Assembly: GCA_017406005.1 (NCBI GenBank)
Contig: JAFQZI010000127.1
Location: 1 to 42,074, forward strand
Source of the DNA: Oscillospiraceae bacterium
GTDB taxonomy: Bacteria; Bacillota; Clostridia; Oscillospirales; Oscillospiraceae
Reading direction: 5' to 3'
DNA length: 42,074 bases
Shown here: positions 1 through 42,074 of the stretch, in pieces
How the letters are laid out: the number at the start of each line of letters is the position of its first letter
Position numbering within the stretch: the first letter of the stretch is position 1
Made by a program: the position numbers and the translations under genes
The notes under the pieces: generated by a model
Databases searched by the model: none
What the model was told of the DNA's origin: nothing
The model's input: the letters and a program-made list of their open reading frames with translations, nothing else

Positions 1-2
1 AC

Positions 3-1307
3 CTCGACAGGGCATTCACGCCTGCCATGCTGGAGGGTACGATCAACAACGCAGCAACAGGCTACCGGACGCACCCCTCTGTGGTGAGCGGCCCGTACAC
101 CCTCACGAGCTTTGACGGTGTGACGGCGGAGTTTGAGCGCAACCCGTATTTCCACGGTACTGCCTACGGCGAGCTGCCGCTGCTGGAGACGCTGACCTAT
201 ACCGTTGCTGAAAACGGCACAATGATAGAGAAGCTGGAGGGCGGTTCGTTTGACCTTCTGAACAAGGTGACGAACGCGGATGCCATCACCAAGGGCATGG
301 CCCTGATTTCCGACGAGAAGGCCGGCATGGACAACTACCCGAGAAGCGGGCTGAGCTACCTGGTGTTTGCGTGCGAGAAGCCGACGGTGTCTTCGGTGAA
401 GGTTCGCCAGGCGATCGCATACTGCATGGACAGGGATGCGGTAGTTTCTGACTACACCGGCAACTTCGGCATCCGGGTGGACGGCTACTACGGCGTGGGC
501 CAGTGGATGTACGGCATCGTGAACGGCACGACGGCCGTGCCGGTGGATCCTCCCGAGGACCCGAACGACTTGGAGGCCCAGGAGGCCTATGAGAAGGAAC
601 TGGAAGCCTGGGAAGAGCTGAGCCTGGATGAGCTGAATGACTATGCACTTGATACGGATCAGGCGAACATGCTCCTGCTGCAGGACGGCTGGACAAAGAA
701 TGCCGACGGCATCCAGGAAAAGTGGATCAACGGCGAAAAGGTCACTCTGGAGCTGACGATGCTGTATCCCGCCGGCAACCGGATCAACGAGCTTCTGGCG
801 GAGCACCTGGTGCCGAACCTGGAGCAGGTAGGCATTAAGCTCACGATGAAGCCGGTATCGATGGCGGAACTGTCCGAAGCGGCATATGCCGTGGGCGAGA
901 GGGATGCGGATATCATCTTCCAGGCATCGAACTTCGATGTGATCTTCGATCCCGCTGTGAACTTTGAAGTGACGGGCGGCGAACCCGGCGAGAGGAACTT
1001 CTCCGCCCAGACGGATGCGGAGCTGTACCGGCGCGCGTTGGTAATGCGCGAGACGGAGCCGGGAGATGTGCTGGCATATATGCAGAAGTGGGTATCCTTC
1101 GAGGAGCGCATCAATGACCAGGTTCCGCTTCTCCCGATCTACTCGAACGTATACTTTGACTTCTATACGGATCTGCTGCATGACTATGAGATCTCGCAGA
1201 GCAGCACGTGCAGCGAAGCGCTGATGGGAGCTGCGAAGGCGGAGATCCCGGAGATCCCGGTAGAGGAAACCGCCGAAGACGGCGAAGAGATGGAAATCGT
1301 AGGATAA
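3..1307 (+). CDS. ABC transporter substrate-binding protein, family 5 (3' part)
   Basis: The reading frame is open to the left edge, so this is the last 434 residues of a larger protein; the start lies outside. It resembles family-5 extracytoplasmic solute-binding proteins (OppA/DppA/NikA type), which deliver oligopeptides or similar ligands to an ABC permease outside the membrane. Visible hallmarks are the segment VRQAIAYCMDRDAVV, a signature-like helix of this family, the preceding sheet with NPYFHG, and a C-terminal lobe ending in bulky aromatic strands. The last 20 or so residues are acidic (PEIPVEETAEDGEEMEIVG) and look like a disordered tail. A strong intrinsic terminator follows 22 bases later, so it is the last gene of its transcript. 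The ligand cannot be inferred. Confidence 0.85.
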   Translation, partial: LDRAFTPAMLEGTINNAATGYRTHPSVVSGPYTLTSFDGVTAEFERNPYFHGTAYGELPLLETLTYTVAENGTMIEKLEGGSFDLLNKVTNADAITKGMALISDEKAGMDNYPRSGLSYLVFACEKPTVSSVKVRQAIAYCMDRDAVVSDYTGNFGIRVDGYYGVGQWMYGIVNGTTAVPVDPPEDPNDLEAQEAYEKELEAWEELSLDELNDYALDTDQANMLLLQDGWTKNADGIQEKWINGEKVTLELTMLYPAGNRINELLAEHLVPNLEQVGIKLTMKPVSMAELSEAAYAVGERDADIIFQASNFDVIFDPAVNFEVTGGEPGERNFSAQTDAELYRRALVMRETEPGDVLAYMQKWVSFEERINDQVPLLPIYSNVYFDFYTDLLHDYEISQSSTCSEALMGAAKAEIPEIPVEETAEDGEEMEIVG

Positions 1308-1328
1308 TGCAAATACTGAAAAACAGCA

Positions 1329-1360
1329 CCGGCAGCCGAAAGGCTGCCGGATTTCTTTTT
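1329..1360 (+). terminator. Intrinsic terminator, hairpin copy 1
   Basis: Perfect 9-bp stem CCGGCAGCC / GGCTGCCGG with a GAAA loop, followed by ATTTCTTTTT. It ends the solute-binding protein transcript. The hairpin and its AACAGCA leader recur at 2115-2143 and 5042-5068, at the other borders of the toxin-antitoxin island. Confidence 0.85.
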
Positions 1361-1364
1361 ACAC

Positions 1365-1415
1365 TTGATTATTTGATATGTCCTGTTATAATAAAAGTAG
1401 GGAATTCCTACTTTT
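1365..1415 (+). promoter_or_regulatory. Promoter and palindromic operator of the AbrB/PIN module
   Basis: TTGATT at 1365-1370 and a perfect TATAAT at 1387-1392 are 16 bases apart. Immediately downstream, over the expected transcription start, lies the inverted repeat AAAAGTAGG (1393-1401), five bases, CCTACTTTT (1407-1415). An operator here fits the known autoregulation of AbrB-type antitoxins; that AbrB binds it is inference. Confidence 0.7.
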
Positions 1416-1432
1416 TTGTGGAGGTAATGAAA

Positions 1433-1720
1433 ATGACAGGTACAACATTTGTAAATGACGCGCGAGTAATGGCAAAGGGTCAGGTCACGATCCCAAAAAA
1501 TGTTCGGGCTGCGTTGGGAGTTTCCACTGGGGACAGGGTAACTTTTATTGTAGATGGAAACAATGTCAGAGTAATCAATTCCGCTGCTTATGCTTTGATG
1601 CGGTTCCAGGAGCAGATGCAGGGAGAGGCGGAAAAAGCAGGGATAACCTCCGAAGAACAAATAGATGAGTGGATTACGCAATCACGGAGAGAGGCTAATC
1701 TGAATGAAGGTCATGATTGA
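1433..1720 (+). CDS. AbrB-family (SpoVT/AbrB) antitoxin
   Basis: Small 95-residue DNA-binding protein with the swapped-hairpin AbrB fold in its first half: the segment GQVTIPKNVRAALGVSTGD at about residues 17-35 is the family hallmark. The C-terminal half is helical and acidic and would hold the toxin. I chose the second of two close ATGs (1427 and 1433) because GGAGG at 1420-1424 is 8 bases before 1433 but only 2 before 1427. It overlaps the following PIN gene by 17 bases, the usual antitoxin-first arrangement with translational coupling. A sigma-A promoter with a palindromic operator lies just upstream. The partner toxin is destroyed, so this antitoxin has no functional partner here. Confidence 0.85.
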   Translation: MTGTTFVNDARVMAKGQVTIPKNVRAALGVSTGDRVTFIVDGNNVRVINSAAYALMRFQEQMQGEAEKAGITSEEQIDEWITQSRREANLNEGHD

Positions 1721-2109
1721 CACAAATATCTTCATATCGGCTGCCCTTTTTCCAAATGGTCGTGCCGCGCAGGCGTTCTTTAAAGCTTTGTATCCTCCCT
1801 ATCAGCCGCTGGTGTGTGAATACGTGTTGGATGAACTGCACAGAAAATTTCGAGAGAAATTTCCTGAAAAGGTAGTGTAGATGGAAGCGTTCCTTTATAC
1901 AGCTTTACCGTCTTTTGTTGTTGTCAAAACACCGGAGGAATATGAAGACACAGAAAGGCTGATCAGAGACCCGAAAGACAGACCCATCCTGCGTGCAGCC
2001 CTGCGTGCCGGTGCAGATTTGTTCTTAACGGGAGATAAGGATTTTCTGGGAATCCGGCGTGTATGACCCGCGAATTATCAGCGTAACAGATTTTCTGGAA
2101 AATAAGTGA
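1704..2109 (+). pseudogene. Broken PIN-domain toxin (RNase), nonsense codon plus frameshift
   Basis: Begins MKVMIDTNIFISAALFPNG, the N-terminal acidic motif (DTN) of the PIN-domain toxin family paired with AbrB antitoxins, which cleave RNA. An in-frame TAG stands at 1878-1880 after about 58 codons; the same frame continues through conserved PIN sequence (DPKDRPILRAALRAGADLF, TGDKDF) to a TGA at 2064-2066. Removing one G from CTGGGAATCC near 2048-2051 restores the expected ending (SGVYDPRIISVTDFLENK) to a stop at 2107-2109. Two independent lesions therefore inactivate it. An internal ATG directly after the TAG could restart translation, but that product would lack the first catalytic Asp. Repaired length would be about 135 residues, normal for the family. 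Confidence 0.85.
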
Positions 2110-2114
2110 GCAAA

Positions 2115-2143
2115 AACAGCACCGGCAGCCGAATGGCTGCCGG
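2115..2143 (+). repeat. Hairpin repeat copy 2 (terminator-like)
   Basis: AACAGCA followed by CCGGCAGCC-GAAT-GGCTGCCGG, the same hairpin as at 1329 and 5047, six bases after the broken PIN gene. The T-run is poor here (TTGCACGTT), so termination would be weak. With the other two copies it marks island borders. Confidence 0.75.
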
Positions 2144-2249
2144 TTGCACGTTAACGGGCAGGATACGGCAGGCGGGTCCTCCTTTATTGAAAACCCGTTG
2201 GGTTTCCAACACGGCATCCTCCCGCTCTGCCTGCTTATCCGTAAACTTT

Positions 2250-2294
2250 CAGGTTTTTGCCGGGCTGCCGCCCGGATGTATGGTATTACAAAAA
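2250..2294. repeat. CCGGGC hairpin module, copy a
   Basis: CAGGTTTTTGCCGGGCTGCC with the second arm GCCCGG and then ATGTATGGTATTACAAAAA. A near-identical module lies at 3819-3867 (CCGGGCTGGTGCCCGG then ATGTATGAAAAGTATTA), and both are next to an AGAAACTGTG segment. It is non-coding. The 179 bases from 2144 to 2322 hold no gene that I can support. Confidence 0.6.
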
Positions 2295-2322
2295 GAAACT
2301 GTGTGGATAACAGGACAGGAGA

Positions 2323-2646
2323 TTAAAGACTGCGGGAAACCATCTGTGGGTCATTGATGGCATTGTCGAGCAGCCGACTGAGAAATCCGGTATATCCTTT
2401 TCCTGTGGCCTTTGCTTTTTCCAGAGTATCCGGGGAGATACGAAGAGCAACAACAGGCTTTACAGTTTTGGAACGTCGAGCTTTTGCCAGAGCAGCCATC
2501 TCGGCATACTGCTCATAAGTCAGTTCAGGTGCGTCATCATCTGGGGTTACGGGCAAGGATGCAGCAGCCTCAATTTCGCGGATTTGCGCTTCTGTCGGCT
2601 GCTGGCCTGCATATATTACTGTACGTATAATTTTTTCATTCTCCAT
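2323..2646 (-). CDS. brnA: BrnA-type antitoxin
   Basis: 107-residue antitoxin of a BrnT/BrnA type II module. The C-terminal segment (KPVVALRISPDTLEKAKATG followed by KGYTGFLSRLLDNAI) is the characteristic ribbon-helix-helix-like DNA-binding end of BrnA, which also represses its own operon. The ATG at 2646 overlaps the brnT stop by 11 bases, and AAAGGAAAA is a proper ribosome binding site before it; a longer in-frame start inside brnT is less likely. Gene order toxin then antitoxin is normal for this family. No damage is visible. Confidence 0.85.
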   Translation of the reverse strand: MENEKIIRTVIYAGQQPTEAQIREIEAAASLPVTPDDDAPELTYEQYAEMAALAKARRSKTVKPVVALRISPDTLEKAKATGKGYTGFLSRLLDNAINDPQMVSRSL

Positions 2647-2923
2647 AGTAGATTTTCCTTTCTGTGGCAGTTGCCATTCGTGCGGATATAATTCGTGACG
2701 CATCTTGTCTCATAGTGTAAACAACATATAGAATCCCCTGAACGCATCCGAGAACCACAAAGCGATCTTCATCATGACTGTGTAGCTTGTCATAGTATTC
2801 AATCCGCTCCTCATCGGCGAATACCAATGCAGCAGTTTCAAAGCTGATTCCGTGTTTTCGGATATTGATAAGGTTTTTGTTGTCATCCCACTCGACGAGT
2901 GTTTCCTCTATCATAGTTTTCAT
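2636..2923 (-). CDS. brnT: BrnT-type toxin (ribonuclease)
   Basis: 95-residue protein with the BrnT pattern: VEWDDNKNLINIRKHGISFE near the N-terminus, then AALVFADEERI, RFVVLGCVQGILYVVYT, and a C-terminal RIISARMATATERKIYY. BrnT is a RelE-fold ribonuclease that stops translation; BrnA neutralises it. All expected blocks are present, so it is probably active. The promoter -10 box ends only 6 bases before the ATG at 2923, and no Shine-Dalgarno sequence is visible, which suggests a leaderless or nearly leaderless transcript. An alternative ATG at 2914 would leave a 9-base leader. Confidence 0.87.
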   Translation of the reverse strand: MKTMIEETLVEWDDNKNLINIRKHGISFETAALVFADEERIEYYDKLHSHDEDRFVVLGCVQGILYVVYTMRQDASRIISARMATATERKIYYGE

Positions 2924-2929
2924 AGAAAA

Positions 2930-2959
2930 AGTATAACACAAAGTAATACGCCGTGTCAA
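2930..2959 (-). promoter_or_regulatory. Promoter of brnTA
   Basis: On the minus strand: consensus TTGACA (2954-2959), 18-base spacer, TATACT (2930-2935). The brnT ATG begins 6 bases after the -10 box, so transcription would start at or within the start codon. Confidence 0.8.
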
Positions 2960-3024
2960 TGCAGTGTTTTTTCCACCCTACGCCGGCTGAGAAATCCGGA
3001 AAAAGCTTCGGGAAGGGTTGCAAT

Positions 3025-3049
3025 AAAAAAGCCGCGCAGTAAGCGCGGC
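3025..3049 (-). terminator. Intrinsic terminator of mntA-hepT
   Basis: On the minus strand: GCCGCGC, loop TTACT, GCGCGGC, then TTTTTT. It lies 14 bases after the hepT stop. The terminator and about 25 bases after it (2999-3049) are nearly the same as the terminator block at 3887-3935. Confidence 0.88.
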
Positions 3050-3063
3050 GTAGGGGTGCGTTT

Positions 3064-3414
3064 TTATTCTTTTCCAGTAAGTTGTTCCTCGCAGAAATTT
3101 TTTAAATCGGGAATATCGTTTATTGCGGTAAGCCAAATTGTTTCTCTGTTCATACTTCCATAACTGTGCGCGACGAGATTTCGCATACCTCGAATGGGGT
3201 TCCATTGAACATAAGCAGCTGTCTCTTCACGAAATTCCGGAGATAACCCGTTGCTCAATTCCCCAATCTGAAAGATGCTGAACGAAACAGAGCGCTGATA
3301 GTCTTTATCAGAATCAAATATTTCAAAGGAATTACCGTAACGGAGTATGGTTTTTTCAATTTCAATGCAATAATCTCTGATATGTTGAATACGTTGCAAG
3401 TCAGGCGACAGCAT
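3064..3414 (-). CDS. hepT: HepT-like ribonuclease toxin
   Basis: 116-residue all-helical HEPN-domain toxin (HepT, formerly DUF86). The catalytic RNase motif Rx4HxY is intact as R78, H83, Y85 in RNLVAHSY. HepT cleaves RNA and is silenced when its MntA partner adenylylates the motif tyrosine. The ATG at 3414 is preceded by AAAGGATGG, and the gene overlaps the end of mntA by 14 bases, so the two are translationally coupled. An upstream in-frame start would lie deep inside mntA and is rejected. Followed by a strong terminator. No lesion is visible; the module looks functional. Confidence 0.9.
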   Translation of the reverse strand: MLSPDLQRIQHIRDYCIEIEKTILRYGNSFEIFDSDKDYQRSVSFSIFQIGELSNGLSPEFREETAAYVQWNPIRGMRNLVAHSYGSMNRETIWLTAINDIPDLKNFCEEQLTGKE

Positions 3415-3727
3415 AGAGTACCATCCTTTCGTTGTGAACAGTTTCCCTGAAGTTGATTTCACTTGGCAGCTGGGGCTTCTGTATAAGAGAGCTGACGGTA
3501 ATCAGGTCAATAGGTTTTTTCAAAGCATCTTCGAAGTCACAATAAACTGCACCAAGATCAAAAAGAGTGTTTATAGATGTCCCTGAAGTATCAATCAGCA
3601 GATCAATGTCACTTTCTTCCGTCGCTGTACCTCGTGCATAGGAGCCGAAAAGATAGACTGCTTTCAAATGATGTTTTTTCGCAACAGGCGTAATTATTTC
3701 CCGAAGTTCATCAATTGAATAGATCAT
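3401..3727 (-). CDS. mntA: MntA-like minimal nucleotidyltransferase antitoxin
   Basis: 108-residue nucleotidyltransferase with the complete Pol-beta-type motif GSx10DxD (G28, S29, D40, D42) in GSYARGTATEESDIDLLID. MntA uses ATP to adenylylate the HepT tyrosine and so disarms it. A perfect AGGAGG precedes the ATG at 3727. It is first in the operon, upstream of hepT, which ensures that antitoxin is made first. Confidence 0.9.
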   Translation of the reverse strand: MIYSIDELREIITPVAKKHHLKAVYLFGSYARGTATEESDIDLLIDTSGTSINTLFDLGAVYCDFEDALKKPIDLITVSSLIQKPQLPSEINFRETVHNERMVLYAVA

Positions 3728-3757
3728 GATCTTTTTCCTCCTTTTACATTTTTTAAT

Positions 3758-3786
3758 ATTTTATCGTAAAAAAGAAAGAATGGCAA
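3758..3786 (-). promoter_or_regulatory. Promoter of mntA-hepT
   Basis: Minus strand TTGCCA (3781-3786), 17-base spacer, TAAAAT (3758-3763), about 30 bases before the mntA start. Confidence 0.7.
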
Positions 3787-3818
3787 GGCATTTTTGCAAG
3801 AGAAACTGTGCGGTCTGT

Positions 3819-3867
3819 ACAGGTATGCCGGGCTGGTGCCCGGATGTATGAAAAGTATTATGAAAAA
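3819..3867. repeat. CCGGGC hairpin module, copy b
   Basis: CAGGTATGCCGGGCTGGTGC with second arm GCCCGG and trailing ATGTATGAAAAGTATTATG; partner of 2250-2294. It lies between the mntA promoter and the relB terminator in non-coding DNA. Confidence 0.6.
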
Positions 3868-3911
3868 GTAATAAGGGAAAAACGCAAAAAAAGCTCGGGA
3901 AGGGTTGGAAT

Positions 3912-3935
3912 AAAAAAGCCGCGCGGCAGCGCGGC
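3912..3935 (-). terminator. Intrinsic terminator of relB-yoeB
   Basis: Minus strand stem GCCGCGC / GCGCGGC with a TGCC loop followed by TTTTTTA. The block 3887-3935 is a close copy of 2999-3049 behind hepT. Confidence 0.88.
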
Positions 3936-3947
3936 GGAAAAGAAAAG

Positions 3948-4076
3948 TTAACCATCGTAGTGGCCTTTGCAGGAAGCAATTTCGATTGTGTCTTTAGAAA
4001 GCCGATAAACGAGGCGATCAACGTCATTAGTCTTACGGTTATCGTCCCAGGCTTTATCATACCAGATTTTATGCAT
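3948..4076 (-). pseudogene. YoeB/Txe toxin remnant with internal in-frame deletion
   Basis: A 42-residue frame starts on the ATG that overlaps the relB stop (TGATG). Its first 12 residues, MHKIWYDKAWDD, match the N-terminus of YoeB/Txe mRNA interferases, and its last 25 or so (VDRLVYRLSKDTIEIASCKG then HYDG) match the C-terminal catalytic end, including the hallmark CKGHY. The roughly 45 residues that normally lie between are absent, yet the frame is kept. The product keeps the terminal catalytic His-Tyr but lacks the core helices and the Glu/Arg active-site region, so it is almost certainly not a working toxin. Too short for ordinary gene callers. Confidence 0.82.
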
Positions 4077-4333
4077 CAGTCTTCCTCTAGAAGATCGTGC
4101 TCAACGCCTTTTCCCTGATTCAGAGCAGAAACAGCATTGCGTAAAAAAGTCATATTTGCTTCACTGTAAAATGGATCAGCATTGATTTCAAACGGAATAC
4201 GATGTTCACGGACTACTTTGTTGGCAAAGATTGTATAGGCAGTAGAGGGCGACATACCCATTTCTCTGCATACAGCATCCATTTTTACTTTTAAAGACTC
4301 ATCCATACGAAAATTGACCATTGTCTGTGGCAT
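4076..4333 (-). CDS. relB: RelB/DinJ-family antitoxin
   Basis: 85-residue antitoxin with an N-terminal ribbon-helix-helix: MPQTMVNFRMDESLKVKMDA then VCREMGMSPSTAYTIFANKV, the typical RelB/DinJ pattern for DNA binding and autoregulation. The C-terminus (FYSEANMTFLRNAVSALNQG) is the toxin-binding tail. AGGAGAGGG lies before the ATG at 4333; an in-frame ATG 11 codons earlier would sit on the ribosome binding site. The stop overlaps the start of the YoeB remnant. The antitoxin is intact while the toxin has lost its middle. Confidence 0.88.
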   Translation of the reverse strand: MPQTMVNFRMDESLKVKMDAVCREMGMSPSTAYTIFANKVVREHRIPFEINADPFYSEANMTFLRNAVSALNQGKGVEHDLLEED

Positions 4334-4353
4334 AGGAACCCTCTCCTTTTCGC

Positions 4354-4372
4354 TTTTGTAAGACAAAATATA
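4354..4372 (-). promoter_or_regulatory. relB promoter region with short palindrome
   Basis: TTTTGT-AAG-ACAAAA (4354-4368) is an inverted repeat just upstream of relB; TATATT on the minus strand (4367-4372) could be the -10 box. A palindrome at the start site fits RelB autorepression. The -35 box is not clear. Confidence 0.45.
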
Positions 4373-4397
4373 ACATAAGATAAAGGAGCCTCGTTAG

Positions 4398-4670
4398 ATG
4401 AATAATACAGCAATATTAAGCAGTTTTGACAAATATACAACTTTTTCGTACGGCGGAAAAACGTTGACTTTTCGCACGTGTAACGGGTTGGAAAGATATA
4501 CTAAAGTGCTTGCGTGGGATAACGGATATCTGGAAGTTATGGCTAAATACAGACATAGCGATAAGGAGATAGAAGAGTATATTGATTTGGATCCCGTTCT
4601 GAAAGGCCTTTATATGGATAAAGAAGCATTCCTGAAACCGATAAAGAATGTGAGGATTGAATATGTCTGA
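4398..4670 (+). CDS. Uncharacterised 90-residue protein, cassette gene 1
   Basis: I do not recognise a named family. The protein is compact, without signal peptide or membrane segments, rich in aromatic and charged residues (SSFDKYTTFSYGGKTLTFRT at 7-26; a conserved-looking EEYIDLDPVLKGLYMDKEAF in the second half). GGAG 10 bases before the ATG at 4398 supports the start. It overlaps gene 2 by 8 bases and forms a tight co-oriented trio (4398-5032) diverging from relB. The layout is typical of toxin-antitoxin-like or regulatory small-gene cassettes, but the function is unknown. Confidence 0.75.
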   Translation: MNNTAILSSFDKYTTFSYGGKTLTFRTCNGLERYTKVLAWDNGYLEVMAKYRHSDKEIEEYIDLDPVLKGLYMDKEAFLKPIKNVRIEYV

Positions 4671-4893
4671 TCAGGAAGTGATTTTAGTTGCAGAAAATGC
4701 CAGATTTATTGTAAGTGGATATGCCTTCTCTAAGCGGGAAGATGGTTTTATTAGTATTCTGAATCTAAGGCATCCTGATTGTGGCATGGTTGTTAATGAA
4801 AATAGTGAGATTATAGAAACAAATATGGATCCGATAGAACAGCAGATCGTTTTGGGTCTTTGCAGAAAAAATCTGCAGTTTATGGAGGACTAA
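4663..4893 (+). CDS. Uncharacterised 76-residue protein, cassette gene 2
   Basis: Starts at ATG 4663 (GAGG 7 bases before), inside the last codons of gene 1. Soluble, acidic: MSDQEVILVAENARFIVSGY, then a DGFISILNLRHPDCGMVVN sheet-like stretch and a helical end (EQQIVLGLCRKNLQFMED). No motif that I recognise. The stop is one base before the start of gene 3, and GGAGG for gene 3 is within its last codons, so all three are translationally coupled. Confidence 0.72.
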   Translation: MSDQEVILVAENARFIVSGYAFSKREDGFISILNLRHPDCGMVVNENSEIIETNMDPIEQQIVLGLCRKNLQFMED

Positions 4894-4894
4894 G

Positions 4895-5032
4895 ATGCCG
4901 AAGTTTTTCCCGTTTAGAATAGCAGATCATTACCTCTATTTTACTGCTGAATGTATAGTTGAGGCTATGCATGTACATGCCAGCGACAAGAAAATGACAG
5001 AAGCACATTCTGCAAAATTCTTTGTTGGATAG
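4895..5032 (+). CDS. Short DUF4160-like protein, possibly truncated (cassette gene 3)
   Basis: 45 residues: MPKFFPFRIADHYLYFTAEC then IVEAMHVHASDKK and AHSAKFFVG. The MPK.F.....YLIYF ... VHVH pattern recalls the N-terminal half of DUF4160 proteins, small proteins of about 70-90 residues often found in toxin-antitoxin-like pairs. It stops at TAG 5030-5032, so if the family call is right the C-terminal half is missing. GGAGG at 4884-4888 supports the start. Function unknown; below the size limit of most gene callers. Confidence 0.55.
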   Translation: MPKFFPFRIADHYLYFTAECIVEAMHVHASDKKMTEAHSAKFFVG

Positions 5033-5041
5033 GACTATGAA

Positions 5042-5068
5042 ACAGACCGGCAGCCGAATGGCTGCCGG
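5042..5068. repeat. Hairpin repeat copy 3
   Basis: AACAGA then CCGGCAGCC-GAAT-GGCTGCCGG and TTGTATGTT, a third copy of the island-border hairpin. It lies between the end of the cassette and the convergent S10 peptidase gene, and may terminate either, although T-runs are weak. Confidence 0.72.
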
Positions 5069-5092
5069 TTGTATGTTCAGGATTTCAGATTT

Positions 5093-6601
5093 TTATTGAT
5101 ACCAGTACCCGGCCTCCTCGCGGAACTGATCGAAAGAGGTCTTTTCCAGGTAGAACATGTGTCCGGAAGGATAGTAGGAGAAGGACAGGTTGTCTCTGCT
5201 CTCCTCATTCAGGAAGACATGCGCATAGACCCATTCGGCGGCGTAGAACGGGGTCGCCGAGTCATAGTAGCCGCAGTTGACCCAGACCTTCAGATACGGG
5301 TTCCTGGCCATGCATTCGCGGATGATCTCTTCCTGTGAAAAGTAGCCGCCGAGCCAGGCGGTATCCGGGGCGGGGGATGTCCAGCCGTCCGAGACCTCGC
5401 CGTTGAACGGCAGATAGGGGCGGTCTGTCTGATAGTTCAGTTCCTCTGTCAGATAGGTGTAGTAGGCATTGCCGAGGATCAGATTGGATTCAACGGATGA
5501 AGGATCACTGCCGTCATCGATCAGCAGTCCGGTATACCGTCCGTCCATCCGTCCGATCTTCAGATTTTTCTCCCTCAGCAGCCCGGAGAGGAAATCATCC
5601 TCTGCAATGCGGTTGTTTTTCTCGATAACATACTCCTCAGGCAGCCCGAGGTACGAAGAAATCTTCTCTGCCAGCCCGTTCCGCTCGGCGTCCGTCAGGC
5701 GGCTGCCCCGGAAAAGGGCGGGCACATACTCCGTGGAGACAAAGTCGCGCACTTCGTCCAGGTATTCCTCCAGTTCCATTGCCTGATAGTGCTCGCCGAG
5801 CATTCCGTGATACCAGGCGTCCGCGGCAAAGGTCGGGAAAAACACCGCATAGGGCAGCTCATTGCTTGCGGAAGGAATCGCCTGAGAGAAATCGTTGATC
5901 GTCGAGAACAGCATCAGGCCGTTCACGTTCATGGCATAGGTATCCGAGAGGTATTTGCAGATGCCCACCGCGCGGGTCGTACCGTATGACTCCCCCGCGA
6001 TGTATTTTTCCGAGCCCCAGCGTGTATACCGGTTGACATACTGTCGGATGAAGTCCCCGAAGGAGCGGACGTCGTTGTCGTAACCGATAAAGCTGCCGAG
6101 CTCGGCCCCGTCTGCCGGGCGGGAGTATCCGGTGCCGATGGCATCAATGAACACCAGATCCGTAATGTCCAGCAGGGAGTTCCCGTTGTCTGCAAATCTG
6201 GGGGGCAGCGACAGGCTGTGCCCGTCCTCGCTCATCTCCGCACGCTTGGGGCCGAGGCAGCCAAACTCCAGATAGTAGCTGCAGCTTCCCGGCCCGCCGT
6301 TGAAGGCAAAGGTGATCGGACGCTCCGCAATGTTCTCGACGCCGTCCCTCGTATAGGAACGGAAGAAGAACTCACAGGCTTCTCCGCCGGTCTGCACGGC
6401 CATGGTCCCGACCGTGGCCGTATAGGCGATCTCCTCCCCGTGAATGACAGCAGTATGCTGTGTGGTGACGAGGTTGTCCTGCGAAGCCGCGGCCTCCGGT
6501 GCCGCCCGGTCAGGAACCTCCTCATCCGCAAAGGCCGCCGCTGGAAGCAGTGTCAGCATCAGCAGGCTAAGCATCAATAAAACAGCTATCCTTTTTTTCA
6601 T
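5093..6601 (-). CDS. Secreted serine carboxypeptidase-like peptidase (family S10)
   Basis: 502 residues with an N-terminal signal peptide (MKKRIAVLLMLSLLMLTLLP, cleaved near AFA). The alpha/beta-hydrolase core of family S10 is complete: oxyanion-hole strand FAFNGGPGSCS at about 98-108, nucleophile elbow GESYG (S205), acid D447 in NCGYYDSATPF, and H481 in PSGHMFY. S10 enzymes release C-terminal amino acids from peptides; acyltransferase relatives exist. The ATG at 6601 has AAGGA six bases upstream; the more distal TTG is less likely. The neighbouring S66 gene lies 48 bases upstream on the same strand, so the pair may be cotranscribed and act outside the membrane on peptides. Confidence 0.9.
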   Translation of the reverse strand: MKKRIAVLLMLSLLMLTLLPAAAFADEEVPDRAAPEAAASQDNLVTTQHTAVIHGEEIAYTATVGTMAVQTGGEACEFFFRSYTRDGVENIAERPITFAFNGGPGSCSYYLEFGCLGPKRAEMSEDGHSLSLPPRFADNGNSLLDITDLVFIDAIGTGYSRPADGAELGSFIGYDNDVRSFGDFIRQYVNRYTRWGSEKYIAGESYGTTRAVGICKYLSDTYAMNVNGLMLFSTINDFSQAIPSASNELPYAVFFPTFAADAWYHGMLGEHYQAMELEEYLDEVRDFVSTEYVPALFRGSRLTDAERNGLAEKISSYLGLPEEYVIEKNNRIAEDDFLSGLLREKNLKIGRMDGRYTGLLIDDGSDPSSVESNLILGNAYYTYLTEELNYQTDRPYLPFNGEVSDGWTSPAPDTAWLGGYFSQEEIIRECMARNPYLKVWVNCGYYDSATPFYAAEWVYAHVFLNEESRDNLSFSYYPSGHMFYLEKTSFDQFREEAGYWYQ

Positions 6602-6649
6602 ATCCAATCCTTTCTTTAAATCGTTTTGTGTCCTATAAGCAATGATGAT

Positions 6650-7735
6650 TTATCCTTCCGGCTTCAGCCATTCAAGAGAAAAACTGTCTTCATACACATC
6701 AAGCTGAACCTCCGCTCCCATGAGAAGCGGATAATTTGTGCCGCCGTGACCGGCAGGAAACCCGAAGGCAACCGGTATCTTTCTCTCTGCCATGAACTGC
6801 CTGCTGATCATGTCGGCAACCGACTGAAATCTTCCGCCCCGGGAATTGCCGTTATAGGTTTCGCATTCTTCCGGGTAGTCGATCCATTCGCCGAAAACAA
6901 TGCCTGCGGCTTTGTCAAGAATCCCCCGGTGGTCAAGGATTGTGAGAAATCGGTGGATGTGCTCATAATCCTCTTCCACTTCTTCCAAAAAGAGAATATA
7001 CGGTTCTTCGATGGACGTACTGTCATATCCGGTATTCAGCACGGATGTCAGGGTGGCGAGATTTCCGCCGATCAGAATTCCCCGTGCGGACCCCTGCAGA
7101 TCAAATTCGCTTCCGGCGCAGAGATACGATGGCACTTCCCCTCTCAGAAGCTTTGTCTCCGCTTCCTCGCATTCTTCCGGAAAGTCAGCAAATGCCGAAG
7201 ACATGGAAGCATGGACAGACGGGATGCCGGCCTTTTTCCAGGCCGAGTGATAAACCGTAATATCGCTGTAGCCAACGATGGGTTTATCCGCCTGCTCAAT
7301 CAGGGAAAGCGGGAATCGGTCCATCACCTCCGTGGAAGCATAGCCGCCCCGGACACAGAAAACGGCTTTGATCTCCGGATCTTCCAGAGCCCATTTCAAA
7401 TCTTCCATGCAGTTGTCCAGGGTTCTCTCTTCTACACAGACATATTTCCCCGCTACCGGCAGATAGCCCCATTTTCTGAGGCCTTCGATTGTCGCTTTAT
7501 ATTGCTCCTCGCTGGGCAGTGCGGAGGGAGAGATGACGGCCACAGGATCTCCTTCTTCGAGAAAGCGGAAGGAATCCCTGAAATCCGTATACCCGGTGAT
7601 CGCGACGGATGTATCTTTTCCTTCTGAAATCAGGGCTGCATCATCGTTTACCGCCGCTGCGGATGTCCGTGGGGAAAGAAAAAACGCAAGGATTACTGCA
7701 ATCAAAGGGAAGAAGATGCTGTTTCTCAATCTCAT
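6650..7735 (-). CDS. Secreted LD-carboxypeptidase-like protein (family S66)
   Basis: 361 residues with a signal peptide (RLRNSIFFPLIAVILAFFLS, Ala-rich cleavage site). Family S66 covers LdcA, which trims murein tetrapeptides, and MccF-like enzymes that inactivate peptide-nucleotide antibiotics. The triad is visible: nucleophile S157 in VGYSD, Glu 251/252 in LFLEEV, and H330 in GFPAGHG. The order GYSD - LEE - GH is typical. AGGAGG is seven bases before the ATG at 7735, ruling out the longer frame. An exported S66 enzyme is somewhat unusual since LdcA acts in the cytoplasm; a role in wall peptide trimming or defence against peptide antibiotics is possible. Confidence 0.87.
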   Translation of the reverse strand: MRLRNSIFFPLIAVILAFFLSPRTSAAAVNDDAALISEGKDTSVAITGYTDFRDSFRFLEEGDPVAVISPSALPSEEQYKATIEGLRKWGYLPVAGKYVCVEERTLDNCMEDLKWALEDPEIKAVFCVRGGYASTEVMDRFPLSLIEQADKPIVGYSDITVYHSAWKKAGIPSVHASMSSAFADFPEECEEAETKLLRGEVPSYLCAGSEFDLQGSARGILIGGNLATLTSVLNTGYDSTSIEEPYILFLEEVEEDYEHIHRFLTILDHRGILDKAAGIVFGEWIDYPEECETYNGNSRGGRFQSVADMISRQFMAERKIPVAFGFPAGHGGTNYPLLMGAEVQLDVYEDSFSLEWLKPEG

Positions 7736-7817
7736 TTGTTCCGCCTCCTTTACTTGATCATAGGATCTCCGGATAGATGGCACGGCGAGCCTCGGCTTGC
7801 GGCTGTTTTATACTGAC

Positions 7818-7846
7818 AATATATATTAGTCGCATAATGCTGTCAA
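7818..7846 (-). promoter_or_regulatory. Promoter of the S66/S10 peptidase genes
   Basis: Minus strand consensus TTGACA (7841-7846), 17-base spacer, TATATT (7818-7823), about 80 bases before the S66 start. Confidence 0.8.
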
Positions 7847-7894
7847 CAGGCTTTTCGCGAAAAGATTTTTCTCGGATAGTTTGAGGAGAAAGCC

Positions 7895-7923
7895 TTGAAA
7901 CAGAAAGAATTTTACGGTACAAT
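7895..7923 (+). promoter_or_regulatory. Promoter of the pilus operon
   Basis: TTGAAA (7895-7900), 17-base spacer, TACAAT (7918-7923), 42 bases before the first gene of the operon. Confidence 0.8.
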
Positions 7924-7965
7924 ACAAAAAAGAAAAAAGGAAGAATTCAGAAAGGGGGCGTGTGT

Positions 7966-8790
7966 ATGAGGGATAAGGCCGGGCGGTTCGGGATGATGGT
8001 GGCGGTCCTGATCTGCCTGTTTGCATGCATTGCCGTTTCGGCATCTGCTGACAGCGGCACGGCGATCTGGCCGCAGCAGTCTGTGATTACCAATGCCAGC
8101 GGCAAGCTTGTGATGGATGCCTCCGGCGCGTCCGACGGATATTTCTTTGCCGCCGTCAGCTACCAGACGAGTCACCGCCTGAAGCTCCGTGTCATCAAAG
8201 ACGGCACCACCTTTACCTATGACCTGAAGACGGATACCTCTTATGAGCTGTTTCCCCTGCAGCTCGGCACGGGCTATTATGAGATCTATCTCTATGAAAA
8301 TGTCTCCGGAAAGAAATATTCCCAGGAAGGCGTCGTCGGCCTTTATGTGACGATGGAAAACCCGGAGGCCCCCTTCCTGGTGCCCAGCCAGTATATCAGC
8401 TATACCAGGCTTTCCGAGGCCGTTGCCATGGCGGACAGCATCTGTGCCGGCAAAGGGGAAAAAGAAGCCTACGATGCTGTGTGCAAATTTATGTCGACGT
8501 CTTTTGTCTATGATTTTATCAAGGCGGTAACGATCAAACCCGGCATGCTTCCGGATATTGACGGATCCTATGCCAAACGCATGGGAGTCTGTCAGGATCT
8601 TTCGGCGATTACCTGCTGTATGCTGCGTACCCAGGGCATTCCGGCGCGAATGATCATCGGCTATGCCGACAAGCAGTATCACGCGTGGACGATGACAAAG
8701 CTTGGCGGGAAGGATGTGTTTTTTGATCCCACTGCCGCCATTTCGGCAATCAGTTCGGTAAAAGAGTATTCAATGGAACGATATTATTAG
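7966..8790 (+). CDS. Secreted transglutaminase-like protein
   Basis: 274 residues: signal peptide at about 10-30 (VAVLICLFACIAVSASA), a beta-rich domain at about 45-135, and a transglutaminase-like papain-fold domain at about 150-260. Its triad is present: C209 in GVCQDLSA, H239 in YHAWT, D254 in FFDPT. Such domains cleave or cross-link proteins outside the cell. AAGGGGG before the ATG at 7966 fixes the start; the upstream GTG is less likely. The stop is followed 10 bases later by the GspF/PilC gene, so it heads the pilus operon. That position suggests work on pilus subunits or surface proteins, but this is inference. Confidence 0.85.
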   Translation: MRDKAGRFGMMVAVLICLFACIAVSASADSGTAIWPQQSVITNASGKLVMDASGASDGYFFAAVSYQTSHRLKLRVIKDGTTFTYDLKTDTSYELFPLQLGTGYYEIYLYENVSGKKYSQEGVVGLYVTMENPEAPFLVPSQYISYTRLSEAVAMADSICAGKGEKEAYDAVCKFMSTSFVYDFIKAVTIKPGMLPDIDGSYAKRMGVCQDLSAITCCMLRTQGIPARMIIGYADKQYHAWTMTKLGGKDVFFDPTAAISAISSVKEYSMERYY

Positions 8791-8800
8791 GAGGATGAAA

Positions 8801-9844
8801 ATGGCGAAGAAACAAAACGGGCTGTCTCCGGCAGAACTGAGCAGTTTCTGCGGGCAGGTGGCTCTGATCCTGGAAGCGGGCCTGCCTTTGTACGACGGGA
8901 TGGAAACCCTTGCCGCCGGAGAAACCGGAACCAATGCGGACTGGTATCAGGCTGCCAGCCGCGGCGTGACGGAGACCGGAAGCCTCTATGATGCCCTGAA
9001 GCAGGATGGCCGCTGGCCGGCTTATCTTGTGGAAATGGTGGGCATCGGGGAACGTTCCGGCCATCTGGAGCAGGTCATGCGCGGGCTTGAGGTCTTTTAT
9101 GCCAGAGAAGACAGGATCCGTTCCTCTGTTGTAAGTGCGGTCACGTATCCGCTGGTGCTGGGGATCATGCTGGTTGTGATTGTGTTTATTCTCCTGTGGA
9201 AGGTGCTGCCGGTGTTCCGCCGGGTGCTGGATTCCATGGGTGTCGGGTTGTCGGAATCAGGAGCCAGGCTGATGAATCTGGGGAGCACTGTCGGCTGGAT
9301 CGTTCTGGTTCTGGTGGCTCTGGCAGTGCTGGCAGCTGTTGTGTTTGCCGTCCTCAGCCGCACGAAGCACAGGGACGCGGTTTTCGCATTCCTGCAGCGG
9401 AAGATACCGGTTCTGGCACGGCTCAGCCGGAAGCTCTCCGCTTCCCGGGTGTCCGGCGTGCTGTCCATGATGCTGTCTTCCGGATTCCCGATGGAAGACG
9501 CGCTGGAGATGACGGGAAAGGTTCTCACCGACAAAGAAGCTGCAGAAAAGGTTTCCGCCATCCGGGAGGGGCTGAGCGAAGGGAAAGCATTTGCCGATGC
9601 GGTTTCCGATACAGGCCTGTTTGATGATCTGCACAGCAGCATGATCCGGATGGGAAGCGCCACCGGCCATGAGGATCAGGTGCTCGGCAAGCTCTCGGGA
9701 CTGTACGAGGAAGAAGTGGAAGAGGACATTGCAAGGCTGATTTCCATCATTGAGCCTTCCCTTGTGGCGCTGCTGGCGATCGTGATCGGCGCGGTGCTGC
9801 TCTCGGTAATGCTGCCGATGGCAGGGATTCTCACGAGCCTGTGA
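8801..9844 (+). CDS. Type IV pilus/type II secretion inner-membrane platform protein (GspF/PilC)
   Basis: 347 residues with two GspF domains: about 10-130 (LSSFCGQVALILEAGLPLYD ... GERSGHLEQVM) and about 205-335 (MMLSSGFPMEDALEMTGKVL ... MGSATGHEDQVL). Three membrane segments lie at about 112-140, 163-187 and 318-343. PilC/GspF anchors the cytoplasmic ATPases and drives pilin assembly and disassembly. The ATG at 8801 follows GGAGG by 6 bases. Together with the PilT-like ATPase further down it defines this operon as a pilus-type machine. No truncation is visible. Confidence 0.92.
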   Translation: MAKKQNGLSPAELSSFCGQVALILEAGLPLYDGMETLAAGETGTNADWYQAASRGVTETGSLYDALKQDGRWPAYLVEMVGIGERSGHLEQVMRGLEVFYAREDRIRSSVVSAVTYPLVLGIMLVVIVFILLWKVLPVFRRVLDSMGVGLSESGARLMNLGSTVGWIVLVLVALAVLAAVVFAVLSRTKHRDAVFAFLQRKIPVLARLSRKLSASRVSGVLSMMLSSGFPMEDALEMTGKVLTDKEAAEKVSAIREGLSEGKAFADAVSDTGLFDDLHSSMIRMGSATGHEDQVLGKLSGLYEEEVEEDIARLISIIEPSLVALLAIVIGAVLLSVMLPMAGILTSL

Positions 9845-9859
9845 TAACGGAGGCGTACG

Positions 9860-10165
9860 ATGAACCGGCGTGATATAATGAAACTTGCGGTTCTTGCGGT
9901 TGCGCTGATTTTTGCAGTTGTTTTGGTTAACCGGATCGATTCGGCACACCTGAGCGCGGAGACGGATCTGGTGCGCGATGCGGTGCGCAATGCCGCCGTC
10001 ACCTGCTACGCCGTGGAGGGGGCTTATCCGGATTCCGTGGACTATCTGCGGGAGCATTATCAGCTGGCTTATGATGAGAACCGGTATTTTGTGACCTATG
10101 AATCCTTTGCCTCCAATCGGATTCCGGATATCTATGTCACGGAGAGAGGGGCGGTCCTCCCATGA
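9860..10165 (+). CDS. Small pseudopilin-like membrane protein
   Basis: 101 residues with one N-terminal membrane helix (IMKLAVLAVALIFAVVLVN) followed by a helix and a small domain containing CYAVEGAYPDSVDYLREHYQ, a pattern of pseudopilin globular domains (residues binding the growing filament and a short beta region). It lacks the classical G-FTLIE prepilin processing site, so it may be an unprocessed anchor or a divergent minor pilin. Its stop overlaps the next start (ATGA). Confidence 0.65.
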   Translation: MNRRDIMKLAVLAVALIFAVVLVNRIDSAHLSAETDLVRDAVRNAAVTCYAVEGAYPDSVDYLREHYQLAYDENRYFVTYESFASNRIPDIYVTERGAVLP

Positions 10166-10680
10166 TCAGACAAAAATCGTCTTCCCATGCGATTTCCGGG
10201 CTGTTTGTTTTTCTGCTGCTGGGGATCTTTGCCGTGTTTTCCACCGTGATGGTGCTTCTGGGTGTAAAAGCGTACCGCAGTGCGGTAGAGCGGACGGAGG
10301 CACACAACAGCACGCGCATCAGCACCTCCTATATTCGGTCGATGCTCCGGGCGGAGGATGAGACAGAGATCTTTGCATTAGAGACCTGTGAAGGCTTTGT
10401 CGGCGAAGCAGACGGAGAGACAGCTGTCAGGGTAGAAACGCTCACCCTGCATCATGATTATGACGGAGAAGAATACGTCACGAGGATCTATGTCTACGGC
10501 GGTTTTCTGCGGGAATGGTTTACCCATGCCGAGGAGCCGTTCCGCCCGGATCAGGGTGAAATCGTCTGTCCCGCGGAAGAACTGACGGCTGAATACAGCG
10601 GTTCCCTGCTGAAGGTTCAGGTCGCTGCAGGCGGAGAGCGGGAGGAAGTTATACTTGCGCTTCGCGCCGCCGGGGAATAA
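10162..10680 (+). CDS. Pilus-operon membrane protein (DUF4860-like)
   Basis: 172 residues, one N-terminal membrane helix at about 11-36 (ISGLFVFLLLGIFAVFSTVM), then an extracytoplasmic beta-rich domain (SYIRSMLRAEDETEIFAL, TRIYVYGGFLREWF). From memory this resembles DUF4860 proteins, found in clostridial pilus operons; the name is not verified. Starts on the ATGA overlap with the preceding gene. Probably a minor pilin-like or accessory protein of the machine. Confidence 0.7.
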   Translation: MIRQKSSSHAISGLFVFLLLGIFAVFSTVMVLLGVKAYRSAVERTEAHNSTRISTSYIRSMLRAEDETEIFALETCEGFVGEADGETAVRVETLTLHHDYDGEEYVTRIYVYGGFLREWFTHAEEPFRPDQGEIVCPAEELTAEYSGSLLKVQVAAGGEREEVILALRAAGE

Positions 10681-10691
10681 TGTTACTACGC

Positions 10692-10760
10692 GGTTAGTGC
10701 GGTGCAGGTTGCGCGGGAGGATAACGCTGCGGCACGCTTTTGGTGCGGTGTCCCGCGCTA
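10692..10760 (+). repeat. Structured intergenic repeat, subfamily A copy 1
   Basis: GGTTAGTGCGGTGCAGGTT followed by outer arms GCGCGGGA (10711-10718) and TCCCGCGC (10751-10758), with an inner stem GCAC/GTGC around the shared core CACGCTTTTGGTGC. It lies in the 160-base gap that splits the pilus operon. Confidence 0.75.
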
Positions 10761-10840
10761 ATAGCGAGGAATGAGAGCTTACGAGGGTTGGAACGAATAG
10801 TTAACGTGATAGTTGATGAACGGGGTGGTGAAAGAGGAAA

Positions 10841-11236
10841 ATGAACAGGAATCATCAAGGGAATGCCCTGCTGGTGGAGCTTCTGATTGTGGTGCTGTTT
10901 TTTATGCTGGCATCCACAGTATTGCTGCAGCTCTTCGCCTCTGCGCGGAGCCAGGGAGACAAAGCCGAGGCTCTTACAAAAGCAATGGGGCAGGCGCAGA
11001 ACATTGCCGATACGCTCTATGCTGCGGAGGATATGGAAGCGGCACTTGAAGAGCTTGGCTTTTCCCCGGAGGGAGAACGCTGGGTGCTTCCGGAAGGGAA
11101 ATGCACCGCATCCGTTGTGCTTGCCTGCGAGGAAACGGGAGCCGGTGCTTTCACCCGATATACTGTCAGCATTCTGGAGGGAGAAGAAGTTCTGATCACC
11201 CTGCCGGGTGCGCGTTTTGAGGAGGCTTCGGAATGA
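10841..11236 (+). CDS. Prepilin-like protein
   Basis: 131 residues with an N-terminal region like class III/IV prepilins: QGNALLVELLIVVLFFMLAS, a Gly followed by a long hydrophobic helix with a Glu near its start. In standard prepilins the Glu is residue 5 after the cleaved Gly; here it is residue 6, so processing is uncertain. The C-terminal domain is small and beta-rich (GFSPEGERWVLPEGKC). AGAGGAAA precedes the ATG. Last four bases overlap the next gene. Confidence 0.72.
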   Translation: MNRNHQGNALLVELLIVVLFFMLASTVLLQLFASARSQGDKAEALTKAMGQAQNIADTLYAAEDMEAALEELGFSPEGERWVLPEGKCTASVVLACEETGAGAFTRYTVSILEGEEVLITLPGARFEEASE

Positions 11237-11673
11237 AAAACAAAAGCAGCATCAGCCTGGGGCCCGGTGCTCCTTCTCTGATTTTGATTTTCGTAGCGCT
11301 GAGTCTGGCGGCGCTTGGAATGCTCTCCCTGATGACAGGCCGAAACGATCTTCGTCTGGCCGAGCGAAGTGTTCAGGTCACCGAGGCGGTTTATGCCCTG
11401 CAGGTCAGGGCAGAGGAATGCCGCGCAGAGATTGAGGAGATTCTGACGGATTCTGCAGATTCCCCGGAAGGCGAGGAAGACCTCTCAACGTTGGAGGCTG
11501 CTCTGCCGGATACTGTGGAACAGGACGGCAGCCTGCTTTTCTTTACGGTGGAAGACGGGGCCAGAATGCTCGACTGCACCCTGGAGGTGCTTCCGTCGGG
11601 AGCAAAACCGCGTACTGCCTGGGTGCGGTACAATCTTTCAGCAGAGACGGAGGATGATTCATGGAACTGGTAG
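11233..11673 (+). CDS. Pilus-operon membrane protein (minor pilin or PilX-like)
   Basis: 146 residues; one N-terminal membrane helix (SLILIFVALSLAALGMLSLM) followed by a helical stretch (RLAERSVQVTEAVYALQVRA) and a small C-terminal domain. This layout is that of minor pilin/PilX-like assembly proteins, but no family-specific motif is visible. Overlaps both the preceding gene (ATGA) and the start of the PilT-like gene by 13 bases, so it is firmly part of the operon. Confidence 0.65.
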   Translation: MKNKSSISLGPGAPSLILIFVALSLAALGMLSLMTGRNDLRLAERSVQVTEAVYALQVRAEECRAEIEEILTDSADSPEGEEDLSTLEAALPDTVEQDGSLLFFTVEDGARMLDCTLEVLPSGAKPRTAWVRYNLSAETEDDSWNW

Positions 11674-12713
11674 AACTTCTTCGCCGGGCAGTTTCCCTCG
11701 GCGGATCCGATATCTTCGTTGTTCCCGGCTCGGGTGTGATGGTAAAGGTTAACAACACCATGCAGCAGCTTACCGACGGGAAGCTCTTTTCACCGGACAC
11801 GGAACTCCTGGTGCACAAAATGTATGAGCTTGCCCATCGTGATTTTCATCAGCTGGACGAAGCCGGAGATGATGACTTTTCCTTTGCGATTCAGGATGTC
11901 AGCCGCTTTCGCTGCAATGCCTACAAACAGAGGGGGTCTGTCGCTGCCATCTGCCGGATTGTCAATTTTGAACTGCCGGATGCAACCCGGATGAACATTC
12001 CGCCCCAGGTTATGGATCTGGCCGGTCTGCGCAGCGGGATGGTGCTGGTCACAGGGCCAGCGGGGAGCGGGAAAAGCACGACCCTTGCCTGTCTGGTGGA
12101 TAAAATCAACACGGAGCGGGAAGACCATATCATCACGATTGAGGATCCCATTGAATATCTGCACCGGCACAAAAAATCGCTGGTTTCCCAGCGGGAAGTC
12201 CCGAATGACGCATCCACCTTTTCCCGGGCTCTGCGTGCAGCGCTCCGGCAGGCGCCGGATGTGATACTGCTTGGAGAAATGCGGGATCTTGACACCATCC
12301 GCACCGCAATCACCGCGGCGGAAACCGGGCATCTGCTCCTCTCCACACTCCATACGATCGGGGCAGCCAAGACGATAGACCGAATTGTCGACACCTTCCC
12401 TGCGGAGCAGCAGACGCAGATCCGTGTGCAGCTGTCCATGGTGCTCAAAGCCGTGGTTTCCCAGCGCCTTGTTCCTGCAAAGGATGGAAAACGCATCCCG
12501 GTATTTGAACTGATGACGGTCAATCCCGCAATCCAGAACATGATCCGTGACGGCCGCACCCATCAGATCGACAATGTGATTTTCGGCGGCAGTGATAAGA
12601 CCATGATCTCCATGGATGCCGAACTGCAGAAACTGGTACGCGAAGGATCCGTTTCCCGGGAAATGGCGCTGCTGTATGCGGCAAATCCTGAAACACTGGC
12701 GAAAAGAATTTAA
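11661..12713 (+). CDS. pilT: PilT-like retraction ATPase
   Basis: 350 residues, normal for PilT. Walker A GPAGSGKST at 132-140, Asp-box region EDPIEYLH at about 161-168, Walker B-like VILLGEMRD at 201-209, and His box HLLLSTLHT at 224-232. PilT is a hexameric cytoplasmic motor that depolymerises type IV pili and powers twitching. No PilB-type extension ATPase occurs in the operon, so PilB must be encoded elsewhere or this protein works in both directions. The start overlaps the previous gene. The C-terminal targeting AIRNLIRE motif of classical PilT is not recognisable. Confidence 0.9.
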   Translation: MELVELLRRAVSLGGSDIFVVPGSGVMVKVNNTMQQLTDGKLFSPDTELLVHKMYELAHRDFHQLDEAGDDDFSFAIQDVSRFRCNAYKQRGSVAAICRIVNFELPDATRMNIPPQVMDLAGLRSGMVLVTGPAGSGKSTTLACLVDKINTEREDHIITIEDPIEYLHRHKKSLVSQREVPNDASTFSRALRAALRQAPDVILLGEMRDLDTIRTAITAAETGHLLLSTLHTIGAAKTIDRIVDTFPAEQQTQIRVQLSMVLKAVVSQRLVPAKDGKRIPVFELMTVNPAIQNMIRDGRTHQIDNVIFGGSDKTMISMDAELQKLVREGSVSREMALLYAANPETLAKRI

Positions 12714-12748
12714 AAATCCGGAGTCATTCCGGGCAGGAGGAAATACTG

Positions 12749-13534
12749 ATGGATCTTGACAGAAATTATTTCAACAGCATCCGGTTAAATACCCGCAGAG
12801 GAAAATATTATGACGTGGAAGCAGTAGATAAACTTCTGGTAGACATCAGGAGCAAAGCGGATACCCTGAACAGAGAAGTGCAGTCTTCCCGTGAAAAGCT
12901 GGCCGAGGCGGAAAGAACTGCCGATGCCCTGCGGGAAGAAAACAATGAACTTTTTCTGAAGGGTCAGGCCCTCAGCCAGGAAATCCTCTCCCTGCGGGAA
13001 GAACTGAAAGCGGCTCAGGCGGGAGAAGCATCTCTGATCCCGGAGGACGAAGAGGATGAGCCGGTTTCGGAAGAGGATTCGGCGGAAAAACGATCCTTGT
13101 GGGAAGAGAACGAGGAGTTTTATTTCCTGACGGAAGAACTGCCGGAACCGAGAAAGCACGAAGAGGCTTCCAGAGAAAAAAAGGAGGAGCGGGAAGAAAA
13201 ATGCTCCGAAGAAGACAGCTCGGCAGAGGAAGAGCAGAAGACATCGGTTCTTCTGGAGGAAGCAGAGCGGAAAGCCGAAGAAATTCTGACCCGTGCCGAC
13301 GCAGAACGGGATCGGATCCTCAGTGAAGCGAGGTTTGAGCGGCAGAAAACCGTGGAGAGAATGGAACGTGTTTTTGCGATGCTCAAGGAGATCAGTACCT
13401 ACACGATCGAGAAGTCCGAGCGGGTTCACGAGGAATTTCTCCGGGCAGTAGCCGGAGAAGAAGGTGCGCCTGAGGATCTCTCCGAGAAAGTCGGCAGGAT
13501 CGCCGCGGAGCTCAGTGAGCTGGAAGAGGATTAA
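12749..13534 (+). CDS. DivIVA-like coiled-coil protein
   Basis: 261 residues. The N-terminus (FNSIRLNTRRGKYYDVEAVD, at 8-27) resembles the DivIVA/GpsB membrane-binding head with its RGKYYD..EVD.LL pattern. Residues about 30-90 form a coiled coil, 95-165 is a very acidic low-complexity linker, and 165-230 is a second coiled coil (AERKAEEILTRADAERDRIL). DivIVA proteins gather at poles and septa and recruit partners. GGAGG precedes the ATG. It follows pilT by 35 bases and ends at a terminator, so it is probably cotranscribed with the pilus genes and could place the machine in the cell. Confidence 0.75.
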   Translation: MDLDRNYFNSIRLNTRRGKYYDVEAVDKLLVDIRSKADTLNREVQSSREKLAEAERTADALREENNELFLKGQALSQEILSLREELKAAQAGEASLIPEDEEDEPVSEEDSAEKRSLWEENEEFYFLTEELPEPRKHEEASREKKEEREEKCSEEDSSAEEEQKTSVLLEEAERKAEEILTRADAERDRILSEARFERQKTVERMERVFAMLKEISTYTIEKSERVHEEFLRAVAGEEGAPEDLSEKVGRIAAELSELEED

Positions 13535-13553
13535 TTTGGATGGAAGCTTCGCG

Positions 13554-13621
13554 ATGAGTGCGGTGCATATTGCGCGGAAGACAAGGCTGTACCACGCTTT
13601 TGGTGCGCTGCTCCGCGCATA
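13554..13621 (+). repeat. Structured intergenic repeat, subfamily A copy 2
   Basis: GAGTGCGGTGCATAT then outer arms TGCGCGGA (13571-13578) and TCCGCGCA (13612-13619), with the core TGTACCACGCTTTTGGTGCG between. Nearly identical to copy 3, 77 bases away. Confidence 0.8.
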
Positions 13622-13650
13622 GTGTATGGTTAAAAATTGATAGCGATAAG

Positions 13651-13685
13651 AAAAGCTCACGCGGTGTCAAGCCGGGTGAGCTTTT
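13651..13685. terminator. Bidirectional intrinsic terminator
   Basis: 10-bp stem AAAAGCTCAC / GTGAGCTTTT with a 15-base loop, A-run on one side and T-run on the other. It serves the pilus operon (+) and dacA (-). It is sandwiched between repeat copies A2 and A3. Confidence 0.85.
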
Positions 13686-13698
13686 AAAAGTATTTTTG

Positions 13699-13766
13699 GT
13701 TAGTGCAGTGCATATTGCGCGGAAGACAACGCTGTACCACGCTTTTGGTGCGCAGCTCCGCGCATA
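13699..13766 (+). repeat. Structured intergenic repeat, subfamily A copy 3
   Basis: GGTTAGTGCAGTGCATAT then arms TGCGCGGA (13716-13723) and TCCGCGCA (13757-13764) around the core TGTACCACGCTTTTGGTGCG. It ends 33 bases before the dacA stop. Confidence 0.8.
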
Positions 13767-13798
13767 GGAGGGGAAGCGTAAAGGGGAAGATAAAAATG

Positions 13799-15343
13799 CT
13801 ACTGGTTATCCGAGAAGAAATCGGCGAGATCGTCCCCGATAGCAGCCTCTGAAGAGCCATTGGAGCCCCTGACGCGGTATTGTTCCGCGGAAAGGGGCTT
13901 CTTTTCCTCCGGAGGAAGGGTTTCCCGGAAGCGCATCATGTCCTCCTGGACAGCACGGCTTTCCGCGAGGCTCGCTTCCCGTTGAGCCTCAAGTGCCCGG
14001 CGTTCTTCCTGCTCCTGCCGCTCCCGCAGATGGCGGCGCCGGAGAGCTCGATAGCGCAGAATCAGAAAAAAGATGACCAGGAGGCCTCCCGCTGCGGCGA
14101 CAGCTGCTGTTTTGATCCATGGCTCTGCCAGCAATTCCTGCATCTGCGCCTTAAGCTGTGCTTTCCGGTCCAGCAGAACATCTTCCGAAGTGGCCAGCCG
14201 GATGGTCGTGTAAGGTTTTCCTTCGATCAGAACGGAAGCTGTCCCGAGCACGGTCCCTGCCGGAATCGGTGCGGTCAGCTCAGCATAACGGATATCCGGC
14301 ACGATCTGAATATCCTCGTCCTTCATTTCTTTCGGCAGGAGAAGCGAAATCTCTTCTGTGGAACGCAGAACAGCCGGAGCATTCCCGACGGCATAGGTGA
14401 CCGGCACCTGGGTGATCTGCTCCCCGATGGACAGAATGCGGCGGGAAACAAAGTTCCGGAAAGCCCAGTTATAGAGGCGGATTGTTCCGGAAAAGTTCCC
14501 GTAATCGTCCTGTCCGGTGTTCAAAGGCCCGTTGCAGCCCAGCAGGACTGCCAGCAGGCGGATGCCTTCTTTTTCGGCGGTGGAAACCAGGCAGTAGCCG
14601 GCCGCGCTGGTATATCCTGTTTTCACACCGGATGCGCCGGAATAAAGGTAGTCATCCCCGTAAATTCCGTCCTGGCAGATGAGAGCATTGGAATTTTTCA
14701 GAGTTCGGGTTTTTTTGTAGATATTCGTCGGAGCAATTTCATAGGAGAGGGTATCAACGATCTCTGCAAACAGCTCATGGCGCATGGCCTCCCGAGAAAT
14801 CAGGAAGAGGTCATAGGCGGTCGTATAATGACGGGAAGAAGAGAGTCCGTTTGTATCGGAAAAGTAAGTATCCACTGCACCGAGCTCGGACGCACGCATA
14901 TTCATCCGGTTGATGAACGTCTGAATGTTGCCGGCAACGGCAGCGGCAACGACATTGCATGCCTCATTGGCCGATTTGACCAGCGCACAGTAAAGATAGT
15001 CGCCAAAGCTCATCTGCTCTCCCGGGGAGATTTCTGCATTGCTGCTGTCGGAATCCAGCCCGCTCCAGCAGTCGGCCGGAGCTGTGATCACGGTGTCCAT
15101 GCTGATGTCTCCGCGCTCCACTGCTTCCACGGCGAGCAGGCCTGTCATGATTTTGGTCAGGCTGGCAGGGGGGCATTTTTCATGCATGTTCTTCTCGTAA
15201 AGAATCGTTCCGGAGTCCGGATCAGCCAGAACGACAGCCTCTGCGGTTACGGACGGGGCTGTCAGCGCAGCCGCCTGCGGCGCAACTGCAGAAAAGAACA
15301 GGCAGAGGAGCAGGTAAAGAGACAGAAGAGATCGGGTTTTCAT
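13799..15343 (-). CDS. dacA: D-alanyl-D-alanine carboxypeptidase (PBP5 type)
   Basis: 514 residues. Signal peptide (SLLSLYLLLCLFFSAVAPQA), then a penicillin-binding carboxypeptidase domain with SxxK (S61-K64 in ASLTKIM), SxN (S124-A-N126) and KTG (K241-G243 in VKTGYTSAAG). It trims the terminal D-Ala of peptidoglycan stem peptides outside the membrane. A second beta-rich PBP5-C-like domain follows, then a membrane helix at about 412-432 and a charged cytosolic tail of about 80 residues rich in Arg/Glu. That tail is longer than usual for the family. GGAAGAAA precedes the ATG. Confidence 0.92.
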   Translation of the reverse strand: MKTRSLLSLYLLLCLFFSAVAPQAAALTAPSVTAEAVVLADPDSGTILYEKNMHEKCPPASLTKIMTGLLAVEAVERGDISMDTVITAPADCWSGLDSDSSNAEISPGEQMSFGDYLYCALVKSANEACNVVAAAVAGNIQTFINRMNMRASELGAVDTYFSDTNGLSSSRHYTTAYDLFLISREAMRHELFAEIVDTLSYEIAPTNIYKKTRTLKNSNALICQDGIYGDDYLYSGASGVKTGYTSAAGYCLVSTAEKEGIRLLAVLLGCNGPLNTGQDDYGNFSGTIRLYNWAFRNFVSRRILSIGEQITQVPVTYAVGNAPAVLRSTEEISLLLPKEMKDEDIQIVPDIRYAELTAPIPAGTVLGTASVLIEGKPYTTIRLATSEDVLLDRKAQLKAQMQELLAEPWIKTAAVAAAGGLLVIFFLILRYRALRRRHLRERQEQEERRALEAQREASLAESRAVQEDMMRFRETLPPEEKKPLSAEQYRVRGSNGSSEAAIGDDLADFFSDNQ

Positions 15344-15390
15344 GATTTGTTTTCTTCCTGATAGTTAAGGTATTGGTCCTTCGTAATAAA

Positions 15391-15453
15391 TGCGGGGCCC
15401 CTTGCGCGGGAAGTGTTGTTGTACCAGGATTGTAGGTACGCTGTCCCGCGCTT
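15391..15453 (+). repeat. Structured intergenic repeat, subfamily A copy 4
   Basis: Diverged copy. Outer arms GCGCGGGA (15404-15411) and TCCCGCGC (15444-15451) pair perfectly; the inner stem is GTACC (15421-15425) / GGTAC (15435-15439). Compared with copies 2-3 both stems differ by compensating changes. It sits between the divergent dacA and efp genes. Confidence 0.75.
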
Positions 15454-15560
15454 TATTTAGTGCAGCGATTTCTGAGATAGCGATACGGTAGATTACTATT
15501 ATATCGGAAGGGTTTGGCAAAGTCAAAGAAAACACGCGGGTTTGAAAGAAGAAAAAAGTG

Positions 15561-15589
15561 TTGCAAAGTACGTTGCAATCAGGTAAAAT
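15561..15589 (+). promoter_or_regulatory. Promoter of efp
   Basis: TTGCAA (15561-15566), 17-base spacer, TAAAAT (15584-15589), about 50 bases before the efp start. Confidence 0.7.
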
Positions 15590-15640
15590 ATTCCGGTAAA
15601 GGCAATTCGCTTATTTATTCTTTTTGGGAGGTCAAAATAG

Positions 15641-16204
15641 ATGGGTACCATTACAGCGGGTGATTTCCGCAACGGTGTTACGTACGAGGAAGACGGTCAG
15701 GTAAAGCAGGTCGTTGAGTTTCAGCATGTCAAGCCGGGCAAAGGCGCAGCTTTCGTTCGCACCAAAAGCAAGAATGTGATTACCGGTGCCGTGACGGAGA
15801 CGTCCTACAACCCCACCGCCAAATTTGAAACGGCGACGATTGACCGTATGACGGCGGAATACAGCTACAGTGACGGAGATCTTTACTACTTCATGAACCC
15901 GGAGACATACGAGCTCGAGCCGGTTGACGGTTCCGTGCTGGGTGATAACTTCAAGTTCGTCAAGGAGAATATGGAGTGCACGATCTATTCTTATAAGGGC
16001 AAAGTCTTCAATGTGGAACCGCCGTTCTTTGTTGACCTTGAAGTAACGGCTACCGATCCCGGTTTTGCCGGCAATACGGCCACCAATGCCACGAAGCCCG
16101 CAACACTGGAAACCGGCGCAGAGATCAAAGTTCCTCTGTTCATTGAAACCGGAGAGATCATCAGGGTTGACACCCGAACGGGTGAATATCTCAGCAGAGC
16201 ATAA
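15641..16204 (+). CDS. efp: Elongation factor P
   Basis: 187 residues, the standard length for EF-P, which enters the ribosome E site and relieves stalling at polyproline stretches. The loop lysine lies in [14 protein letters not shown], and the three domains (KOW-like, OB, OB) are continuous, ending with the signature [18 protein letters not shown] precedes the ATG. Single-gene transcript with its own promoter and terminator. No modification enzyme gene (EpmA, EarP or YmfI type) is adjacent. Confidence 0.97.
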
Positions 16205-16213
16205 AAAAGGAGC

Positions 16214-16237
16214 GGAGGGCGGAAGCCCTCCGTTTTT
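16214..16237 (+). terminator. Intrinsic terminator of efp
   Basis: GGAGGGC-GGAA-GCCCTCC followed by GTTTTT, ten bases after the efp stop. Confidence 0.92.
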
Positions 16238-16249
16238 GATTAGCCTATC

Positions 16250-16319
16250 GCGGCAGGTGCGCAGCAGGTTGCGCGGAAGTCAACATTACGGCACGATCCT
16301 GGTGCGCTGCTCCGCGCTC
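16250..16319 (+). repeat. Structured intergenic repeat, subfamily A copy 5
   Basis: GCGGCAGGTGCGCAGCAG then arms GCGCGGA (16271-16277) and TCCGCGC (16311-16317); inner stem GCAC (16291-16294) / GTGC (16302-16305). First of a tandem pair before rarA. Confidence 0.75.
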
Positions 16320-16345
16320 TGAAGAGGGTTGGGAGCGTTTTGTAA

Positions 16346-16412
16346 CCGGTGCAGTGCATGTTGCGCGGAAGACAGCAATGCGGTACGATTTCAGTACGGT
16401 ATTCCGCGCTAT
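16346..16412 (+). repeat. Structured intergenic repeat, subfamily A copy 6
   Basis: CCGGTGCAGTGCATG then arms GCGCGGAA / TTCCGCGC (16363-16370, 16402-16409); inner stem GTAC (16383-16386) / GTAC (16394-16397), again different from copy 5 but still paired. It ends 41 bases before the rarA start and may be in its leader. Confidence 0.75.
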
Positions 16413-16452
16413 GTGGCGGTTGTGGAGCTGCTTTTTTGGATTGGAGGTTCAT

Positions 16453-17712
16453 ATGGACGAAAGGTATAAGCCGCTGGCAGATGAGATCCGGCCGGAATCT
16501 CTGGATGATGTGGTCGGGCAGAAGCATATTCTCGGCCCCAACGGCATGCTGCGGCGCATTGTCCTCAGCGGATCGGTGCCGAATATGATATTTTACGGCC
16601 CCTCGGGCACGGGGAAAACCACGGTTGCCCGCATTATCGCCGAGCGCACCAGCCGCACCCTCCGCAGGCTCAATGCCACCACCGCGGGGATTGCCGATAT
16701 CAAGAAGATTATCGACGAGCTGGATACATTCCTCACCCCCGGCGGTGTGCTGCTCTATCTCGATGAGATCCAGTATTTCAACAAAAAGCAGCAGCAGAGT
16801 CTCCTGGAGTTTATGGAGGACGGCCGGATCACGCTCATCGCTTCCACCACCGAAAATCCGTATTTCTGCGTCTTCGGGGCAGTGCTGAGCCGTTCGACGG
16901 TGTTTGAGTTTAAACCCGTCGCTCCGGAGGAAGTGCGTCAGGCTGTTTTACGGGCGGTCGGTATTGCCAACGCCCGCCGTACGGTTCCCGTCACGGTTGA
17001 GGAGGATGCAATAAAGCGGATCAGCCTTGCCTGCGGCGGGGATGTGAGAAAGGCGATGAATGCACTCGAGCTGCTGTTTTCCACCGTGGAAGACGGCGGT
17101 GTGATCACCGAGGAAGACGCCGCGGCTGTGACGCAGAAAAGCGCCGTCCGCTATGACAGGGACGGCGATGAGCATTATGATATTCTTTCTGCCCTGATGA
17201 AGTCTCTCCGCGGTTCCGATCCCGATGCTGCGCTTCATTATCTGGCGCGGGTGCTGGAGACCGGGGATCTCCCCGGAGTCTGCCGACGGATCCTGTGCTC
17301 TGCCAGCGAAGATATCGGTCTTGCCTGGCCGCAGGCTGTGCCGGTGGTGAAGGCCTGTGTGGACAGCGCGTTGCAGCTCGGGCTGCCGGAAGCGCGCCTC
17401 CCGCTGGCAGAGGCCTGTATTTTCCTTGCCACCTGCCCGAAGAGCAACACCGCCTGTCTGGCCATCGATGCGGCCCTCAGCGATGTGCGCGCCGGAAAGG
17501 CCGGCAGCATTCCCCGCCAGCTTCAGAATGTACATGCGGACGGAACGGGTTTTGAACGGGAGCAGGGATATCTCTATCCGCACAGCTTCCCGAACCGCTG
17601 GGTGCCGCAGCAGTATCTGCCCGATGAGCTGAAAGACGTGCGGTATTATGATTACGGCGACAACAAGACGGAACAGGCAGCAAAGGCGTACTGGGAGAAG
17701 ATCAAGGGGTAA
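16453..17712 (+). CDS. rarA: Replication-associated recombination ATPase RarA
   Basis: 419 residues, typical of RarA/MgsA, a clamp-loader-like AAA+ ATPase that acts at stalled replication forks. N-terminal signature PLADEIRPESLDDVVGQKHI, Walker A GPSGTGKT at 49-56, Walker B LYLDEIQ at 101-107, sensor STTENPYF, and the family C-terminal domain ending YLPDELKDVRYYDYGDNK. The ATG at 16453 has GGAGG five bases upstream; an open frame reaching into repeat A6 is not part of the gene. The last 11 bases overlap the 3' end of the convergent CotH gene. Confidence 0.95.
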   Translation: MDERYKPLADEIRPESLDDVVGQKHILGPNGMLRRIVLSGSVPNMIFYGPSGTGKTTVARIIAERTSRTLRRLNATTAGIADIKKIIDELDTFLTPGGVLLYLDEIQYFNKKQQQSLLEFMEDGRITLIASTTENPYFCVFGAVLSRSTVFEFKPVAPEEVRQAVLRAVGIANARRTVPVTVEEDAIKRISLACGGDVRKAMNALELLFSTVEDGGVITEEDAAAVTQKSAVRYDRDGDEHYDILSALMKSLRGSDPDAALHYLARVLETGDLPGVCRRILCSASEDIGLAWPQAVPVVKACVDSALQLGLPEARLPLAEACIFLATCPKSNTACLAIDAALSDVRAGKAGSIPRQLQNVHADGTGFEREQGYLYPHSFPNRWVPQQYLPDELKDVRYYDYGDNKTEQAAKAYWEKIKG

Positions 17713-20077
17713 GATCCGGGAGATTGCTGAAATACAGTTTTCTCTCCTTAGGGGTGACTTTGCAGAAATCGCAGATCCTTTCCACGCAGAGTTCTGTCCA
17801 TCCCGAGCGGATCCGGTTTTTCAGGCTGTCAAGATGCTCCTGCCACGAGGAATAGGTCATGCCGGAAAAGGCAGAATCCCGTTCTACCTCCGGAGCGACG
17901 ACGGCTGCCAGCTCATCGAGCTTCCGGCAGATGTTTTCCTGTGTGAGCACGGATCGAAATGCTTCTCCCGCACGGGAGAGAAACAGTTTGCGGTAAGCGG
18001 GGTTTTCCAGAAGCTTTGCATTCACCATGCTGACCTGGCTGCCGTAGGTGAGCACGTTGTTCATGCAGAAATCTGTGCTGTAGAAGGCACAGTCAAGATC
18101 GTAGAGGATCAGCTGCCATTTTCCGCCGTTGGCAGCGTCCTGTGCATAGCGCAGATTCCCTTCCGCCAGATCATAATTGCCGAAAGTTCCTTCCAGGATG
18201 CTCCAGTCTGCCAGGCTTTCCAAATCGAGGACAGACGCGAACGGCTGAAAGTTTTCCTCTTTTTTCATATCACTGTACAGATTGGCAAAAGCGTCCGTAT
18301 ACAGGCTTCCGTGGAACACGGAAGCCTCTTCCATTTTCACATCTTTTTTTTCAATCCCGTGCAGGGAGGCGTAAAAAGCCTCGTTGGGTTTTTCCATCAG
18401 CGCATAGATACCCTTGTAAATGCCGTTGATGTAGAGCACGCAATACTGAAAACGTTCCGAGACAACCGCATCTGTGAAATCGTCAGTCAGCGAATAACAG
18501 GCTTCGTTGCGTACGATCGTGTTGCTCTGGTCCTGTCCGGCGCGCAGCAGCAGGTTGGTAAAAGTGGTCACTCCTCCGTCAAACAGATCATAGTCCAGCT
18601 GCTCTGCCCCGTAACTCCCGCGGAAGCGCACGCTCATGTTTTTCTTGGGAAGGACAAGGCTGGTGTCGCCGTGCATTTTGATGCCGCAGCCCAGGGAGAA
18701 AGAATGCTTCCCCTCATACCAGGCGATATTCCCCGGTATTTCGATGCCTTTCAGTCCGTTGATATACATTTCCTGGAAACTGTCACGGTCATCGGAAGCC
18801 AGACTGACCACCGGCAGGGTGTGCCCCTCGTTGAGCAGATAAGTGAAGGTGACCGGGCGGGAAGGCAAAGCCCCCTGTTCAATGCAGACAGCGCGCAGAA
18901 CAGTGGTCTCCGTCAGCGTGATGGGACCGGAATAATAAACAGAAGAGTCAGTCGGGCGGCTGCCGTCCAGCGTATAGCGGATTTCCCCGGGAGCAGTCAG
19001 GGTAACGGAGACGGAGGAGACGTTTTCAAACAGCCCGTCCCGACCTTCCAGCGTCGGAACGGCGGAAACCCTGCGTTCGCCGGAACTGTTTTCCAGCCCC
19101 GGGCTTTCCTGACGCAGGTAAAAGAATCCTTCCTGCCCCGGTACGCGGCCGTAGGTCCCCTTGTAAGGAATTTCCCGCAGAGAAGCATAATCGATCAGCT
19201 CTCCCCGGATGGTGCTGAGATAGAGCTGTTCATTTTCGGCGTTGAGAGAGAAAGGCGCCATCTGGAACTCTGCGGAGGAAGAAAGGGAACTTTCTTTGTT
19301 GCAGAGAATCACCAGGAAACCGCCTGGGGGCAGGGTTCCGGAGAGCCTGTACAGATCCGGGGAATCAAGATTGTCCGAAAGGCAGAATTGTGAAAGGTCG
19401 ACGGTTTCGGAAGAAATATTTTTCAGCTCCACCCAGTCGGAATAGCCGAGCGGCTCCTGATAGAAGAAAGTGAAGTTGTCCACACATACTTCGTTGATGA
19501 CCAGAGGTCCGGCAGGACGGCGGGCAGAAGCAGCACGCTCGTAACCCTCCGCCGAGTTTGGCTCTCCCGGTGTTGGGTAGGGAGTCGTGGTCCAGCATCC
19601 TGTGTCATCGGATGCGAGGGAGTAGTCGCTCCGATCGGTTTTAATGCTGCAGAAGCTTACGGGAGTTCCGTTCCGGTCACAGAGCGAAATCCGGTCTCCG
19701 TCCGAGAGGGCAAAGCCGGTACAGAGTGCAGAACCGGCGCTGTCTTTCCGGGCTGCAAAGACGACGATCTGACTTCCCGCCTGCAAGGTACAGGAAGGGA
19801 AAACCCAGATGCGTTTGCCCCCGTTTTTGGAGAGGGACCAGCCCTCCAGGTCAAGATCCCTTCCGGCTGTATTCCGGATTTCCACCCAGTCGGAGAAGTC
19901 CCCGTCCGGGTCCTGAAAGGCGGCTTTATTTTTCGTCATCACTTCCGAAAGGCAGGCCAGTCCGCGCCCGGATTCCGCCTGCACTGCGGCAGAGTCGGTT
20001 TGTTCAAGCGCGATGGTCTCCTGCGGAAGGCAGAGAAACAGTATGATAATGAAAAGAACCGGAATTGCTTTTTTCAT
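17702..20077 (-). CDS. Secreted CotH-type protein with lamin-tail domains
   Basis: 791 residues. Signal peptide (KKAIPVLFIIILFLCLPQET), two lamin-tail domains (about 38-165, DWVEIRNTAGRDLDLEGWSL; about 190-320, DWVELKNISSETVDLSQFCL), a chitobiase/FN3-like domain (about 350-415, GEIRYTLDGSRPTDSSVYY), and a CotH domain (about 425-760: GIKMHGDTSLVLPKKNMSVR, YDLFDG, ILYDLDCAF). CotH proteins are atypical secreted protein kinases, first known from spore coats; the DLD near LILYDLDCAF fits the metal-binding site. Probably cell-surface attached or released, although no anchor is visible. Its 3' end overlaps rarA by 11 bases, tail to tail. Confidence 0.85.
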   Translation of the reverse strand: MKKAIPVLFIIILFLCLPQETIALEQTDSAAVQAESGRGLACLSEVMTKNKAAFQDPDGDFSDWVEIRNTAGRDLDLEGWSLSKNGGKRIWVFPSCTLQAGSQIVVFAARKDSAGSALCTGFALSDGDRISLCDRNGTPVSFCSIKTDRSDYSLASDDTGCWTTTPYPTPGEPNSAEGYERAASARRPAGPLVINEVCVDNFTFFYQEPLGYSDWVELKNISSETVDLSQFCLSDNLDSPDLYRLSGTLPPGGFLVILCNKESSLSSSAEFQMAPFSLNAENEQLYLSTIRGELIDYASLREIPYKGTYGRVPGQEGFFYLRQESPGLENSSGERRVSAVPTLEGRDGLFENVSSVSVTLTAPGEIRYTLDGSRPTDSSVYYSGPITLTETTVLRAVCIEQGALPSRPVTFTYLLNEGHTLPVVSLASDDRDSFQEMYINGLKGIEIPGNIAWYEGKHSFSLGCGIKMHGDTSLVLPKKNMSVRFRGSYGAEQLDYDLFDGGVTTFTNLLLRAGQDQSNTIVRNEACYSLTDDFTDAVVSERFQYCVLYINGIYKGIYALMEKPNEAFYASLHGIEKKDVKMEEASVFHGSLYTDAFANLYSDMKKEENFQPFASVLDLESLADWSILEGTFGNYDLAEGNLRYAQDAANGGKWQLILYDLDCAFYSTDFCMNNVLTYGSQVSMVNAKLLENPAYRKLFLSRAGEAFRSVLTQENICRKLDELAAVVAPEVERDSAFSGMTYSSWQEHLDSLKNRIRSGWTELCVERICDFCKVTPKERKLYFSNLPDLTP

Positions 20078-20160
20078 GAGAAGAAAACCTTTAGGAATAA
20101 ATCAATGTTGCCTTATTATACAGGAATTCAATTGTTCGGTCAATTCTGTTTAAACCTGCA

Positions 20161-20189
20161 TTGCGAAAAACTGCACTGCTTGTTATAAT
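20161..20189 (+). promoter_or_regulatory. Promoter of the flavoprotein pair
   Basis: TTGCGA (20161-20166), 17-base spacer, perfect TATAAT (20184-20189). Transcription from here would include repeat B1 in a leader of about 155 bases. Confidence 0.6.
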
Positions 20190-20202
20190 GTAATAGTTTA
20201 GT

Positions 20203-20320
20203 TACCTCGTGATCAGTGCAGACCAGATGAAGCAAGGATCGTCACGCGTTTCTCGCGCGTCGTGATGCTCGCGCAAAAACATTGTACCTCGATTTTGGTG
20301 CACGGGCGCGAGCTCAGTAT
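20203..20320 (+). repeat. Structured intergenic repeat, subfamily B copy 1
   Basis: CCTCGTGATCAGTGCAGACCA at the left, outer arms GCTCGCGC (20267-20274) / GCGCGAGC (20306-20313), core TTGTACCTCGATTTTGGTGC at 20282-20301. An extra hairpin-like insertion rich in CGCG lies at about 20235-20265. The terminal inverted repeat seen in B3/B4 is degenerate here (AATAGTTTAGT). Located in the leader of the downstream gene. Confidence 0.72.
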
Positions 20321-20351
20321 AGAGTGAGAGAAGAAAAAGGAAGGTTCCGGG

Positions 20352-21557
20352 ATGAAAAAAGTAGTAATCATCGGCGGAGGGGCGTCGGGCATGGCGGCGG
20401 CGCTCACCGCCGCGGAAGGAAAAGAGAATACGGTGATCCTGCTCGAACGGCAAAGCCGGGTGGGTAGGAAGCTGCTTGCCACAGGCAACGGCCGGTGCAA
20501 CCTCACCAATACAGGTGCCGCGCTGAAGAACTATCACGGACAAAATCCCGCCTTCGCCCTGCCGTCGCTGCAAGCTTTCCCGCCGGAAGAAGTGATCACC
20601 TGGTTTCGTTCTCTGGGCCTTGTCACAACTGAGCAGTACGGCGGCCGTGTTTTTCCCCTGTCGGAATCGGCAGGCAGCGTGCTGGATGTGCTGCGTTTTG
20701 CACTTGCCTCAGCCGGCGTTGCAGTCCATGCCGGAGAGACGGCGAAGAGGCTGGAAAAAAGCGACGGAAAGCTGACGGTCACCACAGATCTGGCTGTTTA
20801 CCGGGCGGACGCTGTCATCGTTGCCTGCGGCGGAAAGGCGGGCGGAAAACTCGGAGGGGTCTCCGACGGGTATGACCTTCTCTCCTCCCTCGGCCACCGA
20901 TGCACCCCGCTCTACCCCGCTCTCGTCCCACTGAAAACCGATACCGACTTTCCACGGTCTTTGAAGGGAGTACGGGCTGAAGCAGCGATCCGGCTTGTCA
21001 GGGGAGGAAAACTCTGCGGAAAGAGCCGCGGGGAACTGCAGTTTACGGAAAAGGGAGTTTCCGGGCCGGCGGCGTTTGATCTGTCCCGGGAGGCCTCCGT
21101 CGGCGGGGGGGAACTGATTCTCGATTTTCTGCCTGATCTCCCGGAAGAGGAAGTTCTTACTCTGCTCTGCCGACGGCAGGAGCTGTCGCCGGAGCTCGAA
21201 AACGGCAGCATCTTTGCTGGAATGCTGCACAGCAGGCTCGGCATGGCTGTGGTACGCGCATCGGGCCTGCGGCCGTCCGGCAATATCGGAGAGCTGACCG
21301 CACGAGACGTTTCGGCACTTTTGCAGACGGCAAAGGCGTTTTGCCTTTGCGTCACGGGGACGGACAGTTTTGACAATGCCCAGATCACGGCAGGCGGGAT
21401 CTGCACGGACGGCTTTGACCCCGACACCCTGGAGAGCCGCCTGGTGCCCGGGGTGTTTGCCTGCGGGGAAGTCCTCGATCTGGATGGGGACTGTGGCGGC
21501 TACAATCTCCAGTGGGCCTGGGCAAGCGGGCGGAAGGCAGGGAGGCTCGGAGCATGA
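20352..21557 (+). CDS. FAD-dependent oxidoreductase, HI0933/YhiN (BaiN-like) family
   Basis: 401 residues, full family length. Rossmann dinucleotide site VVIIGGGASGMAAALTAAEG at 4-23, then the family signature GRKLLATGNGRCNLTN, and the C-terminal FAD-contact stretch DGDCGGYNLQWAWASGRKAG. These flavoproteins are called aminoacetone oxidase-like or BaiN-like in databases; the physiological substrate is mostly unknown. AAGGAAGG precedes the ATG. Stop and next start overlap (ATGA), so it forms an operon with a second flavoprotein. Confidence 0.9.
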   Translation: MKKVVIIGGGASGMAAALTAAEGKENTVILLERQSRVGRKLLATGNGRCNLTNTGAALKNYHGQNPAFALPSLQAFPPEEVITWFRSLGLVTTEQYGGRVFPLSESAGSVLDVLRFALASAGVAVHAGETAKRLEKSDGKLTVTTDLAVYRADAVIVACGGKAGGKLGGVSDGYDLLSSLGHRCTPLYPALVPLKTDTDFPRSLKGVRAEAAIRLVRGGKLCGKSRGELQFTEKGVSGPAAFDLSREASVGGGELILDFLPDLPEEEVLTLLCRRQELSPELENGSIFAGMLHSRLGMAVVRASGLRPSGNIGELTARDVSALLQTAKAFCLCVTGTDSFDNAQITAGGICTDGFDPDTLESRLVPGVFACGEVLDLDGDCGGYNLQWAWASGRKAGRLGA

Positions 21558-23149
21558 TTCTGATTCGAAATCTCCAGCTCCTGCCGGGAGAGAGCCCGGA
21601 GCTGCTTCCGAAAAAAGGTGCAAAAAAACTCCGGGTCCAGCCGCGGGAGATCCGGGAGATGCGTATCATCCGCCGCTCACTGGATGCCAGGCGCGGACAT
21701 CAGATTCATTATACCTTGAGTGCCGCCTTTTCGGTACAGGGAGAAGAGGACGCGCTGATTGCCAGGGCAAAGAGCCGGGACGTTTCTCTTTATCAGGAGC
21801 AGCCGCTCCCGCAATGGAAGGCCGCTCCGCAGAGCGGGGGTCGTCCGGCCGTCGTCGGATTCGGCCCGGCAGGCATGTTTGCAGCACTCGTGCTGGCGCG
21901 TGCCGGTATGCGGCCTCTGGTGATCGAGCGCGGGCAGGAAGTCTCCAAAAGGCAGGCGGCAGTGGAAACCTTCCGCCGGACGGGTATGCTGGATCCCGAG
22001 AGCAATGTCCAGTTCGGAGAGGGCGGGGCCGGTACGTTTTCGGACGGGAAGCTCAACACCGGCACACACGACGGGCGCATCCCGTTTGTTTTACAGACGT
22101 TTTATGAGCATGGTGCACCGGAAGCAGTCCTGTTCGATGCAAAGCCGCACATCGGTACGGATGTGCTTACCGGGGTTGTAAAAAGCATCCGGGAAGAAAT
22201 CCTTTCGCTAGGCGGGGAGATCCGCTTTGAAACCCGGCTGGAACGTCTCTGCCTCGACGGTAATACGCTGACAGCTCTGGAAGTGACGGGCCCGGGAGGA
22301 GATTATTCTGTCCCCTGCCGCCGGGCAATCCTCGCTGTCGGGCATTCCGCGCGTGATACGTTTGAAAACTTGTATGCCCAGGCTGTCCCGATGGAGCGCA
22401 AGGCCTTTTCCATGGGGGCGCGGATCGAGCATCTTCAGCGGGAAGTCAGTTTCGCACAGTACGGAAAAACCATGGATCTGCTCCCCCCGGCGGACTATTC
22501 CCTGAGCGTCCACCTGCCGGGCGGGGCAAGCGCCTATACCTTCTGCATGTGCCCGGGCGGCTATGTCTTTGCCGCAGCCAGCGAAGCGGGCGGAGTATGC
22601 ACCAACGGGATGAGCTACTCCGGCCGGAGCGGAACAAACGCCAATGCAGCACTGCTTGTGACGCTGCATCCGGAGGATTTCCCCGGGGAAGGGCCTCTCG
22701 CCGGGATGTTCTGGCAGCGCGAAATCGAACGAAAAGCGTATCTCTATGCCGCCTCTGCCGGGCCTTATGCGGCGCCTGCACAGCTGGTGGGGGATTTTCT
22801 GGCCGGCCGACCGAGCACTGGCCCGGGGCGAATCCTGCCGACCTACCTGCCCGGCGTGTGCTGGGGGGATCTGCATCAGGTCCTGCCGGAAAAAATCACA
22901 ACTGTCCTGGCGGAAGCGCTCCCGGCACTGGACCGCAAGCTGCAGGGTTTTGCCGATCCCCAGGCGGTGCTGACCGGGCCGGAAACCCGTTCCTCCTCCC
23001 CCGTACGTATTCTGCGCGGGGCGGACTGCCGGTCGGTTTCCGTGGTCGGGCTCTATCCCTGCGGCGAGGGGGCGGGCTATGCAGGGGGTATTACCTCTGC
23101 CGCGGTCGACGGTATCCGCTGCGCGGAAGCGGTATTAAATTTTACCTAG
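21554..23149 (+). CDS. FAD-dependent oxidoreductase, COG2509-like
   Basis: 531 residues. An N-terminal domain of about 100 residues (LRVQPREIREMRIIRRSLDA then RRGHQIHYTLSAAF) precedes the FAD domain: VVGFGPAGMFAALVLARAGM, VIERGQEVSKRQ, FGEGGAGTFSDGKLNTG. The C-terminus has the flavin-contacting LYPCGEGAGYAGGITSAAVDG. Proteins of this type are widespread, uncharacterised predicted dehydrogenases. GGGAGG nine bases before the overlapping ATG fixes the start. The 3' end overlaps ruvX (convergent) by 15 bases. Confidence 0.88.
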   Translation: MILIRNLQLLPGESPELLPKKGAKKLRVQPREIREMRIIRRSLDARRGHQIHYTLSAAFSVQGEEDALIARAKSRDVSLYQEQPLPQWKAAPQSGGRPAVVGFGPAGMFAALVLARAGMRPLVIERGQEVSKRQAAVETFRRTGMLDPESNVQFGEGGAGTFSDGKLNTGTHDGRIPFVLQTFYEHGAPEAVLFDAKPHIGTDVLTGVVKSIREEILSLGGEIRFETRLERLCLDGNTLTALEVTGPGGDYSVPCRRAILAVGHSARDTFENLYAQAVPMERKAFSMGARIEHLQREVSFAQYGKTMDLLPPADYSLSVHLPGGASAYTFCMCPGGYVFAAASEAGGVCTNGMSYSGRSGTNANAALLVTLHPEDFPGEGPLAGMFWQREIERKAYLYAASAGPYAAPAQLVGDFLAGRPSTGPGRILPTYLPGVCWGDLHQVLPEKITTVLAEALPALDRKLQGFADPQAVLTGPETRSSSPVRILRGADCRSVSVVGLYPCGEGAGYAGGITSAAVDGIRCAEAVLNFT

Positions 23150-23542
23150 ATAACCCTCCAGAATCAGGCTGGCGGCGACGGCATCCACGGTCTTGCGGTG
23201 TTTTTTTTCCTTCCTGCCGTTGGCGTGAAGAATCGCATGCGCTTCGATGCTGCTGCGCCGCTCATCCCATAAGACCACCGGCAGATCGGTAACGGTTTCC
23301 AGCAGAGCCTTGAAGGCTCTGCTTTTTTCTGCACGCGGGCCCTCTGTCCCGTCCATGTTCTTCGGCAGGCCGAGCACAAGGGTTTCCGCGTTGCGCGCGC
23401 TTGCCTCTTCCGCAATTCTTGCGGCGGCGCGCTCCATATTCCATTCTTCCATCGTCCAGGCATCTCCGCAGATGGTGCCGGTCGGATCCGAAACGGCGAG
23501 GCCGATGCGCGCATCGCCGTAGTCAATTGCCATGATTCTCAT
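23135..23542 (-). CDS. ruvX: Pre-16S rRNA nuclease / Holliday junction resolvase-like RuvX (YqgF)
   Basis: 135 residues, the normal length. RNase H-like fold with first acidic residue in MAIDYGDARIGLAVSDP, the block TLVLGLPKNMDGTEG, and DERRSSIEAH and the last acidic residue in KTVDAVAASLILEGYL. YqgF proteins mature the 5' end of 16S rRNA; a Holliday-junction role is also proposed. Start at 23542 has GAGG upstream; an ATG three codons later is possible. Confidence 0.95.
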   Translation of the reverse strand: MRIMAIDYGDARIGLAVSDPTGTICGDAWTMEEWNMERAAARIAEEASARNAETLVLGLPKNMDGTEGPRAEKSRAFKALLETVTDLPVVLWDERRSSIEAHAILHANGRKEKKHRKTVDAVAASLILEGYLGKI

Positions 23543-23572
23543 TCCTGTTTACCTCAAAGAAAAAGAAAATTG

Positions 23573-23650
23573 CCTCGTAATCAGTACAATGCAGGTTTCG
23601 CGCGAGAACAACAGGTTACTGCTTACGAACTGCTCCTTCGCGCGAACAAA
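23573..23650 (+). repeat. Structured intergenic repeat, subfamily B copy 2 (diverged)
   Basis: CCTCGTAATCAGTACAATGC, then arms TTCGCGCGA (23597-23605) and TCGCGCGAA (23638-23646). The core is changed (GTTACTGCTTACGAAC) but GTT/AAC can still pair. Lies upstream of ruvX, in opposite orientation to the adjoining copy B3. Confidence 0.6.
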
Positions 23651-23662
23651 AGGGGGAAAGAT

Positions 23663-23773
23663 AACTGTTCAGTCCCGTCCTTTCCTCTGCTCGCGACGGA
23701 GCACCGAAATCGAGGTACATTGTTATCTTCGCGAGCACCGGGTTTGCACTAATCACGAAGTGACTGAACAGTT
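23663..23773 (-). mobile_element. Subfamily B copy 3: MITE-like element with terminal inverted repeats
   Basis: 111 bases bounded by perfect 11-base inverted repeats AACTGTTCAGT (23663-23673) and ACTGAACAGTT (23763-23773). Inside, arms GCTCGCGA (23689-23696) / TCGCGAGC (23729-23736) enclose the shared core read on the minus strand (GAAATCGAGGTACATTG on plus). No coding capacity. It ends 12 bases after the folC stop. No clear target-site duplication is visible. Confidence 0.7.
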
Positions 23774-23785
23774 ACCAAGTTTGCT

Positions 23786-25054
23786 TTAGTAACAGCCGAA
23801 AAGTTCGCGAATCGGGCCGGCGAGATACAGCGAGCCTGCAGCGCATACCATGCCGCCCGTCTCTTTCGCCCGATCCGTTGCGGCGGAAACACCCTCTGCG
23901 ACCGACGGATACGCACTTGCCTTCCAGCCGGCAGAGCGCAGAAAGGCGGCGAGGTCTTCTGCCGGCAGGGCTCGCGGGCTGTCGGGGGTAACGCAGCAGA
24001 TTTCATCGGATACGGAACGGAGAAGGGAGAAGATCGAAGCGTAGTCCTTGTCCTTCATCACACCGGCGAGCAGAATGCGTTTCTGCCCGGGGAAGTAATG
24101 CAGCAGGTTTTCGGCGAGTTCTTCCGCACACTGCGGGTTGTGCCCGCCGTCCAGGATAAAATACGGGTCATCGGAAAGCACTTCAAAACGCGCCGGCCAG
24201 GAGACGGCGTACAGCCCGTGCTCCAGCGCTTCCCTGCTGATCTTCCAGCCCTTTTCACGCAGCACATCGATGGCTTCGATCACGGTGGCTGCATTTCTGC
24301 GCTGATAGGCCCCAACGAGCGGGATGGCATACGGCTCTCCCCGGTAGGAGAATACCTGTCCGTCCAGACTGTCAAATTCCGGTTCAATCCGGGAGAAATC
24401 TGCCCTGTGCAGCCTTGCGCCGAGTCGTCGGCAGGTCTCTTCAATAACGGCTTCAGCTTCCCGGCTCTGCCGGTAAAGCACGCAGTCACAGTCCGGCTTC
24501 AGAATGCCGGCTTTTTCTGCAGCGATCTCCGAGATCGTGTTGCCGAGAATCCTGGTGTGATCCAGCCCGATGTTCATGATCACGCAGGCCTCCGGGCCTT
24601 CTATGCTGTTGGTGGCGTCGTACCGCCCGCCGAGTCCGGTTTCCAGCACCGCAATATCACAGTGCTGTGCGGCAAACCAGAGAAAAGCGCAGGCTGTCAT
24701 CATCTCAAAAGCCGTGGGGTGCTCTGCCATGGCCTCCGCCGCTTTCCGGACGGCGGTGGCATGCTCTGCCAGCGCCTCATCTTCGATTTCCCTTCCGTTG
24801 ATCTGCATGCGCTCGTTGAAGCGGTGCAGATAGGGGGAGGTGAAGAGCCCCGTGCGATACCCTGCGGCCTTCAGCACGGAGGCGGTCATTGCCGCGCAGC
24901 TTCCTTTCCCGTTGGTCCCTGCGATGTGGACAGCCCGGAAAGCTTTCTGCGGTTCGCCGAGCGCGGATAACAGCGCCCGGGTGCGCCCAAGTCCCGGTTC
25001 GCCCCCGAACCACGTTGTGGAATTGATGTATTCAAGAGACTCCTTGTAATTCAT
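23786..25054 (-). CDS. folC: Folylpolyglutamate synthase / dihydrofolate synthase
   Basis: 422 residues, typical for FolC, which adds glutamate to folates (and dihydropteroate) in the cytoplasm. Mur-ligase-like P-loop AVHIAGTNGKGSCAAMTASV (GTNGKGS at 46-52), folate-site LFTSPYLHRFNERMQING, and the family blocks VLETGLGGRYDATN, IGLDHTRILG, and FILDGGHNPQCAEELAENL. The ATG at 25054 has GGAAA upstream; the open frame continues 157 codons further but those contain non-coding repeat A7 and a promoter region, so the longer start is rejected. Confidence 0.95.
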   Translation of the reverse strand: MNYKESLEYINSTTWFGGEPGLGRTRALLSALGEPQKAFRAVHIAGTNGKGSCAAMTASVLKAAGYRTGLFTSPYLHRFNERMQINGREIEDEALAEHATAVRKAAEAMAEHPTAFEMMTACAFLWFAAQHCDIAVLETGLGGRYDATNSIEGPEACVIMNIGLDHTRILGNTISEIAAEKAGILKPDCDCVLYRQSREAEAVIEETCRRLGARLHRADFSRIEPEFDSLDGQVFSYRGEPYAIPLVGAYQRRNAATVIEAIDVLREKGWKISREALEHGLYAVSWPARFEVLSDDPYFILDGGHNPQCAEELAENLLHYFPGQKRILLAGVMKDKDYASIFSLLRSVSDEICCVTPDSPRALPAEDLAAFLRSAGWKASAYPSVAEGVSAATDRAKETGGMVCAAGSLYLAGPIRELFGCY

Positions 25055-25084
25055 ATGCTTTCCTTTTCTGATGATCAGGTATCT

Positions 25085-25152
25085 CGCGGCCGGTGCACAG
25101 CAGATTGCGCGGAAGGGAATGTTTAGCACGCTTCCGGTGCTCTGTCCGCACT
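25085..25152 (+). repeat. Structured intergenic repeat, subfamily A copy 7
   Basis: CGCGGCCGGTGCACAGCAG then TGCGCGGA (25106-25113) facing TCCGCACT (25145-25152) with one mismatch near the end; inner stem AGCAC (25125-25129) / GTGCT (25137-25141), one pair longer than in other copies. Located between the divergent folC and rpmG genes. Confidence 0.72.
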
Positions 25153-25244
25153 GAAAAAGGGAATGGCTGTAGCACTGGAGTAAATAAATTATAATATATG
25201 CATCAAATTTCTGCAAGAAAAACAACAGAATCATAAAAATTTGA

Positions 25245-25273
25245 TTGACTTTCTCCCTCTCCTGTGCTATTCT
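25245..25273 (+). promoter_or_regulatory. Promoter of rpmG-secE-nusG-rplK-rplA
   Basis: TTGACT (25245-25250), 17-base spacer, TATTCT (25268-25273). It gives a long leader of about 195 bases before rpmG. Confidence 0.72.
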
Positions 25274-25280
25274 AACTCTA

Positions 25281-25414
25281 CCTGTGCGGATCGGTGTTCC
25301 GGCCGTTTCAGGGAGGCATGCCTCAGGCGAAGCCGCAATTGTTTTCACAGGCACGAACAGGTGCCTGTCGTGCGCTCGCCCGGCATCCGGTTCTCCGGCT
25401 GTCAGGCGTTTTTT
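25281..25414 (+). promoter_or_regulatory. Structured leader with terminator-like hairpin (possible attenuator)
   Basis: The rpmG leader holds several stems: ACAGGCAC (25347-25354) / GTGCCTGT (25361-25368), a perfect 8-bp hairpin with a 6-base loop; CCTGTG (25281-25286), which could instead pair with CACAGG (25346-25351); and a GC-rich fold from CGCC (25377-25380) to GGCG (25405-25408) with inner CCGG/CCGG, followed directly by TTTTTT (25409-25414). The last looks like an intrinsic terminator before the ribosome binding site of rpmG. The mutually exclusive pairings suggest attenuation, but no known riboswitch motif is recognised. It could also end a short separate RNA. Confidence 0.45.
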
Positions 25415-25475
25415 GATGGCTTCCGATGAGGCTTGAAATCCAAACAGCAAAAATTTAGTAGGAGGTGCCGTAAGA

Positions 25476-25637
25476 ATGGCTGCAGACGCAAGAGTAAAAA
25501 TTACACTCAGATGCGAGGAATGCAAGCAGAGAAACTACAATACGATGAAGAACAAGAAAAACACAAGCGGAAAAGTTGAACTTCAGAAGTATTGCCCCTT
25601 CTGCAGAAAGCATACCAAGCATGTTGAAACGAAGTAA
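25476..25637 (+). CDS. rpmG: Ribosomal protein bL33
   Basis: 53 residues, too short for many gene callers: starts [20 protein letters not shown], ends [15 protein letters not shown]. Two CxxC pairs (CEEC, CPFC) make it the zinc-binding C+ form of L33. GGAGG lies about 10 bases upstream. First gene of the rpmG-secE-nusG-rplK-rplA operon, a common gene order in Bacillota. Confidence 0.97.
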
Positions 25638-25658
25638 CTTCTGAAAGGATGTGTGAAA

Positions 25659-25931
25659 ATGGCTGAAGAAACCAAAACCAATTCTGCCCCCGCAAAAGCC
25701 GTCACCGCCGTTAAGAAGGACGAAACCAAATTGACCTTCTGGCAGAAGATCGGCAAATGGTTCCGTGAGATGAAGAGCGAACTCAGGAAGGTCATCTGGC
25801 CGACGAAAGATCAGCTCGTCAAAAACTCCCTTGTCTCACTCGGTATGATCCTGATCTCCTCCGTTGTGATCTGGAGCTTCGATGAGATAGCCCAGCTGCT
25901 GGTGAAGGCTCTGCTCACCCTTGCAGGTTAA
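25659..25931 (+). CDS. secE: Preprotein translocase subunit SecE
   Basis: 90 residues with a single C-terminal membrane helix (SLVSLGMILISSVVIWSFDE) preceded by the conserved amphipathic stretch FREMKSELRKVIWPTKDQLV. SecE clamps SecY in the protein export channel. A Lys/Ala-rich N-terminal extension of about 25 residues is mild for the family. AAAGGA is 9 bases before the ATG; the GTG two codons upstream is less likely. Confidence 0.96.
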   Translation: MAEETKTNSAPAKAVTAVKKDETKLTFWQKIGKWFREMKSELRKVIWPTKDQLVKNSLVSLGMILISSVVIWSFDEIAQLLVKALLTLAG

Positions 25932-25936
25932 GAGCA

Positions 25937-26464
25937 ATGGCAGAAACGCCGAAATGGTATGTCGTTCATACCTATTCCGGGTATGAAAATGCAGTTGCCG
26001 CTGCGGTGATGAAAGCAGCGGAAAACCGCAGGATGACGGATCTGATCCAGGAAGTGAAAATCCCGATGGAGACGGTGACGGAGTTTACCGACGCCGGAGA
26101 GAAGACGATAGAACGGAAAGTCTTTCCGGGCTATGTCCTCATCAAAATGATCCTGACGGATGACAGCTGGCATCTTGTCCATAATGTTCGCGGTGCGACA
26201 GGCTTTGTCGGTGCAGACGGCAAAGCGATTCCCCTGACAGAGCAGGAAATTTACGATCTGGGTGTCGAACACAAAGAGATCCACGTCGGATACGCGGTCG
26301 GCGATACCGTCCGTGTGGCGGACGGACCTCTGATGGGCTTCCTCGGCAAGGTTGAGGAGCTTGACATCGAAGGCAACACGGTCAGCGTAGTTGTCTCCAT
26401 GTTCGGCAGAGAAACTCCGGTAGAGCTGGAGCTTGACCAGGTCGAACCTCTCACGGATGCGTGA
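25937..26464 (+). CDS. nusG: Transcription termination/antitermination factor NusG
   Basis: 175 residues, standard. N-terminal NGN domain (KWYVVHTYSGYENAVAAAVM; FPGYVLIKMILTDDSWHLV with RGATGFVG) and C-terminal KOW domain (VGDTVRVADGPLMGFLGKVE). It binds RNA polymerase and couples it to the ribosome or modulates pausing. Begins 5 bases after the secE stop. Confidence 0.97.
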   Translation: MAETPKWYVVHTYSGYENAVAAAVMKAAENRRMTDLIQEVKIPMETVTEFTDAGEKTIERKVFPGYVLIKMILTDDSWHLVHNVRGATGFVGADGKAIPLTEQEIYDLGVEHKEIHVGYAVGDTVRVADGPLMGFLGKVEELDIEGNTVSVVVSMFGRETPVELELDQVEPLTDA

Positions 26465-26499
26465 AATATAAATACTGATGAAGAAAGAGGTGCTTTCAC

Positions 26500-26925
26500 T
26501 TGGCACAGAAAGTTGTAGGATACGTTAGATTCCAGGTTCCCGCCGGCAAGGCTACGCCGGCTCCCCCGGTCGGCCCGGCCCTCGGCCAGTACGGCGTCAA
26601 TATCGGTCAGTTCACGAAGGACTTTAATGAGCGTACCAAGGGTGATATGGGTCTCATGATCCCGGTTGTCATTACCGTCTATGCTGACCACAGCTTCACG
26701 TTTGTTACCAAAACGCCTCCCGCTGCCCTCCTCATCAAGAAGGCCTGCGGAATTGAGACTGCTTCCGGTGTCCCCCAGAGAGACAAGGTTGCAACGATCA
26801 GCAAGGAAGATGTCCGCAAGATCGCCGAGCAGAAGATGCCCGACCTGAACTGCACGGATATTGATTCCGCCATGAGCATGATCGCCGGCACCTGCCGTTC
26901 GATGGGCGTTATCGTCGGAGACTGA
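26500..26925 (+). CDS. rplK: Ribosomal protein uL11
   Basis: 141 residues, normal length: [40 protein letters not shown], and the RNA-binding C-terminal domain with [17 protein letters not shown]11 forms the stalk base and GTPase-associated centre. It starts with TTG (26500-26502), preceded by AAAGAGGTG; no in-frame ATG fits the conserved N-terminus, so the rare start is well supported and may temper expression. Confidence 0.97.
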
Positions 26926-26942
26926 CAGGAGGTTGCAGAAAG

Positions 26943-27635
26943 ATGTTCAGAAGCAAGAATTACAAAGAGAGCGCTAAGCTCGTTGATAAATCCGTCCTTT
27001 ATGATGCACAGGACGCATTCAAGCTCGTTTGCGATGCCAGCAAGGCCAAGTTCGATGAGACGGTCGAGCTGCATGTCAAGCTCGGTGTTGACGGTCGTCA
27101 TGCTGACCAGCAGGTCCGCGGCGCTATCGTTCTCCCGAACGGCACCGGCAAAACGGTCCGCGTGCTGGTATTCTGCAAGCCGGAGCGCGTAGAGGAAGCC
27201 CTTGGCGCCGGTGCAGATTATGCAGGCGGCCAGGATCTCGTAGAGAAGATTCAGAAGGAAAACTGGTTTGAGTTTGATACCGTGATTGCCTCCCCCGATA
27301 TGATGGGTGTTGTCGGCCGTCTCGGTAAAATCCTCGGCCCGAAGGGCCTTATGCCTTCCCCGAAGGCCGGCACGGTGACCCCGAACATTGCCCAGGCCAT
27401 CCAGGAAGCCAAAGCCGGTAAGGTGGAGTACCGTCTGGACAAGACGAATATCATCCACTGCCCCATCGGCAAGGTCAGCTTCGGTTCGGAAAAGCTGATG
27501 GAGAACTATGTCGCTCTGATCAGCGCTATCATCAAAGCAAAGCCGGCAAGCGCAAAGGGTCAGTACATCCGCTCCTGCGTCACGGCCTCCACCATGGGCC
27601 CCGGCGTCAAAATCAACGCTCAGAAGCAGCTTTGA
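26943..27635 (+). CDS. rplA: Ribosomal protein uL1
   Basis: 230 residues: [20 protein letters not shown] at the start, L1 signature GILGPKG-like [20 protein letters not shown], and the C-terminal [21 protein letters not shown]1 forms the mobile stalk that handles E-site tRNA. AGGAGG precedes the ATG. A strong terminator follows, so rplJ-rplL, usually next in Bacillota, are not attached here. Confidence 0.97.
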
Positions 27636-27642
27636 TCAAGTG

Positions 27643-27671
27643 AAAACCCCCCGCCGGCGGCGGGGGGTTTT
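27643..27671 (+). terminator. Intrinsic terminator of the rplKA operon
   Basis: AAAACCCCCCGCC-GGC-GGCGGGGGGTTTT, a very GC-rich perfect stem flanked by A and T runs, seven bases after rplA; potentially bidirectional. Confidence 0.93.
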
Positions 27672-27684
27672 AATGTCTTATAGT

Positions 27685-27802
27685 AACTGTTCAGTTCTGT
27701 TCTTCCCACAATACTAAGCTCGCGCCCGCGCAACAAAATCGAGGTACAATATTGTTCGCGCGAGCACTTGGTTCGCACTGATCACGAGGGGACTGAACAG
27801 TT
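27685..27802 (-). mobile_element. Subfamily B copy 4: MITE-like element with terminal inverted repeats
   Basis: 118 bases bounded by AACTGTTCAGT (27685-27695) and ACTGAACAGTT (27792-27802), the same perfect ends as copy B3. Inside, arms GCTCGCGC (27718-27725) / GCGCGAGC (27758-27765) flank AACAAAATCGAGGTACAATA, the core on the minus strand. No coding capacity. It sits 5 bases after the stop of the oxidoreductase gamma gene, a position parallel to B3 behind folC. Confidence 0.75.
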
Positions 27803-27807
27803 CCCCA

Positions 27808-28362
27808 TTATAAATCTTTCCAGCGTTCCTTCGCCATTTCTTTTCCGGCGAGGAGTGCTTTTTTGTTCCCTTCGAGGAATCTTGCCTTGCGCTCGCCGAG
27901 CTCAATGCGGATCGCCTCGATCATTTTATCGGTGTCGACAATGTCGCATTTCTCCATCATGGCACCGAGGATCGCCACGTTGGCGCCTTTCGGATTGCCG
28001 ATAGCATCCGCAATATGCTGGGCATCGCAGTAGATCACGTCAATGTCGTCACGCACTGCCTTTCGGTCGATGATGGAGCTGTTGATGACCAGCAGCCCGC
28101 CCGGGCGGACGTGGGATTCAAACTTGTCCAGGGATGGCTCATTCATGGCGATAATGACATCCGCCTGATCCACCAGCGGGGAAGCCACCGGATCATCACT
28201 TACGATCACCGAGCAGTTTGCCGTGCCGCCGCGCATTTCCGGCCCGTAGGACGGCAGCCACGAGACGTGTTTTCCGTCCAGCATGCAGGCCATCGCGAGG
28301 AATTTCCCGATCAGCAGCATGCCTTGCCCGCCGAAGCCGGCAAAAATGAATTCTTTCGTCAT
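27808..28362 (-). CDS. 2-oxoacid:ferredoxin oxidoreductase, gamma subunit
   Basis: 184 residues, typical of the gamma/gamma-like subunit of pyruvate/2-oxoisovalerate/2-oxoglutarate:ferredoxin oxidoreductases. N-terminal FAGFGGQGMLLIGKFLAMAC, then WLPSYGPEMRGGTANCSVIV, both family hallmarks. Last gene of the operon; its start overlaps the beta stop (ATGA). The complex oxidises a 2-oxoacid with CoA, giving acyl-CoA, CO2 and reduced ferredoxin in the cytoplasm. Confidence 0.92.
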   Translation of the reverse strand: MTKEFIFAGFGGQGMLLIGKFLAMACMLDGKHVSWLPSYGPEMRGGTANCSVIVSDDPVASPLVDQADVIIAMNEPSLDKFESHVRPGGLLVINSSIIDRKAVRDDIDVIYCDAQHIADAIGNPKGANVAILGAMMEKCDIVDTDKMIEAIRIELGERKARFLEGNKKALLAGKEMAKERWKDL

Positions 28363-29108
28363 TTGCCTTCAGCCCCCTTGTCTTTGTATACGCCGAGCGG
28401 ATAATACGGGATCATGTTCTCTTCCAGCCATTTCATGGCTTCCACCGGGCTCAGCCCCCAGTTCGTCGGGCAGGTGGAGAGCACCTCGATCAGGCAGAAG
28501 CCCTTGCCCGCTTTCTCGTATTCAAACGCCTTCTTGATGGCTTTTTTGGTTTTAATGATATTTGCGTTGGTGTCGACGGCGCAGCGCTCGATATAGTAGG
28601 CGCCGGGAACCTGCGAGAGCATCTCGCTTATTCTGATCGGGGCGCCGCACCAGGCCTCGTCACGGCCGAAGGGGGAGGTTGTCGTCCGCTGGCCGACCAG
28701 GGTGGTCGGAGCCATCTGGCCGCCCGTCATGCCGTAAATCGCGTTGTTGACGAAGATCGTGACGATTTTTTCGCCGCGGTGTGCAGCATGGACGATCTCC
28801 GCCGTGCCGATGGAGGCGAGGTCGCCGTCTCCCTGATACGTGAAGACGAGGGTGTCCGGCTTTGCACGCTTGACGCCGGTCGCCACAGCCGGTGCACGCC
28901 CGTGGGCGGCTTCCAGCATGTCACAGTTGAAGTAATCGTAGGCAAAGACAGAGCATCCCACAGGTGCCACGCCTGCGATTTTTTCGCCCATTCCGCTCTC
29001 CTCCAGGCACTCCGCCACGAGGCGATGGATGATGCCGTGGTTGCAGCCCGGGCAGTAGTGGAACGGCTTCTCTGTCAGATAAGAGGTTTTCTCAAAAAGT
29101 ACAGACAT
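28359..29108 (-). CDS. 2-oxoacid:ferredoxin oxidoreductase, beta (thiamine diphosphate) subunit
   Basis: 249 residues. Binds thiamine diphosphate through TYQGDGDLASIGTAEIVHAA and the following NNAIYGMTGGQMAPTT. The N-terminal HYCPGCNHG and CSVF cysteines are typical. The beta subunit holds the reaction centre with alpha. It follows alpha by one base and overlaps gamma, giving strict co-translation. Confidence 0.92.
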   Translation of the reverse strand: MSVLFEKTSYLTEKPFHYCPGCNHGIIHRLVAECLEESGMGEKIAGVAPVGCSVFAYDYFNCDMLEAAHGRAPAVATGVKRAKPDTLVFTYQGDGDLASIGTAEIVHAAHRGEKIVTIFVNNAIYGMTGGQMAPTTLVGQRTTTSPFGRDEAWCGAPIRISEMLSQVPGAYYIERCAVDTNANIIKTKKAIKKAFEYEKAGKGFCLIEVLSTCPTNWGLSPVEAMKWLEENMIPYYPLGVYKDKGAEGK

Positions 29109-29109
29109 G

Positions 29110-30183
29110 TTACCGGCCCTCCTTCATCTCATGGATCTTTTCCGCGATCTCGGCCGTCGTGGGCATCTGGCTGCCGCAGTGGCCGAAATACTGTACCTCC
29201 TTGGTTCCGGCGACGGAAAGCAGAACGTCTTCCTTCATCTGGCCTTCGTTTGCTTCCACGTCGAGAATCGCTTTGCAGTTTTTGGTGGCTTCTTTCAGTT
29301 CCTCATACGGGAAAGGCCATACCGTGATCGGGCGGAATACGCCGACCTTGATGCCTTCCGCACGCAGTGCATCGGCGGCGGACTTGGCAATGCGGGCCAC
29401 GGTTCCGAAGGCGGTGATAATAAACTCGGCATCCTCCGTCTTGTAGCATTCCCACATTCTCTCGTTCTTTTCGATTTCCCGGTAGGTGGCCTGCAGTACG
29501 GCGTTGTGCTCGGACAGCTCTTCCGTTGTGATGAACAGGGAGTTGATTACGGCGCGCTTTGCCGGATCATCACCCGGCTTCCATCCGGTCACGGCCCAGG
29601 GTTTCTTTTCCGGATCGACCTTGAACTCCGTCATCTCGGGCATCTCCACCGGCTCCATCATCTGGCACATGATGCCGTCCGCAAGAATCAGGCAGGGTAC
29701 GCGGTACTTTTCCGCCTTGTCATAGGCGAACATCATGATATCGATGGCTTCCTGGATCGATGCGGGGGCAAAGGTGATCAGATGGTAGTCTCCGTTGCCG
29801 CCGCCCTTCGTGGCCTGGAAGTAGTCACCCTGGGAGGCCTGGATGCTGCCGAGGCCTGGGCCGCCGCGCATTACGTTGAGGATAACGGCCGGAAGCCTTG
29901 CGCCGGCCATGTAGGAAATACCCTCCTGCTTGAGGGAGACGCCGGGGCTGGAAGAAGAGGTAATGACGCGCTCACCGGTTGCGGCAGCGCCGTATACCAT
30001 GTTGATGGCTGCAACTTCGCTCTCCGCCTGCAGGAAGCAGCCGCCGACTTCAGGCAGCCGGGCGGACATGTATTCCGGGATCTCGGTCTGCGGGGTGATC
30101 GGATAACCGAAGAAGAAACGTGCGCCGGCACGGATGGCAGCTTCCGCAACGGCCTCGCTGCCTTTCATAAGTGTTAATGACAT
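29110..30183 (-). CDS. vorB: 2-oxoacid:ferredoxin oxidoreductase, alpha subunit (VorB-like)
   Basis: 357 residues: KGSEAVAEAAIRAGARFFFG then YPITPQTEIPEYM, QAESEVAAINMVYGAAATGE, SSSSPGVSLKQEGISYMAG, and the C-terminal CoA-side domain ending VQYFGHCGSQMPTTAEIAEK. The best fit is the VorB/KorA type used for 2-oxoisovalerate (branched-chain) or 2-oxoglutarate; substrate preference cannot be decided from sequence alone. GGGGAG precedes the ATG. Preceded by a ferredoxin-like delta subunit. Confidence 0.88.
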   Translation of the reverse strand: MSLTLMKGSEAVAEAAIRAGARFFFGYPITPQTEIPEYMSARLPEVGGCFLQAESEVAAINMVYGAAATGERVITSSSSPGVSLKQEGISYMAGARLPAVILNVMRGGPGLGSIQASQGDYFQATKGGGNGDYHLITFAPASIQEAIDIMMFAYDKAEKYRVPCLILADGIMCQMMEPVEMPEMTEFKVDPEKKPWAVTGWKPGDDPAKRAVINSLFITTEELSEHNAVLQATYREIEKNERMWECYKTEDAEFIITAFGTVARIAKSAADALRAEGIKVGVFRPITVWPFPYEELKEATKNCKAILDVEANEGQMKEDVLLSVAGTKEVQYFGHCGSQMPTTAEIAEKIHEMKEGR

Positions 30184-30197
30184 ACGGTCTCCCCTCC

Positions 30198-30407
30198 TTA
30201 TTCTTTCTCGATCCGGATCGCCACATCAGGGCAGGTGCGCGCACAGGAAGCGCACCCGATGCACGCAGCCTGATCGACAACTTCCGCCGGGTGGTACCCT
30301 TTCAGGTTGAGCTTCGTTCTGGAAAGGGCGAGGACGTTTTTCGGGCAGGCCCGTGCGCACAGTCCGCAGCCTTTGCAGAGAAGCTCGTTGATGGTTACTT
30401 TGATCAT
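30198..30407 (-). CDS. 2-oxoacid:ferredoxin oxidoreductase, delta (2[4Fe-4S] ferredoxin) subunit
   Basis: 69 residues with two complete cluster motifs, [12 protein letters not shown] and [12 protein letters not shown], each closing the other cluster as in bacterial 2[4Fe-4S] ferredoxins. As the delta subunit it carries electrons from the thiamine centre to external ferredoxin. The ATG at 30407 starts the conserved [15 protein letters not shown]; an in-frame ATG eight codons upstream is weaker. Confidence 0.9.
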
Positions 30408-30479
30408 AGTAGTTCCAATCCCTCTTTTCATGTTTTTTATCTAAATGGGGAACCGCTCTGCCGGCTCCTCAGGGAATAC

Positions 30480-31187
30480 TTACAGACTTCTGACCCAGCT
30501 CTCCCAGTCACGCGCCATATAGGTGTCTATGGGGAACGGCGTTCCGATATACCGGGGATCATGCCCCTCCAAGAGAAACTGGTCCAGCAGGGCCTTTTTC
30601 CCGGAAGTATACAGAACCGGAACCCCGGTTTTCTCGGAGACCTGCCGGATCATTTCATACCCATCCCGGAGTTCCTCGGGAGTTGTCATCTGGGCGAGGT
30701 TTGTATTGTTGATCATTCCGGTGATTTTCAGGCGCGAGTGTGCTTCCATCTCTTCCTGCAGCCGGATGATTTTTTCTACGGTTCCTGAAAGGGGGCGGCG
30801 GGTATTTACGACATTGAGCACCTGCAGATCCCCCGGCTCCAGCGCTTCAAAATCCTGATGGTAACGCCCCAGTGCCGTAGAGCCGACCGCATCTCCGCCG
30901 ACGTCGAAAACAACGGTATCCCAGTCCATTGCAAAGGCGGACTGGACCTCTGCCGGCAGAGAGAGCGTCTCAACGCTGGAATTGGTAAAATTCGGCGATA
31001 CCACACGGATATCTTTCATGCGCATCAGACGCCCCGGCTCCGTGAGCCGGAAATAGGTGTTTACCATGTCAAGATCAAGCAGTTCCGTGCGGTCTCCGTT
31101 TGCGGCTGCCTGAATGGCAAAATTCAGCGCAAGCTCCGTTTTTCCGCTTCCGTAATTCCCGATCAGCACATACATTTTCTTTGACAT
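30480..31187 (-). CDS. P-loop ATPase of unknown role, oxidoreductase-linked
   Basis: 235 residues. Walker A is GNYGSGKTELALNFA at about 9-23; DLDMVNTYFR and VVFDVGGDAVGS look like the switch and Walker B of SIMIBI-class (MinD/ParA or CobQ-like) NTPases. The family is not one whose function I know. It stands first in the transcript of the four oxidoreductase genes, 72 bases upstream of the ferredoxin gene, which suggests a part in assembly, cluster insertion or regulation of the complex; this is inference. GAGG is 6 bases before the ATG. Confidence 0.8.
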   Translation of the reverse strand: MSKKMYVLIGNYGSGKTELALNFAIQAAANGDRTELLDLDMVNTYFRLTEPGRLMRMKDIRVVSPNFTNSSVETLSLPAEVQSAFAMDWDTVVFDVGGDAVGSTALGRYHQDFEALEPGDLQVLNVVNTRRPLSGTVEKIIRLQEEMEAHSRLKITGMINNTNLAQMTTPEELRDGYEMIRQVSEKTGVPVLYTSGKKALLDQFLLEGHDPRYIGTPFPIDTYMARDWESWVRSL

Positions 31188-31221
31188 GACAAAACCTCAT
31201 ATCATAATTAATCCATTTCAT

Positions 31222-31250
31222 ATTTTACCACGAAAGCAGGCGGTTTTCAA
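31222..31250 (-). promoter_or_regulatory. Promoter of the oxidoreductase operon
   Basis: Minus strand TTGAAA (31245-31250), 17-base spacer, TAAAAT (31222-31227), 35 bases before the ATPase start. Confidence 0.78.
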
Positions 31251-31316
31251 TGCATAACGCAAAAATTCCGATACTTTCTTTCTATTATATCCATAGCAAT
31301 TCTGTTTCTTCGCAAC

Positions 31317-31349
31317 AAAAAAACAACCCCTGAAATTCAGAGGTTGTTC
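31317..31349 (-). terminator. Intrinsic terminator after tRNA-Glu
   Basis: Minus strand AACAACCTCTGAA / TTCAGGGGTTGTT stem followed by TTTTTTT, five bases after the tRNA. Confidence 0.88.
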
Positions 31350-31353
31350 ACCA

Positions 31354-31425
31354 TGACCCGGACGAGAATCGAACTCGTGTTACCGCCGTGAAAGGGCGGT
31401 GTCTTAACCGCTTGACCACCGGGCC
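31354..31425 (-). tRNA. tRNA-Glu (anticodon TTC)
   Basis: Minus strand cloverleaf: acceptor GGCCCGG / CCGGGTC with one G-U pair, anticodon stem CCGCC / GGCGG enclosing CTTTCAC (anticodon TTC), T-arm with TTCGATTC. Discriminator A; CCA is not encoded. Second gene of a two-tRNA transcript after tRNA-Met. Confidence 0.95.
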
Positions 31426-31463
31426 GCAGGAAAGGCGCAGACGTAATGCTGCGCCTTTTTTGG

Positions 31464-31537
31464 TAGCGGCACCTGGATTTGAACCGGGGACACTGCGGGT
31501 ATGAACCGCATGCTCTAGCCAGCTGAGCTATGCCGCC
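31464..31537 (-). tRNA. tRNA-Met (anticodon CAT, elongator-like)
   Basis: Minus strand: acceptor GGCGGCA / TGCCGCT, D-arm with AGCTCAGCTGGCTAGAGC, anticodon stem TGCGG / CCGCA enclosing TTCATAC (CAT), T-arm GGTTCAAATCC. The first acceptor pair is G-U and the anticodon stem lacks the three G-C pairs of initiator tRNA, so it is elongator Met; a lysidine-modified tRNA-Ile cannot be excluded fully. CCA is not encoded. Confidence 0.92.
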
Positions 31538-31556
31538 ATGTCGAAACAGCTTGTAT

Positions 31557-31585
31557 ATTTTAGCAAACAATAAACGTCTTGTCAA
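31557..31585 (-). promoter_or_regulatory. Promoter of tRNA-Met/tRNA-Glu
   Basis: Minus strand consensus TTGACA (31580-31585), 17-base spacer, TAAAAT (31557-31562), about 20 bases before tRNA-Met. Confidence 0.85.
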
Positions 31586-31645
31586 CTAAAATTTACATAT
31601 TCTCCCGAAATATTTGCATCATTTCAAAGAAGTCAAAATTTTTTC

Positions 31646-31674
31646 TTGAAAAGCTGCCTAGAATGTGCTATCAT
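31646..31674 (+). promoter_or_regulatory. Promoter of tRNA-Val
   Basis: TTGAAA (31646-31651), 17-base spacer, TATCAT (31669-31674), 11 bases before the tRNA. Confidence 0.82.
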
Positions 31675-31685
31675 AATCAAGCTAT

Positions 31686-31762
31686 GGAGGGTTAGCACAG
31701 CTGGTTAGTGCGCTCGCCTCACACGCGAGAGGTCGGCGGTTCGAGTCCGCCACTCTCCACCA
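31686..31762 (+). tRNA. tRNA-Val (anticodon CAC)
   Basis: Acceptor GGAGGGT / ACTCTCC, anticodon stem CTCGC / GCGAG enclosing CTCACAC (anticodon CAC), T-arm GGCGGTTCGAGTCCGCC, and an encoded CCA end. Divergent from the Met/Glu pair. Unlike its neighbours it encodes CCA. Confidence 0.95.
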
Positions 31763-31763
31763 A

Positions 31764-31800
31764 AACCCCTGAAGTCGCCCCGATTTCAGGGGGTTTTCTG
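31764..31800 (+). terminator. Intrinsic terminator after tRNA-Val
   Basis: AACCCCTGAA and TTTCAGGGGGTT arms with a loop of about 11 bases, then TTTCTG, directly after the tRNA. Confidence 0.85.
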
Positions 31801-32050
31801 TTAAGGACAAAGAGCCAACAGGTCGGCGGGAAAGGAAAATGTTTATAGAAAAAACCTTCTGGGAAAATGGTTATAGCAAAAGTTTATTCCGATGATTTCT
31901 GTGCCATGAAAGCAGAGATATAAATTGTCTAGTTTGTTTCTCGTTAATGAAAAGGTGGCTAATAAGGCCTGAACCTGAAGAATACTTTGGTTTAGGATGC
32001 TTTTTCGGGCCCGGAAACGATACAGGGTATACAAGAAGATACATAAGGGC
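31801..32050. other. Intergenic stretch without recognisable features
   Basis: 250 bases between the tRNA-Val terminator and the rpsR terminator. It is rather AT-rich, carries short imperfect repeats of GGAAAATG-TTATAG (about 31837-31880), and no open frame with a ribosome binding site. I see no RNA motif or repeat of the A/B family in it. Confidence 0.5.
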
Positions 32051-32103
32051 AAAAAAGCGTTGCCTCAAGTTGGCCTGCGGGCGGGTTTGGGACAACGCTT
32101 TTT
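32051..32103 (-). terminator. Intrinsic terminator of rpsF-ssb-rpsR
   Basis: Stem AAAAAGCGTTG / CAACGCTTTTT around a 30-base GC-rich loop, A and T runs on both sides; 14 bases after the rpsR stop on the minus strand, possibly bidirectional. Confidence 0.85.
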
Positions 32104-32116
32104 GTTGTGGAATTAA

Positions 32117-32359
32117 TCAGTCGCTTACGTAAGGCATCAGAGCAACCTGGCGGGCTCTCTTAATAGCTTCTGTAAGCTCACGCTGATGCATCGCGCAGAC
32201 ACCGGTCGTGCGGCGCGGCAGAATCTTTGCGCGCTCAGACACATAGTGGCGAAGAGTGGCAGTATCTTTATAGTCGATGAAGTTTTTCTTCTCAACACAG
32301 AACTGGCAGACTTTTTTGCGTTTGCGCGGAGCCTTGGTATTGGTTTTGTCAAAAGCCAT
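32117..32359 (-). CDS. rpsR: Ribosomal protein bS18
   Basis: 80 residues: [20 protein letters not shown], then [20 protein letters not shown] and [20 protein letters not shown]. The Cys pair CQFC with the later Cys suggests a zinc-binding form. S18 pairs with S6 on the 30S platform. AGGAGG precedes the ATG. Last gene of rpsF-ssb-rpsR. Confidence 0.97.
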
Positions 32360-32381
32360 AGCTGTATCCTCCTGTCAAATA

Positions 32382-32831
32382 TTAGAACGGAAGCTCACCG
32401 TCATCGTCGGAAAGCTCTTCAAAGCCGCTGGGCATCGAAGAGGCAGAATTCTGCGAAGAATAGTCGTTGTTGGAATAGGGGGCATTCGTCGTAGTGGAGT
32501 CGCTGTCCCGCCGTTTGCTGTCGCCAAAATAAACGTTTTCCACGTTGATTTCGGCACTGCGCCGTTTGTTGCCTTCTCTGTCTGTCCAATCACGGATCTG
32601 CAGACGGCCGGAGACAACTGCCAGACTTCCTTTCTGGAAGTACTTGTTGACGAACTCAGCAGAACGCCAGGCTACACAATCAATAAAATCCGTCTGCCGT
32701 TCATTGGTTTCACGATTTGCATAATCGCGGTCTACAGCCAATGTGAAGGTAGTGACGGGGGTCTGCGTTGATGTGTAGCGGAGTTCGGGATCACGCGTCA
32801 GGCGGCCCATGATAATAATGTGATTCAGCAT
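32382..32831 (-). CDS. ssb: Single-stranded DNA-binding protein
   Basis: 149 residues. N-terminal OB fold (MLNHIIIMGRLTRDPELRYT; DFIDCVAWRSAEFVNKYFQK), a Ser/Asn/Asp-rich flexible linker at about 108-140, and the acidic partner-binding tip DDDGELPF. It coats single-stranded DNA as a tetramer and recruits repair and replication proteins through that tip. Classical position between rpsF and rpsR. Confidence 0.97.
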   Translation of the reverse strand: MLNHIIIMGRLTRDPELRYTSTQTPVTTFTLAVDRDYANRETNERQTDFIDCVAWRSAEFVNKYFQKGSLAVVSGRLQIRDWTDREGNKRRSAEINVENVYFGDSKRRDSDSTTTNAPYSNNDYSSQNSASSMPSGFEELSDDDGELPF

Positions 32832-32841
32832 GGGAAACTCC

Positions 32842-33138
32842 TTACTCTGCCCTGAGAGTAATCAGGCGGCGGAGAATACCGTCGGTAATGCCGAGAATAC
32901 GATCGAGCTCTGCGGGGAACTCCGGACCGCTGGTGAACTTCATGAGGACATAGTAGCCTTCGGAAATATAGTTGATTTCATAAGCGAGCTTGCGCTTGCC
33001 CATTTCCTCAAGTTCATCCAGAGTGCCGTTTGCCTCAACGAGTGCCTTGAACTTCTCAACAACAGCCGCTGTTTCTTCTTCGGTGAGGTTGGGGTTGATG
33101 ATGTACATAACCTCATACTTTTCGCTTGCTTTTGCCAT
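32842..33138 (-). CDS. rpsF: Ribosomal protein bS6
   Basis: 98 residues: KYEVMYIINPNLTEEETAAV, EMGKRKLAYEINYISEGYYV, ending LGITDGILRRLITLRA. GGAGG 8 bases before the ATG at 33138 fixes the start; the upstream in-frame ATG would lie in the leader. First gene of the operon. In several bacteria the S6:S18 pair represses this operon through the leader; a hairpin CTCCCG / CGGGGG lies in it (about 33170-33188), but the diagnostic motif is not certain. Confidence 0.96.
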   Translation of the reverse strand: MAKASEKYEVMYIINPNLTEEETAAVVEKFKALVEANGTLDELEEMGKRKLAYEINYISEGYYVLMKFTSGPEFPAELDRILGITDGILRRLITLRAE

Positions 33139-33217
33139 GGTTTGCACCTCCTTCTGGTCTATTGGCCCCCGTTCCAAGCGGGAGCAAGGATTTGTCTGCC
33201 AAAGGGCAGGCTAAAAT

Positions 33218-33245
33218 ATTATAACGATTTTTATAAAAAAGTCAA
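33218..33245 (-). promoter_or_regulatory. Promoter of rpsF-ssb-rpsR
   Basis: Minus strand TTGACT (33240-33245), 16-base spacer, TATAAT (33218-33223). The -35 box is part of the downstream arm of the terminator of the preceding operon. Confidence 0.82.
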
Positions 33246-33269
33246 GGAAAAATGTCATTTTCCCTGACT
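33235..33269 (-). terminator. Intrinsic terminator of the glycan cassette, overlapping the rpsF -35 box
   Basis: Minus strand AGTCAGGGAAAA (33258-33269) pairs with TTTTTCCTTGACT (33240-33252), followed by TTTTTT. Its 3' arm contains the TTGACT used as -35 of the rpsF promoter. Confidence 0.8.
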
Positions 33270-33309
33270 AAATTTGAAATATTTTTGCTTAATCGAAACA
33301 ACAGGACAT

Positions 33310-34413
33310 TCAGGACAGAATAAGCGAGCAGATATGCTCCACGTCGGATGCTGACAGATCCGCATACAGCGGAAGACAGAGGACATGGTCCGCTATATGG
33401 CGGGCAATCGGTGTGGAAGCCGGATCGAAGCCGGGGACACCCCTGTAGCAATCGAACGAAGTAGTAATGGGATAGAAATACTTCCGGGCGAGGATATTCT
33501 CCGCTGCAAGGATCTCATAGACATGATCACGGGAGTAACGGTAGCCATCAAAAACGACAGGAAAATACCCGTAATTGGAGTGGACACCGGGCTGGACACG
33601 GTTGAGCTGAATGCCTGGAATGCCGGAGAGAAGCGAGATGTAGTGCTCATACACCAGTTTGCGTTTTGCAATCTCTCCATCGAGATGGCGGAGGTTGCAA
33701 AGCCCCATTGCGGCACAGAATTCGTTGAGTTTTGCATTCCCGCCCACATCGGGAACGCTCTCGGGACCGTGGATGCCGAAGTTTTTCAGATCGTTGAGCT
33801 TGGTCTTCAGCGCATCGTCCGCATAGCAGACAGCACCGCCCTCAATGGTGTGGAAGACTTTGGTGGCGTGGAAGGAGAACATGGCGGCATCGCCGAAGTT
33901 TGCGGAGCTGACGCCGTTTTTTGTGACACCGAAGGTGTGGGCGGCGTCGTAAATCACTTTTAGGGAATGCCGCTCGGCGATGGCTTTAATCGCATCCGTA
34001 TCGCAGAGGTTGCCGTAGACATGGATCGGGACGATGGCTACGGTTTTTTCGGTGATGAGAGATTCGATTTTCGAGGCGTCGATGGTGTAGTCGACCGGAT
34101 TGATATCACAGAAAACCGGAGTGCAGCCGCAGCGGACGATCGCATGGGTTGTGGAAGCAAATGTAAAGGGAGAAGTGATGATTTCCCCGTGGAGGTCCAT
34201 AGCGGTTAGGATGTTTTCCAGCGCGAGATGACCGTTGGTGAAGAGCGTAATGTTCGGGGTATTCAGGTAGCGTTTTAATTCCTCTTCCAGACGGAGATGC
34301 TTGGACCCCATGTTGGTGAGAAAACGGCTGTCCCACAGGTCGCGGATTTCCTCACAGTACTCCTCAAATTCCGGCATGGAGGACCGGGCGACGTTGATAC
34401 GGTGTTGATCCAT
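33310..34413 (-). CDS. DegT/DnrJ/EryC1-family sugar aminotransferase
   Basis: 367 residues of the PLP-dependent nucleotide-sugar aminotransferase family. The PLP lysine lies in MFSFHATKVFHTIEGGAVCY; other blocks are FTNGHLALENILTAMDL, TSPFTFASTTHAIV, FCDINPVDYTID and VYGNLCDTDAI. The SFHATKVF form is close to enzymes that make 3-amino-3,6-dideoxyhexoses, but the substrate cannot be fixed. GGAGG lies inside the upstream gene and the ATG is 4 bases after its stop. Last gene of a three-gene cassette for surface glycan modification. Confidence 0.88.
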   Translation of the reverse strand: MDQHRINVARSSMPEFEEYCEEIRDLWDSRFLTNMGSKHLRLEEELKRYLNTPNITLFTNGHLALENILTAMDLHGEIITSPFTFASTTHAIVRCGCTPVFCDINPVDYTIDASKIESLITEKTVAIVPIHVYGNLCDTDAIKAIAERHSLKVIYDAAHTFGVTKNGVSSANFGDAAMFSFHATKVFHTIEGGAVCYADDALKTKLNDLKNFGIHGPESVPDVGGNAKLNEFCAAMGLCNLRHLDGEIAKRKLVYEHYISLLSGIPGIQLNRVQPGVHSNYGYFPVVFDGYRYSRDHVYEILAAENILARKYFYPITTSFDCYRGVPGFDPASTPIARHIADHVLCLPLYADLSASDVEHICSLILS

Positions 34414-34417
34414 CGGA

Positions 34418-35704
34418 TTATGACCTCCAGTCAATCAGGCTTTCGACCATGTCGAGATCGAAAACAGGAATGCCGAGCGCATCGCGGACGCGTTTGCGTT
34501 CAGAAAAAGAATCATCTATAAAAATCGAATCGGGACTCATATAGTCCGTTTTCGCGCCGGTTTCATCCAGACGGATGATCTCAGAAAAGAGAGAAGCGGG
34601 AATACAATTCTTTTCGAGATCGGCATAAATGTCCGTCGAATGGCGCGTCAGCAGGCAGAGGCGTTTGCCCTGGTTGAATGCCTGATAAAGGAACATCATC
34701 AGGAAAGCATTGACCTTGCCGCGGACGATCAGGGTATCATCAAAATCCACATAGACGGAGGAGTAGGAAAGACTGGTCCGGAAGCGGCTGATAAAAGCGC
34801 GGTCGAGGAGAAGTTCTTCCCGGTTAGGAATCAGAGACACGTCGATACCCCAGAAGTTATAAAGCGTCAGAAGCGGCATATTTATGCCGAGATTACGGGT
34901 CAGCCCCATGGTGCCGGCGATACGGGGGGCAATCTCCAGAAGCCGATACTGACCGGAGGCATTCTTCTTTACCTGGAAAAACCAGGCTCCGTTAAAGGAA
35001 AGACGCCGGTTGATATCCTCTGCGATCGACTGAAGCTCCTCTGTTAGAGGAAGATTGCGGGAACGGACAGCAATCCCGGCACGGATCCGTTCGCGGGAAC
35101 GGGGACTGACGACGAGGAGAGAGCCGTGGCGGTCGGTAAAACAATCCACCGTCAGCTCCTCGCCGGGCAGATACTCGCAAATAGTGTATTCCCGGCCCTC
35201 GGAAAGCGCTTCTTCAAGATGGGCACGGTCTTTAATGATCCGGGCACCCTGTGAGCCCTGCCCGACAGCCGGCTTGATAAACACGGGATAGCCGGGGATT
35301 TCCTCTGCAGAGAGATAAAAGGACGGGAGATACGGCGCACCGCTGAGAAAACGATAGGTTTTATTTTTGGAACGGCAGATCTCTACGGTTTCTTTCGCGG
35401 AGGCAATCACCTCTGCATGGAGAGCATCGCGCTCTTCGGAAAAAAGCAGCAGGGCGCTGTCGTGAGCAGGATAGACATAGTCAATATGACAGGCATCAAT
35501 TACCCGGTTCAGAGCGGGAATCAGAGCAGGATCGTCGACAAACGGAAGGCCGGACACACAGTTCTGAAAAACAAATTCCGCATGGCAGGGGACACTTGTG
35601 GCGCCGAAGAGCTTCACAAATTTGGAGTTTTTCAGAGCATCGTGGATTTCAAAGGCTATTTCCGTCCCGGCGGGGAAGACGAGAATATTTTTTACATCGG
35701 CCAT
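34418..35704 (-). CDS. ATP-grasp ligase fused to a HAD-like domain
   Basis: 428 residues in two parts. Residues about 1-300: PreATP-grasp and ATP-grasp domains (VFIKPAVGQGSQGARII at 141-157, the ATP loop; LLEIAPRIAGT at 255-265, metal ligands) as in carboxylate-amine ligases. Residues about 315-428: a HAD-type domain with DFDDT at 320-324, the Thr motif LLTRHS at 351-356, Lys in AKTDY, and acidic motif FIDDSFSERKR at 395-405. ATP-grasp enzymes join a carboxylate to an amine; HAD domains are phosphatases or nucleotidases. The fusion lies between a glycosyltransferase and a sugar aminotransferase, so it may attach an amino acid or acyl group to a sugar. AGGAG precedes the ATG. Confidence 0.82.
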   Translation of the reverse strand: MADVKNILVFPAGTEIAFEIHDALKNSKFVKLFGATSVPCHAEFVFQNCVSGLPFVDDPALIPALNRVIDACHIDYVYPAHDSALLLFSEERDALHAEVIASAKETVEICRSKNKTYRFLSGAPYLPSFYLSAEEIPGYPVFIKPAVGQGSQGARIIKDRAHLEEALSEGREYTICEYLPGEELTVDCFTDRHGSLLVVSPRSRERIRAGIAVRSRNLPLTEELQSIAEDINRRLSFNGAWFFQVKKNASGQYRLLEIAPRIAGTMGLTRNLGINMPLLTLYNFWGIDVSLIPNREELLLDRAFISRFRTSLSYSSVYVDFDDTLIVRGKVNAFLMMFLYQAFNQGKRLCLLTRHSTDIYADLEKNCIPASLFSEIIRLDETGAKTDYMSPDSIFIDDSFSERKRVRDALGIPVFDLDMVESLIDWRS

Positions 35705-35708
35705 AAGG

Positions 35709-36686
35709 CTACTCCTTGTACCCCTGCCTGCTGCGGTAAGCCGCGTGGAGCGAGGGGAACATGCGTTTCAGTGTGGTTTTCAAACGAAAAGAAAACGACT
35801 CCTGGCGGAAAAGAACGTCATACGGAGGACGCGTCATCTCCTCGACCTTCCCGCTGAGATAGAGCAGCTCATACCTGCGGCGAAGCAGCTCTGCCTCGGT
35901 GAGGGCCCGTTTTTCATCGTCCAAATGAGGCAGGAGCGTTTTCATCATTTCTATTTCACCGGTGACAAAAGAGATTTTCTTGTCATAAGCGCCGTCCCTC
36001 CCGCTGGACCAGGAGGCAGGATTGCTGTTGACCCGATAAACGGACATTGGGCTGTCCAGGAAACGGATTTTTCCGTTGAGGGAGAGCCAGAGAGCGATTG
36101 CATAGTCCGTAAAGCCGTAAGTAAAAGCAACGCGCTGAAAATCAGGGGGATTGCACATCCATTCTGCCCGGCCGACGATAGAGCTCGTGTGGAAACAGAA
36201 GCTCATCCCGCGGATAATTGTGGAAAACGGGACATCCCGATCGCCCGATTCGGGGAGAAGAAGGCTGTCCGGCCGGTCCCCTTCACAGAAGCGGTAGACA
36301 GAGTTGTGGACGCAGGCGGAATAGTCCGGATGCGCGTCCAGAAAATCAACCTGCTGCTGAAGCTTGGTGGGATCCTGCCAGTAGTCGTCCCCTTCGCAGT
36401 AAGCGACATATTCCCCGCGCGTGTTGGGATACATGACCTCTTCGTAGATGTTGACACTCTGGGAGAAGAGATTCTTTTCCTGATGGAAAAAGCGGATCAC
36501 CTCAGGGTATTTCTCCTGATATTCCCGGAGAATGGCGGTGGTCCCGTCCGTCGAGGCATCGTCCGTCACAAGGACTTCGAACGGGAAATCCGTTTGCTGG
36601 GCAAGAAAACCGTCCAGCGCGTCACGGATATAGTTTTCGTGGTTATAGGCTGTGCAGTAAATGGAGACCTTGCATTCGTTGCTCAT
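35709..36686 (-). CDS. Glycosyltransferase family 2
   Basis: 325 residues. GT-A fold: VSIYCTAYNHENYIRDALDG at the start, FEVLVTDDASTDGTTAIL, and the acceptor/metal region YVAYCEGDDYWQDPTKLQQQ. It transfers a sugar from a nucleotide donor, probably on the cytoplasmic face. No membrane segment. ATG at 36686 chosen over a GTG three codons upstream. First gene of the cassette; the ATP-grasp gene starts 4 bases after its stop. Confidence 0.9.
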   Translation of the reverse strand: MSNECKVSIYCTAYNHENYIRDALDGFLAQQTDFPFEVLVTDDASTDGTTAILREYQEKYPEVIRFFHQEKNLFSQSVNIYEEVMYPNTRGEYVAYCEGDDYWQDPTKLQQQVDFLDAHPDYSACVHNSVYRFCEGDRPDSLLLPESGDRDVPFSTIIRGMSFCFHTSSIVGRAEWMCNPPDFQRVAFTYGFTDYAIALWLSLNGKIRFLDSPMSVYRVNSNPASWSSGRDGAYDKKISFVTGEIEMMKTLLPHLDDEKRALTEAELLRRRYELLYLSGKVEEMTRPPYDVLFRQESFSFRLKTTLKRMFPSLHAAYRSRQGYKE

Positions 36687-36715
36687 AAGATGCACCCTGT
36701 CAATGAAGTGCTGTT

Positions 36716-36744
36716 ATTATATACCGAAAGACAGGACTTTTCAA
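36716..36744 (-). promoter_or_regulatory. Promoter of the glycan cassette
   Basis: Minus strand TTGAAA (36739-36744), 17-base spacer, TATAAT (36716-36721), 30 bases before the glycosyltransferase start. Confidence 0.82.
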
Positions 36745-36772
36745 GACAGGGAAAAGACTCGCCAGAACAGAG

Positions 36773-36809
36773 AAAAAGAACACTCCCGCGACGTATAGCC
36801 GTGGAAGTG
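36773..36809 (-). terminator. Intrinsic terminator of the zinc peptidase gene
   Basis: Minus strand CACTTCC / GGGAGTG stem with one G-U pair, then TTCTTTTT, 34 bases after the stop. Confidence 0.75.
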
Positions 36810-36843
36810 CCAGAATGTCGTTTGTGAATCCCAAGCAAATGTG

Positions 36844-38316
36844 TCAGGCACCGTATGGGAAGGCGGGATAACCGGGATCGCTGTACATCCCGGTATAATC
36901 ATCATAATACGAGCCTGCCCCAACCGTCGCACTGTTCCAATACCCCCAGGATGACAGGGATTTCCCGGCGTCAGTCACGTCCCGCAGATCCGCTGTGGAG
37001 TCTACGAGATCACTGGTATCTATGATCTGATAAAGCCCGGAATACGCATTTTTCGTACAGTCGATCTGCGTGAGATAATCCACATCGAAGGGGTAGAGAA
37101 GGGAGCCGTTCGCGGGGTTGAGCCGACCGTTTTGCCGGGTGAGCCGGAGAAAATAGTTAAGCAAAATGCCGGTGAATATGGCAGAGTCGTCATCGTAAGC
37201 AATAAAGGTATTCTCAAAATCCGCAGTGTCGTAAAACCGCCCGTTTGAGATGCTATAGATAATATCGTCAAGCGTTACCCCCTCGTGCAGCATCCTGAGA
37301 ATGTCGTTGAGGCCGGAGCGGAGCACAGCACTGTCGACTACATCAAAGCCGTCAGGGGTGACAGAGCAGGCACTGTTGCCCTCACTGTTTGTCGCAAGCT
37401 CCGCGAGATACAGGCAGGCCAGATATCCGGAGACATAAGCGCTCACACGGAGGTCAAAGCAGGGCTCCACCATCGCCTCATATTCCTCCGGATCCATACC
37501 GGCCGGAAGGGCTGTCGCCGCAAACGCGTACTGAAGGCCCTCCGGGGTATACCATCCGTCGATCCCTTCCGCACCATAGATTCTGAGCTCGTCATAGCTA
37601 GCCTGCAGGGCCATGAATGCATTTTCAACTGCTGTTGCGGTCCCCTCCACGAACCACTTTGGGAATTCAACAGCCTGCTGATGTGCCAACGAGGCGGCAG
37701 CATCCTCTTCCGTGGCGTAAGCGGGAAGATAAGCCATATCGGGATCAATGACGCCCATCATACCGCTGCGGTTATAGTCTTCCATAAAAGCATGCATCAT
37801 CTCGTGCGTCAGGATGCAGGAAAACGCGTCCAGGCTCGTGGGGTCCGTCGTCAGGCGGAGCATTCCGGTTTCGGGATTCCAGAGGAGATTTCCGGCATCA
37901 TCTCTTTCGGCAAGAGTAAACGCGTTGACAACAAGACAATAGCTGAAAAATAGCCTGCCCTGATCATCCACGTCGAATGAACAGAGAACTCTGGCCATCG
38001 GAGCGTTGTTATCGTCATACTCGATGTTGAGCCCGATCTCCGTGCCGAGCTGATTGTTCCGGGCGGCTTCCTCAAAAGCGGGAAAGCTCGTCCTGAGCAG
38101 TTCCACAGCCTGCGGCTCTGCCCTGTATTTGACCATTTCGACCAGTTTTGCGAGTTCTCCGATCTCCATCACATCCAATGCCGACTGAGAGCAATGGATC
38201 GCCACGTCTCCGGGAAGGCCCGAAGTGTATTGGCTGAAGGCATACTCAGAATAGCCCGGAACAGCGACAGAAAGCAAAAGGATCAGGCTGAGAAGAAAGG
38301 AAATTGTTTTCTTCAT
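36844..38316 (-). CDS. Secreted zinc metallopeptidase-like protein
   Basis: 490 residues with a signal peptide (KKTISFLLSLILLLSVAVPG). A zincin motif HEMMH stands at 171-175 in CILTHEMMHAFMEDYN, and a downstream Glu at 224 in KWFVEGTATAVENAF could be the third zinc ligand, the gluzincin arrangement. The rest is helical, with a C-terminal region rich in Asp, Gly and Tyr (YWNSATVGAGSYYDDYTGMY). I do not recognise a precise family. The substrate is presumably an extracellular protein. AGGAGG is 7 bases before the ATG. Single-gene transcript. Confidence 0.8.
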   Translation of the reverse strand: MKKTISFLLSLILLLSVAVPGYSEYAFSQYTSGLPGDVAIHCSQSALDVMEIGELAKLVEMVKYRAEPQAVELLRTSFPAFEEAARNNQLGTEIGLNIEYDDNNAPMARVLCSFDVDDQGRLFFSYCLVVNAFTLAERDDAGNLLWNPETGMLRLTTDPTSLDAFSCILTHEMMHAFMEDYNRSGMMGVIDPDMAYLPAYATEEDAAASLAHQQAVEFPKWFVEGTATAVENAFMALQASYDELRIYGAEGIDGWYTPEGLQYAFAATALPAGMDPEEYEAMVEPCFDLRVSAYVSGYLACLYLAELATNSEGNSACSVTPDGFDVVDSAVLRSGLNDILRMLHEGVTLDDIIYSISNGRFYDTADFENTFIAYDDDSAIFTGILLNYFLRLTRQNGRLNPANGSLLYPFDVDYLTQIDCTKNAYSGLYQIIDTSDLVDSTADLRDVTDAGKSLSSWGYWNSATVGAGSYYDDYTGMYSDPGYPAFPYGA

Positions 38317-38487
38317 GTTTTGTCCTCCTAAAGATAGTCCTATCCTCAGAACAGGGAATTGATATAATCCGGCCTCTTACAACAGATTCGATTGAAAGTC
38401 CGGCACACCGGCCGGGATTTTCTTTTATGGCAATCATTATACCATAGGGCAGGTCTGTTTGCCAATGTTTCCGGTTCGTTTCTTTTG

Positions 38488-38516
38488 TTGACGGTTTTCA
38501 TAGGAATGAATATAAT
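38488..38516 (+). promoter_or_regulatory. Promoter of the cupin gene
   Basis: TTGACG (38488-38493), 17-base spacer, TATAAT (38511-38516), 28 bases before the start codon. Confidence 0.85.
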
Positions 38517-38544
38517 AATCTATATTTTTTTAAGCGGAGGGACT

Positions 38545-38883
38545 ATGACGGATTTTCCTGATTTTATGAAGAACAAATTGAATCATATCAATCCCAGTCA
38601 ACAGAATACGCCCGATATCGACGGATATTATTATGAAGGTGCCGACGGCAGCCAGATTTGCTTCTGGAGCTATTATTCAGACAGAGACTCAAAAGAAAAC
38701 ATCCATGAATTCGATGAATATGTTTTCTGTGTTTCGGGGGAATATGTGGAAATCTTTAACGGGGAGGAACATATTCTGCATTCCGGAGATGAGCTGCTGA
38801 TCCCCAAAAAGACACCGCATCATGGACGAGTAACAAAAGGAACCAGAACCATCCATGCTTTCGGGGGAAAGAGAATCGTCTGA
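38545..38883 (+). CDS. Small cupin-domain protein
   Basis: 112 residues. A single cupin barrel: motif 1 HEFDEYVFCVSGEYVEIF, with EHILHSGDELLIPKKTPHHG as motif 2. The residues His, Glu and His that would bind a metal are present in part. Such proteins bind sugars, small acids or metals, or act as enzymes; no function can be assigned. The ATG at 38545 is preceded by GGAGGG; the longer open frame includes the promoter and is rejected. Confidence 0.8.
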   Translation: MTDFPDFMKNKLNHINPSQQNTPDIDGYYYEGADGSQICFWSYYSDRDSKENIHEFDEYVFCVSGEYVEIFNGEEHILHSGDELLIPKKTPHHGRVTKGTRTIHAFGGKRIV

Positions 38884-39097
38884 TCCGGGAAAAAACCTTG
38901 CGATTCGAGGTCCTCAGGACACTTCTGGGTAAAAAGCAGGGGTGTTATCCTGTTGAAACAGCAATCCTATTCCGAAAACAGTGAATACAAATTATTTTTG
39001 GTTTTCCGAGAAAGTGTGCTCTTTCTGTGACATTTGCTGTGGTACAGTGTGCGAGCAAACAAAAGCTAATGATTGAACAATAAAGGAGAACCAAACA

Positions 39098-39940
39098 ATG
39101 AACACCCTCGCTATGGAAAACACTTCTTCTCGTCCCATGTTCTATTCCAATCCGGTATTGACCCGCCTGAGCAGGGTTACCGAACGTGTGGACAACGGTG
39201 CTGCGACCTATGCCGGCATCGCCTCAAAAACCGCATTCTTCCTTCTGATTACCCTGGTCGGAATCGTGGCTCAGCTTATGGCAAAGGCCCTGTTTGCAGC
39301 GGAGCCTGTATGGCAGACGATTACGATCTATGAAAGATATACCCTTGCGCTTTCAAAGCCCGAGGCCATACTCTTTGGTGTCATCACGGTTGCCGCTTTT
39401 ATTTCGGAATTTGCCGGGATCTTTATCCGGAGAACGATTCCTGTCTCCGGTGCCATCTACGCTGCCGGCCAGGGTTATGTGATCTCCTTCCTCGTTTTTA
39501 ATGTACTGTCCGGTTATGAATACCTGGGTCTGGAAGCGCTGCTTCTCACCGTTGCTGTAGTCTTAGTGATGAGCTGGCTGTATACTTCCAACCGCATCAG
39601 AGACAACAAAAAGTACCGCACCGTGTTGCTGACGCTGTTTGTGGGATCCATCGCCATAGGGCTGCTGACCTTCGTGGCTGTTCTGATCCCCGTTACCCGC
39701 CCCTATGCGATTGCTATGCAGCAGAATGCAGGACTCAGCATTACCCTTGACGTTATCGGTGTTCTGATCGCCGCCCTGTTCCTGATCAGCGATTTCTCCC
39801 TGATTCAGAACTGCGTTGAGCAGAACTATCCCAAGGAATATGAATGGGCTGCGGCTTTCGGGCTGGTCTTCACGGTGACCTGGGTGTATCTGAAGATCCT
39901 TGACCTGCTGATGCATATGGCAAACAAGGGTAAGAATTAA
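39098..39940 (+). CDS. Bax inhibitor-1/YccA-family membrane protein
   Basis: 280 residues with seven probable membrane helices between about 42 and 270. The Firmicutes-type YccA pattern is visible: SSRPMFYSNPVLTRLSR at the N-terminus and EYEWAAAFGLVFTVTWVYLK then ILDLL at the end, with a DFSLI acidic residue in the sixth helix (pH-sensing di-aspartyl region of the family). Members conduct calcium or protect membrane proteases; the bacterial role is uncertain. AGGAG precedes the ATG. No promoter is clear in the 214-base gap upstream. Confidence 0.85.
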   Translation: MNTLAMENTSSRPMFYSNPVLTRLSRVTERVDNGAATYAGIASKTAFFLLITLVGIVAQLMAKALFAAEPVWQTITIYERYTLALSKPEAILFGVITVAAFISEFAGIFIRRTIPVSGAIYAAGQGYVISFLVFNVLSGYEYLGLEALLLTVAVVLVMSWLYTSNRIRDNKKYRTVLLTLFVGSIAIGLLTFVAVLIPVTRPYAIAMQQNAGLSITLDVIGVLIAALFLISDFSLIQNCVEQNYPKEYEWAAAFGLVFTVTWVYLKILDLLMHMANKGKN

Positions 39941-40011
39941 GTTCGCTCCTGTAACGAACAGGGCTGCCTCAAAAGGCAACTCGGAAAAAGAATAAAAAAC
40001 AGACTGTGGCA

Positions 40012-40055
40012 AAATGACAAAACCCGGGAGAACACTCCCTGGAGTTTTGTCATTT
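40012..40055. repeat. Long perfect inverted repeat
   Basis: AAATGACAAAAC (40012-40023) and GTTTTGTCATTT (40044-40055), 12 bp, with an inner GGGAG / CTCCC stem. The T-run is interrupted, so it is only a moderate terminator; it may serve the Bax-inhibitor-like gene or be a protein-binding site. Confidence 0.6.
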
Positions 40056-40087
40056 CGTGATGGTATATCATTTGCAAGGACAATCTT

Positions 40088-40132
40088 CGGCTCCCCTCTG
40101 CAGTGTTAGCTGTAAAGGGGAGCCGGTTTTTT
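40088..40132 (+). terminator. Intrinsic terminator (plus orientation)
   Basis: CGGCTCCCC (40088-40096) pairs with GGGGAGCCG (40117-40125), followed by GTTTTTT. Its T-run touches the stop codon of the convergent CoA-transferase gene. Confidence 0.85.
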
Positions 40133-41465
40133 AACGCTTGTTGCTCTGCCGCCAGATTTTCTGTTTTTCTGCAGAGGAGATCAATTCTTCGCGGAAGTCC
40201 GGATGGGCGATGCCAATGAGGGCTTCTGCCCGCTGCCAGGTGGTTTTACCCGGCAGAGTCGCTATGCCGTATTCCGTCACGATATTCGGGGCCTGCGTCC
40301 GCGGGGTGGTAATAATGTCTCCCCCTGTAAAATAGGGAATGATGTTGGAATGAAGCGTTCCGGCCTTATCGGTGAACGTTGCATGCATGGCAAGGAAGGC
40401 TCTGCCGTGTTCTGCCTCCATAGCGCCGGTGATAAAGTCCACCTGACCGCCGGTACCGGAGATCTGGCGAAGACCTGCGGATTCGGAGCTCACCTGACCG
40501 TAGAGATCCACCGCAATACAGCTGTTGATGGAAATAAAGTCATCCAGCTGCCGAATGACTGCGGGGCTGTTGACGTAGCTCATCGGTGCGGACAGAATGG
40601 CGTTGTTGTGATCAAGGAAGTCGTAGAGCTCTCTCGACCCGTTGCAGATCGAGAACACACCTTTGCCCCGGTTCAGCTTTTTCTTTGTGTTTGTGATTTT
40701 CCCGGCGCGATAAAGGTCGAGATAACCGTCGCTCATAAGTTCCGTATGCATCCCAAGATCCTTCACGTCAGATTCGGCGATCATGCTGCCGATGGAATTT
40801 GGGATACCGCCAATACCGAGCTGAAGGGTGCTTCCGCTGGTGATATAGGGAAAGATGTAGGAGGCTATTTTGCGGTCAGTCTCCGTCGCTGCGGGGCTCT
40901 TGACTGTGGGGATCGGGAGATTGCACTCCACTACGGCATCCACATCACAGATGCTGATATGGTCATTGGCAAGACCGGCAATGGTGGGCATCGTAGGATT
41001 CACTTCCACCACGATATGTTCTGCCGCATCGAGGATCTCTTGCTGGGTACAGTTCGTCAGACCATAGGAAAAATTGCCGTTCTCGTCCATCGGTGCGACC
41101 GTAACCATTGCGACATTCACCGGAGCATAGCCCTTTTGGTAATAGATTCCGTTATGCCGGAACATCATCGGCGAGTGATAAGCCCTCCCCTGATCGATGT
41201 ATTTCCGATCCAGTGCGGAGCAGTGCCACAGGTTATATGTAAAAGACCCGTGCGGGTCGCTTTCTACGGTGTGAATCGGGATCATGGAGATCGCGTTGCG
41301 GATTTTTACATCGTGTACCTCTCCGCTGCGGGCTGCAAGAGCGGCGTCCAGCGCCTGCGGATAGGAGCAGGTCTCGCTGTAATCCACCCAGTCACCGTCC
41401 TTTACGATCTGAACAGCTTCCTCGGGTGAGCGGAGTTTTTGCGCATAAAGAGCCTGATAATCCAT
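40131..41465 (-). CDS. Butyryl-CoA:acetate CoA-transferase-like enzyme
   Basis: 444 residues, the length of Clostridia But/4-hydroxybutyrate CoA-transferases (acetyl-CoA hydrolase/transferase family). Blocks match well: SPEEAVQIVKDGDWVDYSET, YNLWHCSALDRKYIDQGRAY, VAMVTVAPMDENGNFSYGLT, the CoA-site glycine loop LQLGIGGIPNSIGS, and GVFSICNGSRELYDFLDHN. It moves CoA between butyryl-CoA (or a related acyl-CoA) and acetate, the last step of butyrate formation in many gut anaerobes. GGAGGTG precedes the ATG. A small palindrome ATCCT-CTTA-AGGAT (41502-41515) lies upstream. Substrate preference is not proven by sequence. Confidence 0.82.
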   Translation of the reverse strand: MDYQALYAQKLRSPEEAVQIVKDGDWVDYSETCSYPQALDAALAARSGEVHDVKIRNAISMIPIHTVESDPHGSFTYNLWHCSALDRKYIDQGRAYHSPMMFRHNGIYYQKGYAPVNVAMVTVAPMDENGNFSYGLTNCTQQEILDAAEHIVVEVNPTMPTIAGLANDHISICDVDAVVECNLPIPTVKSPAATETDRKIASYIFPYITSGSTLQLGIGGIPNSIGSMIAESDVKDLGMHTELMSDGYLDLYRAGKITNTKKKLNRGKGVFSICNGSRELYDFLDHNNAILSAPMSYVNSPAVIRQLDDFISINSCIAVDLYGQVSSESAGLRQISGTGGQVDFITGAMEAEHGRAFLAMHATFTDKAGTLHSNIIPYFTGGDIITTPRTQAPNIVTEYGIATLPGKTTWQRAEALIGIAHPDFREELISSAEKQKIWRQSNKR

Positions 41466-41563
41466 ATTCGGGCACCTCCTGTCAGGAGAAATATACCATA
41501 AATCCTCTTAAGGATAAACAACTTTTTCATCAATCGGAGAACCGGGAGTCAAGCTCGTAATAC

Positions 41564-42074
41564 TCAGACATCCTCTATTTCTTTTTTCGCCAGCCAGCCC
41601 CGGAACAAACCGCCCTCAAACAGGGAGATAATGATGAAGAAGATATCCACAAACAAGATAAAGATAAACGAAGGAATCAGGATGCGGGTGTATTTCTTGC
41701 CGCTGAAGCTGCCCCTGCAGATGCAACGGCCCATACGGGCGAGACAGAACAGCACACCTAAATTGAAGTACAGCAGAAGCAGGGCATTTTCCCCGAAACT
41801 GATCCAGGCATCCTTCGGGAAGAAACTGCCGGTATTGATCACGCTGAGGACGATGTTCAACAGTAGCAAAGCGATGTCGACCACAAACAAAATCCGGGTT
41901 ACATTCAGCATTACGCCGCCGCCGATCCCGACACCGCCGCCCCACGAGAGCCCGACACGAGCGCAAAAGTTCTCAAAAACCTGCATCAAAGGCTCATTCT
42001 GCCGTCCTTCAATAAAGCCATTGTTTGCTATGCAGTACACATGGAGGCTCAGATGGTTTTCTTTACAGTAATCC
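41564..42074 (-). CDS. Flavodoxin-like reductase with C-terminal membrane region (3' part)
   Basis: The frame is open to the right edge, so the start is outside; a GTG at 42040 would truncate the fold. The first 50 visible residues (SLHVYCIANNGFIEGRQNEP, CARVGLSWGGGVGIGGG) resemble the end of flavodoxin-family NAD(P)H oxidoreductases, with the typical NNGFxEG and GLxWGxGxGxGGG patterns. The last 110 residues form three or four hydrophobic segments (ILFVVDIALLLLNIVLSV; ALLLLYFNLGVLFCL; IPSFIFILFVDIFFIIISLF), an unusual membrane tail. The stop is at 41564-41566. Confidence 0.6.
   Translation of the reverse strand, partial: DYCKENHLSLHVYCIANNGFIEGRQNEPLMQVFENFCARVGLSWGGGVGIGGGVMLNVTRILFVVDIALLLLNIVLSVINTGSFFPKDAWISFGENALLLLYFNLGVLFCLARMGRCICRGSFSGKKYTRILIPSFIFILFVDIFFIIISLFEGGLFRGWLAKKEIEDV

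Follow-up and report, generated by a model that had tools for sequence, protein, structure and literature searches.

Are the structured repeats of the window (the whole 42,074-nt stretch of an Oscillospiraceae bacterium contig that was analysed) a functional RNA or copies of a mobile DNA element? The original prediction described seven intergenic repeats with compensating base changes, termed subfamily A, and recognised no named family in them. R1, a covariance model built from these seven copies, recovers all of them in place (62.9-87.2 bits) and adds four window members at 19.9-35.7 bits; the next score falls to 10.2 bits (E = 0.38). R2 was built from an 84-copy alignment. The R1 and R2 searches give a window total of 11 copies. 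Over the whole genome, R1 yields 134 matches at E <= 10 among the best 150 candidates. At least 150 copies are found with R2 at E <= 0.01 (all 150 candidates scored), which exceeds chance; 10 more, beyond those 150, come from further model searches. The repeat family is real. Subfamily A is an incomplete view of it, being one stem type (GCGCGG; 22 of 145 copies) of a wider family.

The core is about 79 nt long: 5' motif CNTCGT-N4-AGTGC (consensus CTTCGT or CCTCGT), outer stem of 7-9 bp, looser inner hairpin. Full copies measure about 115-121 nt (longer with P0), carry no gene of their own and are dispersed, within the size of miniature inverted-repeat transposable elements (MITEs; <500 bp). 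Only tRNAs of the window are matched by Rfam 15, and the copies are unmatched at E up to 10 across 10600-16500, in keeping with the absence of a named family. The exact consensus patterns were not found in IMG/VR or GTDB contigs, where entries for this genome or close to it may be omitted. Distant BLAST, from which near-source records are possibly left out too, returned nothing from INPHARED phages or PLSDB plasmids for a host copy, nor from INPHARED for a phage copy. No description of the family was found in the open-access literature searched, a scope that falls short of proof of novelty. Integron attC sites and group I introns were discarded on inspection by eye.

All window copies of subfamily A lie on the plus strand; their R2 scores are given in brackets. 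The copy at 10683..10762 (69.5 bits) lacks terminal inverted repeats (TIRs; its ends score 7 and 9 out of 12, with the 9 off the usual spacing). That at 13544..13622 (65.8 bits) stands directly behind the plus-strand ORF 12749-13534 and shares its gap with 13689..13767 (62.3 bits; direct repeat D1), to which it is 95% identical over 66 nt. The copy at 15376..15455 (49.9 bits) occupies a divergent gap ahead of an EF-P-like gene. Downstream of that gene, after what looks by eye like a terminator hairpin, lie 16243..16321 (53.5 bits) and, in the same gap, 16335..16413 (56.3 bits). The seventh is at 25079..25155 (51.9 bits). Two further cores on the plus strand belong to other stem types: 20239..20317 (49.3 bits; TIR scores 8 and 6 of 12), GCTCGCG-like with a P0 insert and a 5' motif displaced upstream, near 20200-20225; and 23570..23649 (54.6 bits), with the TTCGCGCG stem. 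The remaining two are full elements with TIRs, both on the minus strand: 23661..23775 (core 23685-23763; 89.2 bits; TIR 12/12 and 12/12) and 27684..27804 (core 27714-27792; 75.6 bits; TIR 12/12 and 11/12). A common direction, as first described, thus holds for the initial seven and fails for the 11.

The compensating changes proposed for the outer arms persist when more copies are aligned: in the 84-copy alignment, 97.6% of outer-stem cells are paired and four of the eight pairs have changed on both sides. Those proposed for the inner arms are partly upheld; the arms do pair in part, in registers that differ from copy to copy, and for a shared inner stem of five pairs, 68.5% of cells of the same alignment are paired. 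Pairing of the inner hairpin is therefore weaker and not consistent across copies. Folded singly, the seven sequences are at most slightly more stable than their shuffled versions (z 0.00 to -1.40); 23653-23777, which spans the TIR copy at 23661, reaches z -3.9 as RNA and -3.5 as DNA. RNAalifold retains just four pairs, and one stem pair alone is individually significant in a covariation test of all column pairs. Judged from the aligned copies, the outer stem is under selection. This selection could also reflect an RNA role.

A minority class, to which two window copies belong, has 14-bp TIRs (GTAACTGTTCAGTC) starting with GTAACTG. A TIR at 9/12 or better is found upstream of 38 and downstream of 42 of 145 copies (shuffled flanks: 4 and 3); 24 of the 145 have it at both ends and 32 more at one end. 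In about one third of the genome, four TIR-like strings stand outside the listed copies, and two of them are element fragments. An 8-bp target duplication is detected when 21 TIR copies are pooled (mean 4.33 of 8 matching vs 2.30 in mismatched pairs, z 6.8; two perfect). By its sequence, this class is MITE-like with IS66-like ends: like IS66 elements, it has a TIR starting with GTAA and an 8-bp direct repeat, whereas the IS66 TIRs that PMC11946415 describes are 20-30 bp long and start with GTAAGCG. TIRs are absent from the GCGCGG (22/22) and GCTCGG (10/10) types. No target duplication is seen in TIR-less copies, where the best of thousands of offsets gives z 3.8-4.0 (TIR copies: 6.1), so the case for insertion of subfamily A comes from comparison with one relative.

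This relative, the syntenic genome G024, has no intact copy at any of the window's eight element-bearing gaps, which makes the window copies look like insertions. No element match is found in the G024 counterparts of the gaps holding the 10683, 16243, 20239 and 25079 copies. Gap lengths, window vs G024, are 143 vs 42 nt (15376 copy), 243 vs 15 nt (23570 and 23661 copies together) and 181 vs 74 nt (27684 copy). The counterpart of the 13544/13689 gap contains a G024-type copy truncated to its 5' half (12.8 bits), and some G024 gaps, such as the counterpart of the 16243/16335 gap, are not clean empty sites. For subfamily A, loss in G024 may stand in place of gain. In the named MAG relatives the corresponding gaps are too diverged or unsyntenic for use, and the gap comparison is with G024 alone. 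Many copies are present in 3 of 37 genus genomes; a fourth has one marginal match and 33 have none. The element was not found in 23 genomes of the order.

The family is common to phages, prophages and the host chromosome. Two phage contigs, reached via a neighbouring gene and again via the P0 pattern, contain 5 and 11 matches, every one on a single strand. The initial statement that all copies are intergenic does not extend to the family: copies lie in frame within the portal proteins of two prophage contigs, as Rickettsia palindromic elements (RPEs) do within protein genes, and within a virion-type ORF of one phage contig. Two reading frames are used. The portal is part of the phage head. Its homologue in phage G061, 85% and 87% identical to the two, lacks the extra residues; in the G062 portal, a shorter extra segment stands at this position and is not recognisable as the element.

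Gaps without intact copies in G024, TIRs with target duplications in one class and patchy spread favour mobile DNA over a fixed functional RNA. The repeats are most likely a non-autonomous palindromic mobile family (MITE/REP/RPE-like) of an uncultured Oscillospiraceae-type bacterium and its phages, with a selected hairpin and a putative mobilising enzyme. The TIR class, with its IS66-like ends, would be moved in trans by a putative DDE transposase. TIR-less subfamilies, A included, would be derivatives or be moved by another hairpin-requiring enzyme. The stem would be the substrate of mobilisation and hence be kept; it may be tolerated or even useful at mRNA 3' ends. Phages would carry the family from host to host. 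A narrower version is tentative: a phage-borne, RPE-like hairpin may multiply in phage genomes, even in frame in the portal gene, and seed host chromosomes by a strand-biased, hairpin-reading machinery that is no known REP or IS enzyme, the linked GIY-YIG endonuclease being one candidate.

That endonuclease is also the basis of a distinct and unlikely explanation, in which the hairpin is duplicated when homing cleaves gene ends and they are repaired, whether or not the endonuclease gene is copied along with it. A GIY-YIG ORF (phrog_314, E 2e-28) adjoins a copy in contigs C54, C68, C156, C167 and C24 of this genome, in both phage contigs and in contig C87 of G024; among 37 genus genomes searched for both, the two with a GIY-YIG endonuclease both carry the element. 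However, the adjacency mostly reflects one ancestral phage locus and is therefore not independent evidence, and the element carrier G020 (72% complete) has no GIY-YIG gene at E <= 1e-10. Nor does an element convincingly adjoin the GIY-YIG gene of C173 or its double-domain relatives in C16, C45, C64, C82 and C87. Homing would moreover leave the 8-bp target duplications unexplained.

The gene setting bears on a less probable reading still, that of a functional cis-acting RNA (e.g. mRNA 3'-end stabiliser, transcription insulator) spread through its benefit to preceding genes. Among the 138 copies with two called neighbours, 91 stand behind a same-strand gene, a median of 29 nt past its end, and convergent gaps are over-represented (53/138 copies vs 102/452 gaps). 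The selected outer stem and the single direction of the phage matches would also suit an RNA. Against this, co-directional gaps hold 28 antisense copies vs 38 sense ones (not decisive for an effect of gene strand), divergent gaps hold 19, and some copies lie in frame within genes; moreover, 33 of 37 genus genomes are without a match, and intact copies are missing from the orthologous gaps of the close relative.

Orientation is shared locally: of 142 copy pairs within 10 kb, 119 agree (71 expected). GC skew was rejected as the cause (per-stretch correlation: Spearman 0.02, p 0.88); 92 of 145 copies, which are not independent, match the skew sign of their own stretch, and 89 of 145 oppose its dominant gene strand. 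Local duplication was rejected as well (neighbours within 3 kb 64-66% identical vs 61% across contigs).

This agreement, the hairpin shape, the extragenic bias and a CGTCGT 5' motif in 8 of 21 G024 copies (by eye), which recalls the CGTC-tagged repeats described in PMC3733652, are what would be expected of REP-type elements moved as single-stranded hairpins by a Y1/HUH (RAYT or IS200) transposase, the least probable explanation, since Y1_Tnp is found in 22 of the 38 genomes of the genus irrespective of the element and is missing from carrier G020, the single Y1_Tnp gene of the genome adjoins no element (by eye) as a RAYT would, the CGTC-like tag is placed far upstream of the stem and not at its foot, and TIRs with target duplications in one class do not fit.

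As far as PMC3733652 and PMC2817692 describe them, REPs and CGTC-tagged repeats resemble the family in being dispersed, mostly extragenic hairpins with compensating stem changes, and the tag of the former source has its likeness in the 5' motif of some G024 copies. The family differs from these in length (about 80-120 nt, core about 79 nt, vs a palindrome of 20-40 nt with GTAG or CGTC at one end), in its two nested stems, in the distance of the motif from the stem foot and in having no RAYT link. RPEs, compared by description alone, are alike in being palindromic, about 80-150 nt long, and both intergenic and in frame within protein genes, in the accounts of PMC10969869 and PMC3733652; here the phylum is another, phages share the family, two frames are used and a TIR class has target duplications. 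The short gene-less elements that PMC10969869 presents are likewise numerous, include one class with both TIRs and direct repeats, and have REP-like truncated copies, whereas most copies here lack a recognisable TIR, several compensated stem types exist and phages carry the family. PMC3733652 leaves open by what means palindromic repeats that lack a dedicated transposase (CGTC REPs, some RPEs) spread.

A single family found across phages, prophages and a chromosome is here combined with a relative without intact copies, target duplications in a TIR class, in-frame insertion in a virion gene and strong local agreement in orientation. This combination makes the vehicle, the choice of target and the enzyme testable. 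It also means that stem covariation among paralogous genomic copies can signal a mobile element, and not a functional RNA alone.

The seven repeats of the original prediction, all of the GCGCGG outer-stem type (subfamily A), were aligned to build a covariance model (R1). Searched against the window, R1 recovered every one (62.9-87.2 bits). A further four copies scored 19.9-35.7 bits and the next score was 10.2 bits (E = 0.38); the window therefore holds 11 copies, located in eight intergenic gaps. A single direction had been claimed for all copies: the predicted seven are indeed all on the + strand, but two of the other four are on the - strand (two on +). Near-identical terminator-like hairpins, CCGGCAGCCGAA(A/T)GGCTGCCGG, are found behind different genes at 1319-1350, 2112-2143 and 5037-5068. 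The window also carries a 38-nt direct repeat (3000-3037 and 3887-3924, 89%; AAAAAGCTTCGGGAAGGGTTGCAATAAAAAAGCCGCGC) and a cluster of three tRNA genes (31354-31759; two on -, one on +).

A covariance-model search of the genome, proposed with the original prediction, revealed many further copies. R1 gave at least 134 matches at E <= 10 in the 3.52 Mb of the 174 contigs (among the best 150 of 1,173 candidates). A second model (R2), built from 84 of 102 non-redundant copies, gave at least 150 copies, 150/150 at E <= 0.01 (best 150 of 723 candidates). Ten copies outside these 150 were found in stretches searched later; 150 is therefore a floor.

The element consensus is CTTCGTnATnAGTGC, a spacer, then GCTCGCGAAGACAACATTGTACCTCGATTTnAGTGCTCCGTCGCGAGC. 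By eye, the inner hairpin loop and 3' arm of the consensus repeat the 5' motif. The outer stem exists in several types, whose arms match within each type: GCTCGCG (83/145 copies), GCGCGG (22), TTCGCGCG (12), GCTCGG (10) and seven rarer strings (8 together); 10 copies have no assigned type. The string CAAGGA, tag of a module (P0) preceding the outer stem, is present in 26 copies. Several phage or prophage copies (L314, L183, L187 and others) have another recurrent sequence behind them, AGAAGCCGCG...GTGTAGCGAGTGCACGGAGCAAAGGCG, which may be a further repeat family.

The compensating changes that had been proposed hold for the outer stem (97.6% paired in 84 copies, both-side changes at 4/8 pairs) but less for the inner arms, only 68.5% paired (both-side changes at 4/5 pairs). 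The covariation score of these copies was 0.208, versus 0.114 for shuffles and at most 0.117 for slid controls. Pairing was 97.5% (outer) and 69.5% (inner) in 118 copies fitted to the model, an alignment that leans to structure. All column pairs were tested for covariation with our own tree-based G-test (20 null replicates). One pair exceeded every null value (columns 31-75, 1-based; UA 49, GC 32). Second and fifth came two pairs of the outer stem, 34-72 (E = 0.45) and 29-77 (E = 1.0); ranks three and four were non-stem pairs. The seven copies folded singly showed little or no gain over shuffles and RNAalifold retained just four pairs. A full copy with terminal inverted repeats (TIRs) folds clearly better than its own shuffles (z -3.9 as RNA, -3.5 as DNA).

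TIRs were called at 9/12 or better in 145 copies and compared with shuffled flanks. The upstream TIR, AACTGTTCAGTC, was found in 38/145 copies (shuffled flanks, 4/145), the downstream TIR, GACTGAACAGTT, in 42 (shuffled, 3/145) and both in 24. In most of these 24, the left TIR abuts the 5' motif and the right one lies 17 nt past the core. Two further bases per side, mostly GT and A + C/T/A, extend the TIR to 14 bp. Outside the TIRs, an 8-bp direct repeat was detected in 21 copies (mean 4.33/8 versus 2.30 for mismatched pairs, z 6.8; best z over the 225 settings scanned 7.0, for a shorter word at the same place), perfect in two copies (CGGTAGAT, CTGTTTTT). By the 9/12 criteria, no TIR was found in GCGCGG (22) or GCTCGG (10) copies. 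A wide offset scan found no duplication around TIR-less copies (best z 3.3 for all 94; 4.0 for 39 GCTCGCG, 3.8 for 22 GCGCGG and 4.0 for 9 TTCGCGCG copies); the same scan gave 6.1 for 12 TIR copies. The only window copies with both TIRs are 23661-23775 and 27684-27804; the copy at 10683 has a right-end score of 9/12, off the usual spacing. Four TIR-like strings were found away from listed copies in a third of the genome; two are element fragments. According to excerpts of PMC11946415, IS66 elements have ends starting with GTAA and 8-bp repeats. The TIR copies agree in both, but their bases after GTAA differ.

G024, a genome of the same genus with 40 matches elsewhere, is syntenic with window 9.5-28.7 kb (73-90% identity). 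Seven of the G024 equivalents of the eight element-bearing gaps gave no R2 match. In the eighth, opposite the copies at 13544 and 13689, a G024-type copy is present as a truncated 5' half only (12.8 bits). Another weak match in these stretches (9.0 bits, E 0.3) falls within aligned sequence that is probably coding. Gap lengths (window/G024) are 270/116, 362/197, 143/42, 214/166, 380/241, 243/15, 174/106 and 181/74. The comparison shows that intact copies are absent; it does not make each gap a clean empty site.

Neighbouring genes are our own simple calls, some of them doubtful. A called gene is overlapped by more than 30 nt in 15/145 copies. Gaps of the 138 copies with two called neighbours are convergent (53), co-directional sense (38), co-directional antisense (28) or divergent (19); 91/138 copies lie behind a same-strand gene, at a median of 29 nt. 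Among R2's best 150 copies, 119/142 pairs within 10 kb agree in orientation (71 expected; reached in 0/5,000 permutations). Beyond 10 kb, 101/171 pairs agree (p 0.027), or 78/111 (p 0.001) after post hoc removal of seven prophage-bearing contigs. GC skew per stretch fails to explain the agreement, and so does local duplication. Strand-biased insertion is the simplest reading, not a proven one.

In several contigs a prophage gene is followed by the element; this gene led to two IMG/VR phage contigs with 5 and 11 matches, none of them on the opposite strand. One match of the 11 is weak (E 0.05). The portal protein of one is a distant relative (26%) of that of Bacillus phage Palmer and its kin. 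Phage copies lie directly behind genes or in frame inside ORFs. All copies had been described as intergenic, which applies to the 11 window copies but not to the family: the genome carries in-frame copies in the portal protein genes (phrog_156) of C157 (R2 35.0 bits; assignment E 3.5e-27) and C156 (25.9 bits; 3.6e-26). The homologue in phage G061, 85% and 87% identical to them, does not have the additional residues. In the phage G062 homologue an extra but shorter stretch (~17 residues) stands at the same place, not recognisable as the element. In-frame copies are read in two frames, e.g. GARSQSAAGGSEDNASATISDVYPSLN and ARKGTSACAPGAPSELS. The short contig C54:1-8166, whose five copies share a strand and whose GC skew is strong (-0.15), is probably a prophage fragment.

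Stricter filters were used in surveys of the genus (37 genomes, own included) and order (23 genomes). Many copies were found in G000 (at least 78), G024 and G020 (19 matches), one marginal match in G015 (E 0.009), and none in 33/37 genus or 23/23 order-level genomes. The 80 EF-P loci of related records (830 kb; best EF-P identity 92%) gave zero matches. Most of these records, from which the likely identity of the host was judged, are MAGs with Oscillospiraceae, Ruminococcaceae, Clostridia or Clostridiales in the title, and many come from the guts of ruminants or other animals. Exact consensus patterns gave none in IMG/VR or GTDB contigs, and distant BLAST none in INPHARED or PLSDB; own or very near genomes may be excluded from both results.

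As helper enzyme, a Y1 transposase was rejected: it occurs in 22/38 genus genomes, unrelated to element presence. A single IS200-type Y1 gene with small flanking hairpins is located at C16:12693-13049. At a phage locus the element adjoins a homing endonuclease of the GIY-YIG type (phrog_314; without a Pfam match at E <= 0.001). The endonuclease gene is found in 2/38 genus genomes, G000 and G024, both carriers; in G020, also a carrier, no gene reaches E <= 1e-10. Most of the adjacency traces to one ancestral locus, and the endonuclease is therefore a lead, not a result. Free-standing ORFs with tandem double GIY-YIG-like domains (L109:1159-2013, C82; L108:1153-2010, C45; L112:1237-2349, C87; L107:1168-2142, C64) have no convincing R2 match adjacent. 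In L187 (C24), a phage gene 3' end appears partly duplicated ahead of the element (intact gene end, spacer, repeated last codons, element, further on a GIY-YIG ORF), an arrangement resembling a scar left by homing. Phage homing endonucleases are the subject of excerpts of PMC10448857.

Family features were compared using excerpts of PMC10969869, PMC3733652, PMC2817692 and PMC11946415. The element does not fit the REP definition: its size, the position of its tag and the lack of a link to RAYT all differ (PMC3733652, PMC2817692, in part). As excerpted, RPEs are in-frame palindromes, as are some copies of the element here (PMC10969869, PMC3733652), and MITEs share the TIRs and duplications of one class of copies and the REP-like truncated copies (PMC10969869). 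No description of this palindromic family was found in the open-access literature searched. The repeats are a real, large family of palindromic, probably mobile elements common to phages and host.
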